In this document: positions 1 through 64,000 of the stretch, piece after piece
Layout: the number at the start of each line of letters is the position of its first letter
Position numbering within the stretch: position 1 is the stretch's first letter
Source of the DNA: an uncultured Verrucomicrobia subdivision 3 bacterium
GTDB lineage: Bacteria > Verrucomicrobiota > Verrucomicrobiia > Limisphaerales > UBA11358
DNA length: 64,000 nucleotides
NCBI GenBank assembly: GCA_903872345.1
Contig: CAIQKM010000073.1
Span: 1 to 64,000, forward strand
Direction of reading: 5' to 3'
Made by a program: the position numbers and the translations under genes
Notes under the pieces: generated by a model
Told to the model about the DNA's origin: nothing
Database searches by the model: none
Seen by the model: the letters and a program-made list of their open reading frames with translations, nothing else

Positions 1-1
1 G

Positions 2-103
2 CGCCAGCGGCGACTGGTGCGGGATTACGAAACCACCGAGTCCAGTGCCGAGGCTTGGATCTATATCGCCATGATCCGAATCCAACTCCGCCGTCTGGCT
101 TGA
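2..103 (+). CDS. C-terminal end of an IS5-like transposase (enters from left)
   Basis: Reading frame 2 is open from the left edge and ends with TGA at 101-103, giving 33 residues. They include RRLVRDYE, then SSAEAWIYIAMIRIQLRRLA. This RRLVRDYE...A.IYIAMIRLMLRRL pattern is typical of the last helix of IS4/IS5-type DDE transposases. Only the tail is present, so neither activity nor exact IS family can be judged. No terminal inverted repeat could be matched because the other end lies outside the window. Confidence 0.7.
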   Translation, partial: RQRRLVRDYETTESSAEAWIYIAMIRIQLRRLA

Positions 104-630
104 TCCCTCAGCATTCATGATTTTTCAGACGCACTCTTAGCTCAGGAAGGCGGTCGTTGAGGATGCGGAGAAAACTGAATGGCGTGAAAAATCGGGATTA
201 TACGGCAGAGACGGCTGGCTCCCCTGCCGGGGAGCAGCAGGTTGGTGGAGGGGTGAGAGCCGGTGGTGTCGCTGGGCGCTCAACCACCGGCTACAGGCTG
301 GCATCCCGCCGGGATGCCGACGCGATCCCTTGTCCGGCAGCGGGTGAGGTGAGCTTTGACAAGTCTGGGGTGCCTCCCTTTCAGGGCGGGAGAAATTGAG
401 ACGCGGAAACCCAGGCCTGCGCTCGCGGACTCGCTTCTGCCTGGGCTATAACATGGCAGGCTTCCAGCCCTGAGAGAGGGGGAGAAGACGCTTTGCGCGG
501 TTTGCGGGCCATTGGCATACCTGACGTGTCATGGACAGCGGCGGGTCTTTGCAGACGGCCACCAGCGCCGCGCCGCGCCGTTTTTGTCCGCGCGACACGG
601 AGGGAATTTTGCCGTGCGCCTCGTCCGCCC
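104..630. repeat. Non-coding, repeat-rich gap downstream of the IS end
   Basis: No credible gene is seen. Three hairpins stand close together: CTCCCC/GGGGAG at 219-234, AGCCGGTGGT/ACCACCGGCT with arms 258-267 and 283-292, and GCATCCC/GGGATGC at 301-317. This looks like a dispersed intergenic palindrome family rather than protein-coding DNA. Short open frames here have arginine/proline/alanine-rich composition. Confidence 0.5.
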
Positions 631-731
631 GAAAGCGGCGGAGGGCCGCCGCACTCCACGACGCTTCGCGCACGCGGGGGCCATGGCAGTCGCGTCAGCG
701 TTTTGGAGTGCGGCGGCCCTCCGCCGCTTTC
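631..731. repeat. Perfect 28-bp inverted repeat (large intergenic palindrome)
   Basis: The arm at 631-658 (GAAAGCGGCGGAGGGCCGCC...) is exactly complementary to 704-731, with a 45-nt centre. Reading through the arms gives repetitive peptides such as ECGGPPPL or WSAAALRRF, which explains several spurious open frames. It is probably a member of a dispersed non-autonomous palindromic repeat family; this is inference from its form. Confidence 0.75.
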
Positions 732-777
732 CGCTCGCAGGTCAAATCGGGTTAGATTTACCGAACGGTTTTACATG

Positions 778-809
778 AAAAAAGGCGAACGGATGGCTCC
801 GTTCGCCTT
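778..809 (-). terminator. Rho-independent terminator of metK-ahcY
   Basis: A 12-bp perfect stem (782-793 with 798-809, arms AAGGCGAACGGA/TCCGTTCGCCTT) has a TGGC loop. On the minus strand it is followed by a run of six T (complement of 778-783). It lies 31 nt beyond the ahcY stop. Confidence 0.85.
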
Positions 810-840
810 GGTGAAGTTACCCGCTGTGCGGGTCGGCCGC

Positions 841-2274
<1,434 letters not shown>

Positions 2275-2317
2275 AGTGATTTTTTTAAACGGGTTTTGAG
2301 TTTGGGCTTCGCGGGCA

Positions 2318-2344
2318 GGCGGCGGGTTCTAAAAACCCGCCGCC
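2318..2344. other. Intercistronic hairpin between metK and ahcY
   Basis: A perfect 11-bp stem (GGCGGCGGGTT at 2318-2328, AACCCGCCGCC at 2334-2344) with a 5-nt loop lies between metK and ahcY. No T-run follows immediately on the minus strand. It could be an mRNA-processing or partial termination element, or simply a dispersed palindrome. It does not match the SAH riboswitch consensus I know. Confidence 0.5.
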
Positions 2345-2363
2345 ACGCCCTGAAACCGATGGA

Positions 2364-3533
<1,170 letters not shown>

Positions 3534-3562
3534 GATTGTGTTTGTTTTAATTTAACAACATA

Positions 3563-3586
3563 TTGACGTATCAAGATAAGATGATA
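3563..3586. promoter_or_regulatory. Candidate ArsR-type operator in the metK/regulator divergent promoter
   Basis: Two overlapping inverted repeats are visible: TTGA-N4-TCAA at 3563-3574 and TATCAA-N6-ATGATA at 3569-3586 (5 of 6 arm positions complementary). The second resembles the ATCAA-N6-TTGAT style of many ArsR-family operators. It lies between the divergent starts of metK and the ArsR-methyltransferase gene. The assignment is inference from position and symmetry. Confidence 0.5.
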
Positions 3587-3645
3587 TAACACTTTTGAGC
3601 GGCGTCAAATGGTTTTCCGAGAATTTGGGCGCCGCCAAATATCCC

Positions 3646-4578
3646 ATGTCATCTACATTAAAATCGCTGCGGGCTTTATCCGATCCCACACGGCTGCGCA
3701 TTGTGGCGCTGCTGGAACAGGATGAGCTGTCGGTAAACGAGTTGCAGGAGGTGACGCGGCTGGGGCAGTCGCGCATTTCCACGCACCTGGGGTTGCTGGC
3801 GGACTGTGAGCTGGTGAGTTCGCGGCGGGATGGCAAGCGGTCGTTTTACAAGTTGAATCCCCGCGCGGATGCGGGGGCGGCGGAGTTCATTCAGCTCGCC
3901 ATCCGGGGGGCGAAGGAATTGCCTGAGTACACGCATGACCAGACCAATTTGAAGCGCGTGGTGGCCCGGCGGCGGGAACAGGCGCAGGTTTATTTCAATC
4001 AGATTGCGGGCCGGTTTGACCGGGTGTATGGGCCGGGTCGCTCATGGCAGGCGTTCGGGCATTTGCTGTTGCGGATTCTGCCGCCGCTGGTGGTGGCGGA
4101 TTTGGGGGCGGGGGAAGGGTTGTTGAGCGAACTGCTGGCGCGGCGGGCCAAGCGGGTGATTGCGGTGGACAACTCGGAAAAAATTGTCGAGTTCGGCATC
4201 GCCAAGGCCAAGAAGAACGGCCTGAAAAATCTCGAGTTCCGGCAAGGCGATTTGCAGCATCCGCCGATTGAGCCGAACAGCGTGGATCTGGCGATTTTGA
4301 GCCAGGCGCTGCATCATGCGGCGGAACCGGCGGCGGCGTTGCAGAGCGCGTATAAAATTTTGAAGCCGGGCGGGCAAATCATGATCTTGGATTTGCTCAA
4401 ACACAATTTTGACGAGGCGCGGGAGCTCTATGGTGATCGCTGGCCGGGGTTTGCGGAGAGCGATTTGCATCACTGGCTGGAGGCGGCGGGGTTTAAGAAG
4501 ATTGAGATCAGCATTGTGGCCCGCGAGGAACAGCCGCCGCATTTTCAGACGATATTGGCGGGGGCGGAGAAGGTTTAG
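3646..4578 (+). CDS. ArsR-family HTH regulator fused to a SAM-dependent methyltransferase domain
   Basis: The 310-residue protein (from ATG 3646) has two parts. Residues 1-90 are an ArsR winged helix (LRALSDPTRLRIVALLEQDE, then QSRISTHLGLLADCELV). Residues 140-300 are a class I methyltransferase with motif I VADLGAGEGLLSELL, the acidic AVDNSEK, and a late LKPGGQIMILDLL. The open frame continues upstream to 3595, but the N-terminal MSSTLKSLRALSDPTR fits the family start. It is divergent from metK-ahcY. ArsR-type SahR proteins regulate methionine-cycle genes in Proteobacteria, so a SAH/SAM-sensing repressor is a reasonable inference. The methyltransferase fold may serve as the ligand sensor or as an enzyme; the sequence does not decide this. 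The ArsR metal-binding ELCVCDL motif is not seen. Confidence 0.88.
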   Translation: MSSTLKSLRALSDPTRLRIVALLEQDELSVNELQEVTRLGQSRISTHLGLLADCELVSSRRDGKRSFYKLNPRADAGAAEFIQLAIRGAKELPEYTHDQTNLKRVVARRREQAQVYFNQIAGRFDRVYGPGRSWQAFGHLLLRILPPLVVADLGAGEGLLSELLARRAKRVIAVDNSEKIVEFGIAKAKKNGLKNLEFRQGDLQHPPIEPNSVDLAILSQALHHAAEPAAALQSAYKILKPGGQIMILDLLKHNFDEARELYGDRWPGFAESDLHHWLEAAGFKKIEISIVAREEQPPHFQTILAGAEKV

Positions 4579-4597
4579 CCGGAACGAAGCAGGGCAA

Positions 4598-4695
4598 CCA
4601 CGAATCAACACCAAGGAACACGAATCAGTCCACTGAGAGGCAGCGAACTGACTGCGTTCGCTGGCGAGAGACTGATGGTTGATTGGTGCGCGTGG
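4598..4695. repeat. Intergenic palindromic element
   Basis: An inner hairpin (CAGCGAAC 4641-4648 with GTTCGCTG 4656-4663) is flanked by imperfect outer arms of the CACGAATCAACACC kind at about 4599-4630, answered by GACTGATGGTTGATTGGTG at about 4670-4688. No gene is seen between 4579 and 4794. It probably belongs to a dispersed repeat family. Confidence 0.4.
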
Positions 4696-4794
4696 GAAGC
4701 GTCGGTCGGGCGGCCGGCGCCATCCGTTTGCGGTCGAATGGAGGCTGGCTAATAGGGCGGGATGATATATCCTGTCTTCCGAAAATTTTAATTT

Positions 4795-5682
4795 ATGGCT
4801 GGTAAAATACAGATTCCGGACGAACTCAAAAAAGATCTGCCGCAAACCAAGTGGGGCAAAATCCTGGCGGCCACGCCGATCATCATGACGGTGGTGGCGA
4901 CGATGCTGGCCGGGCTGGCGTCGAGCGAAATGACGAAGGCGCAGTATGATCGCGCCCAGGCGGCGCAGCTCCAGTCCAAGGCCGGGGACCAGTGGAATTA
5001 TTATCAGGCGAAAAAACTGCGCGGCGCGGTGGCCCGCAACTCGATGGATTTGCTGGCCGCCACGGCGGACATTCCCCCGCTGAATCCGGCCGTGCTCGGG
5101 CAGGCGGATGCCGCCACGGCGGCGGCGTTTATGAAAGGCCAGATCCCGCCCGCCTTGGACGCCAAGTATGAGGATAATGTCGCCGCCGCGCTAAACGCCG
5201 TGGCCGGTTCGAAGCCGGAAACGGAAGTGACGCTGGCGCTGGCGAAGGTGACGGTGGAACAGCTTGATACCGCCATGCTGGCGGCGAAGGCGGCGGTGGA
5301 TGCGTTTGACGTCGCCACCAAGCCGATTAACAAGACTTCGGACAAGCTGGATGACGCGCTGATGTTCAGTGACAAGCCGGTGTTCCGCAGTTTTTCCGTG
5401 GCCCGGCTCCGCTACACGGCGGCGCGGTATGATGCCGAGGCGCGGCTGAACCAGGCGGTGGCGAATGTGTATGAATTGCAGGTGCGCAAAGCCAATCTCT
5501 CGGCGGAACGGCATCATCGCCGCAGCGCGAAGTTTTTCTTCGGCATGTTGGCGGCGCAGTTGGGGGTGATTGTGGCGACGTTCTCGATTGCCGCGCAGAA
5601 GAAGAATCTGCTCTGGTCCATTGCCGCCGCCGCCGGCGCGACGGCCGTTTCGTTTGCCGCGTACGTTTACTTTTGCATTTGA
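4795..5682 (+). CDS. DUF4337-family membrane protein
   Basis: This 295-residue protein is unassigned in function. An N-terminal transmembrane helix (about residues 20-42, ILAATPIIMTVVATMLAG) is followed by AQAAQLQSKAGDQWNYYQAKK, the hallmark of DUF4337. A long Ala-rich, probably helical middle segment follows. Two C-terminal helices (about 243-262 and 270-293) lie near FFFGMLAAQLGVIVATFSIA. The middle part is longer than in the usual short DUF4337 proteins. Its stop overlaps the start of mqnA by 10 bp, so the two are probably co-transcribed. Confidence 0.75.
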   Translation: MAGKIQIPDELKKDLPQTKWGKILAATPIIMTVVATMLAGLASSEMTKAQYDRAQAAQLQSKAGDQWNYYQAKKLRGAVARNSMDLLAATADIPPLNPAVLGQADAATAAAFMKGQIPPALDAKYEDNVAAALNAVAGSKPETEVTLALAKVTVEQLDTAMLAAKAAVDAFDVATKPINKTSDKLDDALMFSDKPVFRSFSVARLRYTAARYDAEARLNQAVANVYELQVRKANLSAERHHRRSAKFFFGMLAAQLGVIVATFSIAAQKKNLLWSIAAAAGATAVSFAAYVYFCI

Positions 5683-6449
5683 ACCCGGCCGCGCCTCATT
5701 TCCGGATTGGTTCCGTGGAGTATCTCAACGCCGCGCCGCTGACGCGCGGGCTGGAGGATAAGATCCTGTTCACCACGCCGTCCAAGCTGGCCGGCCTGCT
5801 CCGGCGTGATGAGTTGGATGCCGCGCTGGTGAGCATCACGGAGGTGCTGCTGACGGACCGCTACGACATTCTGGACGGCGTGGCGATTGCCGCCCGGGGC
5901 GAGGTGTACAGCGTGTTTCTGGCGCACCGGCGTCCGTTGGAGACGGTCACGGAGATTTATTGCGACACGGCGTCGCTCACCAGCGTGAACCTGCTCAAGG
6001 TGCTGCTGGCGGAGCGGGGATTGAAGCCGCAGTTCAAGCCGCTGGAAAGCTACGCGGCGGCGACGGAAAAGGATTTTGTGCTGCTGATCGGCAATCCGGC
6101 GATTGATTTTCAGCGCGCACCGCACACACATCAGATTTTTGATCTGGGCAGCGCGTGGTTGGAGCTGACGGGGCTGCCGTTTGTGTTCGCCGTCTGGGCG
6201 CTGCGGCGCGGGGTGGAGAATGCGGAATTGCGGCGGGAGTTGCGGGCGACCAAGGTTGCCGGGCTGGCGGCGCTGCCGGAAATCATTCGCGACCGCCCGG
6301 AGTACGATGAGGCATTTCGCCGCAGCTATTTCGAGCATAATATTTACTTTGATCTCGGTGAGGAGGAGCGGCGGAGCGTGGCGCTGTTTTGCGACCGGCT
6401 GGCGCAGCATGGTCTGGGGCGGGTGACGGCGCCGAAGTTTCTGGTTTAA
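5673..6449 (+). CDS. mqnA: Chorismate dehydratase MqnA (futalosine menaquinone pathway)
   Basis: The 258-residue protein belongs to the MqnA/MqnD periplasmic-binding-like fold. MqnA converts chorismate to 3-enolpyruvyl-benzoate, the first step of futalosine-dependent menaquinone synthesis. RIGSVEYLNAAPLTRGLE at the N-terminus is the MqnA signature; LLRRDELDAALVSITE and LPFVFAVWALR follow. Translation appears to begin at TTG 5673 inside the upstream gene. Alternative starts would remove the signature. No other mqn gene is in the window. Its last 39 bp plus downstream sequence recur after the following toxin-antitoxin pair. Confidence 0.9.
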   Translation: MHLNPAAPHFRIGSVEYLNAAPLTRGLEDKILFTTPSKLAGLLRRDELDAALVSITEVLLTDRYDILDGVAIAARGEVYSVFLAHRRPLETVTEIYCDTASLTSVNLLKVLLAERGLKPQFKPLESYAAATEKDFVLLIGNPAIDFQRAPHTHQIFDLGSAWLELTGLPFVFAVWALRRGVENAELRRELRATKVAGLAALPEIIRDRPEYDEAFRRSYFEHNIYFDLGEEERRSVALFCDRLAQHGLGRVTAPKFLV

Positions 6450-6536
6450 CAATAACCACAGCCGAAAGGGATTTAACAGAAGGGAACAAAGGGAACGAAG
6501 TTTTTTCTTTGTTTCCTTTGTGGGCTTCGGTTCAAG
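6411..6536 (+). repeat. Direct repeat copy 1: mqnA tail plus hairpin spacer
   Basis: This segment covers the last codons of mqnA and a spacer containing CAAAGGGAACGAAG paired with CTTTGTTTCCTTTG (12 of 14 positions complementary, T-rich loop). Nearly the same sequence recurs at 7272-7395 beyond the RHH/PIN pair. The two copies differ by point changes and a 2-nt gap. Confidence 0.85.
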
Positions 6537-6603
6537 GCGAATTTCGGTCAACTTCCTCATTGGCAGACCTTGACATATCCTGCCAACGATTTAATTTGAA
6601 ACC

Positions 6604-6879
6604 ATGAAGGCCGTGACTATCAACATTTCCCTGAATCCGGAGCTGGCGGAATTTGCCCGGGCGGATTCGGCCGCGCACGCGTTCGATTCCATGAGCGAAT
6701 ACATGCGCGACCTGATCCGTCACCGGCGGCAGGAGCAAATCCAGGCGGACGCGGGACTGCTGGAAAAGGCGATGGCCGGGGCGCCGGCGGGGGATCCCTC
6801 AGATGCGGAAATGGCGGAGATTGTGAAGACCCAGCACCGGCTCCGGGCCGAGAGGAGAAACCGTGCGCGTCGTGCTTGA
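6604..6879 (+). CDS. Ribbon-helix-helix antitoxin of a PIN toxin pair
   Basis: The 91-residue protein starts with KAVTINISLNPELAEFARAD, a beta-strand-first RHH pattern, then SMSEYMRDLIRHRRQEQI, the two helices of a ParD/CopG-like DNA-binding dimer. A charged, Ala/Arg-rich tail ending RAERRNRARRA is likely to bind the toxin. It overlaps the next gene by 17 bp in a different frame, the usual arrangement of a toxin-antitoxin operon. It probably also represses its own promoter, but no clear operator was identified. Confidence 0.8.
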   Translation: MKAVTINISLNPELAEFARADSAAHAFDSMSEYMRDLIRHRRQEQIQADAGLLEKAMAGAPAGDPSDAEMAEIVKTQHRLRAERRNRARRA

Positions 6880-7270
6880 TGCCAACGTGGTTTTTGCCGG
6901 GGTTGGCTGGCGGGGCGAGGCCCACCACTGTCTGGTGGCACTGGCCAAAAGGCGGATCACCGTTTTTGCCACGCTGGAGATTCTGGAGGAAGTGCGGTCT
7001 TTGACCGCCGAGCGCGGCGGCAAATTCAAGCATGACCCGCAAACCCTGCTGACTTGGTATTATGACCGGGTGAGACTGGTGGAACCGGCACCCCTTGGCA
7101 ACCCGCGCAGCCGTGACCCGAAAAACGATCCCTACCTGGCCTGTGCGCTGGCGGCGGAAGCGAAAATCATTGTCTCACGGGATGATGATTTGCCGGCACT
7201 GCAAAAGCCATTTGGCATCCAAATCATGCCTCCGCGCGAGCTGCTCGTGAGACTGGCCAAAAGGCTTTGA
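6863..7270 (+). CDS. PIN-domain toxin (COG1569-like)
   Basis: This 135-residue protein begins at GTG 6863 behind GAGGAG at 6852-6857. PIN nucleases cleave RNA and act as toxins when the partner antitoxin is lost. The first acidic residue is in VVLDANVVFAGV, a second in LEILEEV, and the DPKNDPYLACALAAEAKIIVSRDDD run holds the last two acidic positions. So all four expected metal ligands appear present. The family is the 'putative toxin component, PIN family' type rather than classic VapC. It is paired with the overlapping RHH antitoxin. Confidence 0.82.
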   Translation: MRVVLDANVVFAGVGWRGEAHHCLVALAKRRITVFATLEILEEVRSLTAERGGKFKHDPQTLLTWYYDRVRLVEPAPLGNPRSRDPKNDPYLACALAAEAKIIVSRDDDLPALQKPFGIQIMPPRELLVRLAKRL

Positions 7271-7271
7271 C

Positions 7272-7395
7272 GGCCTGGGGCGGGTGACGCCGCCGAATTT
7301 TGTGGTTTAAAAAACCACAGCCGAAAGGGGTTTAACAGAAGGAAATAAAGAGAACGAAGTGTTTTCTTTGTTTCCTTTGTTGGCTTCAGTTCAAG
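7272..7395 (+). repeat. Direct repeat copy 2 of the mqnA tail (plus a partial third copy)
   Basis: The sequence repeats 6411-6536: GGCCTGGGGCGGGTGACG, then the pseudo-tail ending GTGGTTTAA, then CCACAGCCGAAAGG and the same AAAGAGAACGAAG/CTTTGTTTCCTTTG hairpin. A shorter third copy of the tail (CACCGAATTTTGTCTTTTAA) lies at about 7413-7444. No gene is seen between 7271 and 7584. Confidence 0.85.
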
Positions 7396-7584
7396 CCCGG
7401 CCCCCCAGGTTGGCCGGGGAACGCCACCGAATTTTGTCTTTTAAAGCGGATTATCGTTGACTCTGTTTCGCGGTCTGAAAAAAATCATAGGCGTCTCAGG
7501 GAATTTTATTTTAATGCCGTTGTTTGCAAATAACGTCCGCCGCCGCGACTCCCGCGGTGCCTTCCCCTGCCACCCCCACCCCTT

Positions 7585-8889
7585 GTGAAAAACTATATAC
7601 TTGATACCAACGTTCTGCTTCATGACCCCAACTCGCTTGTCAATTTCAAGGAGCACCATGTGCTGGTGCCCATTGAAGTGATCGAGGAAATCGACCGGTT
7701 CAAGCGCGAGTCCACGGAGCTGGGCCGCAATGCGCGGACGGTTTCCCGGATGCTGGACGGTTTTCGCGGCGAGGGCAGCCTGAGCGAAGGGGTGGACTTG
7801 CCCAACGGAGGCAAGCTGAAGATCGGCTTTCAGAAAAACGGCCATACGGAGGTTGCGCTGGCCAAGGATTCCGTGGACAACCGGATTCTGTCCTACGCCG
7901 CCAGCGTGCAGAAGGCGCAGCCGAAACATGCGACCATCCTGGTTTCCAAGGACATCAATTTGCGCATCAAGGCGGATGCCTTGGGTTTGATGGCGGAGGA
8001 TTACGAGACGGATCGCGTGTTCATAACGGATCTTTACACCGGCATGGTGGACATGACGGTATCAACGGAAAAAATGGCGGCCTTCCGCGCCAAGGGCGAG
8101 CTGGTGCTGGAAGGCGGGCGCAGCTATTGCCCGAACGAATATTACACGCTTACCGATGAGGCGAATCCCAAAAAGACGGCGCTGACCAAGGTGGATGCCA
8201 CGGGGACCAAGCTGATTCCGATTCTGGATTCCCGCGAAGGGGTCTGGGGCATCAAACCGCGCAACCGGGAGCAGCATTTTGCGCTTGATGCCCTGCTGGA
8301 CGACCGGGTGAAGCTGGTGACGCTCATGGGCAAGGCGGGCACGGGCAAAACCTTGGTGGCCATGGCGGCGGGCTTGAAACGGGTGATCAATGACCGCGAA
8401 TTCCGCCGGCTGGTGGTGGCGCGGCCGACGATTTCCATGGGCAAGGAATTGGGCTTTCTGCCCGGTTCGCTGGAAGAAAAGCTGGCCCCGTGGATGCAGC
8501 CGATTCATGACGCCTTGGAAATGTTGAGCGACCTGAACATGGGGCATGACCATCGCCGGGCGGCGGATCTGATGCGGAGCGGCAGCATTGTGGTGGAGGC
8601 CCTGAGCTACATCCGCGGACGCAGCATTGCGAATCAGTTCATGATCATTGATGAATCGCAAAATCTGACGCCGCTGGAGGCGAAAACGATCATTACGCGC
8701 GTCGGTCATGGAACCAAAATCGTGTTCACCGGCGACCCGTATCAGATTGATAATCCGTACGTGGACTCATCGTCCAACGGGTTCAATTACATCATCAGCC
8801 GGTTCCGTGACCAAGCCATTGCGGCGCATGTGGAACTGCAAAAAGGCGAGCGCTCCGAGCTGGCCGAGCTGGCGGCAAATATTTTATAG
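7585..8889 (+). CDS. PIN-PhoH family ATPase
   Basis: The 434-residue protein joins an N-terminal PIN domain (NYILDTNVLLHDPNSL, about residues 1-140) to a C-terminal PhoH ATPase (about 220-430). Walker A is LMGKAGTGKTLVAMAAG and Walker B is FMIIDESQNLT. Members of this PhoH2-type architecture are RNA helicase/nucleases in the cases studied; the substrate here is unknown. It starts at GTG 7585, which leaves the PIN motif at the exact N-terminus. A weak 6-bp hairpin (GCATGC/GCATGC) at 8931-8948 follows the gene. Confidence 0.93.
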   Translation: MKNYILDTNVLLHDPNSLVNFKEHHVLVPIEVIEEIDRFKRESTELGRNARTVSRMLDGFRGEGSLSEGVDLPNGGKLKIGFQKNGHTEVALAKDSVDNRILSYAASVQKAQPKHATILVSKDINLRIKADALGLMAEDYETDRVFITDLYTGMVDMTVSTEKMAAFRAKGELVLEGGRSYCPNEYYTLTDEANPKKTALTKVDATGTKLIPILDSREGVWGIKPRNREQHFALDALLDDRVKLVTLMGKAGTGKTLVAMAAGLKRVINDREFRRLVVARPTISMGKELGFLPGSLEEKLAPWMQPIHDALEMLSDLNMGHDHRRAADLMRSGSIVVEALSYIRGRSIANQFMIIDESQNLTPLEAKTIITRVGHGTKIVFTGDPYQIDNPYVDSSSNGFNYIISRFRDQAIAAHVELQKGERSELAELAANIL

Positions 8890-8982
8890 GTGGTTGTTGA
8901 CAAATCCGGAAAGTGGGCGATGTTTAAACTGCATGCTTGCCAGCATGCGGTAAAAGCGTATTATGCTTGGAACAAACGGATT

Positions 8983-9267
8983 ATGATTTCAAACGAAAGA
9001 CCTTCGCCATTTGCCCGGCGGCCCTTTGGACAGCCAAAGCCGCCGGTCAATGAAGACACCCTGAAAAGTGCCGAGGTGCAGATTGAACGCAAGACGTTCG
9101 TTTTTACCCTGAAAGAGAACCCTCGGGGACGTTTTTTGAGAATAACGGAAGATGTGGGTGGTCGCCGGGATACCATTATTGTTCCCTCCACCGGGTTGGT
9201 TGAGTTCAAGAAAATTATTGATGACATGGTCAAGGCGGCGGACGAGATTCAGCCGAATCATCCCTGA
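8983..9267 (+). CDS. Pur-alpha-like (DUF3276) nucleic-acid-binding protein
   Basis: From ATG 8983 the protein has 94 residues. The segment IERKTFVFTLKENPRGRF, then LRITEDVGGRRDTIIVPS and GLVEFKKIIDDMV, matches the PUR repeat fold found as a small protein in Bacteroidota, spirochaetes and relatives. These bind single-stranded DNA or RNA. The frame is open upstream to 8890, but the earlier residues do not look like the family, so the internal ATG was preferred. It sits 93 bp after phoH on the same strand and could be co-transcribed with it. Confidence 0.8.
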   Translation: MISNERPSPFARRPFGQPKPPVNEDTLKSAEVQIERKTFVFTLKENPRGRFLRITEDVGGRRDTIIVPSTGLVEFKKIIDDMVKAADEIQPNHP

Positions 9268-9641
9268 GTCAGAACAGCCGCCTGGCAGTTCGAGGGTGTT
9301 TGGATAAGGCCGGTTGTCAGGAAAGTTAGTGTCAACGTTCGCTCTCACCCCGGCCATCTTCCCCGAGGAAAGGGGGAAACGGTTGCCTGCTTTTTCGCGA
9401 ATCAAACCCCTGGATGGGTCTCACCGGTGGACGAATGATCAGGAAGTGTGCCAAAGTGAAATCCTGTCCCTCGCTCGCGGGAGCGGGAGCGGGTGGACGA
9501 CAGGCCGGGTGAGGGTTGTGGTGAAACCTCACACTTTGCGGGGAGGGGACACAGGTGAGGGGGCGCAACAAAACAAACTATTTTGACCGCTTCCCCATGT
9601 TGCAAACCCGCTTTTCAACCAGCCAGACCGGCGCTCCGAAG
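9268..9641. repeat. Repeat-bearing intergenic region
   Basis: No gene is seen in these 374 bp. The stretch CAACAAAACAAACT at about 9567-9580, preceded by GGGGAGGGGACACAGGTGAG, recurs in related form at 62008-62041 before another gene-poor stretch. G-rich and C-rich segments (CTCACCCCGGCC at 9344-9355; GTGAGGG elsewhere) can pair. It is probably a dispersed intergenic repeat between convergent genes. Confidence 0.45.
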
Positions 9642-10052
9642 TTAGTTTTTTGGCGTCCGCTTTTTGGCGGGCTTGCCTTCGGGCTTGGCTGATTTGACGG
9701 CTTTGGCTTTTATCGCTTTTACCGGCTTCGCATCGCCCCACAGGCCTTCCAGATCATAGCGCAGACGGGTTTCCGTGTGCATGACGTGCACGATCACATC
9801 GAAATAATCCATTACCACCCAGGTGCCGTTCTTGGTGCCTTCGGAGCGGGCGGGGCGGAGGTCATGGACGTCCCGCAACTGGCTGGAAATCTCTTCCACA
9901 ATGGCGCGGAGATGCGGTTGGCTGGTGCCGGAGGCCAGCACGAAATAGTCGGTCACGGACGACAGCTTGCGCACGTCGAGAATGACGATGTTTTCGGCCT
10001 TTTTATTATCCGCCAGGTCACGGCACAACAGCGCCAGTTTTTTAGAATCCAT
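9642..10052 (-). CDS. rsfS: Ribosomal silencing factor RsfS (Iojap family)
   Basis: From the ATG at 10052 the protein has 136 residues. RsfS binds the large ribosomal subunit protein uL14 and blocks subunit joining under poor nutrition. The core is intact: ENIVILDVRKLSSVTDYFVLASGTS (about residues 20-43), then WVVMDYFDVIVHVMHTETRLRYDLEGLW. The tail is an extra Lys/Ala/Pro-rich segment (KPVKAIKAKAVKSAKPEGK), longer than in E. coli. The frame extends 14 codons upstream, but MDSKKLALLCRDLAD is the natural start. Confidence 0.93.
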   Translation of the reverse strand: MDSKKLALLCRDLADNKKAENIVILDVRKLSSVTDYFVLASGTSQPHLRAIVEEISSQLRDVHDLRPARSEGTKNGTWVVMDYFDVIVHVMHTETRLRYDLEGLWGDAKPVKAIKAKAVKSAKPEGKPAKKRTPKN

Positions 10053-10418
10053 ATTGCTGGGGGCATTTAACCACAAATCCGGCCATAATGCCACGCAGAA
10101 GTTTCAGGTTCGATCCGGAAGGGTTGCAATTTTCAGCAAAAACCGCGCAATGGCGCCGGATCGAGCGGCAACTTTTGATGGCAAACCGGGCAACTAAACA
10201 CTTGCCCGCCGGGTTTGATTCTGTAATATGACCGTCCGCTGTGGACAATTTGCATCGGCGGCGGGGTCGGTCGGAATGTGGTTTTTAACCGCCATTCAAC
10301 ACCTTAAAAGTGTGATTTTGGCGCTTTTTTTTCCACGGGTACGGTTGATCAGCGATACTGCGGGCGCTGCATTATTATGTGCAGAGAGCGGCCATCCGCC
10401 CGGCAGCAAAATTTTAGT
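10053..10418. other. Intergenic region between rsfS and tRNA-Tyr
   Basis: No gene is supported in these 366 bp. It must hold the rsfS promoter (minus) and the tRNA promoter (plus). TTGATC at 10345-10350 and TATTAT at 10373-10378 stand out, but their spacing (22 bp) is too long for a standard sigma-70 promoter. Confidence 0.4.
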
Positions 10419-10503
10419 GGTAGGTTACCCAAGTGGCCAACGGGGGCAGACTGTAAATCTGCTGGCTATGCCTTCGATGGTTCGAATCCATCACCTACCA
10501 CCA
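10419..10503 (+). tRNA. tRNA-Tyr (anticodon GTA)
   Basis: A full cloverleaf with a long variable arm is visible. The acceptor GGTAGGT (10419-10425) pairs with ACCTACC (10493-10499), followed by A and an encoded CCA. The anticodon stem is GCAGA/TCTGC around loop CTGTAAA, anticodon GTA at 10453-10455. The T loop is TTCGAAT. The class II shape and the GTA anticodon identify tRNA-Tyr. Its 3' end served as the integration site of the island to the right. Confidence 0.97.
10474..10503 (+). other. attL: 30-bp core at the tRNA-Tyr 3' end
   Basis: These 30 bp, from TCGATGGTTCGAATCC to the encoded CCA, are repeated without mismatch at 39044-39073. The sequence diverges immediately on both sides. It covers the T arm and 3' acceptor strand, a common tyrosine-recombinase crossover site. 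Confidence 0.93.
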
Positions 10504-10561
10504 CTTTCCCTAGTGGCTTATTATAAGCCTCTTAAAACAAATCCACGCCTAAGGTTTGTTG

Positions 10562-10586
10562 TTCGCATAACAGTTTGGCATAACAA
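10562..10586 (+). promoter_or_regulatory. Candidate integrase arm-type sites, left end
   Basis: TTCGCATAACA (10562-10572) and TTTGGCATAACAA (10574-10586) lie about 60-80 bp inside attL. The same two words occur at 38948-38973 beside attR. Position and repetition suggest arm-type binding sites for the integrase; this is inference. Confidence 0.55.
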
Positions 10587-10725
10587 TTTTACCGTTATCC
10601 AAACCTGTTTTTAGCCGTTCAATGCAATTCTCGCTTCAAACCAAGGGCGCGAACACTGTGGGTTTCAAAACCAGAGCTTATCTCAGTACTGCCAATTTTC
10701 GGTTTGTATCGGGCCGTCGCTCAAT

Positions 10726-11560
10726 TTAGTGCTGGGCCGGACTATTTGATATCAAACGATCAAACAATTCAGGTTTGTGAAAAGTGATTTCAGCAACCCC
10801 GGGACAGTTGGTGGCTGCTTGAAGGTCTTTCAAGGCAGCCCGGTCACCCAATAAGCCTACGCGTAGGCTCATCAACAAATAACGACCGAACAAGTCCCGT
10901 CTGGCTTCATTGCTCCTGCCGCAGGCTAATTCTGCGGCCCAAGTCGTCGGGTTTTCAGCGTCAACATGCACGGCTTGCTTTACCTTCAAGGTAAACGCCG
11001 GGCCGGGAAGATCCTTGAATATCTGCCTAGCGTTCCCGTTGGCATTCCAGGCTGAAGGTTCCGCTCTGAGAACAAAACAAGGGATTTTCAATGCTTTGGC
11101 TGCATCGGCGCCTTGTTGACCACGGCCAACAGGATCAAGACCGACCCAGCAATTGATGTTCGTGTTACCTGCGGATGCGAGCAAGGTGGCCAAACCACCG
11201 GCTGAAAAACCGACCAGAGCGAGTTGATCCGAAGGTTTAGGTTGTGCGAACAGCTTTCCCTTTTTCATCTCCATCACCAGCTCGGCCAGGGCGCGTCCAT
11301 TTTGAGCATGATCAGACAAAGTGGGCAGATCTGGGGCCATGGCGATAAACCATCCTTGGCCAGCATTTTGCCCCAACCTTCCATGGTCTTGCGATTGCGG
11401 GTGAATCCATGAGCCAACACCACTACCGGCGCTGAATGGGATGATGCAGGTAAATAAAAATCTACGGCAACAGTTTTACCTGTGAGTACCAGCTTTTCAG
11501 TTTGGATGGTGATGTCGGTTGACGGTGTCTGGCTCACGACCGGTGTCAGTAAGGAACCTG
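10726..11560 (-). pseudogene. Alpha/beta hydrolase, 5'-truncated and frameshifted
   Basis: Two minus-strand frames together make one secreted alpha/beta hydrolase. The first (about 11555-11340) carries SGSLLTPVVS, the end of a signal peptide, and PVVVLAHGFTRNRKTMEGW. The second (about 11376-10726) carries ALVGFSAGGLATLLAS with the nucleophile serine, and a late VHVDAENPT near the expected histidine. They are in different frames and overlap near 11340-11376, so one frameshift separates them. An in-frame TAG lies just upstream of the signal-peptide remnant, and the normal N-terminus is missing. The gene is therefore probably dead. It is the first cargo beside attL. Confidence 0.7.
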
Positions 11561-11907
11561 AGGACTACAAGGGCAATCTTGTTCACATCGTCGGTCGCGA
11601 ACGCATTCTTGCGCTATTGGGCATCGAGGAAGAACCAACCGATTTGCCACCTACCGCACAGCCACCTCCATCACCAATCCCCAATACTCCCGTCAAACCG
11701 CCTGTCACGCCAGCGTGCGCTGCACTGATACCTGCCAACAGTGACAGGCTTTCGGTGAGTTCTTCGAAACTCGCTCCGATCATCGGCTATAATTCCACTG
11801 TCGACTTTGAAATCAAACTGAACTAAAAGTACACATACATAAAGCTTTTACAACCTGTCCACGTAATCGGGCCATTGCCAATTCGCAATTGAACGACCAA
11901 GAAAGAC
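11561..11907. other. Junction region with unidentified coding debris
   Basis: No intact gene is recognised. On the plus strand a frame reads PEDYKGNLVHIVGRERILAL, then GIEEEPTDLPP (about 11555-11650) and becomes low-complexity proline-rich. It has no start of its own and may be a fragment of a decayed gene joined to the broken hydrolase. The rest up to 11907 is probably the promoter region of the histidine kinase. Confidence 0.3.
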
Positions 11908-14076
11908 ATGCTATTGACATCAAAATTGCGACTTCAGAATGCGGTACACCAAGGCTCGGGGTTGGCTTGGCGGCGGCTCGGCAGACTGGTGTGCCTGTGT
12001 TTCGCCTTTTGTTTGGCGGTTGATGCGATGGCGGTTGCCCAGCCGGCTAGTCCCTTGCCAATACTTAAATCAGTCGAGGAAGTCCGCCAGCTTACCACGG
12101 CGCAAGCAGCGCTGAGTTATCCGGTTCATCTGTGCTGTGTGGTGACTTGTTGTGATTCAATCTCATCAGGTTTTTTTGTTCAGGACTCTCAAAAAGGAAT
12201 TTTTGTCCGGTCTTCGGGGCGGCGGCAAACCTGGCATGCCGGGCAGAAAATTGATTTGGAAGGGAAGACTGAACCAGGAGATTTTGCGGCCATAATTAAA
12301 GCCGTAAAAATTACCGTATTGGGGGAGAGTGAAATACCGTCACCGAAATTGGTCTCGTTCGATCAACTGGCCACGGGAACGGAAGACGCGCTGTGGATTG
12401 AAACGCGCGGTGTCGTGCGGTCAACCGAGCATCTTGGCACCGGATTCGTTGTTCTTGATTTGGTATTTGGCGGTGTGCGGGTGCAGGCGATCGGCCCGAT
12501 GATAACGAATGACTTGTCGTCGTTGGTTGAATGTACGGTGCGGCTGCAGGGGGTGGCGGGCGTGCTCTTCAATCGCAAGCGGCAGATGATCGCCCCGATC
12601 GTGTATTTCAATTCACTTACCAATATCACAGTTGAGTCTGAAATTACCATAGACCCTTTCGCGGTGCCGGAAAAGTCCGTGCGACAGCTTTTCGAGTATG
12701 ACTCATTAGGTTCGGCCGGACATCGAGTGAAGATCCAAGGCGTGGTCATCGGCCAGTTGCCTGGCGAGGCGATTTTTATCCGGGACCAGCAAGACGGTTT
12801 GCTGGTGGAAACCAAGGATCGGACATTGGTTCGGCCCGGTGACGTTCTGGAAACCCTTGGTTTTCCGGCGACGGGGCATTTCAATCCAATCCTGCAGGAT
12901 GCAGTCTTCAGGAAAACCGGAACCGGCGCTGTTCCAAGTCCCGTCCCGTCAACCGTGCGCGTGCTTTTGGATGGGGCTTTGGACGCAGATTTGGTGACGG
13001 TGGAAGCTGATTTGCAAGTTGATTGGAATGGCCGGGACGAGCCGTTTATGAAACTTCAAGAGAGTGGAATCATGTTTAATGCCGCCATCGCTACGGCGCA
13101 TGAGGCTTCGCCGTGGCCCACGCTGCGTGCGGGCAGTCGGCTGAAGCTCACCGGAATTTGTCAGGTGCAGGAAGTGGTTGCGGAAGGAGCCTGGCTTCAC
13201 CCGACTTTCATCCGTCTGCTGCTGCGTTCCCCGCAGGATATCGTCGTGTTGCATCAGCCTTCCTGGTGGACGGCTGTACGACTGCTCTGGCTGTTGGGCG
13301 GGGTGATGACCTTCGCCTTGATCGCCTCGGTTTGGGGGATTTTGCTCAAGCGGCGGATGCTTGACCAGGCGGAGGTTATCCGTACCCAGCTAAAGCGTGA
13401 AGGCGTACTCAATGAGCGCGCCCGGATTGCGCGTGAGTTTCACGACACACTGGAACAGGAACTCGCCGGGATGTCGCTTCAAATGGACATGATTGCCGCC
13501 CAGACAGTCAAGCATCCGGTTGCGGAGCGGATCGGAGTAGCCCAGCGGTTGTTGCGCCGCAGCCAGGAGGAAGCCCACCGCTCGGTTTGGGATTTGCGTT
13601 GCGGGGCGCTTGAACGGGGTGGGCTGGCAGTTGCGCTTGAGGAAACTGCCGAGCAAACCGCCAGGCGAGCCGGCATTGAGATTTGCCTAAATGCCCCCAG
13701 TCAATCCCGTCGGCTGCCGGTGTTATTGGAGCACCATTTGTTGCGCATTAGCCAGGAAGCCATCACCAATGCCATCCGGCATGGCCGTGCAAAAATAATC
13801 CAACTTGATTTGTCGTTTGATGCGGACGAAATTTGCCTACGGATAAAAGATGACGGCTGCGGGTTTGTTTCGGAAGAGCTGGCGAAGGAAATGGCCGGCC
13901 ATTTTGGACTGCTGGGCATGAAAGAGCGGGCGGAAAAAATCGGGGGTTCATTTTGCGTTGTCAGTCAGCCCGGATTGGGAACCCTAGTGACAGTGAAAGC
14001 GCCGGTGCCTGGGACCAATGATAACCTGGCAGCTTCTGAAAGCACCATGCCTATCGAGACCACAAATTTATCGTAA
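11908..14076 (+). CDS. NarX-type sensor histidine kinase with a large exported sensor region
   Basis: This 722-residue membrane kinase has a signal anchor near residues 25-45, a long exported region (about 45-450) of beta-rich repeats, and a transmembrane helix at about 452-474 (LLWLLGGVMTFALIASVWGI). The cytoplasmic kinase is HisKA_3: ARIAREFHDTLEQELAGMSL carries the phosphoacceptor His. A HATPase_c domain follows, with SQEAITNAIRHGRA (N box), IKDDGCGF (G1) and HFGLLGMKERAEKIGGSF (G2). The exported region resembles the OB-like sensor parts common in verrucomicrobial kinases, but I cannot name its ligand. The response regulator follows at 42 bp. Position next to glycan-degradation genes suggests it senses a sugar or polymer product. 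Confidence 0.9.
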   Translation: MLLTSKLRLQNAVHQGSGLAWRRLGRLVCLCFAFCLAVDAMAVAQPASPLPILKSVEEVRQLTTAQAALSYPVHLCCVVTCCDSISSGFFVQDSQKGIFVRSSGRRQTWHAGQKIDLEGKTEPGDFAAIIKAVKITVLGESEIPSPKLVSFDQLATGTEDALWIETRGVVRSTEHLGTGFVVLDLVFGGVRVQAIGPMITNDLSSLVECTVRLQGVAGVLFNRKRQMIAPIVYFNSLTNITVESEITIDPFAVPEKSVRQLFEYDSLGSAGHRVKIQGVVIGQLPGEAIFIRDQQDGLLVETKDRTLVRPGDVLETLGFPATGHFNPILQDAVFRKTGTGAVPSPVPSTVRVLLDGALDADLVTVEADLQVDWNGRDEPFMKLQESGIMFNAAIATAHEASPWPTLRAGSRLKLTGICQVQEVVAEGAWLHPTFIRLLLRSPQDIVVLHQPSWWTAVRLLWLLGGVMTFALIASVWGILLKRRMLDQAEVIRTQLKREGVLNERARIAREFHDTLEQELAGMSLQMDMIAAQTVKHPVAERIGVAQRLLRRSQEEAHRSVWDLRCGALERGGLAVALEETAEQTARRAGIEICLNAPSQSRRLPVLLEHHLLRISQEAITNAIRHGRAKIIQLDLSFDADEICLRIKDDGCGFVSEELAKEMAGHFGLLGMKERAEKIGGSFCVVSQPGLGTLVTVKAPVPGTNDNLAASESTMPIETTNLS

Positions 14077-14118
14077 CCGCCATCAATTTGGAATAATTAC
14101 ATCACCTATTTGCACTCA

Positions 14119-14751
14119 ATGAAGACTCCTGTCAAAATCCGCCTGCTGGTTGTGGACGATCACTTTACAGTCCGCATGGGGCTGACCGCCTCAATTAATA
14201 TGGAATCGGACATGGAGGTGGTCGGTGAGGCCAGCAACTTTCAACAGACCATCAAAGTCTATCGGCAATGCCACCCGGATGTGGTGCTGTTGGATTATCG
14301 CCTCCCTGGGGTTGGCGGCATCGGGATATTGGAAGCGCTCATGGCCGAATTTCCGAGCACTCGCGTGATTATCTTTTCGAGCTATTCCGGCGATGAGAAT
14401 ATTCATCGTGCCATTAAGGCTGGCGCCCGCGCCTATTTACTCAAGTCCGGATCACGGGCCGAACTTCTAAAGGCCATTCGGGCCGTGCATTCAGGTGAAC
14501 GTTACTTCCCACAAGAGGTGGCAACGGAACTGGCGCAGCGGCTGGACGGGGCGCAACTCAGCGCCCGCGAGATCAATGTGCTTCAACTCGTGGCGCGCGG
14601 GCAAACCAACAAGGAAATTGGCGTGGCTTTGCACATTGCTGAAATAACCGTCAAACAGCATGTCGGCCATATACTCGCCAAACTGGGCGCCAGCGACCGG
14701 ACCCAGGCCGCCACGCTTGCGCTTCGGCGGGGAATCATCTCGCTCGAATAA
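14119..14751 (+). CDS. NarL/LuxR-type response regulator
   Basis: From ATG 14119 the protein has 210 residues. The receiver domain has the acidic pair in LLVVDDHFTV, the phosphorylated Asp in PDVVLLDYRLPGVGG, and the conserved Lys in AYLLKSGS. The C-terminal LuxR HTH is LSAREINVLQLVARGQTNKE, then IAEITVKQHVGHILAKLG. A TTG three codons upstream could be an alternative start. It forms a two-component pair with the preceding kinase and is the only dedicated transcription factor inside the island, so it is the best candidate to switch on the cargo. Confidence 0.93.
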   Translation: MKTPVKIRLLVVDDHFTVRMGLTASINMESDMEVVGEASNFQQTIKVYRQCHPDVVLLDYRLPGVGGIGILEALMAEFPSTRVIIFSSYSGDENIHRAIKAGARAYLLKSGSRAELLKAIRAVHSGERYFPQEVATELAQRLDGAQLSAREINVLQLVARGQTNKEIGVALHIAEITVKQHVGHILAKLGASDRTQAATLALRRGIISLE

Positions 14752-14789
14752 CAGAACTGCCAGTTTCTGCGGAGCTTCCCATGGCAAGT

Positions 14790-14815
14790 GGCGGCAATAC
14801 TAAAGTATTGCTGCC
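14790..14815 (+). terminator. Hairpin after the two-component pair
   Basis: GGCGGCAATACT (14790-14801) pairs with AGTATTGCTGCC (14804-14815), 12 bp with one G-U. No clear T-run follows, so it is a possible terminator or mRNA-stabilising hairpin. Confidence 0.5.
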
Positions 14816-15127
14816 GACCAATACCAATGCCCTGATGACAGATGGAAAAATCAGGGATAAGGTTATTCCATCACCAGCATTCAGGTTTAAGCAAATCAGT
14901 TTTTTGATTACTTAACAAAATATTGAGTCGTCTGGCGCAGAATAAAAACGACAATGGAAGCGTCCGGAATACAGATAGTTGCGCGTTTAAACGCATCCAG
15001 CGGTTCCAGCTTGGATAATTATGCGAATGCGGAAAACCCGGCGGCGCTGGTGCAGGCACCTTAAAAATAAGTGATTTGATCGAGCATCGGCTCGCCATGA
15101 TTAAATGAATTAAGGCAGTTTTTTCAA
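14816..15127. other. Intergenic region without a recognisable gene
   Basis: These 312 bp are AT-richer than the flanking genes and show no coding frame of note. They should contain the promoter for the pseudopilin gene at 15128. Confidence 0.35.
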
Positions 15128-15904
15128 ATGAAAATAAAACGTTGTTCTTTCTTTCCTGCAAAGGCGTTTACGCTTATCGAACTTTTGGTGGTCATCGCGA
15201 TCATTGCGATTTTGGCCGCCCTGCTGTTACCCGCGCTGGCTTCCGCCAAGCGGAAGGCGACGATGGCCGGGTGCATGTCCAATTTCAAGCAGGTTGGTGT
15301 CGCCCTAACCATGTATATTGACGACAGCAGTGATTGGTTGCCGCCCGGTCAGGGATCGTTGACGGGGCTGTGGACATCTCAGGCGTTCGGCTATGATGTG
15401 AGCACCACCGGTTATTTGATAAATTACATAGCGAAGTATCTGGCTTATCCTGATCCGAGTGCGACGACACAGTTGGCTAAAGTCATGGTTTGTCCTGGCT
15501 TTGTCTCAAACGTAAGCACCACCAACCTAAGTGGTGTTGCCAGCTATAACTTGGACGGACATTTTAGCGATGCGGCGTACCCCGCCATCGGTGGCCCGGC
15601 GACTGGCATCGGCTTTATGCCATTTGGTTATGCCGTTGCGGGCCAACCCCCATTTGGCTTGCCGGTTAGCGTTGGCACAACTTCCCACAAAATTACTGAA
15701 GTGGGGGCAAAGGCGCCCCTAACGTCGGTCTGGTATATGTGTGACGTGGATTTTCAGGGAACAGCCCAAGCCGGCTGGCCGGTGAGGGCGGGTGTCACCA
15801 TACCGGCCAAACCGTTGCACGGTTCGGTTCGCAACTATCTTTATTTTGACGGGCATGTGCATTCTCAAAAAGTTCCGGCAAACGGCGCTTTCTACTATTA
15901 CTGA
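15128..15904 (+). CDS. Type II secretion-like pseudopilin with H-X9-DG end
   Basis: The 258-residue protein carries the prepilin leader and N-terminal helix [20 protein letters not shown], cleaved after the residue before Phe by a prepilin peptidase. It has [15 protein letters not shown] and the C-terminal [20 protein letters not shown], the verrucomicrobial/planctomycetal pseudopilin ending. Such proteins are numerous in these phyla and are thought to be exported surface components; the exact role is not known. It precedes two giant secreted proteins on the same strand. Confidence 0.88.
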
Positions 15905-15996
15905 CCCTAAAATATCAATCAGACAGCCTGTTTCCTGCCATAATAAACATCTCAAAAGTGAATCGTATCGTATCAACCCACAACCTATAAAAAACC

Positions 15997-18900
15997 ATGC
16001 AACGTAAAATTCATATTCAAGCAACCTTACTTGCGCTACTGGGCATTTTGTGTTTTGGCCTGGCGAGCCAGACGCAGGCGCAAAACTACACCACCGTCGC
16101 GGCCGGCGGCAATTTCAGCGCCGCCGGCACCTGGAATGGCTCGCAGCCACCAGTGGGTGGCGGCACGGATGTGACATTGATGCTTACCAATGGGTCTGGG
16201 AATCTCACCCTGGACTGGGCGGGGGCATTCATGTTGAACAAAATGACCAATCTGCTTTATTCCGGCAATGCCAACCTTTATGCCTCCAGTGTAACCCCTG
16301 CGCCATATTATTTGTTCACCAATACTGCGGCTGGCGTCCCGCCAACGATTAACTGCCCTGGAGATGCCATTCAATTTAACCTGCCCGTCGTTCTGGCAGC
16401 GAATTTGACTATTAATGCCAGCCAACTATTTAATGGCCATGTCATATTTCAAACTACCGCCGCCATTATTTCGGATACCACCCCATCTTCCGTCACCATT
16501 CATACCGTTGACTCCCCCCCATCCTATGTCGGCTCCTACGTTGACTTTCGCGGTGCGAACACCTACCGGGGTGCAACCATTATCAGCGCTGGCGTTTTAA
16601 AGTTGAATCACAGTGGTTCATATGTTGGCAGCGTCAACAATTCGACGAATATTTCCATCGCGGCGGGCGCAACTTTGGATGTTTCTCCTGGCACCAGCTA
16701 CACCTATTTGTTGAGCACGAACAACGTGTTGACGGCCAGCGGAACCGCTACAGCTGCCAAGATTCAGTGCGCCCCAGGGGGTGGCTTCAACTGTGGCGCG
16801 CAGCCCATTGTCTTGAACTATGATGGATCGCACCCGGCACTAGCCATCACCAATTCGGCAGCCGGCGTGACGACGCTCACCTTGAGCAATAACACGTTCA
16901 CCATCAACGGCACGGTCTTGGCCAATGGCGATTACTCGATTATCACCAATTACAGTGGTTCTATTAGCGTCCTTGGCTCCAGTTTCACGGTCAACGGCAC
17001 GGCCATCGGCACGGGCAAAGTGGGAACGTTGAGTGTTATCACAGCAGGCAGCACCAGTTACTTGGATTTGCACATTGCTGTCGCAAGCGCGCCAATTGGT
17101 CCTGTCAGTGCCCCCAATTCGACTGTGACCGCTAGCCCGAACGTTCTGATTGCGGACAATGTCTCGCTTTCCACGGTTACGGTGACACTTCGGGACGCCA
17201 CCAATAACCTGGTAAACGCCGGAACCAACGTCACCTGGTCGGTGAGCGGCTCGGGCAACACGGTCGTCCCGGCGGCTTCCGGCGTTACCATTGCCGGTGG
17301 CACTTGCACTTTTACCGTCCAGTCGTCCGTGGTTGCAACCAAGCTGGTCACGGTCACTGCGGGTGGAACTACGATCACCACTTCATTGCCGATTACTTTC
17401 ACCGGACCAGCCAGTGCCACTAATTCCACCGTGACCGTCAGTCCGGCCAGTGTGCCGGCGAATAACAGCACCGCTTCTACAGTCACCGTGACGCTCGCCG
17501 ACACCAACAATGTCGCCCTTGGGTCAGGCATCCCCGTGACGTGGACGGTAAGCGGTTCTGGCAATACGGTTTCCCCGGCGGCTTCCGGCGTTACGAGTGT
17601 GGGTGGCGTCTGTATGTTCACCGTCAGGTCGTCGGTGGCGGAAGTCAAAACGGTTGTAGTCAACACGGGCACGATCAGTTTGACCAATCAAATCAGCTTT
17701 TACACCCCGCCGGTTACCTTGAGCTGGGACGCGCTGCTTACCCACACTAACTCGATTGGTAGTGGCGTCTGGGATACGAATTCCCTTACGGGAGCCAACT
17801 GGGGAAATGGCACTGGAGACGTTGCGTGGCCGAATAACGGTGACACCGCCTTGTTTGGCACCGGCGTCAATGCCGGCCCCGATTATTTTACCAATCTAGT
17901 AATCGCGCTGAACACTCCGATCAAGGTGGGGCCCATGACGTTCAACAGTTTTAATGGAGCGTCTGAAGCGATTTACCAAATTGCTGGAACCAATTCTTTG
18001 ACAGTGGTCGGCACGCCGACCATAGCAGTTACTTCTGATGCCATGATTTCCTGTCCGCTGGCGGGCACGGGTTTCACGAAGACAGGAAACGGCAACCTGA
18101 TTCTCAACGGTACGAACACCACTTATGGCGGCGGTATCACTCTCAACGGCAGTTCGTTGGAGGTGGATGCCGACAATGCCTTGGGCAAAGGTTTGTTTAC
18201 TTATAGCGGGGGCAACAACTTGTTGACCAACGCCGTTAGCGCCACGCTGACTAATCCCACATTCATGTCTGGCGGCAATGGTGAAACGTTCAAAGTTGGA
18301 GTGCAGGCAGGAAGCACGCTGACCCTCGGCGGTGTCATCACGAATGCCAACCCCGCCGGCGGAAGCGTTACCAACAACATGGACGTGACAGGTGGCGGCA
18401 CGCTGGTGGTTTCCAATGTTGCTTATTGCGGCAATCTGTACTTGGATACTGGCACCGCGCTGGTCATGGGTGGCGCGTTCACCAACAGTGGTTTTACTAC
18501 CATCAACGGCAACTTGAGCGTGCCCGGCACGTATGTTCACAGCACCAATGGATCCAATCCCGGATTGCTAATCAATTCCGGTGCCAGTCTGGATGTGCCC
18601 ACTGGTGGCACATTTGATTCGGCACCGACCGCCTATATTTCCGTCTATGGCGGATTATCGGTGGAGGGAACCATGAATTTTAATGGTTCGAGCTTTGCGG
18701 TGGGCTATCCCGGCTCCGTCAGTTTTGCTGGTGTTTTCAATAATAATACGACCAACGAATTCCGGGTTGCGCCCAACACTACTGCCAGCGTGGCGGGAGC
18801 TTACAACTCTCCGGCCGCCGGGTTGAATGTCAATGGGTATGGTACCTTGAACTTTTCGGGCACGACGACCAACCTGACGTACTTGGAAATGAATAATGGT

Positions 18901-19677
18901 GCGGCCATCAATATTTCCGGCACGCTGGTCTGCGGCACGCTGGAAGCTTACGGTGGGGGCGCGATTCAGCTCTCCGATGGCACCACCGCGGGCAGTGCCC
19001 AGTTCAACAATGTCAGTTGGGCGGCCGCCGGCAGTATTACGGGCGGAGCGGCCAGCCTGAGCACACTCATCATCAGCAACACCAGTGGAATTAATCTGGG
19101 GTCAACGTTTACCATCGGTGATGGGAATTTCTTTGCTGGGGATGCGGCGAACAACCTGAACTTCTTCAAGGCTGGCAGCGGCAGTCTTTACATCAGCAAC
19201 AATGCCACGAGCTACACTGGTGACACCACGGTTTCCGGCGGGGTTCTGGAACTCTTCTATCCCACGCTGGCCACGAACTCAACCGTTACGGTGGCCGCTG
19301 GTGCCGGACTGAAGTTGGATTTTCCGGACACGAATATCGTGACCAGCCTGGTGCTGAACGGTGTTGGTGCCACCGTGGGGGTTCACAATAATGTCACCGA
19401 CCCAAGTTCTATCACTGGCACGGGCAGCCTGTTGGTCTTGACCGGGGCGGTGGGTGTTAATCCGAATCCTACGAACATTGTATTCAGCATCAACGGCAAC
19501 ACGCTGAGCCTAAGCTGGCCGGCTGATCATCTTGGCTGGATTATGCAATCCAATTCGGTGGCATTGGCCAATACGAATTATTGGTTTGATGTCCCCAATT
19601 CGCAGACGGTAACGAATCTGGCGATTAGCATCAATGCTTCAAGCACCAACGTGTTCTTCCGGATGCGCAAGCCATAA
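15997..19677 (+). CDS. Giant secreted protein with invasin-like Ig domains and beta-strand repeats
   Basis: This 1226-residue protein has a signal peptide (LLALLGILCFGLASQTQAQ). Residues about 30-360 form a parallel-beta-helix-like region. Two Big-type Ig domains lie at about 370-470 and 475-570; they share SGSGNTV.PAASGVT and resemble invasin/intimin repeats. The rest (about 575-1150) contains autotransporter-associated beta-strand units such as FTKTGNGNLILNGTNTTYGG. The end resembles the LSWPADHLGWIMQSN...WFDVPNS module common at verrucomicrobial C-termini. It is probably a surface adhesin or polymer-binding protein. Its N-terminus is closely related, down to a 90-bp identical stretch, to the next gene. 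Confidence 0.8.
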   Translation: MQRKIHIQATLLALLGILCFGLASQTQAQNYTTVAAGGNFSAAGTWNGSQPPVGGGTDVTLMLTNGSGNLTLDWAGAFMLNKMTNLLYSGNANLYASSVTPAPYYLFTNTAAGVPPTINCPGDAIQFNLPVVLAANLTINASQLFNGHVIFQTTAAIISDTTPSSVTIHTVDSPPSYVGSYVDFRGANTYRGATIISAGVLKLNHSGSYVGSVNNSTNISIAAGATLDVSPGTSYTYLLSTNNVLTASGTATAAKIQCAPGGGFNCGAQPIVLNYDGSHPALAITNSAAGVTTLTLSNNTFTINGTVLANGDYSIITNYSGSISVLGSSFTVNGTAIGTGKVGTLSVITAGSTSYLDLHIAVASAPIGPVSAPNSTVTASPNVLIADNVSLSTVTVTLRDATNNLVNAGTNVTWSVSGSGNTVVPAASGVTIAGGTCTFTVQSSVVATKLVTVTAGGTTITTSLPITFTGPASATNSTVTVSPASVPANNSTASTVTVTLADTNNVALGSGIPVTWTVSGSGNTVSPAASGVTSVGGVCMFTVRSSVAEVKTVVVNTGTISLTNQISFYTPPVTLSWDALLTHTNSIGSGVWDTNSLTGANWGNGTGDVAWPNNGDTALFGTGVNAGPDYFTNLVIALNTPIKVGPMTFNSFNGASEAIYQIAGTNSLTVVGTPTIAVTSDAMISCPLAGTGFTKTGNGNLILNGTNTTYGGGITLNGSSLEVDADNALGKGLFTYSGGNNLLTNAVSATLTNPTFMSGGNGETFKVGVQAGSTLTLGGVITNANPAGGSVTNNMDVTGGGTLVVSNVAYCGNLYLDTGTALVMGGAFTNSGFTTINGNLSVPGTYVHSTNGSNPGLLINSGASLDVPTGGTFDSAPTAYISVYGGLSVEGTMNFNGSSFAVGYPGSVSFAGVFNNNTTNEFRVAPNTTASVAGAYNSPAAGLNVNGYGTLNFSGTTTNLTYLEMNNGAAINISGTLVCGTLEAYGGGAIQLSDGTTAGSAQFNNVSWAAAGSITGGAASLSTLIISNTSGINLGSTFTIGDGNFFAGDAANNLNFFKAGSGSLYISNNATSYTGDTTVSGGVLELFYPTLATNSTVTVAAGAGLKLDFPDTNIVTSLVLNGVGATVGVHNNVTDPSSITGTGSLLVLTGAVGVNPNPTNIVFSINGNTLSLSWPADHLGWIMQSNSVALANTNYWFDVPNSQTVTNLAISINASSTNVFFRMRKP

Positions 19678-19718
19678 GCATAAAATAAATCGCCCAAAGG
19701 TTTTTGTATTGGGGTAAA

Positions 19719-19750
19719 GGGCGCACCGGATTTTGGGTTCCGGTGCGCCC
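19719..19750 (+). terminator. Hairpin terminator after the 1226-residue protein
   Basis: GGGCGCACCGGA (19719-19730) pairs perfectly with TCCGGTGCGCCC (19739-19750) around an 8-nt loop. The tail CATTTGTTT is only moderately T-rich. Confidence 0.65.
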
Positions 19751-19821
19751 CATTTGTTTCCAAAGCAGCAAGTTGAAATGGCAAACGCATTAGAATAAGC
19801 GAATTTGAGCTACCATTATCT

Positions 19822-22800
19822 TTGAAATCTATGGCAGACATAAAGGGAATAAAAATCCATCACGTTTCTGGTTGGTTGCGTGTCGTGCTGACCTTCCTGT
19901 GTATAGTCTGCGTGACGAAGGGGCGGGCGCAAACTTACACCACCACTGCGAGCGGCGGCAATTTCAGCGCCGCCGGCACCTGGAATGGCTCACAGCCGCC
20001 GCAAGGCGGCGGCGCGGGTGTGTCGTTGGTGCTCACCAATCTGAATGGAAATCTCACCCTGGACTGGGCGGGAGCTTTCATGTTGAACCAAATGACCAAT
20101 CTACTTTATTCCGGCAATGCCAACCTTTATGCCTCCAGTGTAACCCCTGCGCCATATTATTTGTTCACCAATACTGCGGCTGGCGTCCCGCCAGCGATTT
20201 ACTGCATCGGAAATGCCGTTCAATTTAACTTGCCCGTCACACTGGCAACGAATCTGATCATTACCACCAGTAACATCTATAATGGTCATGTCATATTTCA
20301 AATTCCTGCCGCCATTGTTTCGGATACCACCCCGTCGTCGGTCACCATTAATGGAAACACCGGCTCCTATGTTACCTTTCGTGGTGTGAACACCTACCGG
20401 GGTGCAACGATTATCAACGGTGGGGCGTTGGTCTTGGATAATTCCGGCTCAAATCATGGATCTATCAACAAATCAACTAACATAACCATTGCGGCGGGCG
20501 CAGCCTTGGATGTTTCCTCGATCACCAATTACTCATTGAGCACCAACAGCACGCTGGCGGCCAGCGGGGCGGCCGCGCCCGCGACAATCAAGGGCTTTGC
20601 CTCTGGCACGGTGAATCTTGGTGCGCAAGCCATGACCCTGAACTATGACGGGGTGGATCCGGCGTTGACCATTTCGCAAGGTTCCTTGCTACTGGGCGGC
20701 AATGCGTTCACGGTGAATAGTTCTTCGCATTGGCCTGGCGGAAATTATACGATTATTAACTGCTCAAGCGGAACCATCACCACCAACAATCCCAATTTCA
20801 CCGTCACCGGCTCGGCCATCAGCACTGGCCAGACCGGCACACTGATATTTAGCAACAATCAGGTTATCCTTCAGCTAAGTGGTAGTGCTCCAGCTACAGC
20901 GTTGAATGATCCGCGTTACGCCTTGGGCTATCTGGTGGCGACCTATTATCCGGGCGTCACCAACAATGGAACGGGCGATTGCCGGGCGGGCATCCAGAGT
21001 GCGATCAATGATGCTTTCGCGGCCAACCTGAACTTTGAAACCTATGGCACCGGCCGTCCTCTGGCCGTGTTTTTCCCGCCGGGCACTTATCAGATTTCTG
21101 ACATTCTGGAATGTTATCAATGGGCGCCGACCAATATGACGTCACTGGTTCTTGGTAACCATATTCTTATCGGCTCAACCGAAGGAACGAACCGACCGGT
21201 CATCAAGCTGATGACTGGAGCGACTAATTATCAAAACAGCGCCGCGCCGCGCCAGATGATTTCCTTTCGAAAATTCCAAGGCGGGTTCAGTCCTGGTGGG
21301 GCTAGCCCCAGTCCGTCCGTGCCGGTGACGAATCCGATGAGCACGCCCGCCGGCTATACTGATTATTCAGCCGACTTATTTTGGGACGAGCTACGGAACA
21401 TTGATTTTGACTGCAACGGCAATCCGGGGGCGGTCGGAGTGACCTTGAACGGCACCCAGAGAAATGCGATTGAAAATGTGAAGGTGACCGCGACCGGTGC
21501 ATTTGCCGGATTTTACATTTTGCCCGGCGCGGGTTCTTTTTCCGCGAATTTGGAAGTCGAGGGCGGCCGGTATGGCATCATTCACGGCAATCAAGGTTCC
21601 ATGGGGCTAAATATTGAGGGCGGCGACGGGCCGGTGATTGCGGGTTTGAAGCTGCAGAACCAGACCGTCGCCTCGATGTTGTTATATGATTATATCGCTC
21701 CCATTACCGTGGTTGGTTTCCAGATCACCAACAGCAAAAGCATTATCGCCCATCCCGGCTACTGGAACGGCATGGCCGGCAGCATTTCCCTGCTGGACGG
21801 CCAGATTGGCATCAGCGGCGGCACAAACATGGTGGCCATTGACAATAGCATTAACACCGGCGGCACCAATGGCCGGGACATTTATGTGCGGAATGTCTAT
21901 GTCACCGGCACCACCAACCTCGTGAAAAGCAAAAGCACGACGACCAGCGGCAGCGGAACTTGGTCGCTAATCAAGGAGTATTCCTACAACAACACCTACA
22001 ACAATCCCAGTGTGCCGCCCAATACCGGTTACTTACTCACCGACATCAATTTCGAGAGCTACAGCATGGTTAACGGAACGATTGGAAATTATTTAAATCC
22101 ATTTCCCATCAGTCCGAATATCGTGACCAACAGTGCCGCCCCGCCGACGAACCTGGTCAGCGAGCATTTGTGGGCAAGTTTTCCGTCGTATAACGGGGCG
22201 ACGAACGACCCGCCGACGGTGGTGGTGAGCACGGATGCGGGCTTGAACAATACGAACGATGACACAGTCCTGTTGCAGGCGGCCATCAATCAAGCGGCGA
22301 CCAACAACGGGCGGGTGTTTTTGCCGGCCGGTCATTATTACATCACCAATACTCTGACGCTCTATTCGAACACGGTGCTCCTGGGCGTGGGAGAACAGTT
22401 GAGTCAAATTCAGGCCAACCCCCTGTGGCAGCCGACGACGGGGGAAGTGACGATGCTTCAGACGGCGGACGACGCTGGCGCCAGGACGACGCTGGCGTGG
22501 TTGACCCTAGCGACTCGCAAAACGGTCACGTCTGTCGAGACCAATTATTCGCGATTCAACGCCTTGAACTGGCGGGCGGGCGCCAACTCGCTGGTGTTGA
22601 ATACAGAAATCTCCCCACCTTGGACTGCCTATCTCGACACCCAGCCGCATTCGCTGCTTAAATACACGGGCAATGGCGGTGGGCAATTGTATGGGCTGTG
22701 TATGGATGCAGGGCCCGACGGGACAAGAAACCCGGGGTTTCGAAAGGTGACGATTACCAATACGGCCCAGCCGCTGTGGTTTTATGGGTTTAACATGGAG

Positions 22801-23394
22801 CATGGTCTTGGCGACACGGAAGTGCAAATCACGGGAGCCAGCAATGTGCGGATGCTGGGGTATAAACGGGAGGGGACGAACGCGATGCTCGTCATCAGCA
22901 ACAGCAGCAACATCGCCTGCTACAGTGCGGGCGCCATGCTGTCCCCGCCGAATGGTCCTGGCTCCTTTCAAATTCTGGGCGCGAGCACGAATGTTCTGCT
23001 GGGCGTCCTGTGCGTGCAGCAAGTCAACACGGCTCCGCAACTTTCGAACATCCTAGTATATGAGGCGTTGACGGGACAGCCGACGAATGTGGTGGCATGG
23101 CCGAATATGGTGTCGCTCTACAAACGCGGGGAACTCAATGACGCGCTGATGTTTCTCAATTCCGTGCCGTTGTTTGCCCAACCGGTGGTGAGGAATGGAA
23201 ATCTATTGTTGACGGGCAGTGGCGGTTCGGCAAATGGCAGCTACCGGTTGCTGACCTCAACCAACGCGGCATTATCAGCGTCCAGTTGGACGCCGATGCT
23301 GACCAACACCTTCGGCAGCGACGGCAGTTTCTCCAATGCGGTTCCGCTGGTTCCGTCGGCTGGGCAATCCCATTACCGGCTCATAGCGCCCTGA
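19822..23394 (+). CDS. Secreted GH55/pectate-lyase-3-like beta-helix protein
   Basis: The 1190-residue protein has a signal peptide ending near KGRAQT. Residues about 35-350 form an N-terminal region homologous to the previous protein. Two parallel-beta-helix halves follow: about 380-740 (PLAVFFPPGTYQISDILEC, then FWDELRNIDFDCNGNPG) and about 760-1120 (FPSYNGATNDPP, DDTVLLQAAINQAATNNG, RVFLPAGHYYITNTLTLYS). Two tandem pectate_lyase_3 helices are the architecture of GH55 exo/endo-beta-1,3-glucanases, so a laminarin-type glucan is a plausible substrate. The catalytic residue cannot be placed with confidence. Its partner enzymes follow downstream. Confidence 0.75.
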   Translation: MKSMADIKGIKIHHVSGWLRVVLTFLCIVCVTKGRAQTYTTTASGGNFSAAGTWNGSQPPQGGGAGVSLVLTNLNGNLTLDWAGAFMLNQMTNLLYSGNANLYASSVTPAPYYLFTNTAAGVPPAIYCIGNAVQFNLPVTLATNLIITTSNIYNGHVIFQIPAAIVSDTTPSSVTINGNTGSYVTFRGVNTYRGATIINGGALVLDNSGSNHGSINKSTNITIAAGAALDVSSITNYSLSTNSTLAASGAAAPATIKGFASGTVNLGAQAMTLNYDGVDPALTISQGSLLLGGNAFTVNSSSHWPGGNYTIINCSSGTITTNNPNFTVTGSAISTGQTGTLIFSNNQVILQLSGSAPATALNDPRYALGYLVATYYPGVTNNGTGDCRAGIQSAINDAFAANLNFETYGTGRPLAVFFPPGTYQISDILECYQWAPTNMTSLVLGNHILIGSTEGTNRPVIKLMTGATNYQNSAAPRQMISFRKFQGGFSPGGASPSPSVPVTNPMSTPAGYTDYSADLFWDELRNIDFDCNGNPGAVGVTLNGTQRNAIENVKVTATGAFAGFYILPGAGSFSANLEVEGGRYGIIHGNQGSMGLNIEGGDGPVIAGLKLQNQTVASMLLYDYIAPITVVGFQITNSKSIIAHPGYWNGMAGSISLLDGQIGISGGTNMVAIDNSINTGGTNGRDIYVRNVYVTGTTNLVKSKSTTTSGSGTWSLIKEYSYNNTYNNPSVPPNTGYLLTDINFESYSMVNGTIGNYLNPFPISPNIVTNSAAPPTNLVSEHLWASFPSYNGATNDPPTVVVSTDAGLNNTNDDTVLLQAAINQAATNNGRVFLPAGHYYITNTLTLYSNTVLLGVGEQLSQIQANPLWQPTTGEVTMLQTADDAGARTTLAWLTLATRKTVTSVETNYSRFNALNWRAGANSLVLNTEISPPWTAYLDTQPHSLLKYTGNGGGQLYGLCMDAGPDGTRNPGFRKVTITNTAQPLWFYGFNMEHGLGDTEVQITGASNVRMLGYKREGTNAMLVISNSSNIACYSAGAMLSPPNGPGSFQILGASTNVLLGVLCVQQVNTAPQLSNILVYEALTGQPTNVVAWPNMVSLYKRGELNDALMFLNSVPLFAQPVVRNGNLLLTGSGGSANGSYRLLTSTNAALSASSWTPMLTNTFGSDGSFSNAVPLVPSAGQSHYRLIAP

Positions 23395-23423
23395 ATCGAA
23401 TGATGCGAACGCTTTGCGATGAT

Positions 23424-24743
23424 ATGAGAATCAGTTTAAACGTGGTATTTGCCCTTTTCGGCTGGATGGCAGTGACGTCAAATGTAAAAGGTGCAGAATA
23501 TTTTATCCATGATGGGGATCGTGTGGTCTTTCTGGGTGACAGCATTACGGAACAGCGCCTGTTCACGACCTACATAGAAGCTTATTCACTCACCCGCTAC
23601 CCGGCATGGAACCTCACCTTTCGCAACGTGGGGTGGGGCGGAGATGCTTCGTGGTTAAGGAAACGATCCAATAAGGATGAAAAGCCATTTGAAAAAGAAT
23701 TGTTCGCCGCCGATGCCGCCACGCAACAGCAAATGGTCGAAGAAGTGGTTGGGAACGGCTTAAGCCGCGATGTCTTGCCGCTCAAACCAACCGTGGTGTC
23801 CGTTGACTTCGGAATGAACGACCACAACTACCAGTCATTCCGTGAAGATATTTTCCGCGCCTATATCCGCAGTCAGGCGCAGACAGCCAAAGTGCTTGAG
23901 GCGAACGGTGCGCGGGTGGTATTTCTTACGCCGCAGCCGATGGAGCAAATGCGGCCAGATCCAAACAACGATGTTGATAATCAATCGTTGGGCAAATTCT
24001 CCGACGGCCTCAGGGTGCTTTCCGTCATAGAAAACACAGCTTTTGTAGATCAATTTGATCCTTATATGGCCATTATGATGCGCGAGCATGCCACCAATCC
24101 TGCCGTAAGAATTGGCGGCGGTGATGCTGTGCATCCCGGGCCGCCGGGGCACACCTTGATGGCGTGGATTATTTTGAAAGGTCTTGGTGCTCCGGCACTG
24201 GTATCGCGGGCGGAAATTGCCAGTGATTCGCAAAAAGTCACTGGGACTCAATGTTGTCTTGTCGAAAATCTTCAAACGACCAATGGCATATTGAGCTTTG
24301 ACCGGCTGGATGAAGCGCTGCCCATGCCGATAGATCCACGTGCGCAATCCGCACTTAAGCTGGCTCCAATCCTTGACGAACTTGACCAATATGAATTGCA
24401 GGTTACCGGACTGGCTGCCGGAGATTACGAGGTGTCAATCGACGGCGAAGTGGTCGCTAAAATGAGCGCAGATACTTTGGCCAGCGGCTGTAATTTGGCG
24501 ACAACCGCCGGTCCGATTACCAGGCAATCCCAGGCGGTCATGGATTTGGTATTCGCGAAGAACAATTTGTTTTATAAGCGATGGCGCAATGCTATTAGAG
24601 ATGTAAGCGGAAGTGCCGATGAATCTGCCCGCAATTCCGAAGTGGTCAGTTTGGATCGGCAAATTGCGGAAGCCGAATCCAAAATCAACGCTGGCAGGCA
24701 GCCGGTATCTCATCATTTCCAGTTGAAAAGAATCAGCGGATAA
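23424..24743 (+). CDS. Secreted SGNH/GDSL hydrolase
   Basis: From ATG 23424 the protein has 439 residues and a signal peptide (MRISLNVVFALFGWMAVTSN). ATG 23400 is also possible but gives a less typical leader. Block I is RVVFLGDSITEQ with the nucleophile Ser, block II lies in FRNVGWGGDAS, block III in VDFGMNDHNY, and block V in GDAVHPGPPGH, giving the Asp-X-X-His pair. This matches the secreted GDSL esterases often placed among glycoside hydrolases, which remove acetyl or other acyl groups from glycans. It begins 29 bp after the GH55-like gene and leads a run of closely packed plus-strand genes to 29805. Confidence 0.87.
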   Translation: MRISLNVVFALFGWMAVTSNVKGAEYFIHDGDRVVFLGDSITEQRLFTTYIEAYSLTRYPAWNLTFRNVGWGGDASWLRKRSNKDEKPFEKELFAADAATQQQMVEEVVGNGLSRDVLPLKPTVVSVDFGMNDHNYQSFREDIFRAYIRSQAQTAKVLEANGARVVFLTPQPMEQMRPDPNNDVDNQSLGKFSDGLRVLSVIENTAFVDQFDPYMAIMMREHATNPAVRIGGGDAVHPGPPGHTLMAWIILKGLGAPALVSRAEIASDSQKVTGTQCCLVENLQTTNGILSFDRLDEALPMPIDPRAQSALKLAPILDELDQYELQVTGLAAGDYEVSIDGEVVAKMSADTLASGCNLATTAGPITRQSQAVMDLVFAKNNLFYKRWRNAIRDVSGSADESARNSEVVSLDRQIAEAESKINAGRQPVSHHFQLKRISG

Positions 24744-24766
24744 ATCAAACCTGGAAATATAGAAAA

Positions 24767-25873
24767 ATGCGCCAAATGTTAAAAATATTACTCGTCATAT
24801 TAATGTCGGCTGCCCCCGTGTTCGCTCAGTCAATTATCTCGCCAGAAGTGCATCCAGATGGCCGAGTTACCTTTCGTCTGAAGGCACCCGAGGCCAAGGA
24901 GGTGCAATTGCATTGCCAGACCGTGAAAGGCGCGGTGATGCAAAAAGATGACCAAGGTATCTGGTCGTTCACCACCGATCCGCTGGAGCCAGACATCTAC
25001 GCCTATTCGTTTAATGTTGATGGTTTGCATGTGATTGACCCCTCAAATCCGCTCATCAAATACAACCTGCGCAACATAGACAGCCAAGTGCATGTGCCGG
25101 GGCCGAAGTCATTGCCGTGGGAAATCAACGATGTGCCGCATGGTGTATTGCATCAGCACTTTTACAAATCCGCCGTGGCGAGCGATGAACGCAATTTTGT
25201 GGTTTATACCCCGCCCGGTTACGATCCAACGGCCAGGAAACGATACCCGGTGCTGTATTTGTTGCATGGTTCCAGCGATGATTCAACGGCTTGGTCATCC
25301 GTTGGCTTAGCGAATGTGATCCTTGATAACTTGATTGCGCGAGGCCAGGCAAAATCGATGATTGTCGTCATGCCGCTGGGTTATGGCGCGTCGGACATTG
25401 TAAAGTCCGGTGGTGATCCTAAAGACCGATGGGTGCGCAACCTTGACAGCTTTGGCGAAACCCTTTTGAACGAAGTGATGCCGCAGGTCGATAAATCATA
25501 CAAAATCAAGAACGGCCGTGACGCTTGCGCTATCGCCGGTCTGTCCATGGGCGGCGCTGAATCTTTGGTGGTTGGCCTCAACCATCTGGACCGGTTTGCG
25601 TGGATTGGCGGATTCAGTTCGGGGGGATTCAGTACCAACTTGGCGTCACAATTTCCAACGCTTAATGAAAAGACAGACAGGCAATTTCGACTGCTTTGGA
25701 TTGCCTGCGGCAAGGATGACTTTCTGAACCGGCAAAACCATGACTTAATCGACTTATTCAAGTCAAAGGGGGTTCATCCCACCTGGACGGAATCGCCTGG
25801 AGAACACAGTTTCATCGTTTGGAGGCGCTATCTGGCGGCTTTTGCCCCGTTGCTGTTTCAAGGGGTAAAATGA
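24767..25873 (+). CDS. Secreted CE1-like esterase with N-terminal E-set domain
   Basis: This 368-residue protein has a signal peptide (LLVILMSAAPVFAQ). It has an E-set/CBM48-like domain (about 22-110; SPEVHPDGRVTFRLKAPEA, then GIWSFTTDPLEPDIYAYSF) and an alpha/beta hydrolase (about 120-365) with the nucleophile in AIAGLSMGGAESL and the His in SPGEHSFIVWRR. This arrangement is that of enterochelin-esterase-like CE1 enzymes, here probably a feruloyl or acetyl xylan-type esterase. A paralogue with the same plan, frameshifted, lies at 46724-47829 outside the island. Its stop overlaps the next start by 4 bp (ATGA). Confidence 0.9.
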   Translation: MRQMLKILLVILMSAAPVFAQSIISPEVHPDGRVTFRLKAPEAKEVQLHCQTVKGAVMQKDDQGIWSFTTDPLEPDIYAYSFNVDGLHVIDPSNPLIKYNLRNIDSQVHVPGPKSLPWEINDVPHGVLHQHFYKSAVASDERNFVVYTPPGYDPTARKRYPVLYLLHGSSDDSTAWSSVGLANVILDNLIARGQAKSMIVVMPLGYGASDIVKSGGDPKDRWVRNLDSFGETLLNEVMPQVDKSYKIKNGRDACAIAGLSMGGAESLVVGLNHLDRFAWIGGFSSGGFSTNLASQFPTLNEKTDRQFRLLWIACGKDDFLNRQNHDLIDLFKSKGVHPTWTESPGEHSFIVWRRYLAAFAPLLFQGVK

Positions 25874-26697
25874 GTGTCATCAGTTACGAATCACAGGAAG
25901 AAGTGCGGGACGTGTCTTTAGCAAATGCGGACTGTGTATCGCTGGACGGGAAACCTGTTCTGGCGGGCAATCAGGTTGACGGAAATCTCGTTAAAGTATT
26001 TACGGCTCCGGTGCTGCTTCTATTTCGCAGCCCGGTCAAACTGGTGCGAGGCACAGTTTTGTTATTTCCGGGTGGAGCTTATTCCATTTTGGAAATGCAG
26101 AAAGAGGGTGAAAATACGGTCCGCTTTCTTAATCAGCAGGGTTTTGATGTGGCGCTCCTCGAATATCACATCGCTTCCGGACTGCGAACGCGCGAACTCG
26201 CTTTGGCTGATGCCCTGACAGCCTTTCGGCTGCTGAAGGCAAATGCGCGCGCGCTTGGGATTCGTGACGGGTCTTGGGGCATCATGGGCTATTCTGCCGG
26301 TGGCCATCTGGCTGCCCGGACAGTTCAAAATCTCGCCACAAACGAGCAACCAGATAACTTGATTTTGGTATATCCAGCATATTTGGAGGAAACGCTCTCC
26401 GAATCAGTTGCTTCCAGAGTGGAGCCGCCACTCAGTCCAAACCGATTGTTTGTGTTAGCTTCGTCAAATGACAACTCGCAGTGGGTTGGGAGCAGCCAGC
26501 AATACTCGGAAAAATGGAGGAAACATGGCGGCTTGGCACATTTTCATCTCCTGGCTGATGCTGGGCACGGCTTCGGCATGGAAGCAGAATGTGCTGCTTC
26601 CACTCAACAGTGGCCTGAGTTGCTGAAGTTTTTTCTCCTGTCAGGATCCAGTGCAGCTACCACCAGTTCCAATTATACCAACCCAGCAACCCAATAA
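25870..26697 (+). CDS. Cytoplasmic alpha/beta hydrolase (acetyl esterase, BD-FAE/AXE type)
   Basis: From ATG 25870 the protein has 275 residues and no signal peptide. An oxyanion-type FPGGAYSILEMQKEGENTV region is followed by the nucleophile elbow IMGYSAGGHLAARTV and a final DAGHGFGMEAEC holding the His. It resembles the BD-FAE/acetyl-esterase group that often accompanies secreted esterases in glycan loci. Start overlap with the previous stop indicates translational coupling. The substrate is inferred, not shown. Confidence 0.82.
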   Translation: MSVISYESQEEVRDVSLANADCVSLDGKPVLAGNQVDGNLVKVFTAPVLLLFRSPVKLVRGTVLLFPGGAYSILEMQKEGENTVRFLNQQGFDVALLEYHIASGLRTRELALADALTAFRLLKANARALGIRDGSWGIMGYSAGGHLAARTVQNLATNEQPDNLILVYPAYLEETLSESVASRVEPPLSPNRLFVLASSNDNSQWVGSSQQYSEKWRKHGGLAHFHLLADAGHGFGMEAECAASTQQWPELLKFFLLSGSSAATTSSNYTNPATQ

Positions 26698-26715
26698 TTC
26701 CAAAATTTTAAAAAT

Positions 26716-27135
26716 ATGTCAGTTATAATTGCCAATTCGGACACCGAGATTCAAGAATGCTGGCCGGTAATGGCGCAATTGCGGCCACATATATCGGAGA
26801 CAGATTTTGTATCCATCGTGCGCCGCCAATGTGCCGAGGGCTACCGGTTGGCTTTTATCCGGCGTCAGCAGAAGGTGGAAGCGGTGGCCGGTTTCCGGTT
26901 GCTGCACAATCTGCCTTGGGGACGGTTTTGTTATATTGACGACCTGGTCACGGACGAGCAGACACGTTCACTGGGCCTAGGCAAGGAGTTGCTGGACTGG
27001 CTTTGTGAGTTCGCGCGCGCAGAAGGTTGCAAACGGCTGGAGCTAGATTCGGGCGTCCAGCGTTTCGCCGCCCATCGATTTTATTTGCGGCAGCGGATGT
27101 TCATCAGTTGCCACCATTTTTCTCTGGATTTATGA
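26716..27135 (+). CDS. GNAT family N-acetyltransferase
   Basis: The 139-residue protein shows the GNAT core: CYIDDLVTDEQTRSLGLGKELLDWL, with the acetyl-CoA-binding RSLGLGK in place of Q/RxxGxG/A, then GCKRLELDSGVQRFAAHRFY. The acceptor substrate is unknown. It lies in the same tightly spaced set as the esterases and hydrolases (19 bp after the previous stop, 16 bp before the next start). It may be a passenger or modify a sugar or regulator. Confidence 0.85.
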   Translation: MSVIIANSDTEIQECWPVMAQLRPHISETDFVSIVRRQCAEGYRLAFIRRQQKVEAVAGFRLLHNLPWGRFCYIDDLVTDEQTRSLGLGKELLDWLCEFARAEGCKRLELDSGVQRFAAHRFYLRQRMFISCHHFSLDL

Positions 27136-27151
27136 TCGAATAGGAATTGTC

Positions 27152-29071
27152 ATGAACATATTCAAATTGCCGTTTATCGTCGTACTTGCGCCGGTCCTGC
27201 TGGCGGGGAGTTTTATTGCCTGCTCGCAGAATGAAGCCATCACGCCGCCTGCCAAAATCCCAGATTCGGCGACCGGCCACTCAACCAAAATGCTGACGGA
27301 GGTGAAGTGGTATCCAGGGCATTATCTGACACTGGAGGCCCATGACTCGCGTGAAGCATGGTCGGATATTGCAGGGCAAACCCGGTTCGTTGGCGGACAG
27401 CGTATTTATACCTGGCGCCAATTGGAGCCGGAGGAGGGTAAGTATGATTTCTCAGCGATCGACGCTGATTTGGCGTATCTGCACAAACAAAATCAACGAT
27501 TGATCCTTGAAGTCTGGGACACCACCTTTCAGCAGGACGAGAATCCGGCTCCTGATTATCTGCTGGCGGGTGCAGCCTACAAAGGCGGCATTGCTCACTC
27601 CCCGCAATACCCCCACGGTGCCCGCACCAAGCGCTGGGTTCCAGCGGTGATGGATCGCTATCTGCTATTAATGGAAGCACTGGGAAAGAGGTTTGACAGC
27701 GACCCGGATTTTGCGGGTTTTATTCATACCGAGACCGCGGTGGAGGGTAAAGGGACTGGATTCGATGATTTCAGTCCTGCCGCATATGATGAGCAGATGC
27801 GGCGTCTGGTGGTGGACAGCCGGAAAGCGTTTCCGCACACGCCAGTCATTCTGTATGGCAACTGGTATCCATATAAGGGGCCTGAAGGTCTGGCGGATCT
27901 GGCGCGGCTCGCGCTAACCAATGGCGTCGGTTGGGGCGGCCCTGATCTATGCCCTGGGAACAAAATCTGGGGCTATGACATTATTCGCGCCAATGCCGGA
28001 CAAATGCCGCTGGGACTTTCCGTGCAGTGGATTTCTTACAGTGGTCGGTGGACAGTTCCACAGATACTGGATTTTGCGGTCAAGGACTTGAAGCTGAATT
28101 TCGTGTTCTGGGGGCACTTTGACCGGCAAGACAGTGGCGGCTTGTCGTTCGCCAAAGATGTCATCCCGGCGGTTAATGCCTATGGCGAACTCTTATCTGC
28201 CCAGCGGCCAGCGATCCGGTTGGCAGAAAATGATCAGTCATCCGGTCGCTTGCCGGGACACAGTTTTGCCCCTTGGCAAAACCTGGAGCACACCAAAGCT
28301 GCCATCGATACCGCCAGTGCCAAATTGAAGCGGGGCGAACGGCTGGCAGACTCTGATCGCGTCCGCATTGTCATCTATGGACAATCGTTGTGTTCCAAAG
28401 ATAATCTCTGGGCGCGTGAGATCTTCCCGCAACAATTGACGGCTGCCTATGGCGACATATTTTCCTTTATTTACAAGGCTCGACCGGGGTGGTGTTCCGG
28501 AGTGCTCGTTGCGGTTTATCCGGAAGACATCGAGCCGACGGACGCCGATCTGGTTATCATCCATGATTATCCCTATCCCGAACTCAAATCATATGCCGAC
28601 CTTCTATTTGCGGGGTGTAATGATAAAGATGATCTGGAGAAATGGGGGCAGCGGCTGAGCGAAAGCGATAAGCTTGATAAAAAGCTTGATGCAGGCAGCT
28701 TTCTGAACAACTTCGGGAAGCCCGGTATTCGCAACATGATCAACAGCCGTGGCAACCGCATTGAAGTGCTTTTGCTTAGTGATCATTTGAAAGACGTCAG
28801 CAAAAAGAATCTTGGCCCGGCTTATGATGCTCAGGCCTATAACCATAGCGATGTCATCTATCCTGCCTGGGCCAAGGAAAACCGCCTGGGCTACCTCGAT
28901 TTGCGAGCGAGCTGGCAAGCGGCGCTGATGCAAAAATTCGGAAACCTCTCGACGGAGAGCCGGAATTACTTTCTGCGTGATGGTGAGCATCTGCTTCCCA
29001 ATGGTGAGCGTTTATGGGCGCATTGTGTCCTGACCTATTTTGGAATTGCCTACGAATATGACCGCCCATGA
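27152..29071 (+). CDS. Lipoprotein with a TIM-barrel glycosidase-like domain and an SGNH domain
   Basis: This 639-residue protein starts with a lipoprotein-type leader (PVLLAGSFIACSQNEA, Cys near residue 25). Residues about 55-360 resemble a GH42/GH5-like barrel: RIYTWRQLEPEEGKYDFSAI, QRLILEVWDTTF, FAGFIHTETAVEG with a candidate catalytic Glu, and KLNFVFWGHFD. Residues about 385-635 look like an SGNH hydrolase: RIVIYGQSLCSKDN, DADLVIIHDYP and DGEHLLPNGERLW, giving the Asp-X-X-His motif. A two-enzyme fusion for deacylating and cutting the same glycan is a reasonable reading. I cannot name an established GH family with certainty. It ends in an ATGA overlap with the next gene. Confidence 0.68.
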   Translation: MNIFKLPFIVVLAPVLLAGSFIACSQNEAITPPAKIPDSATGHSTKMLTEVKWYPGHYLTLEAHDSREAWSDIAGQTRFVGGQRIYTWRQLEPEEGKYDFSAIDADLAYLHKQNQRLILEVWDTTFQQDENPAPDYLLAGAAYKGGIAHSPQYPHGARTKRWVPAVMDRYLLLMEALGKRFDSDPDFAGFIHTETAVEGKGTGFDDFSPAAYDEQMRRLVVDSRKAFPHTPVILYGNWYPYKGPEGLADLARLALTNGVGWGGPDLCPGNKIWGYDIIRANAGQMPLGLSVQWISYSGRWTVPQILDFAVKDLKLNFVFWGHFDRQDSGGLSFAKDVIPAVNAYGELLSAQRPAIRLAENDQSSGRLPGHSFAPWQNLEHTKAAIDTASAKLKRGERLADSDRVRIVIYGQSLCSKDNLWAREIFPQQLTAAYGDIFSFIYKARPGWCSGVLVAVYPEDIEPTDADLVIIHDYPYPELKSYADLLFAGCNDKDDLEKWGQRLSESDKLDKKLDAGSFLNNFGKPGIRNMINSRGNRIEVLLLSDHLKDVSKKNLGPAYDAQAYNHSDVIYPAWAKENRLGYLDLRASWQAALMQKFGNLSTESRNYFLRDGEHLLPNGERLWAHCVLTYFGIAYEYDRP

Positions 29072-29805
29072 AGAACCTTTTTCTAATTGTGTTCGGACTC
29101 TCCCTTTCTGGGCTGTCGCTAGCGGCCAACTGGGATACCCAGACTATTGATTCCCGCGTCCAGACGTTGCTCGGACAAATGACGTTGGAGGAAAAGGCCG
29201 GCCAACTTTCCCAATATGCCATGGAGACCAAGATCTTGGCCGAGATGGTGAAATCCGAGCCATTTGAGCTGGCTACGAAAGGCAAGGTCGGCTCGATTCT
29301 ATACTTGAAGGGTGCAAAGGCGTGCAATGAATTCCAACGGCAGGTGCCGGACAAATCTCGCCTGGAACTACTGATTCTTTTCGGTCTGGACGTTATTCAT
29401 GGCTACCGCACGGTCTATCCAATACCCCTGGGGCTAGCCTCATCATGGGATCCAGAATTGGCTGCAAGCTGTGCTCGCATGGCCGGAGTGGAATGCAGTT
29501 CGGAGGGGATCCGATGGACTTTTTCGCCAATGGTGGACATTGCCCGGGATGACCGCTGGGGAAGAATCACAGAGGGAAATGGCGAAGACCCTTTCCTTGG
29601 AGGTATCCTGGCGGCAGCCTGGGTGCGCGGTAATCAGGGAACGAATCTCGCTGATCCCTCTATTACCGTGATACTGAAATCCAGCCGATTGGGCAGATTC
29701 CGGCGGAATTTGCCGACCTTAGGTCCATTCGGCTTATCCGCAAAAGTGGAGTGGTCTCAACTTCTTCAGGGCAAACGGCAACGAGTCGGTAATGCTTTAG
29801 TATGA
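29068..29805 (+). pseudogene. Truncated GH3 beta-glucosidase
   Basis: The first about 200 residues are a clear BglX-like GH3 N-terminus: QTLLGQMTLEEKAGQLSQYA, LFGLDVIHGYRTVYPIPLG and MVDIARDDRWGRITEGNGED. Similarity stops near GNQGTNLADP (about 29660). The remaining residues, to 29805, are unlike GH3. The frame ends at 245 residues against about 750 for the family, so the catalytic Asp region and the whole second domain are missing. The break looks like a deletion or recombination junction. An intact GH3 gene starts 270 bp further on. Confidence 0.85.
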
Positions 29806-30074
29806 TTTCAACGCAATACTAACGCTTTGCTGACTTTGGGTTGAATGGGCAGATAATAATTTGAATCAAATTGAGCCAAAAATGAAATGCAGCAAATCCG
29901 ATATAAAATCCAATTGCCGGCACCTTATCCGACGAGATGATAAAAAAATTTAAGAATTAAAAATAGCTGATTGGACTTGCCCGATTGGCTTAAAAAATGT
30001 TGTAACGCTGTAATAAGCTAGCGGATTGACCCTAGCCTGCAAAAAAACGTCAGAGTTTTAACACGATATATTTG

Positions 30075-32348
30075 ATGAAATGGCCCGTGAAAAAAAAGTG
30101 GCAATTGCTTGCAAGCTTTTGTCTTTTACTTGCCGCCTTAAAATTTCCCGTTGGCGGGATGGCCGCCGACCTTGCTGTCGCCAGTGGTGGTGATGAATCA
30201 TTGGCTGTAGCACGGTCAGCTCCTGTGCCTGCAGACGCGACGTTATTGGGGGCAAGGTACCTGGATTCGCAGGCTCCTTTGGAGGAGCGAGTGGCTGATT
30301 TGTTTTCCCGTCTGCACCCCGAAGAAAAGGTGGCGCTCATCCATGGTTGCGGCGACATGGGCTATGGAAGCATTCCGCGCATTGGCTTGCCGAAAGTCCT
30401 GATGACGGACGGGCCACAGGGTGTTCGTTTGGACGCAGGCACGGCAACCGCCTTCCCGTGCGGATTGGCGATGGCCGCAACATGGAATCCATCCATGCTT
30501 AACCAAGCCGGGGTCGTTATGAGTGAGGAATGTCGTGCACTCAATCGCCGGATCTTTCTGGCCCCGGCAGTGAATATCATGCGCTCACCTCTGGGGGGGC
30601 GAAACTTTGAGTATATGGGTGAAGATCCCTACCTTGCAGGGAAGTTGGCCGCCGCTTTGATTCGTGGAGTTCAATCACAAGGTATTGCGGCCTGTGTCAA
30701 ACATTGGAATCTGAATGAGGAGGAACATTGGCGGCATACTATCAACGTCGAGTGTGACGAACGTGCCTTGCGTGAGATTTACAGCCCGGCGTTTGAGGCG
30801 GCTGTCCGCGAAGGGAATGTCTGGGCTCTGATGCCCGCCTATAACCGCTTTTCAGGCGATTTTTGTACGGCATCAAAACATCTGAACTTGGACATGCTTG
30901 AGCACGAATACGGCTTTGACGGCGCGCTGATTTCCGATTGGAATGCATGGCATGATGATAAGCTGGCGATTGAGGGAGGCTGCACAATTCAGATGCCTTC
31001 AGTGCAAGATGCCGTCCGAGATGCCCGCATCGCGGCATCCATTGCCACCGGAGAAATTTCTTCTATGGCTTTTGATGAAGCGGTTCGGCGTAACTTGCGG
31101 CTGTTGTTTCGTATTGGAGCCTTTGATGAATGGCCAGGAGGTTCGGCTAACACGCCCGCGCACCAGAAAATCTCCCGTCTGGCGGCGACTGAATCCATTG
31201 TGCTTTTGAAAAACAGCAGGAATTTGCTGCCGCTGGACGGCAATAAAGTAAAACGAATTGCCGTTATCGGCCCGAACGCCGACCAGTATCAAACGATGGC
31301 CGACGGCTCAAAACTGGTTACGCGAGGCGGTTCTGGAGCCACGCGTCCACCCTATGAAATCACCGCGCTAGCGGCTCTGAAAGCAAGGTTTGGAGAAAAA
31401 ATCATCTATGCTCCGGGAATATCCTTTGAAAAACATCTTCCAACTGTCGACCCGGTGGCTGAAGCCATCGCTGCTGCGAAAAGTGCGGATGTGGTGATAT
31501 TTTTCGCCGGCACGGACCATGAATATGACCGCGAGTTTCTGGGCTGGGGCGAAATGAAAGGTGCCGATAAACCCGATCTTGAACTGATTGGGCCACAGGC
31601 CGACTTGATTCAAAAGATCACGGCGGCGAATTCAAAAACCATCGTCATACTGGTGAATGGATCGCCGGTTTCTGTTGAGCAATGGCAGAACCAGGTTCCC
31701 GCAATTTTAGAAGCATGGTATGGCGGTATGGAAGCCGGGAATGCCATGACTGATATTTTGTTTGGCGACGTCAATCCGTCTGGGAAGTTGCCTTGCACGT
31801 TCGGAAAAAAACTCGACGACTGGCTTTGTCACAAGTTGGGACCGGAATCGTTTCCAGGTACGGGAGACAATGGGGTTGTAAAATATCTCGACAGCATTTG
31901 GGTTGGCTACCGTCATTTTGACGAGGATGGCATCGAACCCCGCTACCCCTTCGGTTACGGGCTCAGCTATACGACATTCAAATACGGCAAGCCAGCGCTT
32001 TCTGCGGCCGACATGTCCAGCGACAAGACCCTGACCGTTTCCATACCCGTCACCAATACCGGCAAGCGCGCAGGCGCAGAAGTTGTGGAATTGTATATCC
32101 ACGAAGACAAACCTGTATTAACACGGCCCTCCCAGGAACTCAAAGGCTTCGCCAAGCTTTTTCTCCAGCCTGGTGAAACGAAAATTGCATCATTTACAAT
32201 TCAATGGCGTGATCTCTCATTCTGGGATGAAATTGGTCGGAGCTGGAAAGCCACGCCGGGAAAATTTGAGGCGCGTATTGGCTCTTCTTCGCGCGACATT
32301 CGCGCCGTGGCGGAATTTAAATTGGCAACCGATCTGGCCTCGAAATAG
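30075..32348 (+). CDS. Secreted GH3 beta-glucosidase/beta-xylosidase
   Basis: From ATG 30075 the protein has 757 residues with a signal peptide ending near PVGGMAADL. Domain order is the GH3 N-terminal barrel (about 80-320), C-terminal alpha/beta sandwich (about 370-610) and a fibronectin III-like end (about 650-745). The nucleophile Asp is in GFDGALISDWNAWHDD. KHWNLNEEEHWRHT stands at the KHF-type site. The FnIII part carries RPSQELKGFAKLFLQPGE. GH3 enzymes release glucose or xylose from oligosaccharide ends. This one probably completes degradation started by the upstream GH55-like protein. It is preceded by 266 bp of AT-rich non-coding DNA that may contain its own promoter. Confidence 0.93.
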   Translation: MKWPVKKKWQLLASFCLLLAALKFPVGGMAADLAVASGGDESLAVARSAPVPADATLLGARYLDSQAPLEERVADLFSRLHPEEKVALIHGCGDMGYGSIPRIGLPKVLMTDGPQGVRLDAGTATAFPCGLAMAATWNPSMLNQAGVVMSEECRALNRRIFLAPAVNIMRSPLGGRNFEYMGEDPYLAGKLAAALIRGVQSQGIAACVKHWNLNEEEHWRHTINVECDERALREIYSPAFEAAVREGNVWALMPAYNRFSGDFCTASKHLNLDMLEHEYGFDGALISDWNAWHDDKLAIEGGCTIQMPSVQDAVRDARIAASIATGEISSMAFDEAVRRNLRLLFRIGAFDEWPGGSANTPAHQKISRLAATESIVLLKNSRNLLPLDGNKVKRIAVIGPNADQYQTMADGSKLVTRGGSGATRPPYEITALAALKARFGEKIIYAPGISFEKHLPTVDPVAEAIAAAKSADVVIFFAGTDHEYDREFLGWGEMKGADKPDLELIGPQADLIQKITAANSKTIVILVNGSPVSVEQWQNQVPAILEAWYGGMEAGNAMTDILFGDVNPSGKLPCTFGKKLDDWLCHKLGPESFPGTGDNGVVKYLDSIWVGYRHFDEDGIEPRYPFGYGLSYTTFKYGKPALSAADMSSDKTLTVSIPVTNTGKRAGAEVVELYIHEDKPVLTRPSQELKGFAKLFLQPGETKIASFTIQWRDLSFWDEIGRSWKATPGKFEARIGSSSRDIRAVAEFKLATDLASK

Positions 32349-32533
32349 CATCATCAAACGAAACCAAAACCAGCTCATATTGCGTCATTGTTCTAATTTT
32401 ATCGTCAATGCTAATCAGCCTGTATTCAGGCTGACCTGAATACCGAAATCCGTCAACCATTATTGCCAGTCAAGCCAAACAATCAAAATCAGACTTATTT
32501 GATTCTGATTCAATTGAGAATCGAAATCGGAAT

Positions 32534-34174
32534 ATGAAAAACCAGATCGTTTATACCGCTGCATTCATTTTGTTCTTGTTGGGTTCAGATATTGTTTGCG
32601 CTGAATCACAAATGAGACAATCTGGATTGACTCCTTCCAGCCCAACGGTGATTTCACTGCTGCCAGGAGAAAAAGTCTGGTCCGGAGTCATCAAGGACGG
32701 CGAGAACCTGCCTTATCTCACTGGTTCACACTATGATTTTTACGCCAATAACCGGGATAATCAGATCCAACCTTTGCTGCTTGGAAGCCAGGGCCTGTGG
32801 GTTTGGAGCGATGATCCATATGCATTCGAGGTATCAACCGACAAGATCATCATCACCAACGCCAAGGGAGAAGTAAAAAGTGGCCGGGCAGGCAACAGCT
32901 TGGCGGCCGCCCGCCAATTCGTTTCAGCCAAATACTTCCTGCCATCGGGTGCAATGCCCGATGAATTGCTTTTTGCCAAGCCACAATACAACACATGGAT
33001 TGAACTGAACCTCCACCAGAATCAAAAGGATGTTTTGAAATATGCGCATGCCATCATCGCCAACGGTTTTTCGCCCGGGGTGTTGATGATTGATGATACC
33101 TGGCAGGAGGACTACGGCGTGTGGAACTTCCATCCGGGAAAATTTCCAAATCCCAAGCAAATGATGGACGAACTGCACAGCATGGGTTTCAAAGTAATGC
33201 TTTGGATTTGTCCGTTTGTGAGCGCCGACCAGTCCCAATTGGTGCACGAGCTTTTAAAGGATAAATGTTTTTTGATGCAGAAGGCAAATGCGGAGACCAC
33301 TTGGGCCACCGCAACCGACCCGGCGATCATCAAGTGGTGGAATGGATATTCAGCCCTGCTAGATTTCAGCAACGCCAAGGCGGTTCATTGGTTTAACAAA
33401 CAAATGGATAGGCTGGTGCAAGATTATGGCGTGGACGGTTTCAAACTGGATGCCGGGGATATGCAATTTTACCCACCTGATGCTTTGAGTGCGGGTTCCG
33501 TATCGCCCAATCGCCAATGTGAATTGTACGCGCAATTTGGCCTGCGCTTCCCGCTCAACGAATATCGTGCTTGCTGGAAAATGGCCGGGCAGCCGTTGGC
33601 CCAGCGCCTGCACGATAAAAACCACAGTTGGGAAGATGTGCAAAAACTCATCCCGCAAATGCTTACGGAAGGATTGGCCGGTTATACCTTCTCTTGTCCT
33701 GACATGATCGGCGGAGGCAATTGGGGAAGTTTCGCCGATCAAAAGGAAATTAATCAGGATTTGGTCGTCCGTTCGGCCCAGATCCATACGTTGATGCCCA
33801 TGATGCAGTTTTCCGTTGCCCCATGGCGCATTTTGGATGCGGAACATCTAAAGGCAATCAAGCAGGCCGTGAAAATCCGCGAGCAAATGACGCCGGAGAT
33901 TCTTGAACTGGCGCATCAATCGGGCAAAACCGGCGAGCCAATTGTGCGCTCATTGGAATATGAGTTCCCCCATCAAGGCTTTGAACAGATCAAGGATGAG
34001 TTTATGCTTGGAGACGATATATTGGTTGCTCCGCTTGACAGACAAGGCCATAGCCGTCAGGTGATACTGCCGAAGGGGGAATGGATTAGCGACGATGGAA
34101 GGACGTTGAATGGCGGTTCCTTTATCTTGAATGTACCACTAGACCGCATCCCTTTCTTCAAGATAAAGAGGTGA
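32534..34174 (+). CDS. Secreted GH31-family glycosidase
   Basis: The 546-residue protein has a signal peptide (IVYTAAFILFLLGSDIVCAE). The barrel shows GVLMIDDTWQEDYGVWNF, GFKVMLWICPFVS, and VDGFKLDAGDMQFYP, where the Asp of KLDAGD is the expected nucleophile. SCPDMIGGGNWGSF carries the region of the acid/base. The whole resembles alpha-xylosidase/alpha-glucosidase enzymes of the shorter, YihQ-like kind. It is shorter at the N-terminus than classic GH31 enzymes. A small hairpin (TCAGCCTG/CAGGCTGA, 32415-32434) lies upstream in the gap after GH3. It is the last glycosidase of the cargo. Confidence 0.9.
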   Translation: MKNQIVYTAAFILFLLGSDIVCAESQMRQSGLTPSSPTVISLLPGEKVWSGVIKDGENLPYLTGSHYDFYANNRDNQIQPLLLGSQGLWVWSDDPYAFEVSTDKIIITNAKGEVKSGRAGNSLAAARQFVSAKYFLPSGAMPDELLFAKPQYNTWIELNLHQNQKDVLKYAHAIIANGFSPGVLMIDDTWQEDYGVWNFHPGKFPNPKQMMDELHSMGFKVMLWICPFVSADQSQLVHELLKDKCFLMQKANAETTWATATDPAIIKWWNGYSALLDFSNAKAVHWFNKQMDRLVQDYGVDGFKLDAGDMQFYPPDALSAGSVSPNRQCELYAQFGLRFPLNEYRACWKMAGQPLAQRLHDKNHSWEDVQKLIPQMLTEGLAGYTFSCPDMIGGGNWGSFADQKEINQDLVVRSAQIHTLMPMMQFSVAPWRILDAEHLKAIKQAVKIREQMTPEILELAHQSGKTGEPIVRSLEYEFPHQGFEQIKDEFMLGDDILVAPLDRQGHSRQVILPKGEWISDDGRTLNGGSFILNVPLDRIPFFKIKR

Positions 34175-34268
34175 TTGAAAAACGATACTCGGAAATGACT
34201 GGAAGGCGTGGATTTGTTTTTATCAAACGATCTAGAAAAACTTTGGCTGTAGCATGATCTATTACTGA

Positions 34269-35264
34269 GTCTGCTACCAAAACGTCGAGCAGCCAAAGCA
34301 CTCCCCGGGCAGCCTCATCTCCGCCGAGTTACGGGGGGAGGCGTTTCGTGAAGCTAAAGAACTGGAGACGGCCGGGTTGGTGGATCTCAAGACGGTTCGT
34401 TACCGTCCTTACCAAATTGAACGGATTGTGATTCCGTTCGCGGCGGAACCGCGCCTACGGGAACTATTCGCTGGCAAACTCCCGGCTCCTCCCGATCCGC
34501 AATTTGATTTTGCCTCCGTTAAATGGGCTCCACAGCTTACCTTCCTTACCAGCGAATCCGTTGCGGTAGCTCCGGACGATCTGCTCAAGCTGAATGAATT
34601 CCTCCTGCAAAAAGGGCGTACGAAATCCGTTGTTCCGATCAAGGAGCGGTCGCTCGAAATCTTCGGTGATGAGAAACGCCTGGATGCCTTGGTCTCCACC
34701 TCGCTTTTTCGGACGGGCCGTCTCAATTGGCTCAAGGACTTAAGATGCGAAATTATCGGTGAACCCCTTGGATGGAAACTGGGGCCAGTGGAAGCTATTG
34801 CCTACCCTATCCTCGTCATCGAGAATGCAGCAACTTGGCATTCCTACTGCCGTTACAATGCCGAGCGTAAACTATTCAGCGCCATAGTGTATGGCTGCGG
34901 CAATCGATTCATGGACAGCGCCACCTATTTGACGGATATTTTCCAGTCCGTCGGCGGTGCCCGCCGTACTTTTTATTTTGGTGATCTTGATCCACAGGGA
35001 TTGCGTATTCCCCAAACCGCATCAAAGTTTTTGCAAACCGCCGGCCTACCCGCCGTTGAGCCACATCTCTGGAGCTACCGCCAATTACTGATGCTCGGTG
35101 CCGGTCATCGGCAGCCCTGCGACGACGAGCCGCCATCACCCGCACTCTGCGATTGGCTGGGCGAATGTGCGGAGCCCGCCCGCCAGTTGTTCGCTGCAAA
35201 CCAACGTCTTGCCCAGGAACGAATAGGCTGGGAATTTCTCCAAACTCTGACCAGATTGGATTAA
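34269..35264 (+). pseudogene. 5'-truncated jetD-like (Wadjet, DUF2220) gene
   Basis: An open frame runs from just after a TGA (34266) to TAA at 35264; it has no good start and begins abruptly. The C-terminal JetD pattern is clear: VPIKERSLEIFGDEKRLDAL, LVIENAATWHSY and FYFGDLDPQGLRIP, where the Glu and DLD residues form the TOPRIM-like nuclease site. JetD cuts plasmid DNA after loading by the JetABC condensin. No jetA, jetB or jetC is present in the window and the normal N-terminus is incomplete, so this is probably an inactive remnant. The active-site residues are still intact. Confidence 0.72.
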
Positions 35265-35273
35265 AGTGCCAAG

Positions 35274-35400
35274 ATGGAAACTTTTCTCACTGCCTTTGAT
35301 CCTTCCGACCTTCCCGGAACCAGCATTGACCCGCTCGGCTTTGATATGGGGTAGTTTTTCTAGTTAATATAATGTTCCCGGTCTGACCAACATCGCTTTG
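35274..35400 (+). pseudogene. Decayed start of an unidentified gene after jetD
   Basis: ATG 35274 opens 26 codons reading METFLTAFDPSDLPGTSIDP and then LGFDMG before a TAG at 35352. A continuation-like peptide VPGLTNIA appears in another frame at 35374-35397. This looks like the N-terminus of a conserved protein disrupted by a stop and a frameshift. Family not recognised. It follows jetD by 9 bp, so it may have been its operon partner. From 35400 to 35622 no gene is supported. Confidence 0.4.
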
Positions 35401-35622
35401 CGGTCGAGCTGCATGACTACATCTGTGCATCGATGCTCGAGCGCCATCATCACTACCGAAGGCCCATGATGGAGTTGAGTTTTCATCGTTTGCGTCAGGC
35501 CAACCGATCGGATGTCCAAGTGGTGTCGTTGCTCCAGAATCGGATTGGTGCTAGAACGGTACCAAGCTTCAATTGCCCAAAGTTGGGCAGGAGGAAGCGA
35601 ACAACAACCAGCAGTCAAAAAT

Positions 35623-37179
35623 ATGAGCCAATCAAGTAAAGGTTCCGCACAATGGTCCAAAGCGGATGAAGCGCTGTTAAAAAATCACAAGGAAGACGAT
35701 CTTCTCAAGGAAAAGGATGACACCAATTGGCCGCCTCTCATGGCTGGCGAAAGAATTGGTGACATGATTGACCGGTACAAGATTTTGGAAGAGATCGGCG
35801 AAGGTGGATTTGGAATGGTATATCGGGTCGAGCAAGAAGGGCCGCTCCAACTGCAATTTGCCCTTAAAGTCATCAAGCCCGGGATGGACACGCGACAGAT
35901 TTTGAAGCGATTTGAAGCGGAACGGAAAACGCTGGCAAAACTCAACCACACAAACATCGCAAAGGTCGTGGATGCGGGGGCTACCCACAATGGGCGGCCA
36001 TATTTTGTGATGGAGTGGGTTAGGGGGATAAAGATTGACGAGTATGCCAACTCCAAAAAACTCACTTTTGAAAAAAGACTCAGATTGTTTGCAAAAGTTT
36101 GCAGAGCGATTCAGCATGCGCATGAAAAGCAGGTCGTGCACCGAGACATAAAGCCCTCCAACTTGCTGGTCATAGAGGAGGACGGTGAAGAAGTGCCAAA
36201 AGTAATCGACTTTGGAATAGCAAAAGCCATTGAAGGAGAGCATTCAGCTGGACATACGGTTTTCACCAGTCCGGGGCAATTAATTGGCACGCCAGCGTTC
36301 ATGAGCCCGGAACAGGCTCAACCTGGCAAGGTTTCTATTGATCACCGCACAGATATATATTCACTAGGTGTTTTGTTGCAGGAATTAATCACTGGTCATC
36401 TGCCATTTGATTTTGTCGGCAAAAGTTCACATGAACAAATCCAAGAAATCATTGAAAAAAAGCCAGCTAGAGCATCGGAATTCTACAGGGCACTTCAAGC
36501 CAGTGAACAATTAAAGATTGCTTATAATTGCCAATCTACACCGGATGAGCTCAATAACTTCATTGTAAAGAATTTGGATCAAATGATTGAAAGGTGTTTG
36601 AAGAAAAAGCGCGAAGAACGATATTCGACGGTTAAAGAATTGTCGGATGCGATCAATTCTATTCTGGAGTCGCTTAAAATCCAAAACAATCATGAAGCGA
36701 ATCAGTTTGAAAACAGTATAAAACAAAATCGCGCCGTGCCCCCAAAATTATTGTTAGAAGGAGTCTCAAATGCTAGGAGACGGGTTAAAATGCCCAATAA
36801 ATTCCTATTTGTCATATTTCACGGGCATTTGGAAAATTTGGTTCTAAAACGACCTGCTAAGGTAATAAAACTTATTTTAATCGCGATGAGGATCTGCGTG
36901 ATTGTGTGTGGAATCATGACGCTGGTTAATTTTTTTTCAATGAGTGAAAAAAATATTCTAACCACAATAATACTTTTCTTGCTTACATTGTTTTTGGGAT
37001 CCGCTCAATTCATTTTTACCATAAAACACAAAATATCCGGTAATCATCTAAAAGAGCAGGCGTTTCAAAAAAGCTTTCTTCGCTCTGCATTATTTGCTGT
37101 TTTGGGTATGTCTATTATGTCGCTATCTGTCCTTTTATTGGGACTGCTTATTGACGCTAGAGATATGCCCGGTAGATGA
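35623..37179 (+). CDS. Membrane-anchored Ser/Thr protein kinase
   Basis: From ATG 35623 the protein has 518 residues. A full Hanks-type kinase lies at about 45-345. It shows the glycine loop EEIGEGGFGMVYRV, LALKVIK-type lysine (FALKVIKPGMD), catalytic VVHRDIKPSNLL, metal-binding VIDFGIAKA and GTPAFMSPEQAQPGKVSIDH. The C-terminal part has three to four hydrophobic helices (about 415-440, 447-465, 490-515) and lacks the TPR or WD40 repeats that often follow such kinases in Verrucomicrobiota and Planctomycetota. Its base composition is clearly more AT-rich than the chromosomal flanks, in line with foreign origin. Signal and targets unknown. Confidence 0.88.
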   Translation: MSQSSKGSAQWSKADEALLKNHKEDDLLKEKDDTNWPPLMAGERIGDMIDRYKILEEIGEGGFGMVYRVEQEGPLQLQFALKVIKPGMDTRQILKRFEAERKTLAKLNHTNIAKVVDAGATHNGRPYFVMEWVRGIKIDEYANSKKLTFEKRLRLFAKVCRAIQHAHEKQVVHRDIKPSNLLVIEEDGEEVPKVIDFGIAKAIEGEHSAGHTVFTSPGQLIGTPAFMSPEQAQPGKVSIDHRTDIYSLGVLLQELITGHLPFDFVGKSSHEQIQEIIEKKPARASEFYRALQASEQLKIAYNCQSTPDELNNFIVKNLDQMIERCLKKKREERYSTVKELSDAINSILESLKIQNNHEANQFENSIKQNRAVPPKLLLEGVSNARRRVKMPNKFLFVIFHGHLENLVLKRPAKVIKLILIAMRICVIVCGIMTLVNFFSMSEKNILTTIILFLLTLFLGSAQFIFTIKHKISGNHLKEQAFQKSFLRSALFAVLGMSIMSLSVLLLGLLIDARDMPGR

Positions 37180-37207
37180 TTAAGCGTATTTGGTCTCGTG
37201 TCTGGTT

Positions 37208-37528
37208 TTAAGTCGTCTTGTAAAATACATTTGCCGGTTTACCACTCATAGCCAACCCACCGATCAGGGTATAGAGCTGCCCCTCTGGATTGCGGATGGT
37301 AAATACCCCGGAAAACTGCTGGAGAGTAAATCGTGCGCCCACAGGTCAGGCCCATTTTGCAAAGGCACCAGCGACCTGCCGCCAGTTGGTAATTTCCCAT
37401 TTAACGCCACCCGCCATCGAAACCCGGCGCTGTTGAGCGGCAGCTTTAGACGTGCCACGGCTAGCCTTCACCACGGAACGGGCTCGGGCTTCCATTTGCT
37501 TGACGGTACTGTGACGGCGTGTTTTCAC
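37208..37528 (-). pseudogene. Small gene with an in-frame TGA next to the integrase
   Basis: On the minus strand one frame runs 107 codons from ATG 37528 to TAA 37208 and is interrupted only by TGA at 37346-37348. The first part is basic (KQMEARARSVVKASRG, then TSKAAAQQRRVSMAGG); the second reads ARFTLQQFSGVFTIRNPEGQ and LYTLIGGLAMSGKPANVFY. The sensible sequence on both sides of the TGA suggests a recent nonsense mutation. Family not recognised. It lies 99 bp past the integrase stop on the same strand, as accessory genes of integrative elements often do. Confidence 0.45.
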
Positions 37529-37627
37529 TGCTGACTGTGTATAGCCCGATTTGCGGTCCGAATCAAATGAATTGTCGAACTTGGGTGCGCGGGGCGGGGC
37601 CTTTACTGGCTCCCAAGGACTGACTAA

Positions 37628-38944
37628 TTATTTTGTCACATCCGGCAGTTTGCTGATCGAATCCTTGGTGTCGTCAGCACTGAGGTGTGTATAACCCCGG
37701 GAAACCACTTCGCTGTCATGGCCAATAATCATCTGGGCCAAGGCGTTGCTGGCACCAGACGATTTGAGCCAGGTTGTGAGCGTATGGCGGAACGAATGGA
37801 AGGTGAGTTCGCTTACCTTGCGCTTGCCTTTCCGCCCTTGGCCATCTTCCGCAGCTTTAGCTTTAGGCCGTTCCACTACCAGGCCGGCCGGAGCAAGAAT
37901 TTCATCATAGAACTTGGTGCTGATGGTGCCCGTATGCTTTTCCGCCATGGCCGCAAAATTGGGGAACAGGTATGCCTTGGGACTATCAGCTGAGGGAAGT
38001 TCCAGAATGTGAGCGAGCAGGGGAGTAGCCATGCTCAGGCAAAGCCGCTTGCCAGTTTTCTGTGTCACAAAGGAGATTGTTTTACTCTCCAGATCGACTT
38101 GTTGCCACGTTAGCTGGGCGATGTCTCCCAGCCGTTGGCCAGTATAGACGGCGGTCAGAACCAGGCCGCTCCATTCGCCACCCACTTCATTGCACTTTGC
38201 CAAAACTCTTTTGACCTCTTCCAGAGTAAAGGCCCGGCGGGTATTTTCCCCACGGTATTTTAGTATGGAAACTTTCGTTGCCACGTTGGTATTGAGCAGG
38301 TCCTGCTTTTGAGCGGAATAGAGGCAAGCCCTGACAACCTTCAAATCCATGTTGGCTGATGCAGTGGAAAGAATTTTGGCTGTTGTATCGCGAAAACGGA
38401 TAATGTCTTCCGCTCGCAAAGCGGCCAGATCTTTGTCGGCTTTGGTGCCCAGTGATTCTAGGAATCTGCGCAAAGATGTTTCATATCGGTCGTGGGTACG
38501 GGGTGCTGCTTCCAGGCCCTTGGCATCCAGCCAGGTCTTGCACCACTGACGAATTGTGGCGTTCGGGATGTTTTCCCCAACAGTTGAAGCCACATGCCTG
38601 ACCGTTTTACTTACCAGCCCAGCCAGGAGCTCTTTTGAGAAGTTTGGCAGGCTGACAAGCTGCGCTGCTTCTTCAAAGAAATTTTTCAGGATTTCGCGGT
38701 TCAGGCCACCACTGAAATGAGATTCGGCAACGTCGGCGATGGTGGCATCAATCAGCTGGCGGGCTCGATCGGGGGTGAGGCTTTGCTGAGTGGCTAGTTC
38801 GGAGGCCTTGACCCAACCTGCGCATATCTTTCGCGCATGGCTTTTGTCTGCTGTCCCAGTGCTCTTGAAATGTCGCTTGCCGTCAGGCGTGGTGAACGCG
38901 CAAAACCAGTGCGGCTTATTCGGCTGTTTGTGAAGGCTTGGCAT
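37628..38944 (-). CDS. Tyrosine recombinase (island integrase)
   Basis: From the ATG at 38944 the protein has 438 residues. The frame extends to 39004, but MPSLHKQPNKPHWFCAFTTP matches the usual N-terminus of this integrase type. A core-binding domain spans about 130-230. The catalytic domain carries the first Arg in VYTGQRLGDIAQL, the HxxR in FHSFRHTLTTW, the second His in IIGHDSEVVSRGYTH and the nucleophile Tyr in the same motif. All catalytic residues are present, so it may be functional. Position next to attR, transcribed inward, is typical of the enzyme that inserts and excises its island. Its start region overlaps the right-hand GCATAAC repeats, which could allow self-regulation. Confidence 0.93.
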   Translation of the reverse strand: MPSLHKQPNKPHWFCAFTTPDGKRHFKSTGTADKSHARKICAGWVKASELATQQSLTPDRARQLIDATIADVAESHFSGGLNREILKNFFEEAAQLVSLPNFSKELLAGLVSKTVRHVASTVGENIPNATIRQWCKTWLDAKGLEAAPRTHDRYETSLRRFLESLGTKADKDLAALRAEDIIRFRDTTAKILSTASANMDLKVVRACLYSAQKQDLLNTNVATKVSILKYRGENTRRAFTLEEVKRVLAKCNEVGGEWSGLVLTAVYTGQRLGDIAQLTWQQVDLESKTISFVTQKTGKRLCLSMATPLLAHILELPSADSPKAYLFPNFAAMAEKHTGTISTKFYDEILAPAGLVVERPKAKAAEDGQGRKGKRKVSELTFHSFRHTLTTWLKSSGASNALAQMIIGHDSEVVSRGYTHLSADDTKDSISKLPDVTK

Positions 38945-38973
38945 AATTTGGCATAACAGATTCGCATAACAAA
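38938..38973. promoter_or_regulatory. Candidate integrase arm-type sites, right end
   Basis: Three related words stand in tandem: CTTGGCATAAT, TTTGGCATAACA (38948-38959) and TTCGCATAACAAA (38961-38973). The last two are the same as at 10562-10586 near attL. They overlap the integrase start codon. The role as arm sites is inferred. Confidence 0.55.
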
Positions 38974-39043
38974 CAAGCTTGTCAACGCCGTTTAAACTAT
39001 TCAAAAACCCAATAAAAGTGCATATTTATAACGTTATGGCGAA

Positions 39044-39073
39044 TCGATGGTTCGAATCCATCACCTACCACCA
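39044..39073 (+). other. attR: duplicate of the tRNA-Tyr 3' end
   Basis: These 30 bp equal 10474-10503 without mismatch. There is no tRNA body before it, so it is only the tRNA tail left by integration. It is directly followed by what looks like the tRNA's original terminator. Confidence 0.93.
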
Positions 39074-39082
39074 TTTTAGATT

Positions 39083-39125
39083 AACCCCAACGGAATCAAT
39101 GCTTCCGTTGGGGTTTTGCTTTTTT
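39083..39125 (+). terminator. Terminator after attR, probably the original tRNA-Tyr terminator
   Basis: AACCCCAACGGAA (39083-39095) pairs perfectly with TTCCGTTGGGGTT (39103-39115), loop TCAATGC, followed by TTGCTTTTTT. It lies 9 bp beyond the duplicated tRNA end. This distance fits a tRNA terminator displaced 28.6 kb from its gene. Confidence 0.85.
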
Positions 39126-39225
39126 CGGGCTCCGGCAAGTCGTACGAAAAGCCATAAGTCCAAATGATTCGACCCGCTCGTCTGTGAGCGGGTCGGTGAA
39201 AAAGCGAACCGATTGAGCCAACCGC

Positions 39226-39861
39226 CTATTTCTTGCGGCGAAACAGCAGCACAACCGCCCCACCAGCAGCACCCAAGGCCAGCGTCGCCGGTTCGGGAAC
39301 CGCATTGAGGTTGAAGGTAAGATTGTCCACACTAATAAAGGGAGTGGCCGCATTGTTGTTGAATACAACTTCCGTCAACCCGGTCCAGTTGAGGGTTTCC
39401 AGCGTGGGGGATTCCGAGTTCAGCGTAAAGCTAGTGGTATCGATCAAGTTGCCGTTGTTATACCCATTCAGAGTAATGGTGACATCATCATTCCATGCCG
39501 GCGCGAAATAACCGGAGGTGAAATCGAAGATCTGGCCACTAATGGCGCTTACGCTACTCCCGTCGCCAATGTCCATAACGTTCGGGCCGGAGACCTTGCC
39601 ATTGGCATAACCATAACCCGCCCGGCCGGCCACCTGCGACAGGGAGCTGATGTTATAAAATCCCAACGGATTGACGATGCCAATGTCATTATCCGGAGCA
39701 TACCAAACCAAACCGTCGTAGGTCGCCGGACTTCCCTGCGATATTTGGTAATAGGAGGTGCTGGTAACATCGTCGAAATTGAACAGTGTGGTTTGCGCCG
39801 AGGCCGTGACCGCCGCACCGATCAATGAAGCACCCAAGGTCAGCAATTTGACTTTGTTCAT
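39226..39861 (-). CDS. Exported PEP-CTERM protein
   Basis: From ATG 39861 the protein has 211 residues: signal peptide (LLTLGASLIGAAVTASAQ), a beta-rich middle of unknown function (TLFNFDDVTSTSYYQIS, SGQIFDFTSGYFAPAW), then VPEPATLALGAAGGAVVLLF and RRKK. This PEP motif, hydrophobic helix and basic end form the exosortase sorting signal. The middle resembles DUF4465-like carbohydrate-associated domains in its FDFTSGYF...W segment, but this is uncertain. Thirteen extra codons upstream are open but lack a leader-like sequence. Confidence 0.85.
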   Translation of the reverse strand: MNKVKLLTLGASLIGAAVTASAQTTLFNFDDVTSTSYYQISQGSPATYDGLVWYAPDNDIGIVNPLGFYNISSLSQVAGRAGYGYANGKVSGPNVMDIGDGSSVSAISGQIFDFTSGYFAPAWNDDVTITLNGYNNGNLIDTTSFTLNSESPTLETLNWTGLTEVVFNNNAATPFISVDNLTFNLNAVPEPATLALGAAGGAVVLLFRRKK

Positions 39862-40496
39862 AGGCCATCCATTTATGTAAAAATCGCAGTAAATGTCCAC
39901 TGTTATTTAAGACAAAATGCCCATTTTGGACGGCCCGCGTAACTCCCATTGGTTGATGCGGACAATGGGGGCGAAACGACGGGTGGCCATTATTAGCCAC
40001 TGTTCCCGCCCCGCCAGCCAACGCGCCTGCGGGGGCGCACTGCCCCGACTTACATGCGGCGGCGCCAAATCGCATGTTGGCGCGCAGCCGGTGATCCCGC
40101 CGGAGTTGGGGGGAAGCTTAAAACGCGGGGCGACCACAGGAAAAGTTTGCAGCCACAGCCGGAGAATAACCTCATCAGTACATAATCCGAAACCGTTCCA
40201 ACCAGACAGTCGTGTGGAATGGTGCAAAGTTGACGCGGGGCCAACCTCCGCTGGAATCCATGCCGCACGCCACCCGGGCGTTATTGGCGCAGCCGGTTTG
40301 TTAACAGAATGTTGCAACTGTTTTGGGAATGCCTGCTGACCGATGACAATTTGGTTGAATGTTTTTATGGTTGACATAATCGGGTTTTGTAGTTTTATTT
40401 GTCATTGGTTGAGGGCCTAAAGTCATCGGGTTGACTCGAATCCCAGTAGCAGGAATTGCAACGATTGGTAACAAAGCGATAGCAAGCATTAGTCTT
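39862..40496. other. Divergent promoter region between two PEP-CTERM genes
   Basis: No gene is supported in these 635 bp. Short palindromes are visible, such as CATGCG...CGCATG at about 40054-40078. Open frames here are short with mixed composition. It presumably contains the promoters of both flanking genes. Confidence 0.4.
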
Positions 40497-41381
40497 ATGC
40501 GCAAAAACTTTACGCCATACTTTGCGGCCGGAGTATTGAGTTGGGCGGTGATCGGGGCCATGTCCAACAATGCCCAAGGCCAGATCTATACGACCAGTGC
40601 CGGTACCGGCACGATTGGCTATTATAACTCCGACGGGTCGCCCATAAACAGCTCCCTTGTCAGCGGGTTGGATGCTCCCTACGCGCTCTGGCTGTATGAA
40701 AACGACCTTTTTGTGGCCAACTTCGGCAGCGGCACCATCGGCGAATACACCACTTCCGGGGCGACGGTAAACGCCTCGCTTATTACAGGATTGAGCGGTC
40801 CGGCGGGACTCACGGTGTCCGGCGGAAAAATCTATGTAGCGAACTGGACTTCCGGCACGATTGGCGAATATACCACCTCGGGGGCAACGGTGAACGCCTC
40901 CTTGGTCACCGGCTTGAGCAATCCAACCGGCATCTCGCTGGCGGCGGGAAATCTGTATGTGGCCAATTCCGGCTCCGGCACGGTAGGTGAATACACCACC
41001 TCGGGGGCAACGGTGAACGCCACCTTGGTCACCGGCTTGAGCAATCCAACCGGCATCTCGTTGGCGGCGGGAAATTTGTATGTGGCCAATTCCGGCTCCG
41101 GCACGGTAGGCGAATATACCACCTCGGGGGCAACGGTGAACGACACCTTGATCACCGGATTGAACAATCCAGTGGGGGTGACGGTTACCGACACCAATCT
41201 CTTTGTCGCGAATTACGGGAGCGGCACGGTGGGTGAATATACCACTGCGGGAGCAACGGTGAACGCCTCCCTGATCACCGGCTTGAGCAATCCAACGTCA
41301 GTCACGCCGGAACCGGGCACGCTGGCGCTGCTGGGCGTGGGCGGGCTTTCCGCACTGTTGGTTCGTCGCTATCGGAAGTAA
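40497..41381 (+). CDS. Exported PEP-CTERM beta-propeller-like repeat protein
   Basis: From ATG 40497 the protein has 294 residues: a signal peptide (FAAGVLSWAVIGAMSNNAQG), about six 41-residue repeats of the SGTVGEYTTSGATVNASLVT type with NPTGISLAAGNLYVANSG, and a PEP-CTERM end (VTPEPGTLALLGVGGLSALL, then VRRYRK). The repeat fits one blade of an NHL/SMP-30-like propeller. Two adjacent units are almost identical in DNA (about 40878-41123), pointing to recent unit duplication. Ligand unknown. A strong terminator follows. Confidence 0.87.
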   Translation: MRKNFTPYFAAGVLSWAVIGAMSNNAQGQIYTTSAGTGTIGYYNSDGSPINSSLVSGLDAPYALWLYENDLFVANFGSGTIGEYTTSGATVNASLITGLSGPAGLTVSGGKIYVANWTSGTIGEYTTSGATVNASLVTGLSNPTGISLAAGNLYVANSGSGTVGEYTTSGATVNATLVTGLSNPTGISLAAGNLYVANSGSGTVGEYTTSGATVNDTLITGLNNPVGVTVTDTNLFVANYGSGTVGEYTTAGATVNASLITGLSNPTSVTPEPGTLALLGVGGLSALLVRRYRK

Positions 41382-41396
41382 TTATTCAGTATTTCC

Positions 41397-41429
41397 AAAC
41401 CCCGCTCCGGGAAACCGGGGCGGGGTTTT
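41397..41429 (+). terminator. Rho-independent terminator
   Basis: AAACCCCGCTCCGG pairs with CCGGGGCGGGGTTT (one G-U) around a GAAA tetraloop, ending in TTTT, 16 bp after the PEP-CTERM stop. Confidence 0.9.
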
Positions 41430-41459
41430 GTTTATGTGGCCAACCGGGCGCTCTACGAC

Positions 41460-41524
41460 ATTAGTTCTACTTTGTTAGTCGGCCGGCCGATCCGGCCGAA
41501 ATTAACCTAACAAATAGAACTAAT
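41460..41524. repeat. Inverted repeat with GC-rich core
   Basis: ATTAGTTCTACTTTGTTAG (41460-41478) is complementary to 41507-41524 except for one extra base. The centre contains the palindromic GGCCGGCCGATCCGGCCG. It lies between convergent genes. Function unknown; a weak peptide-like stretch (EVTVTNTAYEVIPQLRG) follows at about 41536-41590 but no gene is supported. Confidence 0.55.
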
Positions 41525-41671
41525 TCACCACTTATAACGCCGAGGTCACCGTCACCAATACCGCATACGAAGTCATCCCCCAACTGCGCGGCGAGATTCC
41601 ATTTCATCGGGGAAGCAAGCTATGTGCCGCCATGGGCTTGCGGCATGGCGCAAAGTCCCGGGAATGTTGGC

Positions 41672-44536
41672 TTACCTTAGCGTTTCCAGTGGCCCTCGCC
41701 AAATGAGACGCAGCGAATCCAAGCGGAGTCGTGATTGCTGGATGGCGGATGTCAGCTCTTGCTGCTGGGTTTGGGCCAGTTGAATTTCCTGCGGGCGAAT
41801 GTGGTCGTTCACCTGCGCGAGGGATTGCAAACGTTGCACCTCATGCCCGAGCAAAAGATTCATTTCTTTCAGGGCGGCTGCGCGCAGCGTAACGGCCTTG
41901 GATTCGGCCTGCTGTTCAGTCGCCTGCAACATGGCCGGCAGAACCCGGCGGGCAATGTCGGCATTCTCGGTGAGCTTATGCGGCTGGCCTTTCACCAGTT
42001 TCGTTTCCCAAGCCGAATCATTGAGGGCGGCGGTGACGTCCAATAATTTGTGCGTGACAACCACGCGGATGGGCGTGGGTGGTAAAAAACGATCCGTGTG
42101 CAACTGTGGCGCGGCGATGGTTTCGAGGATGAAAATGGCTTCCAGCAGCAATGTCCGGTCGTCCGGGGTGGGCAGCACGGCGAAGCTGCAATTGCCGGTT
42201 TCCGCGCCGAGCAACAGTTCCATGGCACCGATGACCATCGGGTGATCCCAGGTGAGAAACCCGATATCCTCGCGGGTGAGCGCGCGGCGGCGGTCGCAGG
42301 TGGCGATCATGCCTTCGGCGGGCATGGCGGGAAACGAGTCGGTGATGATGCCCACGGGATTTAACTGCCACGTATGCGGGGCAAGTTCCTCGATGTGGAC
42401 GCCAAAATGGTCGAAAACATCCAGCAGGTATTCCTCCAAATCCGGCTCCTGGTCTTGCGCTTGAATTTGGGCGATGATTCGCTGCGCCGCGGCGGGCCGG
42501 AATGAATTCATTTCCAGCAAGCGATCCCGGCCCCGTTCGAGGCGTTGGCGCATTTCCGTTCGCGCGAGTTTGGTTGCTTGCAAGAGGTCGTCCAATTCAG
42601 ATTCGGCGGAGTTGCGGTCCGCCACGGCATATTCCAAGGCAAGATCGTGAACGGCGCGGCCGAACTGGTGGAGCAGGGCGTTGCCGCCTTCAAGATTGGA
42701 TTCAAAGGCGTTCAAGCCATCGTGGTACCAGCGCGCCAGCACTTCCTGCGGGCTGTGCGCGAGATAGGGCACGTGGATATGAATGTCTTCGCGCTGGCCG
42801 ATGCGGTCGAGCCGGCCGATGCGCTGTTCGAGCAATTCCGGGTTGAGCGGCAGATCAAAGAGGACGAGATGATGGGCGAATTGAAAGTTGCGGCCTTCGC
42901 TGCCGATTTCCGAACAAATCAACAGCCGGGCACCATCGGGTTCGGCGAACCACGCGGCATGGCGGTCCCGTTGCAACAGGGTGAGGCCTTCGTGGAAGAC
43001 GCCGGTTTTGATGGTCAGGTGGCGGCGCAGGGCGTCATCGAGTGCCTCGGCCTTTTCGATGGTCCGACTGATCAGCAGCACCTTGTGCGGATCAAGTCGC
43101 TGCAATAGTTCGACCAGCCACAGAATCCGGGGATCCTTCGCCAGGTCGTAGGCGGGTTGCAGCCGGGCATCGCCGCTATCGGCGGCGAACTCGGTGGACA
43201 CCTGATCCAGCCAGTGTGCAGATTCCGAGCCCGGATCAAGCCGGGCGAAGCGGGCGGTACGCTTGGGGAACCCCTGCATGCCCGCCCGGGTATTTCGGAA
43301 CAACACGCGGCCCGGGCCGTGCCGGTCCAACAGGTTATCCAGCAGCGTTTGTCTTGCTTCGACGCTCCCTTGGAGCAGGTCCGTCAATTGATGCTCCAAC
43401 TGTGCATCCTGTCCCAGCAAACGGCGCAACGAGGCCAGGTCTTTTTTTGTTAGGGCCGTTTCCGCGCGCAGTTTCCCGGCGACTTCAGCGGTGGGTTGGT
43501 AATCCTTGGACTCGGCCCGAAACGAAGCCAGATCGCGGTATCGGTCGGGGTCGAGCAGGCGCAACCGGGCAAAGTGGCTTTCCACCCCGAGTTGCTCCGG
43601 GGTGGCGGTGAGCAGCAACAGTCCCGCCGACTTGCGGCTGAGTTCCGCCACCACCTGATAGGCGCGGCTGGGGGCGGTCTCGGACCATGCCAGATGATGG
43701 GCTTCATCGACCACGAGCACATCCCAGCCTGCGGCCGCCGCCTGTTCCGCCCGGCGCGGATCGCCGGCCAGAAAATCGATGCTGGCGAGGATAACCTGGT
43801 CGTCCAGAAACGGATTCACACCGGGCTCGGCCGCCTCAATGGACGCGCAGCGTTCCGCATCGAAGATGTTCAACCACACATTGAAGCGGCGCAGCATTTC
43901 AACGAACCATTGGTGTACCAGCGATTCGGGCACCAGCACGAGGATGCGGCCGGCCCGTCCGCTCAACAGCAGGCGATGCAGAATCAGGCAGGCCTCGATG
44001 GTTTTGCCGAGCCCCACTTCGTCGGAGAGCAGCACGCGCGGGGCGTGCCGGCGGGCGATCTCCTGGGCGATGTAAAGCTGATGAGGAATCAGGTCAATGC
44101 GTCCGCCCACGAATCCACGCACCGGCGACTGGCGCATCCGGTGGAGGAGTTCCAGCGAGCGACGGCGCAGCGCGAATGCCGCGGAGGCATCGAATCGTCC
44201 CGCAAACAGACGATCCTGCGGTCCATGCAGGCTGACCCGGTCGCTCAGTTGGCCTTCGGCGAACTGTCCGTGATCGCCAACGTAAGTGAGCAGTCCGCCA
44301 TGCTCGAGGACGGTTTTGACGGTGATCTCCTGGTCGTTCTGGGATTTGATTTTGTCGCCCGGGCGAAAGCGAACCCGTTTTAGCGGCGCTTGGTCCAGCG
44401 CATAAATGCGGGTTTCGCCAGACCCGTTGAACTTCACTTCGACGCGACCTTCGCCGGCACCTGTGACGGTGCCAAGGCCAAGCTCCGGTTCCGACTCGCT
44501 GACCCACCGCTGACCTGGAATAAATAAACTCATCAA
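41672..44536 (-). CDS. rapA: RapA-like SNF2 helicase (RNA polymerase recycling)
   Basis: The 954-residue protein matches RapA/HepA, a Swi2/Snf2 ATPase that recycles stalled RNA polymerase. Tudor-like N-terminal domains (about 1-110; PGQRWVSESEPELGLGTV) are followed by the helicase core: LSDEVGLGKTIEACLILHRL (motif I), VVDEAHHLAW (motif II), LLLLTATPEQLG (motif III), LLICSEIGSEGRNFQFA and QRIGRLDRIGQ (motifs V, VI). A RapA-type C-terminal domain (about 690-950) follows. Length is close to the 968 of E. coli. It stands alone. The start codon at 44536 leaves the expected SLFIPGQRW N-terminus. Confidence 0.94.
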   Translation of the reverse strand: MMSLFIPGQRWVSESEPELGLGTVTGAGEGRVEVKFNGSGETRIYALDQAPLKRVRFRPGDKIKSQNDQEITVKTVLEHGGLLTYVGDHGQFAEGQLSDRVSLHGPQDRLFAGRFDASAAFALRRRSLELLHRMRQSPVRGFVGGRIDLIPHQLYIAQEIARRHAPRVLLSDEVGLGKTIEACLILHRLLLSGRAGRILVLVPESLVHQWFVEMLRRFNVWLNIFDAERCASIEAAEPGVNPFLDDQVILASIDFLAGDPRRAEQAAAAGWDVLVVDEAHHLAWSETAPSRAYQVVAELSRKSAGLLLLTATPEQLGVESHFARLRLLDPDRYRDLASFRAESKDYQPTAEVAGKLRAETALTKKDLASLRRLLGQDAQLEHQLTDLLQGSVEARQTLLDNLLDRHGPGRVLFRNTRAGMQGFPKRTARFARLDPGSESAHWLDQVSTEFAADSGDARLQPAYDLAKDPRILWLVELLQRLDPHKVLLISRTIEKAEALDDALRRHLTIKTGVFHEGLTLLQRDRHAAWFAEPDGARLLICSEIGSEGRNFQFAHHLVLFDLPLNPELLEQRIGRLDRIGQREDIHIHVPYLAHSPQEVLARWYHDGLNAFESNLEGGNALLHQFGRAVHDLALEYAVADRNSAESELDDLLQATKLARTEMRQRLERGRDRLLEMNSFRPAAAQRIIAQIQAQDQEPDLEEYLLDVFDHFGVHIEELAPHTWQLNPVGIITDSFPAMPAEGMIATCDRRRALTREDIGFLTWDHPMVIGAMELLLGAETGNCSFAVLPTPDDRTLLLEAIFILETIAAPQLHTDRFLPPTPIRVVVTHKLLDVTAALNDSAWETKLVKGQPHKLTENADIARRVLPAMLQATEQQAESKAVTLRAAALKEMNLLLGHEVQRLQSLAQVNDHIRPQEIQLAQTQQQELTSAIQQSRLRLDSLRLIWRGPLETLR

Positions 44537-44878
44537 ATGGTGGCGAGGTATATGCAGATTTTACCCGGCAAATGCAACCTCGGATCTGCCAAACCGACCA
44601 AGTGAAAGGCATCGAAGCGGAATGGAGTTGTTGTGCGCGCGTCGGTGGCCATTCTCATTAATGGTGTATCCCGACACGGCCCCCGAGGCTAAATAGCAGA
44701 GCGCCAGCCTGGCCCCCATTTATCCATGGCGGAGAGGGAGTGAAACCCGTCCTGCGAATGGCCTGCGACGATATCACGGCTCCGGATTGGGGGGCAGTAG
44801 CAGGATGCGCCGCCGCCCGGGAAGCAGCGGGGTTGCGATCAAATGAAGGTGCCTGCCGGGAGCCGTTGGGGGCGTCGC
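44537..44878. other. Intergenic region without a recognisable gene
   Basis: No gene, strong hairpin or repeat was recognised in these 342 bp. They should carry the promoter of rapA near 44540-44640. Confidence 0.35.
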
Positions 44879-46024
44879 CTATTTTGTCGTCACCGATTCC
44901 GGCGTAAAGTCAATGCCGCGGTAAACGATATTTGTGCTGCCGGCCTGGGCGATGGTCGTCACGGCGGCGGAGGCATTGGTATCCACAATCCGGACGACGC
45001 GATTGGAATTCACGGAGCCGCCCCAGCCTTCGGTGGTGGTGGCGTAAATGACCGGCGCGGGGCCGCTGAAATCCGCCACGAGGCCGAAGCAGCCGGCGAG
45101 GTGGTTCTGATCGGCGGGAATGTTCTGGGGAATGGCAAAGTTATACGCGAATTTCCAAGTGCCATTGGTGCCGTCGGTTTTTACATATTTCTGGATGCCG
45201 GCGGCGGTGTCGGCGAGGTAGGCGATGGTGCCGGCGGGGTTGATGTCGAAGCCGGCGTTCTTCACATAGGGAGCCTGGGCTTTGACCACACTATTTAACG
45301 TGGAATCGGCGGGGCGGGGCAGCGGGGCGGGATTGCCGGCGGCATCGGCGAAGGAAAAGATGCCGGCCGGGAGATCGCTGGCGGTGCCGTCCGGTCCGTT
45401 CAGCGCGGTATAGACGACATTATTAACGATGCGGATGGCGCGGGTGCTGGCGATAGCCGAGAACACGACGGGTTCCGCCGTGACGTCCGGGTGATAAAAA
45501 ACGGTGCCCAGCGAGTTGCCGCAGCCCCAGAAATTATGGGCGCCATCGGTCACCACGCCGCGCGGATTCATTTTTTGATCGCCGCCGCCGTGGCTGCGGT
45601 AGATGGTGGTCAGGACGGAGCCGCTGGCATCAATCGTGCAGAAGGCGCGTTCGATATCCATCAGCGAGGGCGTACCGTTGGTCTGAAGCAGATTGACGCC
45701 GCCATAGCCGGCAAAGGTCAGCAGACGGTGGTCGCCGGAGCGGGCCAGCATGCCTTCGGTGGCGGCGTGGCCGTTGAAAAACAGGGTGTCGGGTCCGTTG
45801 GTGGGAATGCTGACCGTGTACGACGGGGCGGGGCTGAAGTCGCCGGCGTCAAACTGGTCGATGAAAACGGGCGCCTGTTTCAGGTGCAGATCCACCGCGC
45901 CATCCCCGGCCCGCAGGACGGCGAGGTGGCCGGGCGCAAAGCCGGCGGCCGACGCTGACCCGACCAGGGCGGCAATGGCAAGGACGAGGGTGCTGACACG
46001 GGTTGGGCAGATCAGGTGCTTCAT
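44879..46024 (-). CDS. Secreted propeller-like protein of unknown function
   Basis: The 381-residue protein has a signal peptide (TLVLAIAALVGSASAAG). The body reads as successive beta blades: APGHLAVLRAGDGAVDLHL, RLLTFAGYGGVNLLQ, GVVTDGAHNFWGCGNSLG, PAGTIAYLADTAAGIQKYV, and a final VYRGIDFTPESVTTK. The N-terminal APGHLAVLRAGDG segment recurs in other exported verrucomicrobial proteins of unknown function. No catalytic motif, anchor or PEP-CTERM end is seen. Beta-propeller is a structural guess. Confidence 0.65.
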   Translation of the reverse strand: MKHLICPTRVSTLVLAIAALVGSASAAGFAPGHLAVLRAGDGAVDLHLKQAPVFIDQFDAGDFSPAPSYTVSIPTNGPDTLFFNGHAATEGMLARSGDHRLLTFAGYGGVNLLQTNGTPSLMDIERAFCTIDASGSVLTTIYRSHGGGDQKMNPRGVVTDGAHNFWGCGNSLGTVFYHPDVTAEPVVFSAIASTRAIRIVNNVVYTALNGPDGTASDLPAGIFSFADAAGNPAPLPRPADSTLNSVVKAQAPYVKNAGFDINPAGTIAYLADTAAGIQKYVKTDGTNGTWKFAYNFAIPQNIPADQNHLAGCFGLVADFSGPAPVIYATTTEGWGGSVNSNRVVRIVDTNASAAVTTIAQAGSTNIVYRGIDFTPESVTTK

Positions 46025-46352
46025 GGGTTGCTGTTTCAGTTATAGATTAAAGGCCGCAGTCACGCCTTGGTTTAAAAAACGATCATGGCCGGCAGGGAAT
46101 TGAGCCTGACTCGGGTTACGGATCGAAGTCGTAACGGTAACGATAAGGTGACGTTTGGCGGGGGCGGAAGGCGTTTGGGAGGCTTTTATCCGGGGCCGGC
46201 CAGGCGCCGCCAGCCCGATAATCCCCTTTAAATCCGGGCATTTGGATGGGGGGTGTAATTTATCATCAACAAATTCAAGGTTTTCGCTTGGCGAACGCCA
46301 CTGATATGCTTTAATAGCAGGGCAAGTACAACCAACATACATATATAAAATT
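46025..46352. promoter_or_regulatory. Promoter region upstream of HU
   Basis: No gene is seen. TTGGCG (46288-46293) and TTAATA (46311-46316) are spaced by 17 bp and could be a sigma-70-like promoter for HU, 37 bp before its ATG. The matches are imperfect, so this is tentative. Confidence 0.35.
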
Positions 46353-46643
46353 ATGGCCAAAGCACTGACCAAATCTCAAATCGCCTCGGAAATCGCCGAA
46401 AAGAACGGCATCACCAAGAAGCAAGCCGTTGAAATCCTCGAGTACATCGCGGAACTGGCTTACAAGAATGCCAAGAACAGCTTCACCCTGCCGGGTCTCG
46501 GCAAGCTGGTGCTCGTGAACCGCAAGGCGCGTATCGGCCGCAATCCGGCCACCGGCGAAACCATCAAGATCGCCGCGAAGAAAGTCGTGAAATTCCGCGT
46601 CGCGAAAGCGGCCAAGGACGCGATCCTCGGCGTGAAGAAGTAA
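46353..46643 (+). CDS. HU-family DNA-binding protein
   Basis: This 96-residue histone-like protein has the HU/IHF fold: LTKSQIASEIAEKNGITKKQ at the start, FTLPGLGKLVLVNRKARIGR leading into the DNA-binding arm, and the arm sequence GRNPATGETIKIAAKKVVKF with the proline that intercalates DNA. It bends and compacts DNA as a dimer. It is encoded alone with its own terminator. It may be an HU or an IHF-like variant; the sequence does not separate the two. Confidence 0.95.
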   Translation: MAKALTKSQIASEIAEKNGITKKQAVEILEYIAELAYKNAKNSFTLPGLGKLVLVNRKARIGRNPATGETIKIAAKKVVKFRVAKAAKDAILGVKK

Positions 46644-46660
46644 TCCACTTTTCCCTTTCA

Positions 46661-46691
46661 AGGCACCCTGTTGATTCAGGGTGCCTTTTTT
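46661..46691 (+). terminator. Rho-independent terminator of the HU gene
   Basis: GGCACCCTG (46662-46670) pairs with CAGGGTGCC (46677-46685), loop TTGATT, followed by six T (46686-46691), 18 bp after the stop. Confidence 0.93.
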
Positions 46692-46723
46692 GTTGGCCGG
46701 GCGGGCTCGCCGCCGCCGCCGGA

Positions 46724-47829
46724 TTATTTTTTCGGTTGAAAGAGCAGGGGCGCAAACGCGGCCAGATTGCGCCGCCAGACGCGAAAGCTGTGGATGCCGT
46801 CCGTTTCCACCCAGGTGTGGCGGATGTCCCGGGCGGTGAGCCAGTCGGAGAACTGACGGTTGCTTTCACGAGTTGGTCGTCCCGGCCGCAACTGACCCAC
46901 AGCAGGCGCAGACGGCCGTTGGCGCTGGCATTGAGTTTCGGAAACTGCGTGACATAATTGGTGTTCAAGCCGCCGGAACTGAAGGCGCCGATCCAGGCGA
47001 ACTGGTCGGGATGATTCAGACCAACCACCAGCGATTCGGTGCCGCCCATGGAGAGGCCGGCGATGGCCCGCGACTGGCGGTCCCGGGAAACCCGATACTC
47101 TTTTTCCACTTGCGGCAACACTTCCCCAAGCAGGGCGGCGCTGAATTTGTCCACGTTGCGCTGCCAGAGGTTGGGATCGCGCACGCGGCCCCAGCCGGCT
47201 TTGACAATTTCCATGGTGCCATAGCCGAGCGGCATGACCACGATCATGGGGCGGGCCTGGCCGCGGGCGATGAGATTATCGAGAATCACATTGGCGCGTC
47301 CGGCGGTGGCCCAGGCCGAAGTGTCATCGCTGTAGCCATGCAGCAAATACAGCACCGGATACTTTTTCCAGGCGGAAGGCTGGTAACCCGGCGGCGTGTA
47401 AACAATATAATCCCGGTCATCGCCAGCGGCGGCCGAATGGTAAAAGTGATGGTGCAGTTCGCCGCGCGGCACGTCGTTGATTTCCCACGGCAATGATTTC
47501 GGACCGGGCACTTCCACCAGGCTGTCGCAGTTCAGCAGATTGTATTTCTGACAGGAATTATTGGGATCCAACAGGCGCAGGCCATCCACGCTGAAGGAAT
47601 AGGAATAGATGTCCGGCTCCAACGAATCGGTGGTGAAGGTCCAGACGCCGTTGGTCTCCCGCTGCATGGCGGAACTTTTTACGCCTTCGCAATACACCCG
47701 CACTTCCCGGGCCTTGGGCGCCGGCAGTCGGAACGTGACGCGGCCATCCGGATGCACCTCCGGCGAGACGGCGGGTTGGGCGAAAGCCGACACGGCAAAG
47801 AGCAAGGCGGCGATGACAATGAACTTCAT
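46724..47829 (-). pseudogene. Secreted CE1-like esterase, frameshifted near the C-terminus
   Basis: The start at 47829 gives a signal peptide (FIVIAALLFAVSAFAQ), an E-set domain (SPEVHPDGRVTFRLPAPKA) and an alpha/beta hydrolase with AIAGLSMGGTESLVVGLNHP. The plan matches the island esterase at 24767-25873, with long stretches of similarity. After CGRDDQLVK the frame is wrong. A single missing A in the AAA run near 46865 would restore SNRQFSDWLTARDIRHTWVE, then TDGIHSFRVWRRNLAAFAPL to TAA at 46724. The catalytic His lies in that displaced end, so the product as read would be inactive. A base-calling error in the homopolymer is an alternative. Confidence 0.82.
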
Positions 47830-48124
47830 GTGTGAACCTAAAATGACAGTTGCGGAAGGAAGTTGAAAACGAAAAATATCGTGTGGCGGCAGCTTGCCTG
47901 CCGAGCAGGCTGGCATTTTGCCGTCCGGAACCACTGCCCGCGCTCGCGGTTGTGCGCATATCACGAGGACATCAGGTTGTTTGGTGGTTTTTCCCGCCGG
48001 GCTGGAAGCGCCGGCTCCACGGTAGGCAGGATGCCCGCCGCTACTTGGAGTCCGCAAAAGCGGGTGAACAATTGTCAAAGGGCGGTTGGTTGGCGCGCCC
48101 CGGCCGTTCATGTTATAGGTACGT

Positions 48125-48865
48125 GTGAATGAAAATCTGGTGGAGCGGGCGCTGGGTCCGGATGAGCCGCCATTGCCGGCCACGGAAAACCGTGATCTGC
48201 TGGCGCGGTTGTTGAAGCGGCTGGCGCATGAGGTGCGCAATCCGCTCAGCTCGCTGGGGGTGCATTTTCAATTGCTGGAGGAGGATCTCAGCGGGCTGCC
48301 GCCGGAATTGCGCGCCCGGATCGCCTCGCGCATCGGCATCATTGACGGGGAACTGCACCGGCTGGACAGCATCGTGGAACGGTTTCTCAAACTGGCGGGA
48401 CCGTCGGCGCTGGAACTGGCCCCGGTGGAGATCGGCCAGATCGTCCGGCACGTCTGCGAATTGCTGCAACCGGAGGCCTCGGCGCGGTCGGTGGAAATCC
48501 GGCACGCGGTGGAACCCGGCCTGCCGCCGGTGACCCTGGATTCGGTACGGCTTACGCAGGCGCTGCTGAACATCATCATTAATGGCGTCCAGGCCATCAG
48601 CGGGCCCGGGGTGGTGACCGTGAGCGCGGGCCGGGCCGGCGAAAAACTGTGGCTGCGCGTGCAGGACACCGGGCCGGGCATTCCGGCGCACGAGTTGGGC
48701 GAAATCTTTGATCCTTATTTTACCACCAAGGCCGAGGGCAACGGTCTCGGGTTGTGGATTGCCCAGCAGATTGCGGTGGCGCACGGCGGCGATTTGTCGG
48801 CGGAAAACGCCCCCGACGGCGGGGCGATTTTGACGCTCACCCTGCCGCTGTCCCGAAAGGAATGA
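48125..48865 (+). CDS. Soluble NtrB-like sensor histidine kinase
   Basis: This 246-residue kinase starts at GTG 48125 and has no membrane segment or recognisable sensor domain, only about 25 residues before the HisKA helix. The phosphoacceptor His is in RLAHEVRNPLSSLGVHFQLL. The HATPase domain shows ALLNIIINGVQAISG (N box), VQDTGPGIPAHELGEIFDPY (G1/F) and KAEGNGLGLWIAQQIAVAHG (G2). Short cytosolic kinases of this form usually depend on a partner protein for their signal. The response regulator overlaps its stop by 4 bp (ATGA), so the two are translationally coupled. Confidence 0.9.
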   Translation: MNENLVERALGPDEPPLPATENRDLLARLLKRLAHEVRNPLSSLGVHFQLLEEDLSGLPPELRARIASRIGIIDGELHRLDSIVERFLKLAGPSALELAPVEIGQIVRHVCELLQPEASARSVEIRHAVEPGLPPVTLDSVRLTQALLNIIINGVQAISGPGVVTVSAGRAGEKLWLRVQDTGPGIPAHELGEIFDPYFTTKAEGNGLGLWIAQQIAVAHGGDLSAENAPDGGAILTLTLPLSRKE

Positions 48866-50253
48866 CCATGGACAATTCAAAAATCAAAATCCTGGTGGTG
48901 GATGACGAGTCCGGCCTGTGTGCGGGGTTGCAGGAAGGTTTGCGCCGCGAAGGGTATCACGTGGATGCCGCCAATGATGTTCCCGCCGCGCTGGAGTTCG
49001 CGCGGCGCAACCTCTACAACTTGGTGATTTCCGATGTGAAAATGCCGGGCGCCGACGGTCTGGAATTGCTCGCGCAAATCCGCGCGCACAGCCGCGACAC
49101 GCTGTTCATTCTCATGACCGCATACAGCACCGTGACCAACGCGGTGGAGGCGATGCGCCTGGGGGCTTACGATTATCTGCCGAAACCGATTGACCTGAAA
49201 CGCCTGCGGTTGCAGGTGCAAAAGGCGCTGGAATATCAGGCGGTGGTGGTGGAGAACCACGAGCTGCGGTCGCGATTGCAACAGCGCGAAGAACCGAATC
49301 CGCTCATCGGTGAAAGCGAGAGCATGCAGGCCGTGTCCCGCCTGATCGGCGAAGTGGCACAGAGCGATGTGACGGTGCTGATCGAAGGCGAGAGCGGCAC
49401 GGGCAAGGAGATTGCCGCGCGGCTGATTCACACGCAGAGTCCGCGCAAGGATAAGCCATTTATTTCCGTCAATTGCGCCGCGTTTGCCGAGCAGTTGCTG
49501 GAGGCGGAACTTTTTGGGCACATGAAGGGCGCTTTCACCGGGGCCACCGCGCAGAAGCCGGGCCGGTTTCAACTGGCGGATGGCGGCACGCTGTTTCTGG
49601 ATGAGATTGGCGACCTCTCGCCGAAAGGGCAGGGCGACCTGCTGCGCGTGCTGGAGGATGGCGCGTTCCGCATGGTGGGCGGTTCGGAACTGATCCGCGT
49701 GAATGTGCGCATCATTGCGGCGACCAATAAAAAACTGCCCGAAGCGGTGGCGGAGGGCAGGTTTCGCGAGGATTTATTTTACCGGTTGAACGTGGTGCCG
49801 GTGGTGATGCCGCCGTTGCGCGAGCGGGCGGATGACATTCCGCTGCTGATCGAGCGTTTCTTCGAGCGCTTTGCCGCACGGCACAAGCGCGGCCGCAAAC
49901 GGATGTCGCCGGAGGCTTTGCAACTGTGCCAGCGGTTTCCCTGGCCGGGCAACGTGCGCCAGTTGCGCAACGCGGTGGAGCGGATGGTCATCACTTCGCG
50001 CGCCGCCGTGGTGGACGTGGCGGCCCTGCCGGATTACTTGCGTGAATTCGACGCCGATCTGGTAACCTTTACGGTGCGACCCGGCACGCCGCTGGCGGAA
50101 GTGGAAAAATTGCTGATCCGTCAGACGCTCCTGCACGTTACGAGCAATCGTGCGGCGGCGGCGGCGGCGCTGGGCATCAGCCGGCGGGCGCTGCAATACA
50201 AGCTCAAGCAATATGGGCTGCTGGACATGCCCGGCCCGGCGGAAGAAAAGTAA
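48862..50253 (+). CDS. NtrC-family sigma-54-dependent response regulator
   Basis: From ATG 48862 the protein has 463 residues. The receiver domain spans about 8-120 (ILVVDDESGL, LVISDVKMPGADG with the phosphorylated Asp, YLPKPIDL). The AAA+ domain spans about 145-370, with Walker A LIEGESGTGKEIAARLIH, the sigma-54-contact loop HMKGAFTGATAQ, Walker B GGTLFLDEIGDL, and PWPGNVRQLRNAVERMV. A Fis-type HTH ends it (NRAAAAAALGISRRALQYKL). It activates sigma-54 promoters when phosphorylated, presumably by the preceding kinase. Targets unknown; no sigma-54 gene or obvious -24/-12 element was recognised nearby. Confidence 0.95.
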   Translation: MTMDNSKIKILVVDDESGLCAGLQEGLRREGYHVDAANDVPAALEFARRNLYNLVISDVKMPGADGLELLAQIRAHSRDTLFILMTAYSTVTNAVEAMRLGAYDYLPKPIDLKRLRLQVQKALEYQAVVVENHELRSRLQQREEPNPLIGESESMQAVSRLIGEVAQSDVTVLIEGESGTGKEIAARLIHTQSPRKDKPFISVNCAAFAEQLLEAELFGHMKGAFTGATAQKPGRFQLADGGTLFLDEIGDLSPKGQGDLLRVLEDGAFRMVGGSELIRVNVRIIAATNKKLPEAVAEGRFREDLFYRLNVVPVVMPPLRERADDIPLLIERFFERFAARHKRGRKRMSPEALQLCQRFPWPGNVRQLRNAVERMVITSRAAVVDVAALPDYLREFDADLVTFTVRPGTPLAEVEKLLIRQTLLHVTSNRAAAAAALGISRRALQYKLKQYGLLDMPGPAEEK

Positions 50254-50271
50254 GGCGGGGCTTCAGGTGGC

Positions 50272-50380
50272 GGAGCGCGCCCGTCCTCGGGCGCAGCCGC
50301 ATGGTGCGGCCGTCGGCGCTTGAAGGCGTCACGCGGATTGAACGGTTGGTCATTGCTGCGCCCGGGGACGGGCGCGCTCC
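50272..50380. repeat. 26-bp near-perfect inverted repeat after the sigma-54 regulator
   Basis: The arm at 50272-50297 (GGAGCGCGCCCGTCC...) is complementary to 50355-50380 at 25 of 26 positions, with a 57-nt centre. No T-run follows, so it is more like a dispersed palindromic repeat than a terminator. The remainder up to 50588 has no recognisable gene. Confidence 0.75.
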
Positions 50381-50588
50381 GTCTGGCACCTTGCACGCAG
50401 GCGGGGCAGATGGTGCAAGAATTGCACCAAAGCGCGTTGGGACGGTTTAACCGGTATTTTGATGGTTTGGCTGTGCGTTGGCGGACAGGTGTTTGCGTTT
50501 GTTTTGGCGGGGCGGTTGGGTTGGCATGTCGCTTGCATTCATAGTAGGCGGTTGCAAAGAAACAACCTTTTAACTGGAAACCAAAATT

Positions 50589-50762
50589 ATGAGCGAAACA
50601 ACGATTCCCACAACGACGACCGCCAATGCCGCGACCGCCCCGGCCTGCGCGCAGAAATGTGCCACGACCGCGCCGGCCACGGCCACGGCCACGACCGCCA
50701 CCCAGACGACCACGGCGAACACGCCGAAGATGCAGCGCCGTCAGGGCCGCAAGCAACATTGA
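50589..50762 (+). CDS. Small Ala/Thr-rich protein, 57 residues (hypothetical)
   Basis: ATG 50589 to TGA 50762 reads a low-complexity Thr/Ala sequence (ETTIPTTTTANAATAPACAQ) with two cysteines (PACAQKCATT), ending in the basic KMQRRQGRKQH. It has no signal peptide or membrane segment. A disordered, nucleic-acid-binding role is suggested by the basic tail, but no family is recognised. It lies just before a highly structured region at 50836. It could also be a chance frame in GC-rich DNA, though the natural-looking ending makes it worth keeping. Confidence 0.4.
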   Translation: MSETTIPTTTTANAATAPACAQKCATTAPATATATTATQTTTANTPKMQRRQGRKQH

Positions 50763-50835
50763 TTGCCAACCCGACCGCCGCAAGGCGGCCAACCACTACA
50801 GGGACCGGCGCATGGGAGGAACCGGCGCCGGTCTG

Positions 50836-50927
50836 CTGTGGGGTTGATTTCGGCGGAGGCATGAGCGCCAGTGGCTGATAGCCCACCAGGAGTTCGAGTC
50901 TCTTGTCCGCCGAAATCAGCCTCACGG
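50836..50927 (+). ncRNA. Candidate structured RNA: tRNA-like multi-hairpin on a long stem
   Basis: A 20-bp stem (50838-50857 with 50906-50925, two G-U pairs, extendable by two weaker pairs) encloses 48 nt with three small hairpins. These are GGC-ATGAGC-GCC (50858-50869), GTGG...CCAC around TGATAG (50871-50886) and AGGAG-TTCGAGT-CTCTT (50888-50904). The last is a textbook T arm. The layout is a shrunken cloverleaf with a tRNA-Ile-like GAT in the middle loop. It is far too short for a normal tRNA (60 nt between GGCGGA and TCCGCC) and lacks an encoded CCA. Its 3' side ends 12 bp before the next gene, so it could also be a leader element. Confidence 0.55.
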
Positions 50928-50937
50928 GGCGAGCTGA

Positions 50938-51351
50938 GTGGCCCGTATTGATACGAAAAATTTTATGCAACAAATCATGCAACAGTTGTTCGAGCTGCAA
51001 GCGCTCGAATTTGAAAAAACCATCCAGCCGGATCAGGCGGCGCACGTGGCGGAACTGCGCGCGGCCATCCCCCAGCCCATTCTCGCCCACTATGACCGGA
51101 TGATGGTCCGGGGCAAAAAGGGCGTGGCCTTGCTGCACCATCAGACTTGCTCCGGCTGCCACATGCAGGTCCCGCTCGGCGTGGTGCTGAACCTCAAACG
51201 CGGGGAGGATGTCCGCCTGTGCGAAACCTGCCAGCGTTATCTTTACCTGCCCGCCGACCCGCTGGAATTCAGCGCGCCAGCGGCGGTGGCGCCGGCGGCA
51301 CCCGTAAAGGCGGTCAAAAAAGCCAGCCGTCGGCAACTCGCCAAAGTTTAA
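50938..51351 (+). CDS. C4 zinc-ribbon protein (CT398/COG1579-like)
   Basis: The 137-residue protein starts at GTG 50938. A helical, probably coiled-coil N-terminal half (MQQLFELQALEFEKTIQPD) is followed by a zinc ribbon with the four cysteines in QTCSGCHMQVPLGVVLNLKR and RLCETCQRYLYL. This pattern is that of the zf-RING_7/CT398 group. The C-terminus is Ala/Pro/Lys-rich (APAAVAPAAPVKAVKKASRR). The family has been linked to nucleic-acid or flagellar/sigma-factor functions in other bacteria; the role here is unknown. The structured RNA candidate sits just upstream. Confidence 0.75.
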   Translation: MARIDTKNFMQQIMQQLFELQALEFEKTIQPDQAAHVAELRAAIPQPILAHYDRMMVRGKKGVALLHHQTCSGCHMQVPLGVVLNLKRGEDVRLCETCQRYLYLPADPLEFSAPAAVAPAAPVKAVKKASRRQLAKV

Positions 51352-51367
51352 AATTTTTGTCTCGCAG

Positions 51368-51414
51368 CGGCAACGGTGGATCGGCGACACGCGATCCGCT
51401 GTTGCCGTTTTTTT
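51368..51414 (+). terminator. Rho-independent terminator after the zinc-ribbon gene
   Basis: CGGCAACGGTGGATC (51368-51382) pairs with GATCCGCTGTTGCCG (51393-51407), 15 bp with two G-U, then seven T. It also separates the convergent metalloprotease gene that ends at 51421. Confidence 0.88.
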
Positions 51415-51420
51415 CGTGCC

Positions 51421-54400
51421 TCACGGTGACACGATGCGGTAAAACCCGGTCTGGTTTGTGGCGGTGCTCACATTGTAATTCGCCGGCACGGCGCCAAAGG
51501 TGCCGCTGGTGAGCACGGTCCAGTTGGTCAAGGGCAGCGCCAGATTGGTGGTGGTCAGCACCCGGTAAGTCTGACCGCTGTTGCCGCCGAGCGTCAGCGA
51601 GAAACTGGTGCCGCCGGTGACGGTGGCAGTCAGTGACGGCGGTGCGAGGGCGATCACCGCGAGCGTGCCGTTGGCCGTGAGCTGGCTGGTGTTCCATTGC
51701 AGATTGGCGCCGAGCGGCGGCAGATTGAAATTCGTGAAAACCCCATTGTAAGCCAGCGCGCCAAACAGTTTGAAGCTGTCGCCGGCGGCCAGCGTATCCG
51801 TACCGGTGTTGGTCACCACCAGCGTGCCGCCGTAAGTCACGGACGTAATGCCGGTCACGGCATCATTCGCGATGGTGCCGCCCGTTTTGCCGATGGCCAG
51901 CCACGCCTGGCCGCCGGTGAGATTTAGCAGGCTGTTCAAAGTCAGGGTGCCAATGGCCGTGCCGCCGGGTGCGATGATCGCACCATTAATCACGGCCACT
52001 TTGCCGAGCACGGTGCCGAAGCCGGTCAGCGTTTGTCCCGCCACCAGCCGCAACGTGCCATCCGTGCGCGTGGAAGCATCCAGTGTCGCCCCGCCGGCCA
52101 CCACCAGATTGGAGCTGCCCGCCAGCGAGCCCACGCCGCTCAAGGCCAGCGTGCCGGAGGAAATCCAGGTGTCACCCGCATACGCCTGCACATTCGTCAG
52201 GGTCAGTTTGCCGGTGCCGGCCATGGCAATGCCGCCGGGCGGCGCGGTCTGGTAATCGGTTGCGATCGCACCGTTCGGCGCGCCGGTGAAGATCCCGCCG
52301 AAGACATTCGTGGCCGCGTCCATATCCGTGAAGGAACCGTTCCCCAGATTGACGTTGCCGCCGCCGCTGAGCCGGGCCACGGTCTGGTTGATGCCGTTCA
52401 GATTCAGGACGGTGTTGGTGGCCAGATACAGGCCGGTGGACACCGGCAGGATGTTATCCGGTCCGCTCAGGTTGAGCGTGCCCTGGCTGTTGGTGGTGTT
52501 GCCGCTGTACAGATTGGGCTGGGTCAGAGTCAGCGAACCCAGGCCGGTCTTGGTGAAGCTGGCGGCGCCATTGGCGCCATCCTTCATGGGCGCGGAGATG
52601 AGCAGGTCCGGATCCGCCGCGCCGTTTTCAACGGTCAAGGTCACGCTGGTGTTGTAGAGGGTCAGATAACCGACATTGATCGTGGCGGTGACGCTGTTGG
52701 AGCGCGAGGCCCAGTGGCCGCCGGTGCTGTAACCCCAAATATCGCCCACGCGCAAACCGCCGGTGCCGATGATCTGGCCGCCGTGCAGTTCCAGGTTCGA
52801 CAGATGATTGTCGCCATTCACGGTGATGGTGCCGGCGTTGGTGGTGTAATTATCCGTGCCGTAGGAATACGGATGGGTATTGAAGATGAGCGTGCCGTTG
52901 GTGCCCACGCTGACATTGCCGGTGATCGACGGCGTGTTCCAACCATAGGGTAGACTGAGCGTGCCGGAATTGACCATCACCGCGCCGCCGTAACTGGCCG
53001 CCGCCACGTTGTTGTTCAAATAGAAATTGCCGCCGCCGCTCAGGGTCAGCACCGGGTTGCCCGTGCCGGAGAGTTTGTTCGTGAGCGTGAGCGAAGTGCC
53101 GGGAGCGGCCGACCAGGTTTGCGCCGTGCCGAGCGCCACCGGCACGCCGAGCGACAGGTTGGCGGCGGTGTTGGTGAGCTGAATGCCGCCGCTGCCGAGC
53201 GTGAGGGCGTTGGTGCCAAAGATGCCGACCGCGCGCAGCCCGCCGGTGATGTTGATGCCGGCCACGGACAGGTTGGTGCCAATCTGCGTGGTGGTGGTGT
53301 TGGCGCTGTCGTTGAAATAAACCGTATTCGCCGCGCCGGGCGTGGCGTTGGTGGCCCAGTTGAGCGAGTTCGTCCAAAACGCATCCGCGTTGCCGGTCCA
53401 GGTGAAGGTATTGGTATTCGGCGCGAGGCGGGCGCCGGCAAAGCTCAGACCGTTGATGCCGTTGGTGAGAATCTGGCCGACTTCCGCCGCGCTCAGGGCG
53501 CGGTTCCACACGCACACTTCATCGATCAGGCCCCGGAACCAGCGGCCGCCAAACGGATCCTGCCCCACATCCAGCGGCGCGTCGAACGCCTGGAAGATGT
53601 GCGTGTAATTGTTCGTGGAGGTGGTGATGACACCGTTGGTCAGGCCCACGTAGAAGATCGCGCGGTTGTTGGTGATCGAAACGGCGGCGAGCACCCACTG
53701 GTTCGTGGGCACCTGCGGACCGGAGTTATACGTCCACGTCGCCGTGTCATCGTTCCATTGATAGCCCAGCCGGTTGGCCGAGGGGAACATCATGCCGGAA
53801 TAGGTGGTGCCGCCTTTGCACATGATGATGCCGGTGTAGGAGGACTGGTTGCCGGTCAGATTCACCCACGCCAGAAACGTGGCGTTGCTGGTGTTCATGG
53901 AGAGGGCCGGGGTTTGCACATAGGTGCTGGCACCGTTGAAGCCCAGACATTCATAAACCTGCCCGACCGCCTGCGTGGGTGAACTGTAGAGTGTGCCGTC
54001 GTGATACGGTGCGCCGGCGCGGTCGTAAGTGTTCGTCCCTGCGGTGTCGCGTGCGTCCAAAGAGAGATACAGTTTCAGGCCGCCGTGGATTGAGTCCGGC
54101 GCGGTGGTGAAATTCCAGACCGGCCCGGCCACAATGTTCGTGCCATACACTTCATCCACGCGCCAGTAATAGGTGGTGTTCGTGGCGAGCGCGGCGGCCG
54201 GGGTGAAGGTGGTGCTGCTCACCTGTCCCTGATACTCGTTGGAGCCGGTGGTGGCGATGGCGACATTCGCGGCGTTGGTGCCCAGGTAAACTTTGTACTG
54301 AAAGTTATTGGTCGTGCCCGGCTGCCAGGTGAAGAGCGGCTGAAAGACCACGTTGATCGTGCCCACGGCCGGATTCGGTCCGCCCGCCGGCAGGAGGCCT

Positions 54401-56529
54401 GCGCCGGAATAGATGGATTGCACTTCGGCGGCGGAGAGCACCTTGGTGTAGAGGCGTAAATCGTCAATCGAAGCGGTCAGCCAGGATACGTTGCCGTTGC
54501 CATCGTTGGCCATGCCCATCACCGGCCAGTTGTCGCCGGCAATGTATTCGCCGGCCGGAATGGTGCGCGTGCCGGTGGTGCCGGTGTATTCCACGCCGTT
54601 GACGTAGAGACGGATCAGGCCGCTCGTGCGGTCAAGTTCGCCGACGAGGTGATACCAGACGCCGGCCTGCGGCACGATGGCGGCCTTCACGTTGAAAGTG
54701 CTCTGTCCGCCCACCGTGCAGCCATAAAAGAAAAAGGACGTGCCGTTCATGCCCAGCCGGATGCCGGGCGAATTGCCGCCGCCGCCGGAACCGCCATCCA
54801 GCGGACACTTCATGAACAGCATCTGTTCGCCGCCCGGCGTGGCATCCGGTTTGCACCAGAGGCTGATGCTCAGGTTGGTGTTATAGGCATCGAACCAGGT
54901 GCCCTTGAAGCGCGCATAGCCCGCGCCGTCAAAATGCAGGGCGGTGCCGCCGCCCACGCCCGGCACGGAGCCGGTGCCGAAATTGGCGGAACCAAACAGC
55001 GTGGCGGCCGTGCCATTGCCGGTGGTTTCGCTGACACTCGTACCGGAGGCATCGTTGAATGACCATTCGCCCAGCAGCGGACTGCCATCGCTGCTCACCA
55101 GCACCTTCGCCGCCGTCAAACTTTTGAGGCCGGACGGTTCGCCCACATAATAATGAAACAGATCGTAGCCCGCAAAATTGGTGGCCGGCGTGTATTTCAA
55201 AATGCCGCCGCCGAGATTGGTTATGGTGCCGCCATTGACGGTGTTGGTCTCATAGGAAACGATGGTCAGCGTGTTGCTGTTGGCAATGTAGTCATTCAGC
55301 AGCACGTTGATGCTGACGGCCTGGTTCGTCTTGGTCGTGGCCAGGTCCGGCGTGGCGCGCGGGGCGAGCTGATAATTGTATTGCACCCACTCGATGCCGC
55401 CCTTGGCGTTGTTACGGCGCAGGCTTTGCGCGGTGTTGGCATCCACGGTCGAATAGCCGAGGCCGGAGCCGTCCATCGCCACGTGCCAGAAATTGTCGCC
55501 GGTGTAATCGCGCGTGGTGGTATAATGGCTCTGGCCCCAGTTGTGGCCCATCTCATGGCCCGAGGCGTAACCGGACCAGCTCGGGTCCATCACGCTGAAA
55601 TCACCGGGCTCGTACGCCAGGCCGGCGTCGCCGTTATAAAGCTGCACCGACCCGTGCACCATGTCGAACCAGCCATTCGTGGCCACCCCGTGGCTGTAGC
55701 CCGGATCCGGATTCCAAAACGAATTTTCCTCCGAGAGATTCCCGTCCGTGGTCGTATAGGGCAGTTGCGTGTTGGTGCGCACGCATACGCAGACGATTTG
55801 ATAGCACACGCCCAGGTCCCGCGCCTGTTCGTAATCCACGTCATTGATCCGCGCCTCCTGTATCAGCACCGCCGAGGTGATGTTGCTCGCGGACAGATTG
55901 CAAAACACATTCACGTAATCGGAATCCAGCACCAGCCGCGCCCGTTGCAGCGGCACCTGTTTCAAATTGTTCAAATACGGCGGCCCGCCAAAGCTCGTGA
56001 CGAGGTTGGTGGGATAATAGTTCGTCGTCCAGGCGAGGTGCTGCGGCAGGTTGGTGGGGGCGACCGCGTAGTTGGTCACATAGCCCAGGCTCGGCAGGTT
56101 GGTTGTCGGGAAATACGCGCCCATGCCGCCCCAGGACAGGCGGTTCGTGGTGTCGTAAGGATCATACTCCGAAGTGCTGCCCTGCCAGCGGCAGCCGTAG
56201 GTGACCTGGTAATAGAATTTGCCGTCCACGCCAAACGTGCCGACCACCATGGCCCCCGGGTCGCTGGCAATGCGGCCGCGATAGGTCGTCACCTCGGGAA
56301 TCTGATTCGTGGGCAGCAGGGTGTAATTCGAGGCATCCGAATAGATGCGCACCGAGTAGTTGGTGGCGCGCAGGTTGTAGCGTTGCAGATTGACGACCAC
56401 CGGCTGCTTGGTCCAGGTGTTGGTGATGGTGATGGATAGCGAATCCGTCAAGGCCAGCGCGCGGGCGCCAGCCAACAGGATGAGTGCAATGAGACCGGCC
56501 GGAATACATTTGGCGAGGAACTTGATCAT
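51421..56529 (-). CDS. Giant secreted metalloprotease with LamG domains and beta-strand repeats
   Basis: From ATG 56529 the protein has about 1702 residues and a signal peptide (IPAGLIALILLAGARALA). Residues about 190-380 form a reprolysin-like metzincin with the complete zinc motif GHEMGHNWGQSH. A Big/cadherin-like module follows (about 395-485; INVLLNDYIANSNTLTIVSY). A first LamG domain (about 490-720) and second LamG (about 820-1040; GFNGASTYVQTPALSMN, FRGLIDEVCVWNRALS) flank an FnIII-like link. From about 1055 to 1620 are autotransporter-associated beta-strand repeats (FTKTGLGSLTLTQPNLYSGN). The end is TYRVLTTTNLALPLTNWTVL...GFYRIVSP. It is likely to bind and cut extracellular proteins or glycoproteins. 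No anchor signal is seen. Confidence 0.87.
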   Translation of the reverse strand: MIKFLAKCIPAGLIALILLAGARALALTDSLSITITNTWTKQPVVVNLQRYNLRATNYSVRIYSDASNYTLLPTNQIPEVTTYRGRIASDPGAMVVGTFGVDGKFYYQVTYGCRWQGSTSEYDPYDTTNRLSWGGMGAYFPTTNLPSLGYVTNYAVAPTNLPQHLAWTTNYYPTNLVTSFGGPPYLNNLKQVPLQRARLVLDSDYVNVFCNLSASNITSAVLIQEARINDVDYEQARDLGVCYQIVCVCVRTNTQLPYTTTDGNLSEENSFWNPDPGYSHGVATNGWFDMVHGSVQLYNGDAGLAYEPGDFSVMDPSWSGYASGHEMGHNWGQSHYTTTRDYTGDNFWHVAMDGSGLGYSTVDANTAQSLRRNNAKGGIEWVQYNYQLAPRATPDLATTKTNQAVSINVLLNDYIANSNTLTIVSYETNTVNGGTITNLGGGILKYTPATNFAGYDLFHYYVGEPSGLKSLTAAKVLVSSDGSPLLGEWSFNDASGTSVSETTGNGTAATLFGSANFGTGSVPGVGGGTALHFDGAGYARFKGTWFDAYNTNLSISLWCKPDATPGGEQMLFMKCPLDGGSGGGGNSPGIRLGMNGTSFFFYGCTVGGQSTFNVKAAIVPQAGVWYHLVGELDRTSGLIRLYVNGVEYTGTTGTRTIPAGEYIAGDNWPVMGMANDGNGNVSWLTASIDDLRLYTKVLSAAEVQSIYSGAGLLPAGGPNPAVGTINVVFQPLFTWQPGTTNNFQYKVYLGTNAANVAIATTGSNEYQGQVSSTTFTPAAALATNTTYYWRVDEVYGTNIVAGPVWNFTTAPDSIHGGLKLYLSLDARDTAGTNTYDRAGAPYHDGTLYSSPTQAVGQVYECLGFNGASTYVQTPALSMNTSNATFLAWVNLTGNQSSYTGIIMCKGGTTYSGMMFPSANRLGYQWNDDTATWTYNSGPQVPTNQWVLAAVSITNNRAIFYVGLTNGVITTSTNNYTHIFQAFDAPLDVGQDPFGGRWFRGLIDEVCVWNRALSAAEVGQILTNGINGLSFAGARLAPNTNTFTWTGNADAFWTNSLNWATNATPGAANTVYFNDSANTTTTQIGTNLSVAGINITGGLRAVGIFGTNALTLGSGGIQLTNTAANLSLGVPVALGTAQTWSAAPGTSLTLTNKLSGTGNPVLTLSGGGNFYLNNNVAAASYGGAVMVNSGTLSLPYGWNTPSITGNVSVGTNGTLIFNTHPYSYGTDNYTTNAGTITVNGDNHLSNLELHGGQIIGTGGLRVGDIWGYSTGGHWASRSNSVTATINVGYLTLYNTSVTLTVENGAADPDLLISAPMKDGANGAASFTKTGLGSLTLTQPNLYSGNTTNSQGTLNLSGPDNILPVSTGLYLATNTVLNLNGINQTVARLSGGGNVNLGNGSFTDMDAATNVFGGIFTGAPNGAIATDYQTAPPGGIAMAGTGKLTLTNVQAYAGDTWISSGTLALSGVGSLAGSSNLVVAGGATLDASTRTDGTLRLVAGQTLTGFGTVLGKVAVINGAIIAPGGTAIGTLTLNSLLNLTGGQAWLAIGKTGGTIANDAVTGITSVTYGGTLVVTNTGTDTLAAGDSFKLFGALAYNGVFTNFNLPPLGANLQWNTSQLTANGTLAVIALAPPSLTATVTGGTSFSLTLGGNSGQTYRVLTTTNLALPLTNWTVLTSGTFGAVPANYNVSTATNQTGFYRIVSP

Positions 56530-56777
56530 ATGAATATGGCGGTGGCCGGGTTCGGATAAAGGCACACCCGGCGGGACGATATTAAGATAACCCGGCGGGA
56601 AATATCTGCCATCCCCTATATGTGGTAGGTCGGGAGCTGGGCTGAACCGGGGGATTAATCCGGCTCATGTCTGGCGGGAGGACGGGAACGGGTTTCGGGT
56701 CTCGGATTTCGGGGGAAGACCGGGGGGGGTAACCGCGAAAAACGCGAACGGGGAAAGGGCAGGGGCGGGGCGGGACA

Positions 56778-57083
56778 CCAATTTCACGAATGGACACGGA
56801 TGGGAAGGCGTTTTCGGACTGAAAAATCAGGGGCAGGAAATAAACGCAGAGCCGCAAAGCCCGCAGAGCCGCGCGGAGAAAACCATTACCCAACCGATGG
56901 CGTGGTGCCAAACTGGTTGAGACGCATCGGTCTAGCTCAGCGTTCCTCTGCGCTCTCCGGGTCTCTGCGTTTGGTTCCCGCTTGGCAAACAACCGGATAA
57001 GCAGTGAGTAAAAAATACCTATCGGTCAAAACCGGTTTGTTCCCGCCTTTATCCGTGTTCATCCTGTTCATCCGTGGTTGAAC
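56778..57083. repeat. Nested palindromic repeat
   Basis: The outer arms carry CACGAATGGACACGGATGG (about 56785-56803) against TATCCGTGTTCATCCTG (about 57051-57067) and further copies of the same word. The inner arms AAACGCAGAG (56842-56851) and CTCTGCGTTT (56963-56972) flank related CGCAGAG and CTCTGCG units with a roughly 10-12-bp period. Whole gap 56530-57171 has no gene; this element occupies much of it. It is a typical dispersed non-coding repeat in form. Confidence 0.6.
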
Positions 57084-57171
57084 GGCATGGCGAGTCACGA
57101 ACAATTGTCCGGCCGGTTATGGGGTGAACACCCGATAGCAATCCGGCGGGAAAACGGGGTAGTGTATGGGT

Positions 57172-57330
57172 ATGAACCTATTATTACTGCTGGTGGTGTT
57201 GATGCTGTTGTTCGGTGGCGGTGGATTCTATTATGGCGGGCCGGTTTACGGCGGCAGCGGATTGGGAATGATCCTGTTGATCTGTGTGATCGTCTATCTG
57301 GCGGGCGGATTTCGCACCAAGAAAGGCTGA
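57172..57330 (+). CDS. Small DUF3309-like membrane protein (52 residues)
   Basis: ATG 57172 to TGA 57330. The sequence is a hydrophobic helix (NLLLLLVVLMLLFGGGGFYY), a glycine/tyrosine linker (GGPVYGGSGLG) and a second helix (MILLICVIVYLAGG), ending FRTKKG. The two-helix plan with a Gly/Tyr-rich turn resembles the DUF3309 family of small inner-membrane proteins. Function unknown. It is followed at once by a 23-bp inverted repeat that may end its transcript. Confidence 0.7.
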   Translation: MNLLLLLVVLMLLFGGGGFYYGGPVYGGSGLGMILLICVIVYLAGGFRTKKG

Positions 57331-57331
57331 C

Positions 57332-57414
57332 GGGGTGGCGACGGCTCGTCGCCATAGGATGTTGTCCCAATTTCTGGTTTGCAATAAGCAGTGGCGACGA
57401 GCCGTCGCCACCCC
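57332..57414. repeat. Perfect 23-bp inverted repeat
   Basis: GGGGTGGCGACGGCTCGTCG... (57332-57354) is exactly complementary to 57392-57414, with a 37-nt centre. No T-run follows. It may act as a terminator for the small membrane gene or as a dispersed palindrome; each arm is itself partly palindromic (GGCGACGGCTCGTCGCC). Confidence 0.75.
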
Positions 57415-57449
57415 CGCCTTATTATGATGGCGGTGGAGCGATGAGTTAA

Positions 57450-57743
57450 TTATTCGTAAAATTTTCCGGAGTGCAAAATCCGTGCAAAATCTCGCCATGC
57501 TGCTTGTTCTGCGACCATCGGCTGGCCTGTTATCCCGGAATTGGATGACGCCCATGCTGACATTGCGTCGAGGTAGCCGGCTATACTACCATTTTCCCAG
57601 CCATTGGGACTCAGGTTAAGCTTTCTATCATCGGTGTGATCTGACTCTTCTTTCGCGATAATTGCATCCTCAGCCAACGCTTGCAGGAATAGCAAGAATG
57701 ACTCCTTGGAGTCAACTTTCTCGGCCATTTCATACAAGTCCAT
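57450..57743 (-). CDS. DUF7660-like protein
   Basis: From the ATG at 57743 the protein has 97 residues: MDLYEMAEKVDSKESFLLFL, then WENGSIAGYLDAMSAWASS and AAWRDFARILHSGKFYE. This order, with W-N-x-x-L/I-x-x-Y-L-x-A and a final GKxYE, is the pattern of the DUF7660 family, small cytosolic proteins of unknown role, sometimes linked to immunity or contact-dependent systems. The frame extends 30 codons upstream without family similarity. It is convergent with nothing and lies just downstream of hisS. Confidence 0.72.
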   Translation of the reverse strand: MDLYEMAEKVDSKESFLLFLQALAEDAIIAKEESDHTDDRKLNLSPNGWENGSIAGYLDAMSAWASSNSGITGQPMVAEQAAWRDFARILHSGKFYE

Positions 57744-57780
57744 GTTTGAATTATGGTGGCATGGCTTGTCCGGTTGCCGC

Positions 57781-59025
57781 CTACTTCTTTTCAATATGGT
57801 TCGCGGCATCCGCAAATCCGGCGACAATTTCATCGCGGGTATGCAGATGGCGGATGCGGACGTAGGCGTCGTTGTCGAGGCGCGCGGTGTAGGTCACTTT
57901 CAGTTCCTGGGCGCGCTTGAATTGTTTGTCGGCCTTGGCCGGGGTGAGCGGATATTCCACGGCATAGCCGGCGGCGCGGAGGTCGGCCACGAGCTTGAGC
58001 GAGAGCGGGCGCAGCGTTTCATCTTCGATGAGCACAAAGACGTCCATGTGCGAATCAAACTTGGGCAGACGGCCGCGTTCCTTCAGCAGTTCCACGAGCA
58101 CGACATCGCCCATGCCGAAGCCGAGCGCGGCGAGGTCCACCTTGCCGCCGCTGATGAGCTTGATGAGATTGTTGTAACGGCCGCCGCCGGCGATGGCGCG
58201 GAATTCGCCCTTGCGGTCGAAGGCTTCAAACACCACGCCGGTGTAGTATGCGAGGCCGCGGATCACGCGGTAGTCCACCTTCACAAAATCGCGCAGCCCG
58301 CGGGCGGCGAGGTTTTGGAGGATGCTGTCCAGTTCCACGGTGGGTTTGCCGGATTCAATGAAAGCGGTGACGGCGGCCAGGGAGAAGCCGAGGGCGGTGA
58401 GCTTTTTCTCGGATTCCTCGGGCGTGGCGCGTTCGATTTTATCAATGATCTGGAAGAATTCGTATTCGTGGGCGGTGTCGCCGCCGCCCTGCTTGTAAAA
58501 GTCCTGCCAGGCGTTGCGGCTGCTCAGGCGGATGACGAAGTCTTCGGCGGTGAGGCCGAAGGCGCGCAGGGTGTCGATGAGCAGGGCAATCAGCTCGGCA
58601 TCGGCGGCGGGATCGGTCTCGCCGATGAGGTCGGCATTAAACTGAAAGTGTTCGCGCAGCCGGCCTTTCTGCTGGCGTTCGTAGCGGAAGAGCTGGGGGA
58701 TGGCGAACCATTTGACGGGCTTCTTGTAGTTGCGCTCGTGGGCGGCCACCATGCGGGCGAGCGTGGGGGTCATCTCGGGGCGCAGGGAAACTTCGCGTTC
58801 GCCTTTGTCGGTAAAATTATAGAGTTGCCCGACGATTTCTTCGCCGCTCTTGGTGGTGAAGAGTTCGAGCGGTTCAAGCGGCGGGCCGTCGTATTCGCGG
58901 AAGCCATAGCGCTTGGCGACCTTGCGCCAGGTGTCAAAGACGTACTGGCGGGCATCGCAGCTCCACACATCGTTATGCGGGAGCGGTTCAGGATAAAAAT
59001 CACGGAATCCGGGCAATCTTTCCAT
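57781..59025 (-). CDS. hisS: Histidyl-tRNA synthetase
   Basis: From the ATG at 59025 the protein has 414 residues. Class II landmarks are MERLPGFRDFYPEPLP at the N-terminus, REVSLRPEMTPTLARMVAAH (motif 2 area), FRYERQQKGRLREHFQFNAD, and the histidine-binding VIRGLAYYTGVVFEAFD. AIAGGGRYNNLIKL is motif 3-like. A C-terminal anticodon-binding domain occupies about 320-410. It attaches histidine to tRNA-His. The upstream open extension (to 59142) is low-complexity and was not taken as the start. Confidence 0.96.
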   Translation of the reverse strand: MERLPGFRDFYPEPLPHNDVWSCDARQYVFDTWRKVAKRYGFREYDGPPLEPLELFTTKSGEEIVGQLYNFTDKGEREVSLRPEMTPTLARMVAAHERNYKKPVKWFAIPQLFRYERQQKGRLREHFQFNADLIGETDPAADAELIALLIDTLRAFGLTAEDFVIRLSSRNAWQDFYKQGGGDTAHEYEFFQIIDKIERATPEESEKKLTALGFSLAAVTAFIESGKPTVELDSILQNLAARGLRDFVKVDYRVIRGLAYYTGVVFEAFDRKGEFRAIAGGGRYNNLIKLISGGKVDLAALGFGMGDVVLVELLKERGRLPKFDSHMDVFVLIEDETLRPLSLKLVADLRAAGYAVEYPLTPAKADKQFKRAQELKVTYTARLDNDAYVRIRHLHTRDEIVAGFADAANHIEKK

Positions 59026-59161
59026 CGGCAGAGGATAGCAGGCGGGACGGATTAGGAAAGCAGGAACACGGGGGCAGGAACACGGGGGCAAGGCTGAAGG
59101 CTGAAGGCTAAACGCTAAAATTAGAAAACAGCGAACGTCCAACAGCCAAGTCCGGCATATT

Positions 59162-59752
59162 TCAGACGGGAGCGACTGGTCCGGAGCGACGCTGGAACCG
59201 GGCCCGGATTTGCGGCCAGCGTAACACGATCTGGCCGATCACCACACTGACGCCGCCAAGAATCCCGAAGAGCAAAGGCAAAAGCCACATCTGGCTGAAG
59301 GTGTTGATGCGCGCAGATTGGGCATCGGCTGGCAAATAGAGCACCGGCACGCGGTCGCCCACCTGAAAAGCCGGCGGCGATTGATAGAGCGATGACGCGA
59401 CCGTGTGCGCTTGTCCGGTTTCGTCCGCAAAACGAAAGGTAGGGGCGTAGGTGGTTTCCCGGTTTTGGGGATTTGGCAGGGACCGTATTTCCGTAACGGT
59501 GCCGGTGGCGGGGCGGGCCTCCTGCGCGAAATGCAGGTCGGACAGGAAGGTTCCCGCGCTTACCAGCAGCCCCAAGCCGCCACCCGCCGTCAAACACCAG
59601 CCCGCCAGGCGGGGGCGGGGATTGGTTTGCAATTTCACGGCCGCTTCGCGCGCGGCCCGGGAAAAGCCCAGCAACATGCCGAACCAAATGCCCGCCCCAA
59701 AACCGGCGCAAAACACGATCGGGATGATGATGAAAAGGTGGTGGTCGTTCAT
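59162..59752 (-). CDS. DUF3592-domain membrane protein
   Basis: The 196-residue protein has three likely helices: about 6-30 (FIIIPIVFCAGFGAGIWFGM), about 48-70 and about 148-172 (MWLLPLLFGILGGVSVVIG). The part between, with ATGTVTEIRSLPNPQNRET, then YAPTFRFADETGQAHTVASS and FQVGDRVPVLYLPADAQSAR, is the DUF3592 signature, a beta-sheet domain outside the membrane. Function unknown. The C-terminus is basic (RWPQIRARFQRRSG). Confidence 0.82.
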   Translation of the reverse strand: MNDHHLFIIIPIVFCAGFGAGIWFGMLLGFSRAAREAAVKLQTNPRPRLAGWCLTAGGGLGLLVSAGTFLSDLHFAQEARPATGTVTEIRSLPNPQNRETTYAPTFRFADETGQAHTVASSLYQSPPAFQVGDRVPVLYLPADAQSARINTFSQMWLLPLLFGILGGVSVVIGQIVLRWPQIRARFQRRSGPVAPV

Positions 59753-59834
59753 GGTTGCCGCCGGCCAACTCAGTTGTCAGTTTGCCGGGAGGGCAAGCAG
59801 TGCGATGGCGCAGCCAGCCTCGTCGTCCGCCGCG

Positions 59835-60281
59835 TCAGGGCACCGTTACCGCTTTTTTGGCGGTTCCCTTATTTTTACCCCCTTTGGTGTTGGCGGGGCT
59901 GCCGTAATAGCGGACGCCCCGTTCGCGGGGGCGGGCGTGTTTTTTGGCCGTGTTATTGGTTGGGGTGTTGCCATTGTCGATGGCTTCATTGGCCGCCGGA
60001 ACCACGGCGTTCTCCGCCGTCGGACGGGGCAGGGAGGCCGGCACCGGCGCGGGGTCCAGGATGGGCAGCAGGGGCGGCAGCGGCGCCGGTTGTGCGACCG
60101 GTGCCGGGGCGGCCACGGGTACGGGGGCGGCGTGGGTGGGGCCAAGATCGGGCAGCGGATCGGGAGTGTGAATCACGCCGGTCTGATAGGCGTTTTGCCA
60201 GGAGACATCGTAGTAGGGCGGGGCGGTATAGCAGCCGGCCAGGGTGAGGGGGACAATCAGGAGCAAAGCCCGTTTGATCAT
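59835..60281 (-). CDS. Proline/alanine-rich lipoprotein
   Basis: From the ATG at 60281 the protein has 148 residues: MIKRALLLIVPLTLAGCYTA gives a standard lipobox (LAGC). The rest is low-complexity (APVPVAAPAPVAQPAPLPPL), with a basic end (KKHARPRERGVRYYGSPANT, KGGKNKGTAKK). ATG three codons upstream is an alternative start. It probably is a cell-envelope lipoprotein of structural type; no family is recognised. Confidence 0.6.
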   Translation of the reverse strand: MIKRALLLIVPLTLAGCYTAPPYYDVSWQNAYQTGVIHTPDPLPDLGPTHAAPVPVAAPAPVAQPAPLPPLLPILDPAPVPASLPRPTAENAVVPAANEAIDNGNTPTNNTAKKHARPRERGVRYYGSPANTKGGKNKGTAKKAVTVP

Positions 60282-60476
60282 ATGCGTCATATCGGTCAGT
60301 GGTGTGGAACGAATTTACGTCGGCGGGCGGGCGGTGTCAACCGGGCCAATCGGGGAATCATCCCACACCCTATTCGCGGTTAACCGCCGCGATGTTTACC
60401 GGGGCCGGGCCGCAAAACTTATTCACATTGTTCACATGGACAGCCCATGTCCAACCAGGGTTGAAATCCTATCTCC

Positions 60477-60689
60477 ATGAAGAACAACAAGTACTGTCCG
60501 GTCACGTTGGAGCCGGAACTGGAGGAGGAGGCGAGTTTGTGGACGCCCGGCCAGCGCCGGGCGTTTGCCAGCAAACTCGAACGGTGGGCGCGCCAGTTGC
60601 GCGTGAGCGCGTTTATTTTGGAGCGCCGGGCCGGGCGGCGAACGCCTTCTTTAAAAGGCGTTTCTGCCCGGCAGCAACGGTTGAATTAG
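60477..60689 (+). CDS. Small hypothetical protein (70 residues)
   Basis: ATG 60477 to TGA-type stop at 60689 reads KNNKYCPVTLEPELEEEASL, then WTPGQRRAFASKLERWARQL. The acidic start and helical basic middle look protein-like, but no family is recognised. Its last 77 bp overlap the end of the XRE-type gene on the other strand. It may belong to the phage-like cluster to the right. It could also be spurious past residue 50, where composition follows the opposite gene. Confidence 0.45.
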   Translation: MKNNKYCPVTLEPELEEEASLWTPGQRRAFASKLERWARQLRVSAFILERRAGRRTPSLKGVSARQQRLN

Positions 60690-61017
60690 TGGGCGGCGCG
60701 AGGGATTCGATGACGCGCTGCGCCACTTCAAAGTTCGCCCGGTCGTTCTTTTCCAGATACGCCAGCCGGTTCACCAGCTTTTGCAGCGGCGTGGCCTTGC
60801 CCTTGGAGGTGCCCGTGGCCTTCAGCCGGTTCTCGAGGTCCTGCAGCATGACCAGCGTGGCAGGCCGGGGATTGCGGTCGCCCATCAGGATCATGGCCAC
60901 GGCGGCCCGGGTGACGTGCAGTTCGCGCGCCATGTCGGACTGGTTCAGCCCGCGCTTTTTGAGGCGCATGGCGATGTCATAAAACTCAACCTGTTCGGGT
61001 GTCTTGGTGGTGCTCAC
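60613..61017 (-). CDS. XRE-like HTH regulator
   Basis: The 134-residue protein has a helix-turn-helix in residues about 15-60: MRLKKRGLNQSDMARELHVT followed by RAAVAMILMGDRNPRPATLV. The C-terminal half is helical and basic (LQKLVNRLAYLEKNDRANFE, KRLLKKAFAARPG). It stands divergent from the double-HTH gene with a 9-bp inverted repeat between them, the arrangement of a phage-type repressor. The motif differs somewhat from lambda-type XRE proteins and looks like the Ner/Cro-like class. Inference only. Confidence 0.72.
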   Translation of the reverse strand: MSTTKTPEQVEFYDIAMRLKKRGLNQSDMARELHVTRAAVAMILMGDRNPRPATLVMLQDLENRLKATGTSKGKATPLQKLVNRLAYLEKNDRANFEVAQRVIESLAPPTNSTVAAGQKRLLKKAFAARPGAPK

Positions 61018-61034
61018 AATGTTATCAATATTTA

Positions 61035-61073
61035 GTTGACAGAGTAATCATTTTGGGCTAACGTTCTGTCAAC
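61035..61073. promoter_or_regulatory. Operator-like inverted repeat in the divergent promoter
   Basis: GTTGACAGA (61035-61043) and TCTGTCAAC (61065-61073) are perfect 9-bp arms 21 bp apart, 18 bp upstream of the XRE-like start. The arm centres lie 30 bp apart, about three helical turns. It probably binds the neighbouring regulator. Confidence 0.55.
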
Positions 61074-61201
61074 AAAGTGAGCCTTGCATGGGTTCGCGGA
61101 AAATTCAATCAAAAAATGGCGCCGCCCGGGCGTTCCGGACGGCCGTGGCGCCGGCCTCAATCGGCCGGTGACCGGTAAACACATCCGACTTTACAGCAAT
61201 T

Positions 61202-61723
61202 ATGCGTCTCACCTCACCGCTGCCGCCGGCCTGGGAAAAGGGTCCGGGCCAACGCGCCTCCGCCACACTGCCGCTGGTCCGGCGCAAATTGAAACTGGGC
61301 TGCGCCCAATATTTTCCACTGGTGCCCGCGGCCACCGCCGCGCGGGATCTCGGCCTGGACGCGCGGGAAATCCGCGCGCTGGTGGATCTGGGCTATCTGG
61401 TGGCCTTCAACATTGCGGTGGGCGACGTCACCCCGGAACTGCGGTTTCTGGATTGCAGCCTGCGGCAGTTCAAAGCCTGCCATGGCCGGGAGACTTTTGC
61501 CGAACATTGGCCGGGAGTTTTCCGGCACATCATCCCCTTCCAGTGCCCCTGTCTGACCGGCCTGGAAATCCAGCAGGCGCTCAACTGTCATCGCAGCGTG
61601 GTTTCCGGCCTGATCCGCGCCGGTCATCTGCGCCAGTTGCGCCAAGCCACCCCCGGCCCCGGCGGCTCCTGCGTGGTCACCCGCCCCAGCTTTGAAACCT
61701 TTCTGCAAAGCCGCCAGTTGTGA
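61202..61723 (+). CDS. Double-HTH (excisionase/MerR-like) protein
   Basis: This 173-residue protein seems to carry two related winged-helix-like segments: PAATAARDLGLDAREIRALV, then DLGYLVAFNIAVG (about 40-75), and LTGLEIQQALNCHRSVVSGL, then IRAGHLRQLRQ (about 118-150) with a terminal SFETFLQSRQL. The second has the spacing of excisionase-type HTH_17 domains. It has cysteines (FLDCSLRQFKAC, FQCPC) that may be structural. No family name is certain. It follows the operator at 61035-61073 and is followed by the 10-bp repeat array, which it might bind. Confidence 0.5.
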   Translation: MRLTSPLPPAWEKGPGQRASATLPLVRRKLKLGCAQYFPLVPAATAARDLGLDAREIRALVDLGYLVAFNIAVGDVTPELRFLDCSLRQFKACHGRETFAEHWPGVFRHIIPFQCPCLTGLEIQQALNCHRSVVSGLIRAGHLRQLRQATPGPGGSCVVTRPSFETFLQSRQL

Positions 61724-61740
61724 ACCCCGTTTTCCCCGCA

Positions 61741-61920
61741 ATCAAGCCTCATCAAGGTTCATCAAGGTTCATCAAGGTTCATCAAGGTTCATCAAGGTTC
61801 ATCAAGGTTCATCAAGGTTCATCAAGGTTCATCAAGGTTCATCAAGGTTCATCAAGGCTCAATCAAGCCTAAATCAAGGCAAAAACCCCAGCAATCAAGG
61901 CAAATCAAGGCAAATCAAGG
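61741..61920. repeat. Tandem array of a 10-bp unit (ATCAAGGTTC)
   Basis: Positions 61741-61860 are twelve consecutive 10-bp units. Ten of them (61751-61850) are identical ATCAAGGTTC; the first and last differ by one or two bases. Up to 61920 more degenerate AATCAAGGC units follow. The period equals about one DNA turn. There are no spacers, so it is not a CRISPR array. Reading it as protein gives a meaningless repeated FIKVHQGSSR. Confidence 0.95.
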
Positions 61921-62508
61921 CATCCGATGAAAATACATAAAGTGGTCATGAACCATCAGCCAGTGTGGAACCGGAGAAACGCTGGAACCGTTTCCCCCTC
62001 TCCTGGGGGGAGAGGGGTGAGGGCGGGCAACAAAACAAACTTGCCCCCGTCCGCCGCTGCATGGATGTACCACCCGAAATCCGGGAACCGAGACCCGTTT
62101 TTCCCTCGCCATCAAGGCAAATCAAGGCAAATCAAGGCAAACGATGAAATATTCAAACGGCGAGGTAGGGCGCGTCACTCTGTGCGCGCCGTCATGGCGA
62201 ACCCAAACGTTTGCGTTAGCAGGCGGCACCATGGTCAATCCGGAAGTTCCGGTTGGCCGGCGGCGGCGGGTAGAGGACTGCCCGCCCCATCTTGGTGGCT
62301 ACGACGCCTCCGTCACCGCCCCCCACGCCCCCCCGCGCGCCTCATCTCCGTCATTGGATGTTGGGGGTTCGATGTTGTTAAATTTAAAATCCCCCCTCCC
62401 TCTTTGCGCCTCGGCGTCTTTGCGCCTTTGCGTTGCCCCCCCTGCAATCAAGGCTCATCAAGGCAGCCGCTCATTTTTTCAAAAAACATAACATATAAAC
62501 CAACACCT
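61921..62508. repeat. Gene-poor gap with further ATCAAGG clusters and dispersed repeats
   Basis: No gene is supported. Two more clusters of the same word occur, at 62111-62140 (three ATCAAGGCAA units) and 62445-62464. Between them lie a copy of the GGGGAGAGGGGTGAGGG...CAACAAAACAAAC repeat (about 62005-62041), an imperfect GGGCGCG/CGCGCC palindrome at about 62168-62190, and a TTTGCGCCT-type periodic stretch at 62402-62435. Confidence 0.6.
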
Positions 62509-63075
62509 ATGATCCGACTCAATGAAAACCTCGGCGGCCGCACCGCCACCACCCTGGGCGACCTCGAAAAATTCGCCGGCATTTACGCCCGCGACCATCA
62601 GACCCTGTGCGAGCTGGTGGCGGAGTTGAATGCGGAAGTGGACCAGGTGAAAGCCCGTCACCTCGCCCGTTTGCGCACGGCCGTGCTGTTTGCCCAGACC
62701 AGCAAAGCCGTTTTGCATACGGCGGTCGCGGAATCCGCCGCGCTCTTTCACCGGCCGCGCACCCAGATTTTTCACGGCATTAAAATCGGCTTTGCCAAGG
62801 GCAAGGGCCGGCTGGAAATTCCCGATGAGGAAACCACCCTCGCCAAAATCCGCCAGCATTACGGTTCGGCGGCGGACACCTATCTGCGCATCAGCATCAC
62901 CCCCAACAAGGAGTCGCTTGCCCAACTGACGGCGGCCGAATTGAAAAAACTGGGCGTGACGCTGACCGACACCGGCGACACGGTCGTCATCAAGCCCGTG
63001 AACAGCGACGTGGACAAGGCCGTTGCCAGCCTGCTGAAAGAGACGGAACCGGAACCGGTTGGCGGTAAGCGGTAG
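62509..63075 (+). CDS. Mu Gam-like host-nuclease inhibitor
   Basis: From ATG 62509 the protein has 188 residues. A long helix (YARDHQTLCELVAELNAEVD, then QVKARHLARLRTAV, about 28-65) leads to IGFAKGKGRLEIPDEETTLA and ISITPNKESLAQLTAAELKK, then LGVTLTDTGDTVVIKP. This order is the pattern of phage Mu Gam proteins, which bind DNA ends, block host exonucleases and are related to Ku. The N-terminal MIRLNENLGGRTATT is specific. The frame is open to 61927 upstream, but that part runs through repeats. No other Mu genes (transposase A/B, head, tail) are present, so it is an isolated phage-derived gene or a domesticated one. Confidence 0.75.
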   Translation: MIRLNENLGGRTATTLGDLEKFAGIYARDHQTLCELVAELNAEVDQVKARHLARLRTAVLFAQTSKAVLHTAVAESAALFHRPRTQIFHGIKIGFAKGKGRLEIPDEETTLAKIRQHYGSAADTYLRISITPNKESLAQLTAAELKKLGVTLTDTGDTVVIKPVNSDVDKAVASLLKETEPEPVGGKR

Positions 63076-63499
63076 TATTCGGAACCTCCGCCCGCCCGCC
63101 CGCGCGCGTGCCTGGCGATACCGCCAGGCAAACCGGCGTCACGCCATGCTTGGCGCCTGCGCATATTCGTCAACTCATCCCGGCAATTTTTCGTCAAGCC
63201 CAACGGGGCGCATCTTGCGGCTGCCCCGGAGCGCGGGTCTGTGACCCGCAGCAACTTGCGAATTACCAGCGTTACCATTGGCTTAACGCGCGTTTGACCG
63301 GCCAAGCGCGCGGGGCACACAGCCCCGCGACCTGATGGCTGGACGCCTTGCCCCTCCTTCTTTGGGGGCATTGTCGGGATGCGCCCCGCCCAACGGATTG
63401 CCGGCCTTTTGACTTGCTACCATCTTATCCTTGCGCTTAGCTTGCTCCATTCCCTTAAGGGCAGCTTTGCCCGCCAAATCAGACGGCACCATTATACTC
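63076..63499. other. Intergenic region with two hairpins
   Basis: No gene is supported. GCGGGTC/GACCCGC with loop TGT is at 63233-63249, and GCGGGGC/GCCCCGC with loop ACACA at 63310-63328. Neither has a T-run; they may be dispersed repeats or weak terminators for the Gam-like gene. Confidence 0.45.
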
Positions 63500-64000
63500 A
63501 TGAAGACACCGACAATCCATTGCGCCCCGTCCCGCCGGGCGTTTACCCTCATTGAACTCTTGGTGGTTATCGCCATCATCGCCATTCTGGCGGCCATGTT
63601 GCTGCCTGCCCTCAACCGGGCCAAGATTCGCGCGGTCGCCGCCCAATGCATGGGCAACAGCAAACAACTCGGCCTGGCCTGGGTAATGTATTCCGGCGAC
63701 AACCGGGACAGCCTGCCCATCAACTCCGACCAATCCGGGTCTTATAGTGGATCGCCCTCGTGGGTCAGCGGTTGGCTGGACTGGAGCACTTCGACCGTCA
63801 ATACCAATACCGCGAATCTCGTCAATGATACCTATTCTCTGCTGGGTGCCAATCTGGGCCGCAATTACAAGGTCTTCGCGTGTCCGGCGGCCAATTATGT
63901 GAATAGCCAGCAGCGGGCGCTCGGTTGGGATCATCGCGCCCGGAGCGTGACCATGAACGCCAGCGTGGGGGATGGCAACAAAGTCCAGTTTTGGCCCACC
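63500..64000 (+). CDS. Pseudopilin, N-terminal part (runs off the right edge)
   Basis: ATG 63500 opens a frame still open at 64000 (167 residues). The leader and helix are [20 protein letters not shown], then [20 protein letters not shown], a type II secretion/type IV pilin-like N-terminus. [20 protein letters not shown] is typical of the verrucomicrobial H-X9-DG pseudopilins, whose diagnostic end would lie outside the window. It resembles the island pseudopilin at 15128 in plan. Confidence 0.88.

Follow-up and report, generated by a model that had tools for sequence, protein, structure and literature searches.

The window analysed here, a stretch of 64,000 nucleotides of DNA from a Verrucomicrobiota genome, carries an intact tRNA-Tyr(gta) gene, and the 3' end of this gene is found as an exact 30-bp copy at both limits of a block that extends from 10474 to 39073 (Table 1). 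The repeat, TCGATGGTTCGAATCCATCACCTACCACCA, occupies 10474-10503 and 39044-39073, and the block is 28,570 bp long when only the first repeat copy is counted (10474-39043), or ~28.6 kb with the second copy added. No third copy is present in the 64-kb window at three or fewer mismatches, which rules out internal att copies that would split the block, and none was found in 100 shuffled controls. The GC content is 51.9% within the block, 58.7% in the left flank, 54.8% in 39074-41671 and 60.9% in 41672-64000; eight other stretches of this genome, of which two overlap, range from 54.2 to 59.8%. The contrast between the block and its flanks is real but moderate, because some inner 2-kb windows reach a GC of 0.56, about the level of 7-10 kb on the left. 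A sequence-only reading of this DNA had described a tRNA-Tyr-integrated island and proposed that its base composition be compared with that of the flanks; the intact tRNA gene, the repeats and the composition all agree with that description. The block thus appears to be a tRNA-integrated genomic island and is probably mobile DNA.

Inside the right repeat copy lies a full-length tyrosine integrase with a PF00589 match. It contains the motifs TGQR, QKTGK, HSFRH, GHDSE and RGYTHL, which we take to be the R-K-HxxR-H-Y set, as expected from the earlier claim that all catalytic residues are retained. Translation is likely to begin at the ATG at 38944 rather than at the TTG at 39004, and the resulting length of 438 aa is common to many of the closest homologues. 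The small basic ORF behind the integrase might, speculatively, encode a directionality factor. A scan of named genomes with the integrase returned a single locus (58%) in a Limisphaerales MAG, where two GCATAAC copies lie 4 bases apart instead of 6, beside a different tRNA end. In viral_contigs, no confirmed relative of the integrase or of the GH55 protein was found.

Table 1. Features of the island and its borders (window coordinates)
Feature	Position	Strand	Basis
tRNA-Tyr(gta), putative target gene, presumably restored by island left end	10419..10503	+	ARAGORN; Rfam RF00005 at 10419-10500
attL core, 30-bp repeat (tRNA 3' end)	10474..10503	+	repeat search
Left arm-type site pair GCATAACAGTTTGGCATAAC, 61 nt after CCA end	10565..10584	+	pattern search
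ORF, alpha/beta-hydrolase fragment by eye, no Pfam match	10726..11376	-	
Sensor histidine kinase (HisKA_3, HATPase_c)	11908..14076	+	Pfam
Response regulator, LuxR/GerE output domain	14110..14751	+	Pfam
Protein with prepilin-type N-methylation motif	15128..15904	+	
1226-aa repeat protein (Big_1, PATR), signal-peptide-like start by eye	15997..19677	+	Pfam
1190-aa GH55-fold protein, signal-peptide-like start by eye	19822..23394	+	PF12708; predicted fold
GDSL/SGNH hydrolase; listed start overlaps GH55 gene	23286..24743	+	Pfam
PF00756 putative esterase (CE1-like)	24767..25873	+	Pfam
Alpha/beta hydrolase (PF07859)	25819..26697	+	Pfam
GNAT acetyltransferase	26716..27135	+	Pfam
639-aa protein, GH35/GH42-like barrel (~residues 50-350)	27152..29071	+	weak matches, model, folds
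Truncated GH3, N-terminal part only, 245 aa	29068..29805	+	Pfam, reading frames
Full-length GH3 (N, C and Fn3-like domains)	30072..32348	+	Pfam
GH31	32534..34174	+	Pfam
JetD-like protein (PADLOC JetD3), first 87 profile positions unmatched	34377..35264	+	Pfam, PADLOC
Ser/Thr protein kinase (PADLOC best match PD-T4-6)	35512..37179	+	Pfam, PADLOC
Block with small basic ORF behind integrase	37310..37567	-	95% identical to relic beside tRNA-Tyr in G008
Tyrosine integrase, 438 aa	37628..38944	-	PF00589, catalytic motifs, homologue lengths
Right arm-type site pair GCATAACAGATTCGCATAAC, 79 nt before GTTC of repeat	38951..38970	+	pattern search
attR core, displaced 30-bp tRNA 3' end	39044..39073	+	repeat search
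Displaced tRNA-Tyr downstream sequence with terminator-like hairpin	39074..39122	+	immediately follows tRNA-Tyr in G008
Decayed arm-like sequence in register with G008/G012 arm sites	39140..39158	+	alignment, suggestive only

Cargo of the island

Verrucomicrobiota are known polysaccharide degraders, and the sequence-only reading had assigned to the island a complete glycan-use locus with a dedicated two-component system. Pfam matches bear out the histidine kinase, the LuxR-type regulator, the Big_1/PATR giant, the GDSL/SGNH hydrolase, the PF00756 esterase, GH3 and GH31, with the correction that there are two GH3 genes, one of them a fragment. The polysaccharide-degrading and exported-protein character of the cargo therefore stands. 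Its completeness is not supported: a Pfam scan of the 17 larger ORFs of the island recognised no transporter and no SusC/D, and one GH3 is truncated. In the same scan no relaxase, T4SS or other conjugation gene was recognised, and no capsid, terminase or tail gene was found.

The "GH55-like" call is backed by the predicted fold, a double beta-helix. Residues 357-1100 were modelled with a mean pLDDT of 89, and the best PDB folds are the GH55 beta-1,3-glucanases 5m5z, 3eqn and 8jhh, at moderate TM scores of 0.59-0.67 (rmsd, 5.7-9.5); a sequence search of the PDB returned nothing. The model suggests that the 1190-aa protein is a probable beta-1,3-glucanase. Among the matches listed for the other 48 genomes of the genus, none covers its residues 460-1100, and its metagenome homologues reach 90% (85% for the 639-aa protein). 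For the latter, weak matches, a model that is poor in the C-terminal half and fold comparison led to no GH family assignment. The nearest solved sequences to the full-length GH3 are mostly beta-glucosidases, and the closest solved relative of the GH31 protein is a GH31 alpha-galactosidase of nearly equal length.

A stretch of 300 bp near the 5' end of the Big_1/PATR gene is 86% identical to the next gene, and the order Big_1-like/GH3/GH31 recurs at another place in this genome. Two genes beside the integrase, one JetD-like and one for a Ser/Thr kinase, had gone unmentioned before. No JetA, JetB or JetC partner that would make up a Wadjet gene set was recognised within the island. The truncated GH3 and the partnerless JetD point to decay.

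Paired GCATAAC sites at tRNA ends

The pattern GCATAAC-N6-GCATAAC is present at both island ends, and the window contains two exact matches, at 10565 and 38951, the right one directly upstream of the likely integrase start. Near-matches inside the island, at 15614 (one mismatch) and 25367 (two mismatches), were set aside as probable chance occurrences (shuffle mean, 0.33; largest, 2).

Within the genus, 14 of 49 genomes carry the pattern, with 22 occurrences in all, against one for the reversed control. Twenty of the 22 sites satisfy a strict rule for placement at a tRNA 3' end, and 21 a relaxed one; for random positions in the fetched loci, the corresponding backgrounds are 12/2000 and 135/2000. 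The strict-rule sites comprise 15 of attL type, at 61-64 nt, and 5 of attR type, at 79-80 nt. An integrase match lies 22-34 nt from four of the five attR-type sites, and at the fifth (L173) the contig ends. Outside the genus the excess over the reversed control is only about threefold (23 versus 8); 19 of these 23 sites pass the relaxed tRNA-end rule, two have an integrase match only and two have neither, as at L252. G217 carries both element ends on a single contig, separated by ~10 kb, and its integrase shows 37% identity. Two sister islands contain restriction-modification genes. The 58-59-nt tRNA-Tyr repeats of G032, G026 and G060 were rejected as members of the arm-site family, as other integrases (25-31% identical) are found there.

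Judged from their sequence and placement, the GCATAAC pairs are most plausibly interpreted as arm sites for the integrases of a recurrent family of tRNA-targeting elements. We are inclined, with some reserve, towards a broader view, in which the island is one member of a family of integrative elements that is undescribed and extends across the order, in Limisphaerales-type Verrucomicrobiota. Such elements would have a single arm-site code in common (GCATAAC-N6-GCATAAC, placed mostly ~62 nt from the tRNA end at one border and ~80 nt at the other) and would use mostly tRNAs with a long variable arm (Leu, Ser, Tyr). They could be stacked at a single tRNA and would freely swap cargo, with restriction-modification genes in some hosts and a glucan-degradation locus here. 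A 20-bp signature that marks element ends with few false matches in the genus would allow islands, targets and cargo to be listed straight from contig sequences, and it delimits a compact candidate attP for recombination. This arm-site family is more interesting than the island itself, whose general kind is already known.

Origin of the island and its proposed mechanism

In the closest relative found, G008, the left flank is 89-91% identical, and the left junction lacks the 28.6-kb island. The 49 nt that follow the right repeat of the window sit directly behind tRNA-Tyr there (41/49 identical, 84%, the match being limited to these 49 nt), as expected from an insertion in the window. At the left junction the alignment points to an insertion relative to G008. 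G008 has an integrase relic and variant arm sites of its own beside tRNA-Tyr, and its gene order right of the island differs, its RapA gene (window 41672-44536) adjoining tRNA-Gly. Right-hand synteny is thus lost, and no relative with a clean empty site between two syntenic flanks was found. Conversely, none of the loci read has the same block without the repeat or a gene order conserved across the two ends, either of which would have spoken against the earlier description.

The right flank raises the question of whether the locus is a tandem composite, in which an older element of the same family already resided at tRNA-Tyr, the present island was inserted between the tRNA and that element, and 39074-41671 is the older remnant. 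The sequence right of attR can be aligned in register with the arm sites found in G008 and G012, and the stretch at 39140-39158 may be a trace of such an element; the GC content of 54.8% in 39074-41671 also fits. In addition, on contig C110 of G060, a partial tRNA-Tyr end has an integrase on one side and, 63 nt away on the other, an arm pair, an arrangement that would suit use by two elements. However, the arm-like trace is short and decayed, and in the fetched tRNA-Tyr loci, matches to the post-attR sequence that start at the repeat stop by 39157. A genus-wide DNA search of 39074-41671, with six candidates scored per genome, provides weak evidence either way. We give this history, which is compatible with an island origin, slightly less than an even chance.

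Equally compatible with an island origin, and more doubtful, is that a former island is now fixed, with its integration module kept, the block immobile as a unit and part of the cargo perhaps accreted by ordinary recombination. The truncated GH3, the JetD without partners, the second Big_1-like/GH3/GH31 order in the genome and the integrase as the sole mobility gene among the 17 ORFs scanned would fit this history. On the other hand, both cores are identical over 30 bp, both arm pairs are exact, the integrase is full length with its catalytic motifs, and the GC content is lower across most of the block. A copying of the tRNA end by chance or by gene duplication, with no mobile element involved, is a highly improbable source of the repeat, for although tRNA fragments without islands are conceivable, nothing found favours a chance copy, and the integrase, the arm sites with a fixed spacing common to other genomes, the displaced tRNA downstream sequence and the genus-wide arm-site counts and tRNA spacing contradict it.

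We therefore regard the locus as a tyrosine-integrase genomic island at tRNA-Tyr, with a probability of about 0.9. The repeats, the arm pattern with its geometry and the integrase motifs can be read directly from the DNA, and the GH55 fold is a modelled one. In the proposed mechanism, the integrase would bind the paired GCATAAC arm sites at both ends, connect these with the 30-bp core at the 3' end of tRNA-Tyr and insert a circular form at attB by recombination. tRNA-Tyr would thereby be restored by the tRNA end that the island itself supplies, and the chromosomal end with its terminator would be pushed to 39044. Autorepression of the integrase gene is probable, because the right arm sites lie directly upstream of the start of this gene. 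Any transfer that still takes place would depend on a helper, as neither conjugation nor virion genes were recognised. The cargo, in which a two-component system is joined by the GH55, GH3 and GH31 enzymes, the esterases and the large repeat proteins, is most likely devoted to the extracellular breakdown of beta-1,3-glucan and attached alpha-galactosides.

Relation to known elements

The spread of glycan genes in Verrucomicrobiota is little documented in the literature found. Polysaccharide-degradation genes on movable DNA are described for gut mobile elements whose PULs contain SusC/SusD (PMC6907783) and for fucoidan genes on extrachromosomal Verrucomicrobiota megaplasmids (PMC8857213); the present case differs from both in being a chromosomal tRNA island with no SusC/D recognised. 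The earlier view that mobile transfer of such a locus is little described in this phylum is consistent with the literature and the matches listed, but the megaplasmids are a precedent for glycan genes on other replicons in the phylum (PMC8857213). Tycheposons, described first in Prochlorococcus, are alike, by description only, in their tRNA-bordered cargo, tyrosine recombinase and niche-related metabolic genes (PMC10872708, PMC11389934). In the autoregulated, tRNA-associated intS module of KplE1, the att region overlaps the integrase promoter region, as here; KplE1 is a prophage with a known directionality factor, whereas the island has only a speculative candidate (PMC2951348). The Islander tRNA islands share an intact tRNA at one end, a displaced fragment at the other, a tyrosine integrase inside and cargo, but differ in host group, cargo and the GCATAAC-N6-GCATAAC signature (PMC4383910). 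What is new here is this paired signature at both island ends, in a fixed geometry that is also seen at other tRNA islands in related genomes.

Boundaries of the island and the sequence behind the tRNA

The sequence-only reading placed a mobile island at tRNA-Tyr, and its account of both limits was borne out: the last 30 bases of the intact tRNA gene recur exactly at the right end, and a PF00589 integrase gene lies just inside that copy. A third copy of the repeat is absent from the window with up to 3 mismatches allowed (0 in 100 shuffles), and at 97% identity the repeat lengthens to 34 bases. An ATG giving 438 aa is the best integrase start, and many of the closest homologues are equally long; the named relatives belong to Verrucomicrobiota, Limisphaerales among them. 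GC content is 51.9% in the island, 58.7% in the left flank, 54.8% in 39074-41671 and 60.9% beyond. Since GC elsewhere in this genome, sampled in eight further stretches (two overlapping), ranges from 54.2 to 59.8%, the contrast in base composition is real but moderate. Right of the island, the NHL-repeat gene has internal repeats spaced 123 bp apart.

Judged by the left flank, genome G008 is the nearest relative found: its DNA is 90.7% identical in 7410-9270 and 88.8% in 9680-10507 (PhoH protein, 97%; RsfS, 94%). Directly behind its tRNA-Tyr is a 90% match to the right copy of the repeat and the sequence past it; the repeat itself accounts for 30 nt of this, and the 49 nt that follow are identical at 41 positions. 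A similar hairpin was seen by eye, in the alignment, behind tRNA-Tyr in G012, G017, G030 and G062. In the window, then, 28.5 kb separates the tRNA from its usual downstream sequence. As to the empty site sought in relatives, G008 has tRNA-Tyr followed by the sequence that lies past the island's right end, but it is not a simple empty site: the arm sites beside its tRNA-Tyr are variants, an integrase relic accompanies them, and its RapA gene is located elsewhere. The relic, an integrase C-terminal part, is joined to a 258-bp block, 95% identical to a window segment, in an order different from that of the window. A second type of tRNA-Tyr insertion occurs at loci L064 (G032), L065 (G026) and L069 (G060), with 58-59-nt repeats that extend back to the anticodon region and integrases only 25-31% identical to the island's; tRNA-Tyr is targeted by at least two integrase groups.

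Positions of features (window coordinates unless a locus is named)
Feature	Position	Locus
Intact tRNA-Tyr gene	10419-10503	
Left arm pair	10565	
Giant genes, similar 5' parts	16049-16348; 19898-20197	
JetD-like gene and kinase	34377-37179	
Counterpart of 258-bp block	37310-37567	
Integrase start (ATG)	38944	
Right arm pair	38951	
Right copy of repeat	39044-39073	
Match behind G008 tRNA-Tyr	39044-39122	
NHL-gene internal repeats	40606-40916	
Relic and 258-bp block, G008	14905-15233	L062
DUF3631/Toprim gene, G060	16932-19586	L195
Second Big_1-like/GH3/GH31 cluster	162-5733	L221 (contig C156)

Proposed arm sites in the genus and across the order

The GCATAAC motif was first spotted near the tRNA by comparing the island ends with relatives. 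As a pair, GCATAAC-N6-GCATAAC (the arm pattern) has two exact matches in the window, one per island end. In the genus it has 22 matches in 14 of 49 genomes, versus 1 for the reversed pattern. A tRNA 3' end was found beside 20 of the 22 sites by a strict rule and beside 21 by a relaxed one; for random positions in the loci examined, the figures were 12/2000 and 135/2000. Of the strict-rule sites, 15 belong to the attL (left-end) side, with a spacing of 61-64 nt, and 5 to the attR (right-end) side, with a spacing of 79-80 nt. At the remaining site (L193), where a contig end cuts the locus, a tRNA-Leu end stands at the same place by eye. The adjoining tRNAs named by ARAGORN are Leu and Tyr. Four of the five attR-type sites also have an integrase match 22-34 nt away, the fifth being at a contig end.

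Across 293 genomes drawn evenly from the order (37 of the genus, our own included), the arm pattern had 39 matches in 28 genomes versus 9 for the reversed control. Outside the genus the counts were 23 and 8, an enrichment of only about threefold for the pattern by itself. When all 23 sites were examined, a tRNA end adjoined 19 by the relaxed rule and 14 by the strict rule, the tRNAs being Ser, Leu, Tyr, Glu, Gly and Val. Spacing at attL-type sites was 60-64 nt in 11 cases, 78-81 in 3 and 39-40 in 2, and at the three attR-type sites the tRNA end was 80 to 92 nt away. Two sites had an integrase match only, and at two (L239 and L252) the script found neither tRNA end nor integrase; L239 has a tRNA-like remnant by eye.

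Cargo of the island and its relatives

The GH55-like call made from the sequence is supported by the predicted fold: residues 357-1100 were modelled at a mean pLDDT of 89, and the top PDB matches (5m5z, 3eqn and 8jhh; TM 0.59-0.67, rmsd 5.7-9.5) are all GH55 or beta-1,3-glucanase entries. The nearest relatives of the island GH3 are beta-glucosidases; that of GH31 is a GH31 alpha-galactosidase, matched over residues 39-543 of 546. The cargo could plausibly serve the use of beta-1,3-glucan outside the cell, controlled by the island's two-component system, a substrate and a regulation that we infer. The "complete glycan-use locus" of the sequence-only reading is not supported: no transporter or SusC/D was found among the island ORFs scanned, the second GH3 is a 245-aa fragment, and a JetD-like gene and a PD-T4-6-like Ser/Thr kinase adjoin the integrase. 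The latter two are possibly the remains of a defence module; JetA, JetB and JetC were not recognised in the island. Two neighbouring giant genes have 5' parts that are 86% identical over 300 bp, which points to recent duplication or conversion.

Part of this cargo type is already known to the lineage, because C156 of the same genome has a Big_1-like/GH3/GH31 cluster in the same order and strand (GH3 31% and GH31 71% identical to the island's). The GH55 protein was matched in 18 of 49 genus genomes, but in the 17 other than the window's own genome its residues 460-1100 were left uncovered by the matches listed (up to 14 candidates scored per genome). Among 196 order genomes, own included, relatives of GH31 (E up to 1e-20) occur in 7 and those of a 639-aa protein (E up to 1e-3) in 21; the next best relative of the latter is 70% identical and most others are below 40%.

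In two other elements both ends bear arm sites and lie on the same contig. Cargo calls in G060 and at further ends come from selected large ORFs. The element of G060 (C108; about 21 kb, at tRNA-Leu) carries a type III methyltransferase, a PDC-S68 defence candidate, a ResIII-domain protein and a Toprim/DUF3631 protein; the last has no counterpart among the window island's scanned ORFs. That of G217, outside the genus (C118, L251; about 10 kb, at tRNA-Leu(taa)), has an integrase 37% identical to the island's. Behind the left end in G017 are type I restriction-modification genes; the neighbours of other arm-bearing ends are mixed or could not be assigned, and some of them are probably chromosomal.

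Proposed integration scheme and known elements

In the established lambda-type scheme, a tyrosine integrase binds arm sites flanking a core on both sides. As the island has a core, paired sites, fixed spacing and an integrase, the best reading is that the island integrase would carry out both integration and excision. The right arm pair immediately precedes the likely start of the integrase gene, so the integrase would probably repress its own gene. A small conserved ORF behind the integrase is, speculatively, a candidate directionality factor. Among the 17 ORFs scanned none was recognised as a conjugation or virion gene, so transfer would require a helper. Among the open-licence papers listed in searches on islands, integrases, tRNA genes and glycan-use loci of Verrucomicrobiota and on arm-type sites of islands, no title or abstract opening describes this family, which is weak evidence of absence. 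The island as such is one more case of a known kind of element; what may be new is an arm code common to an order of bacteria.
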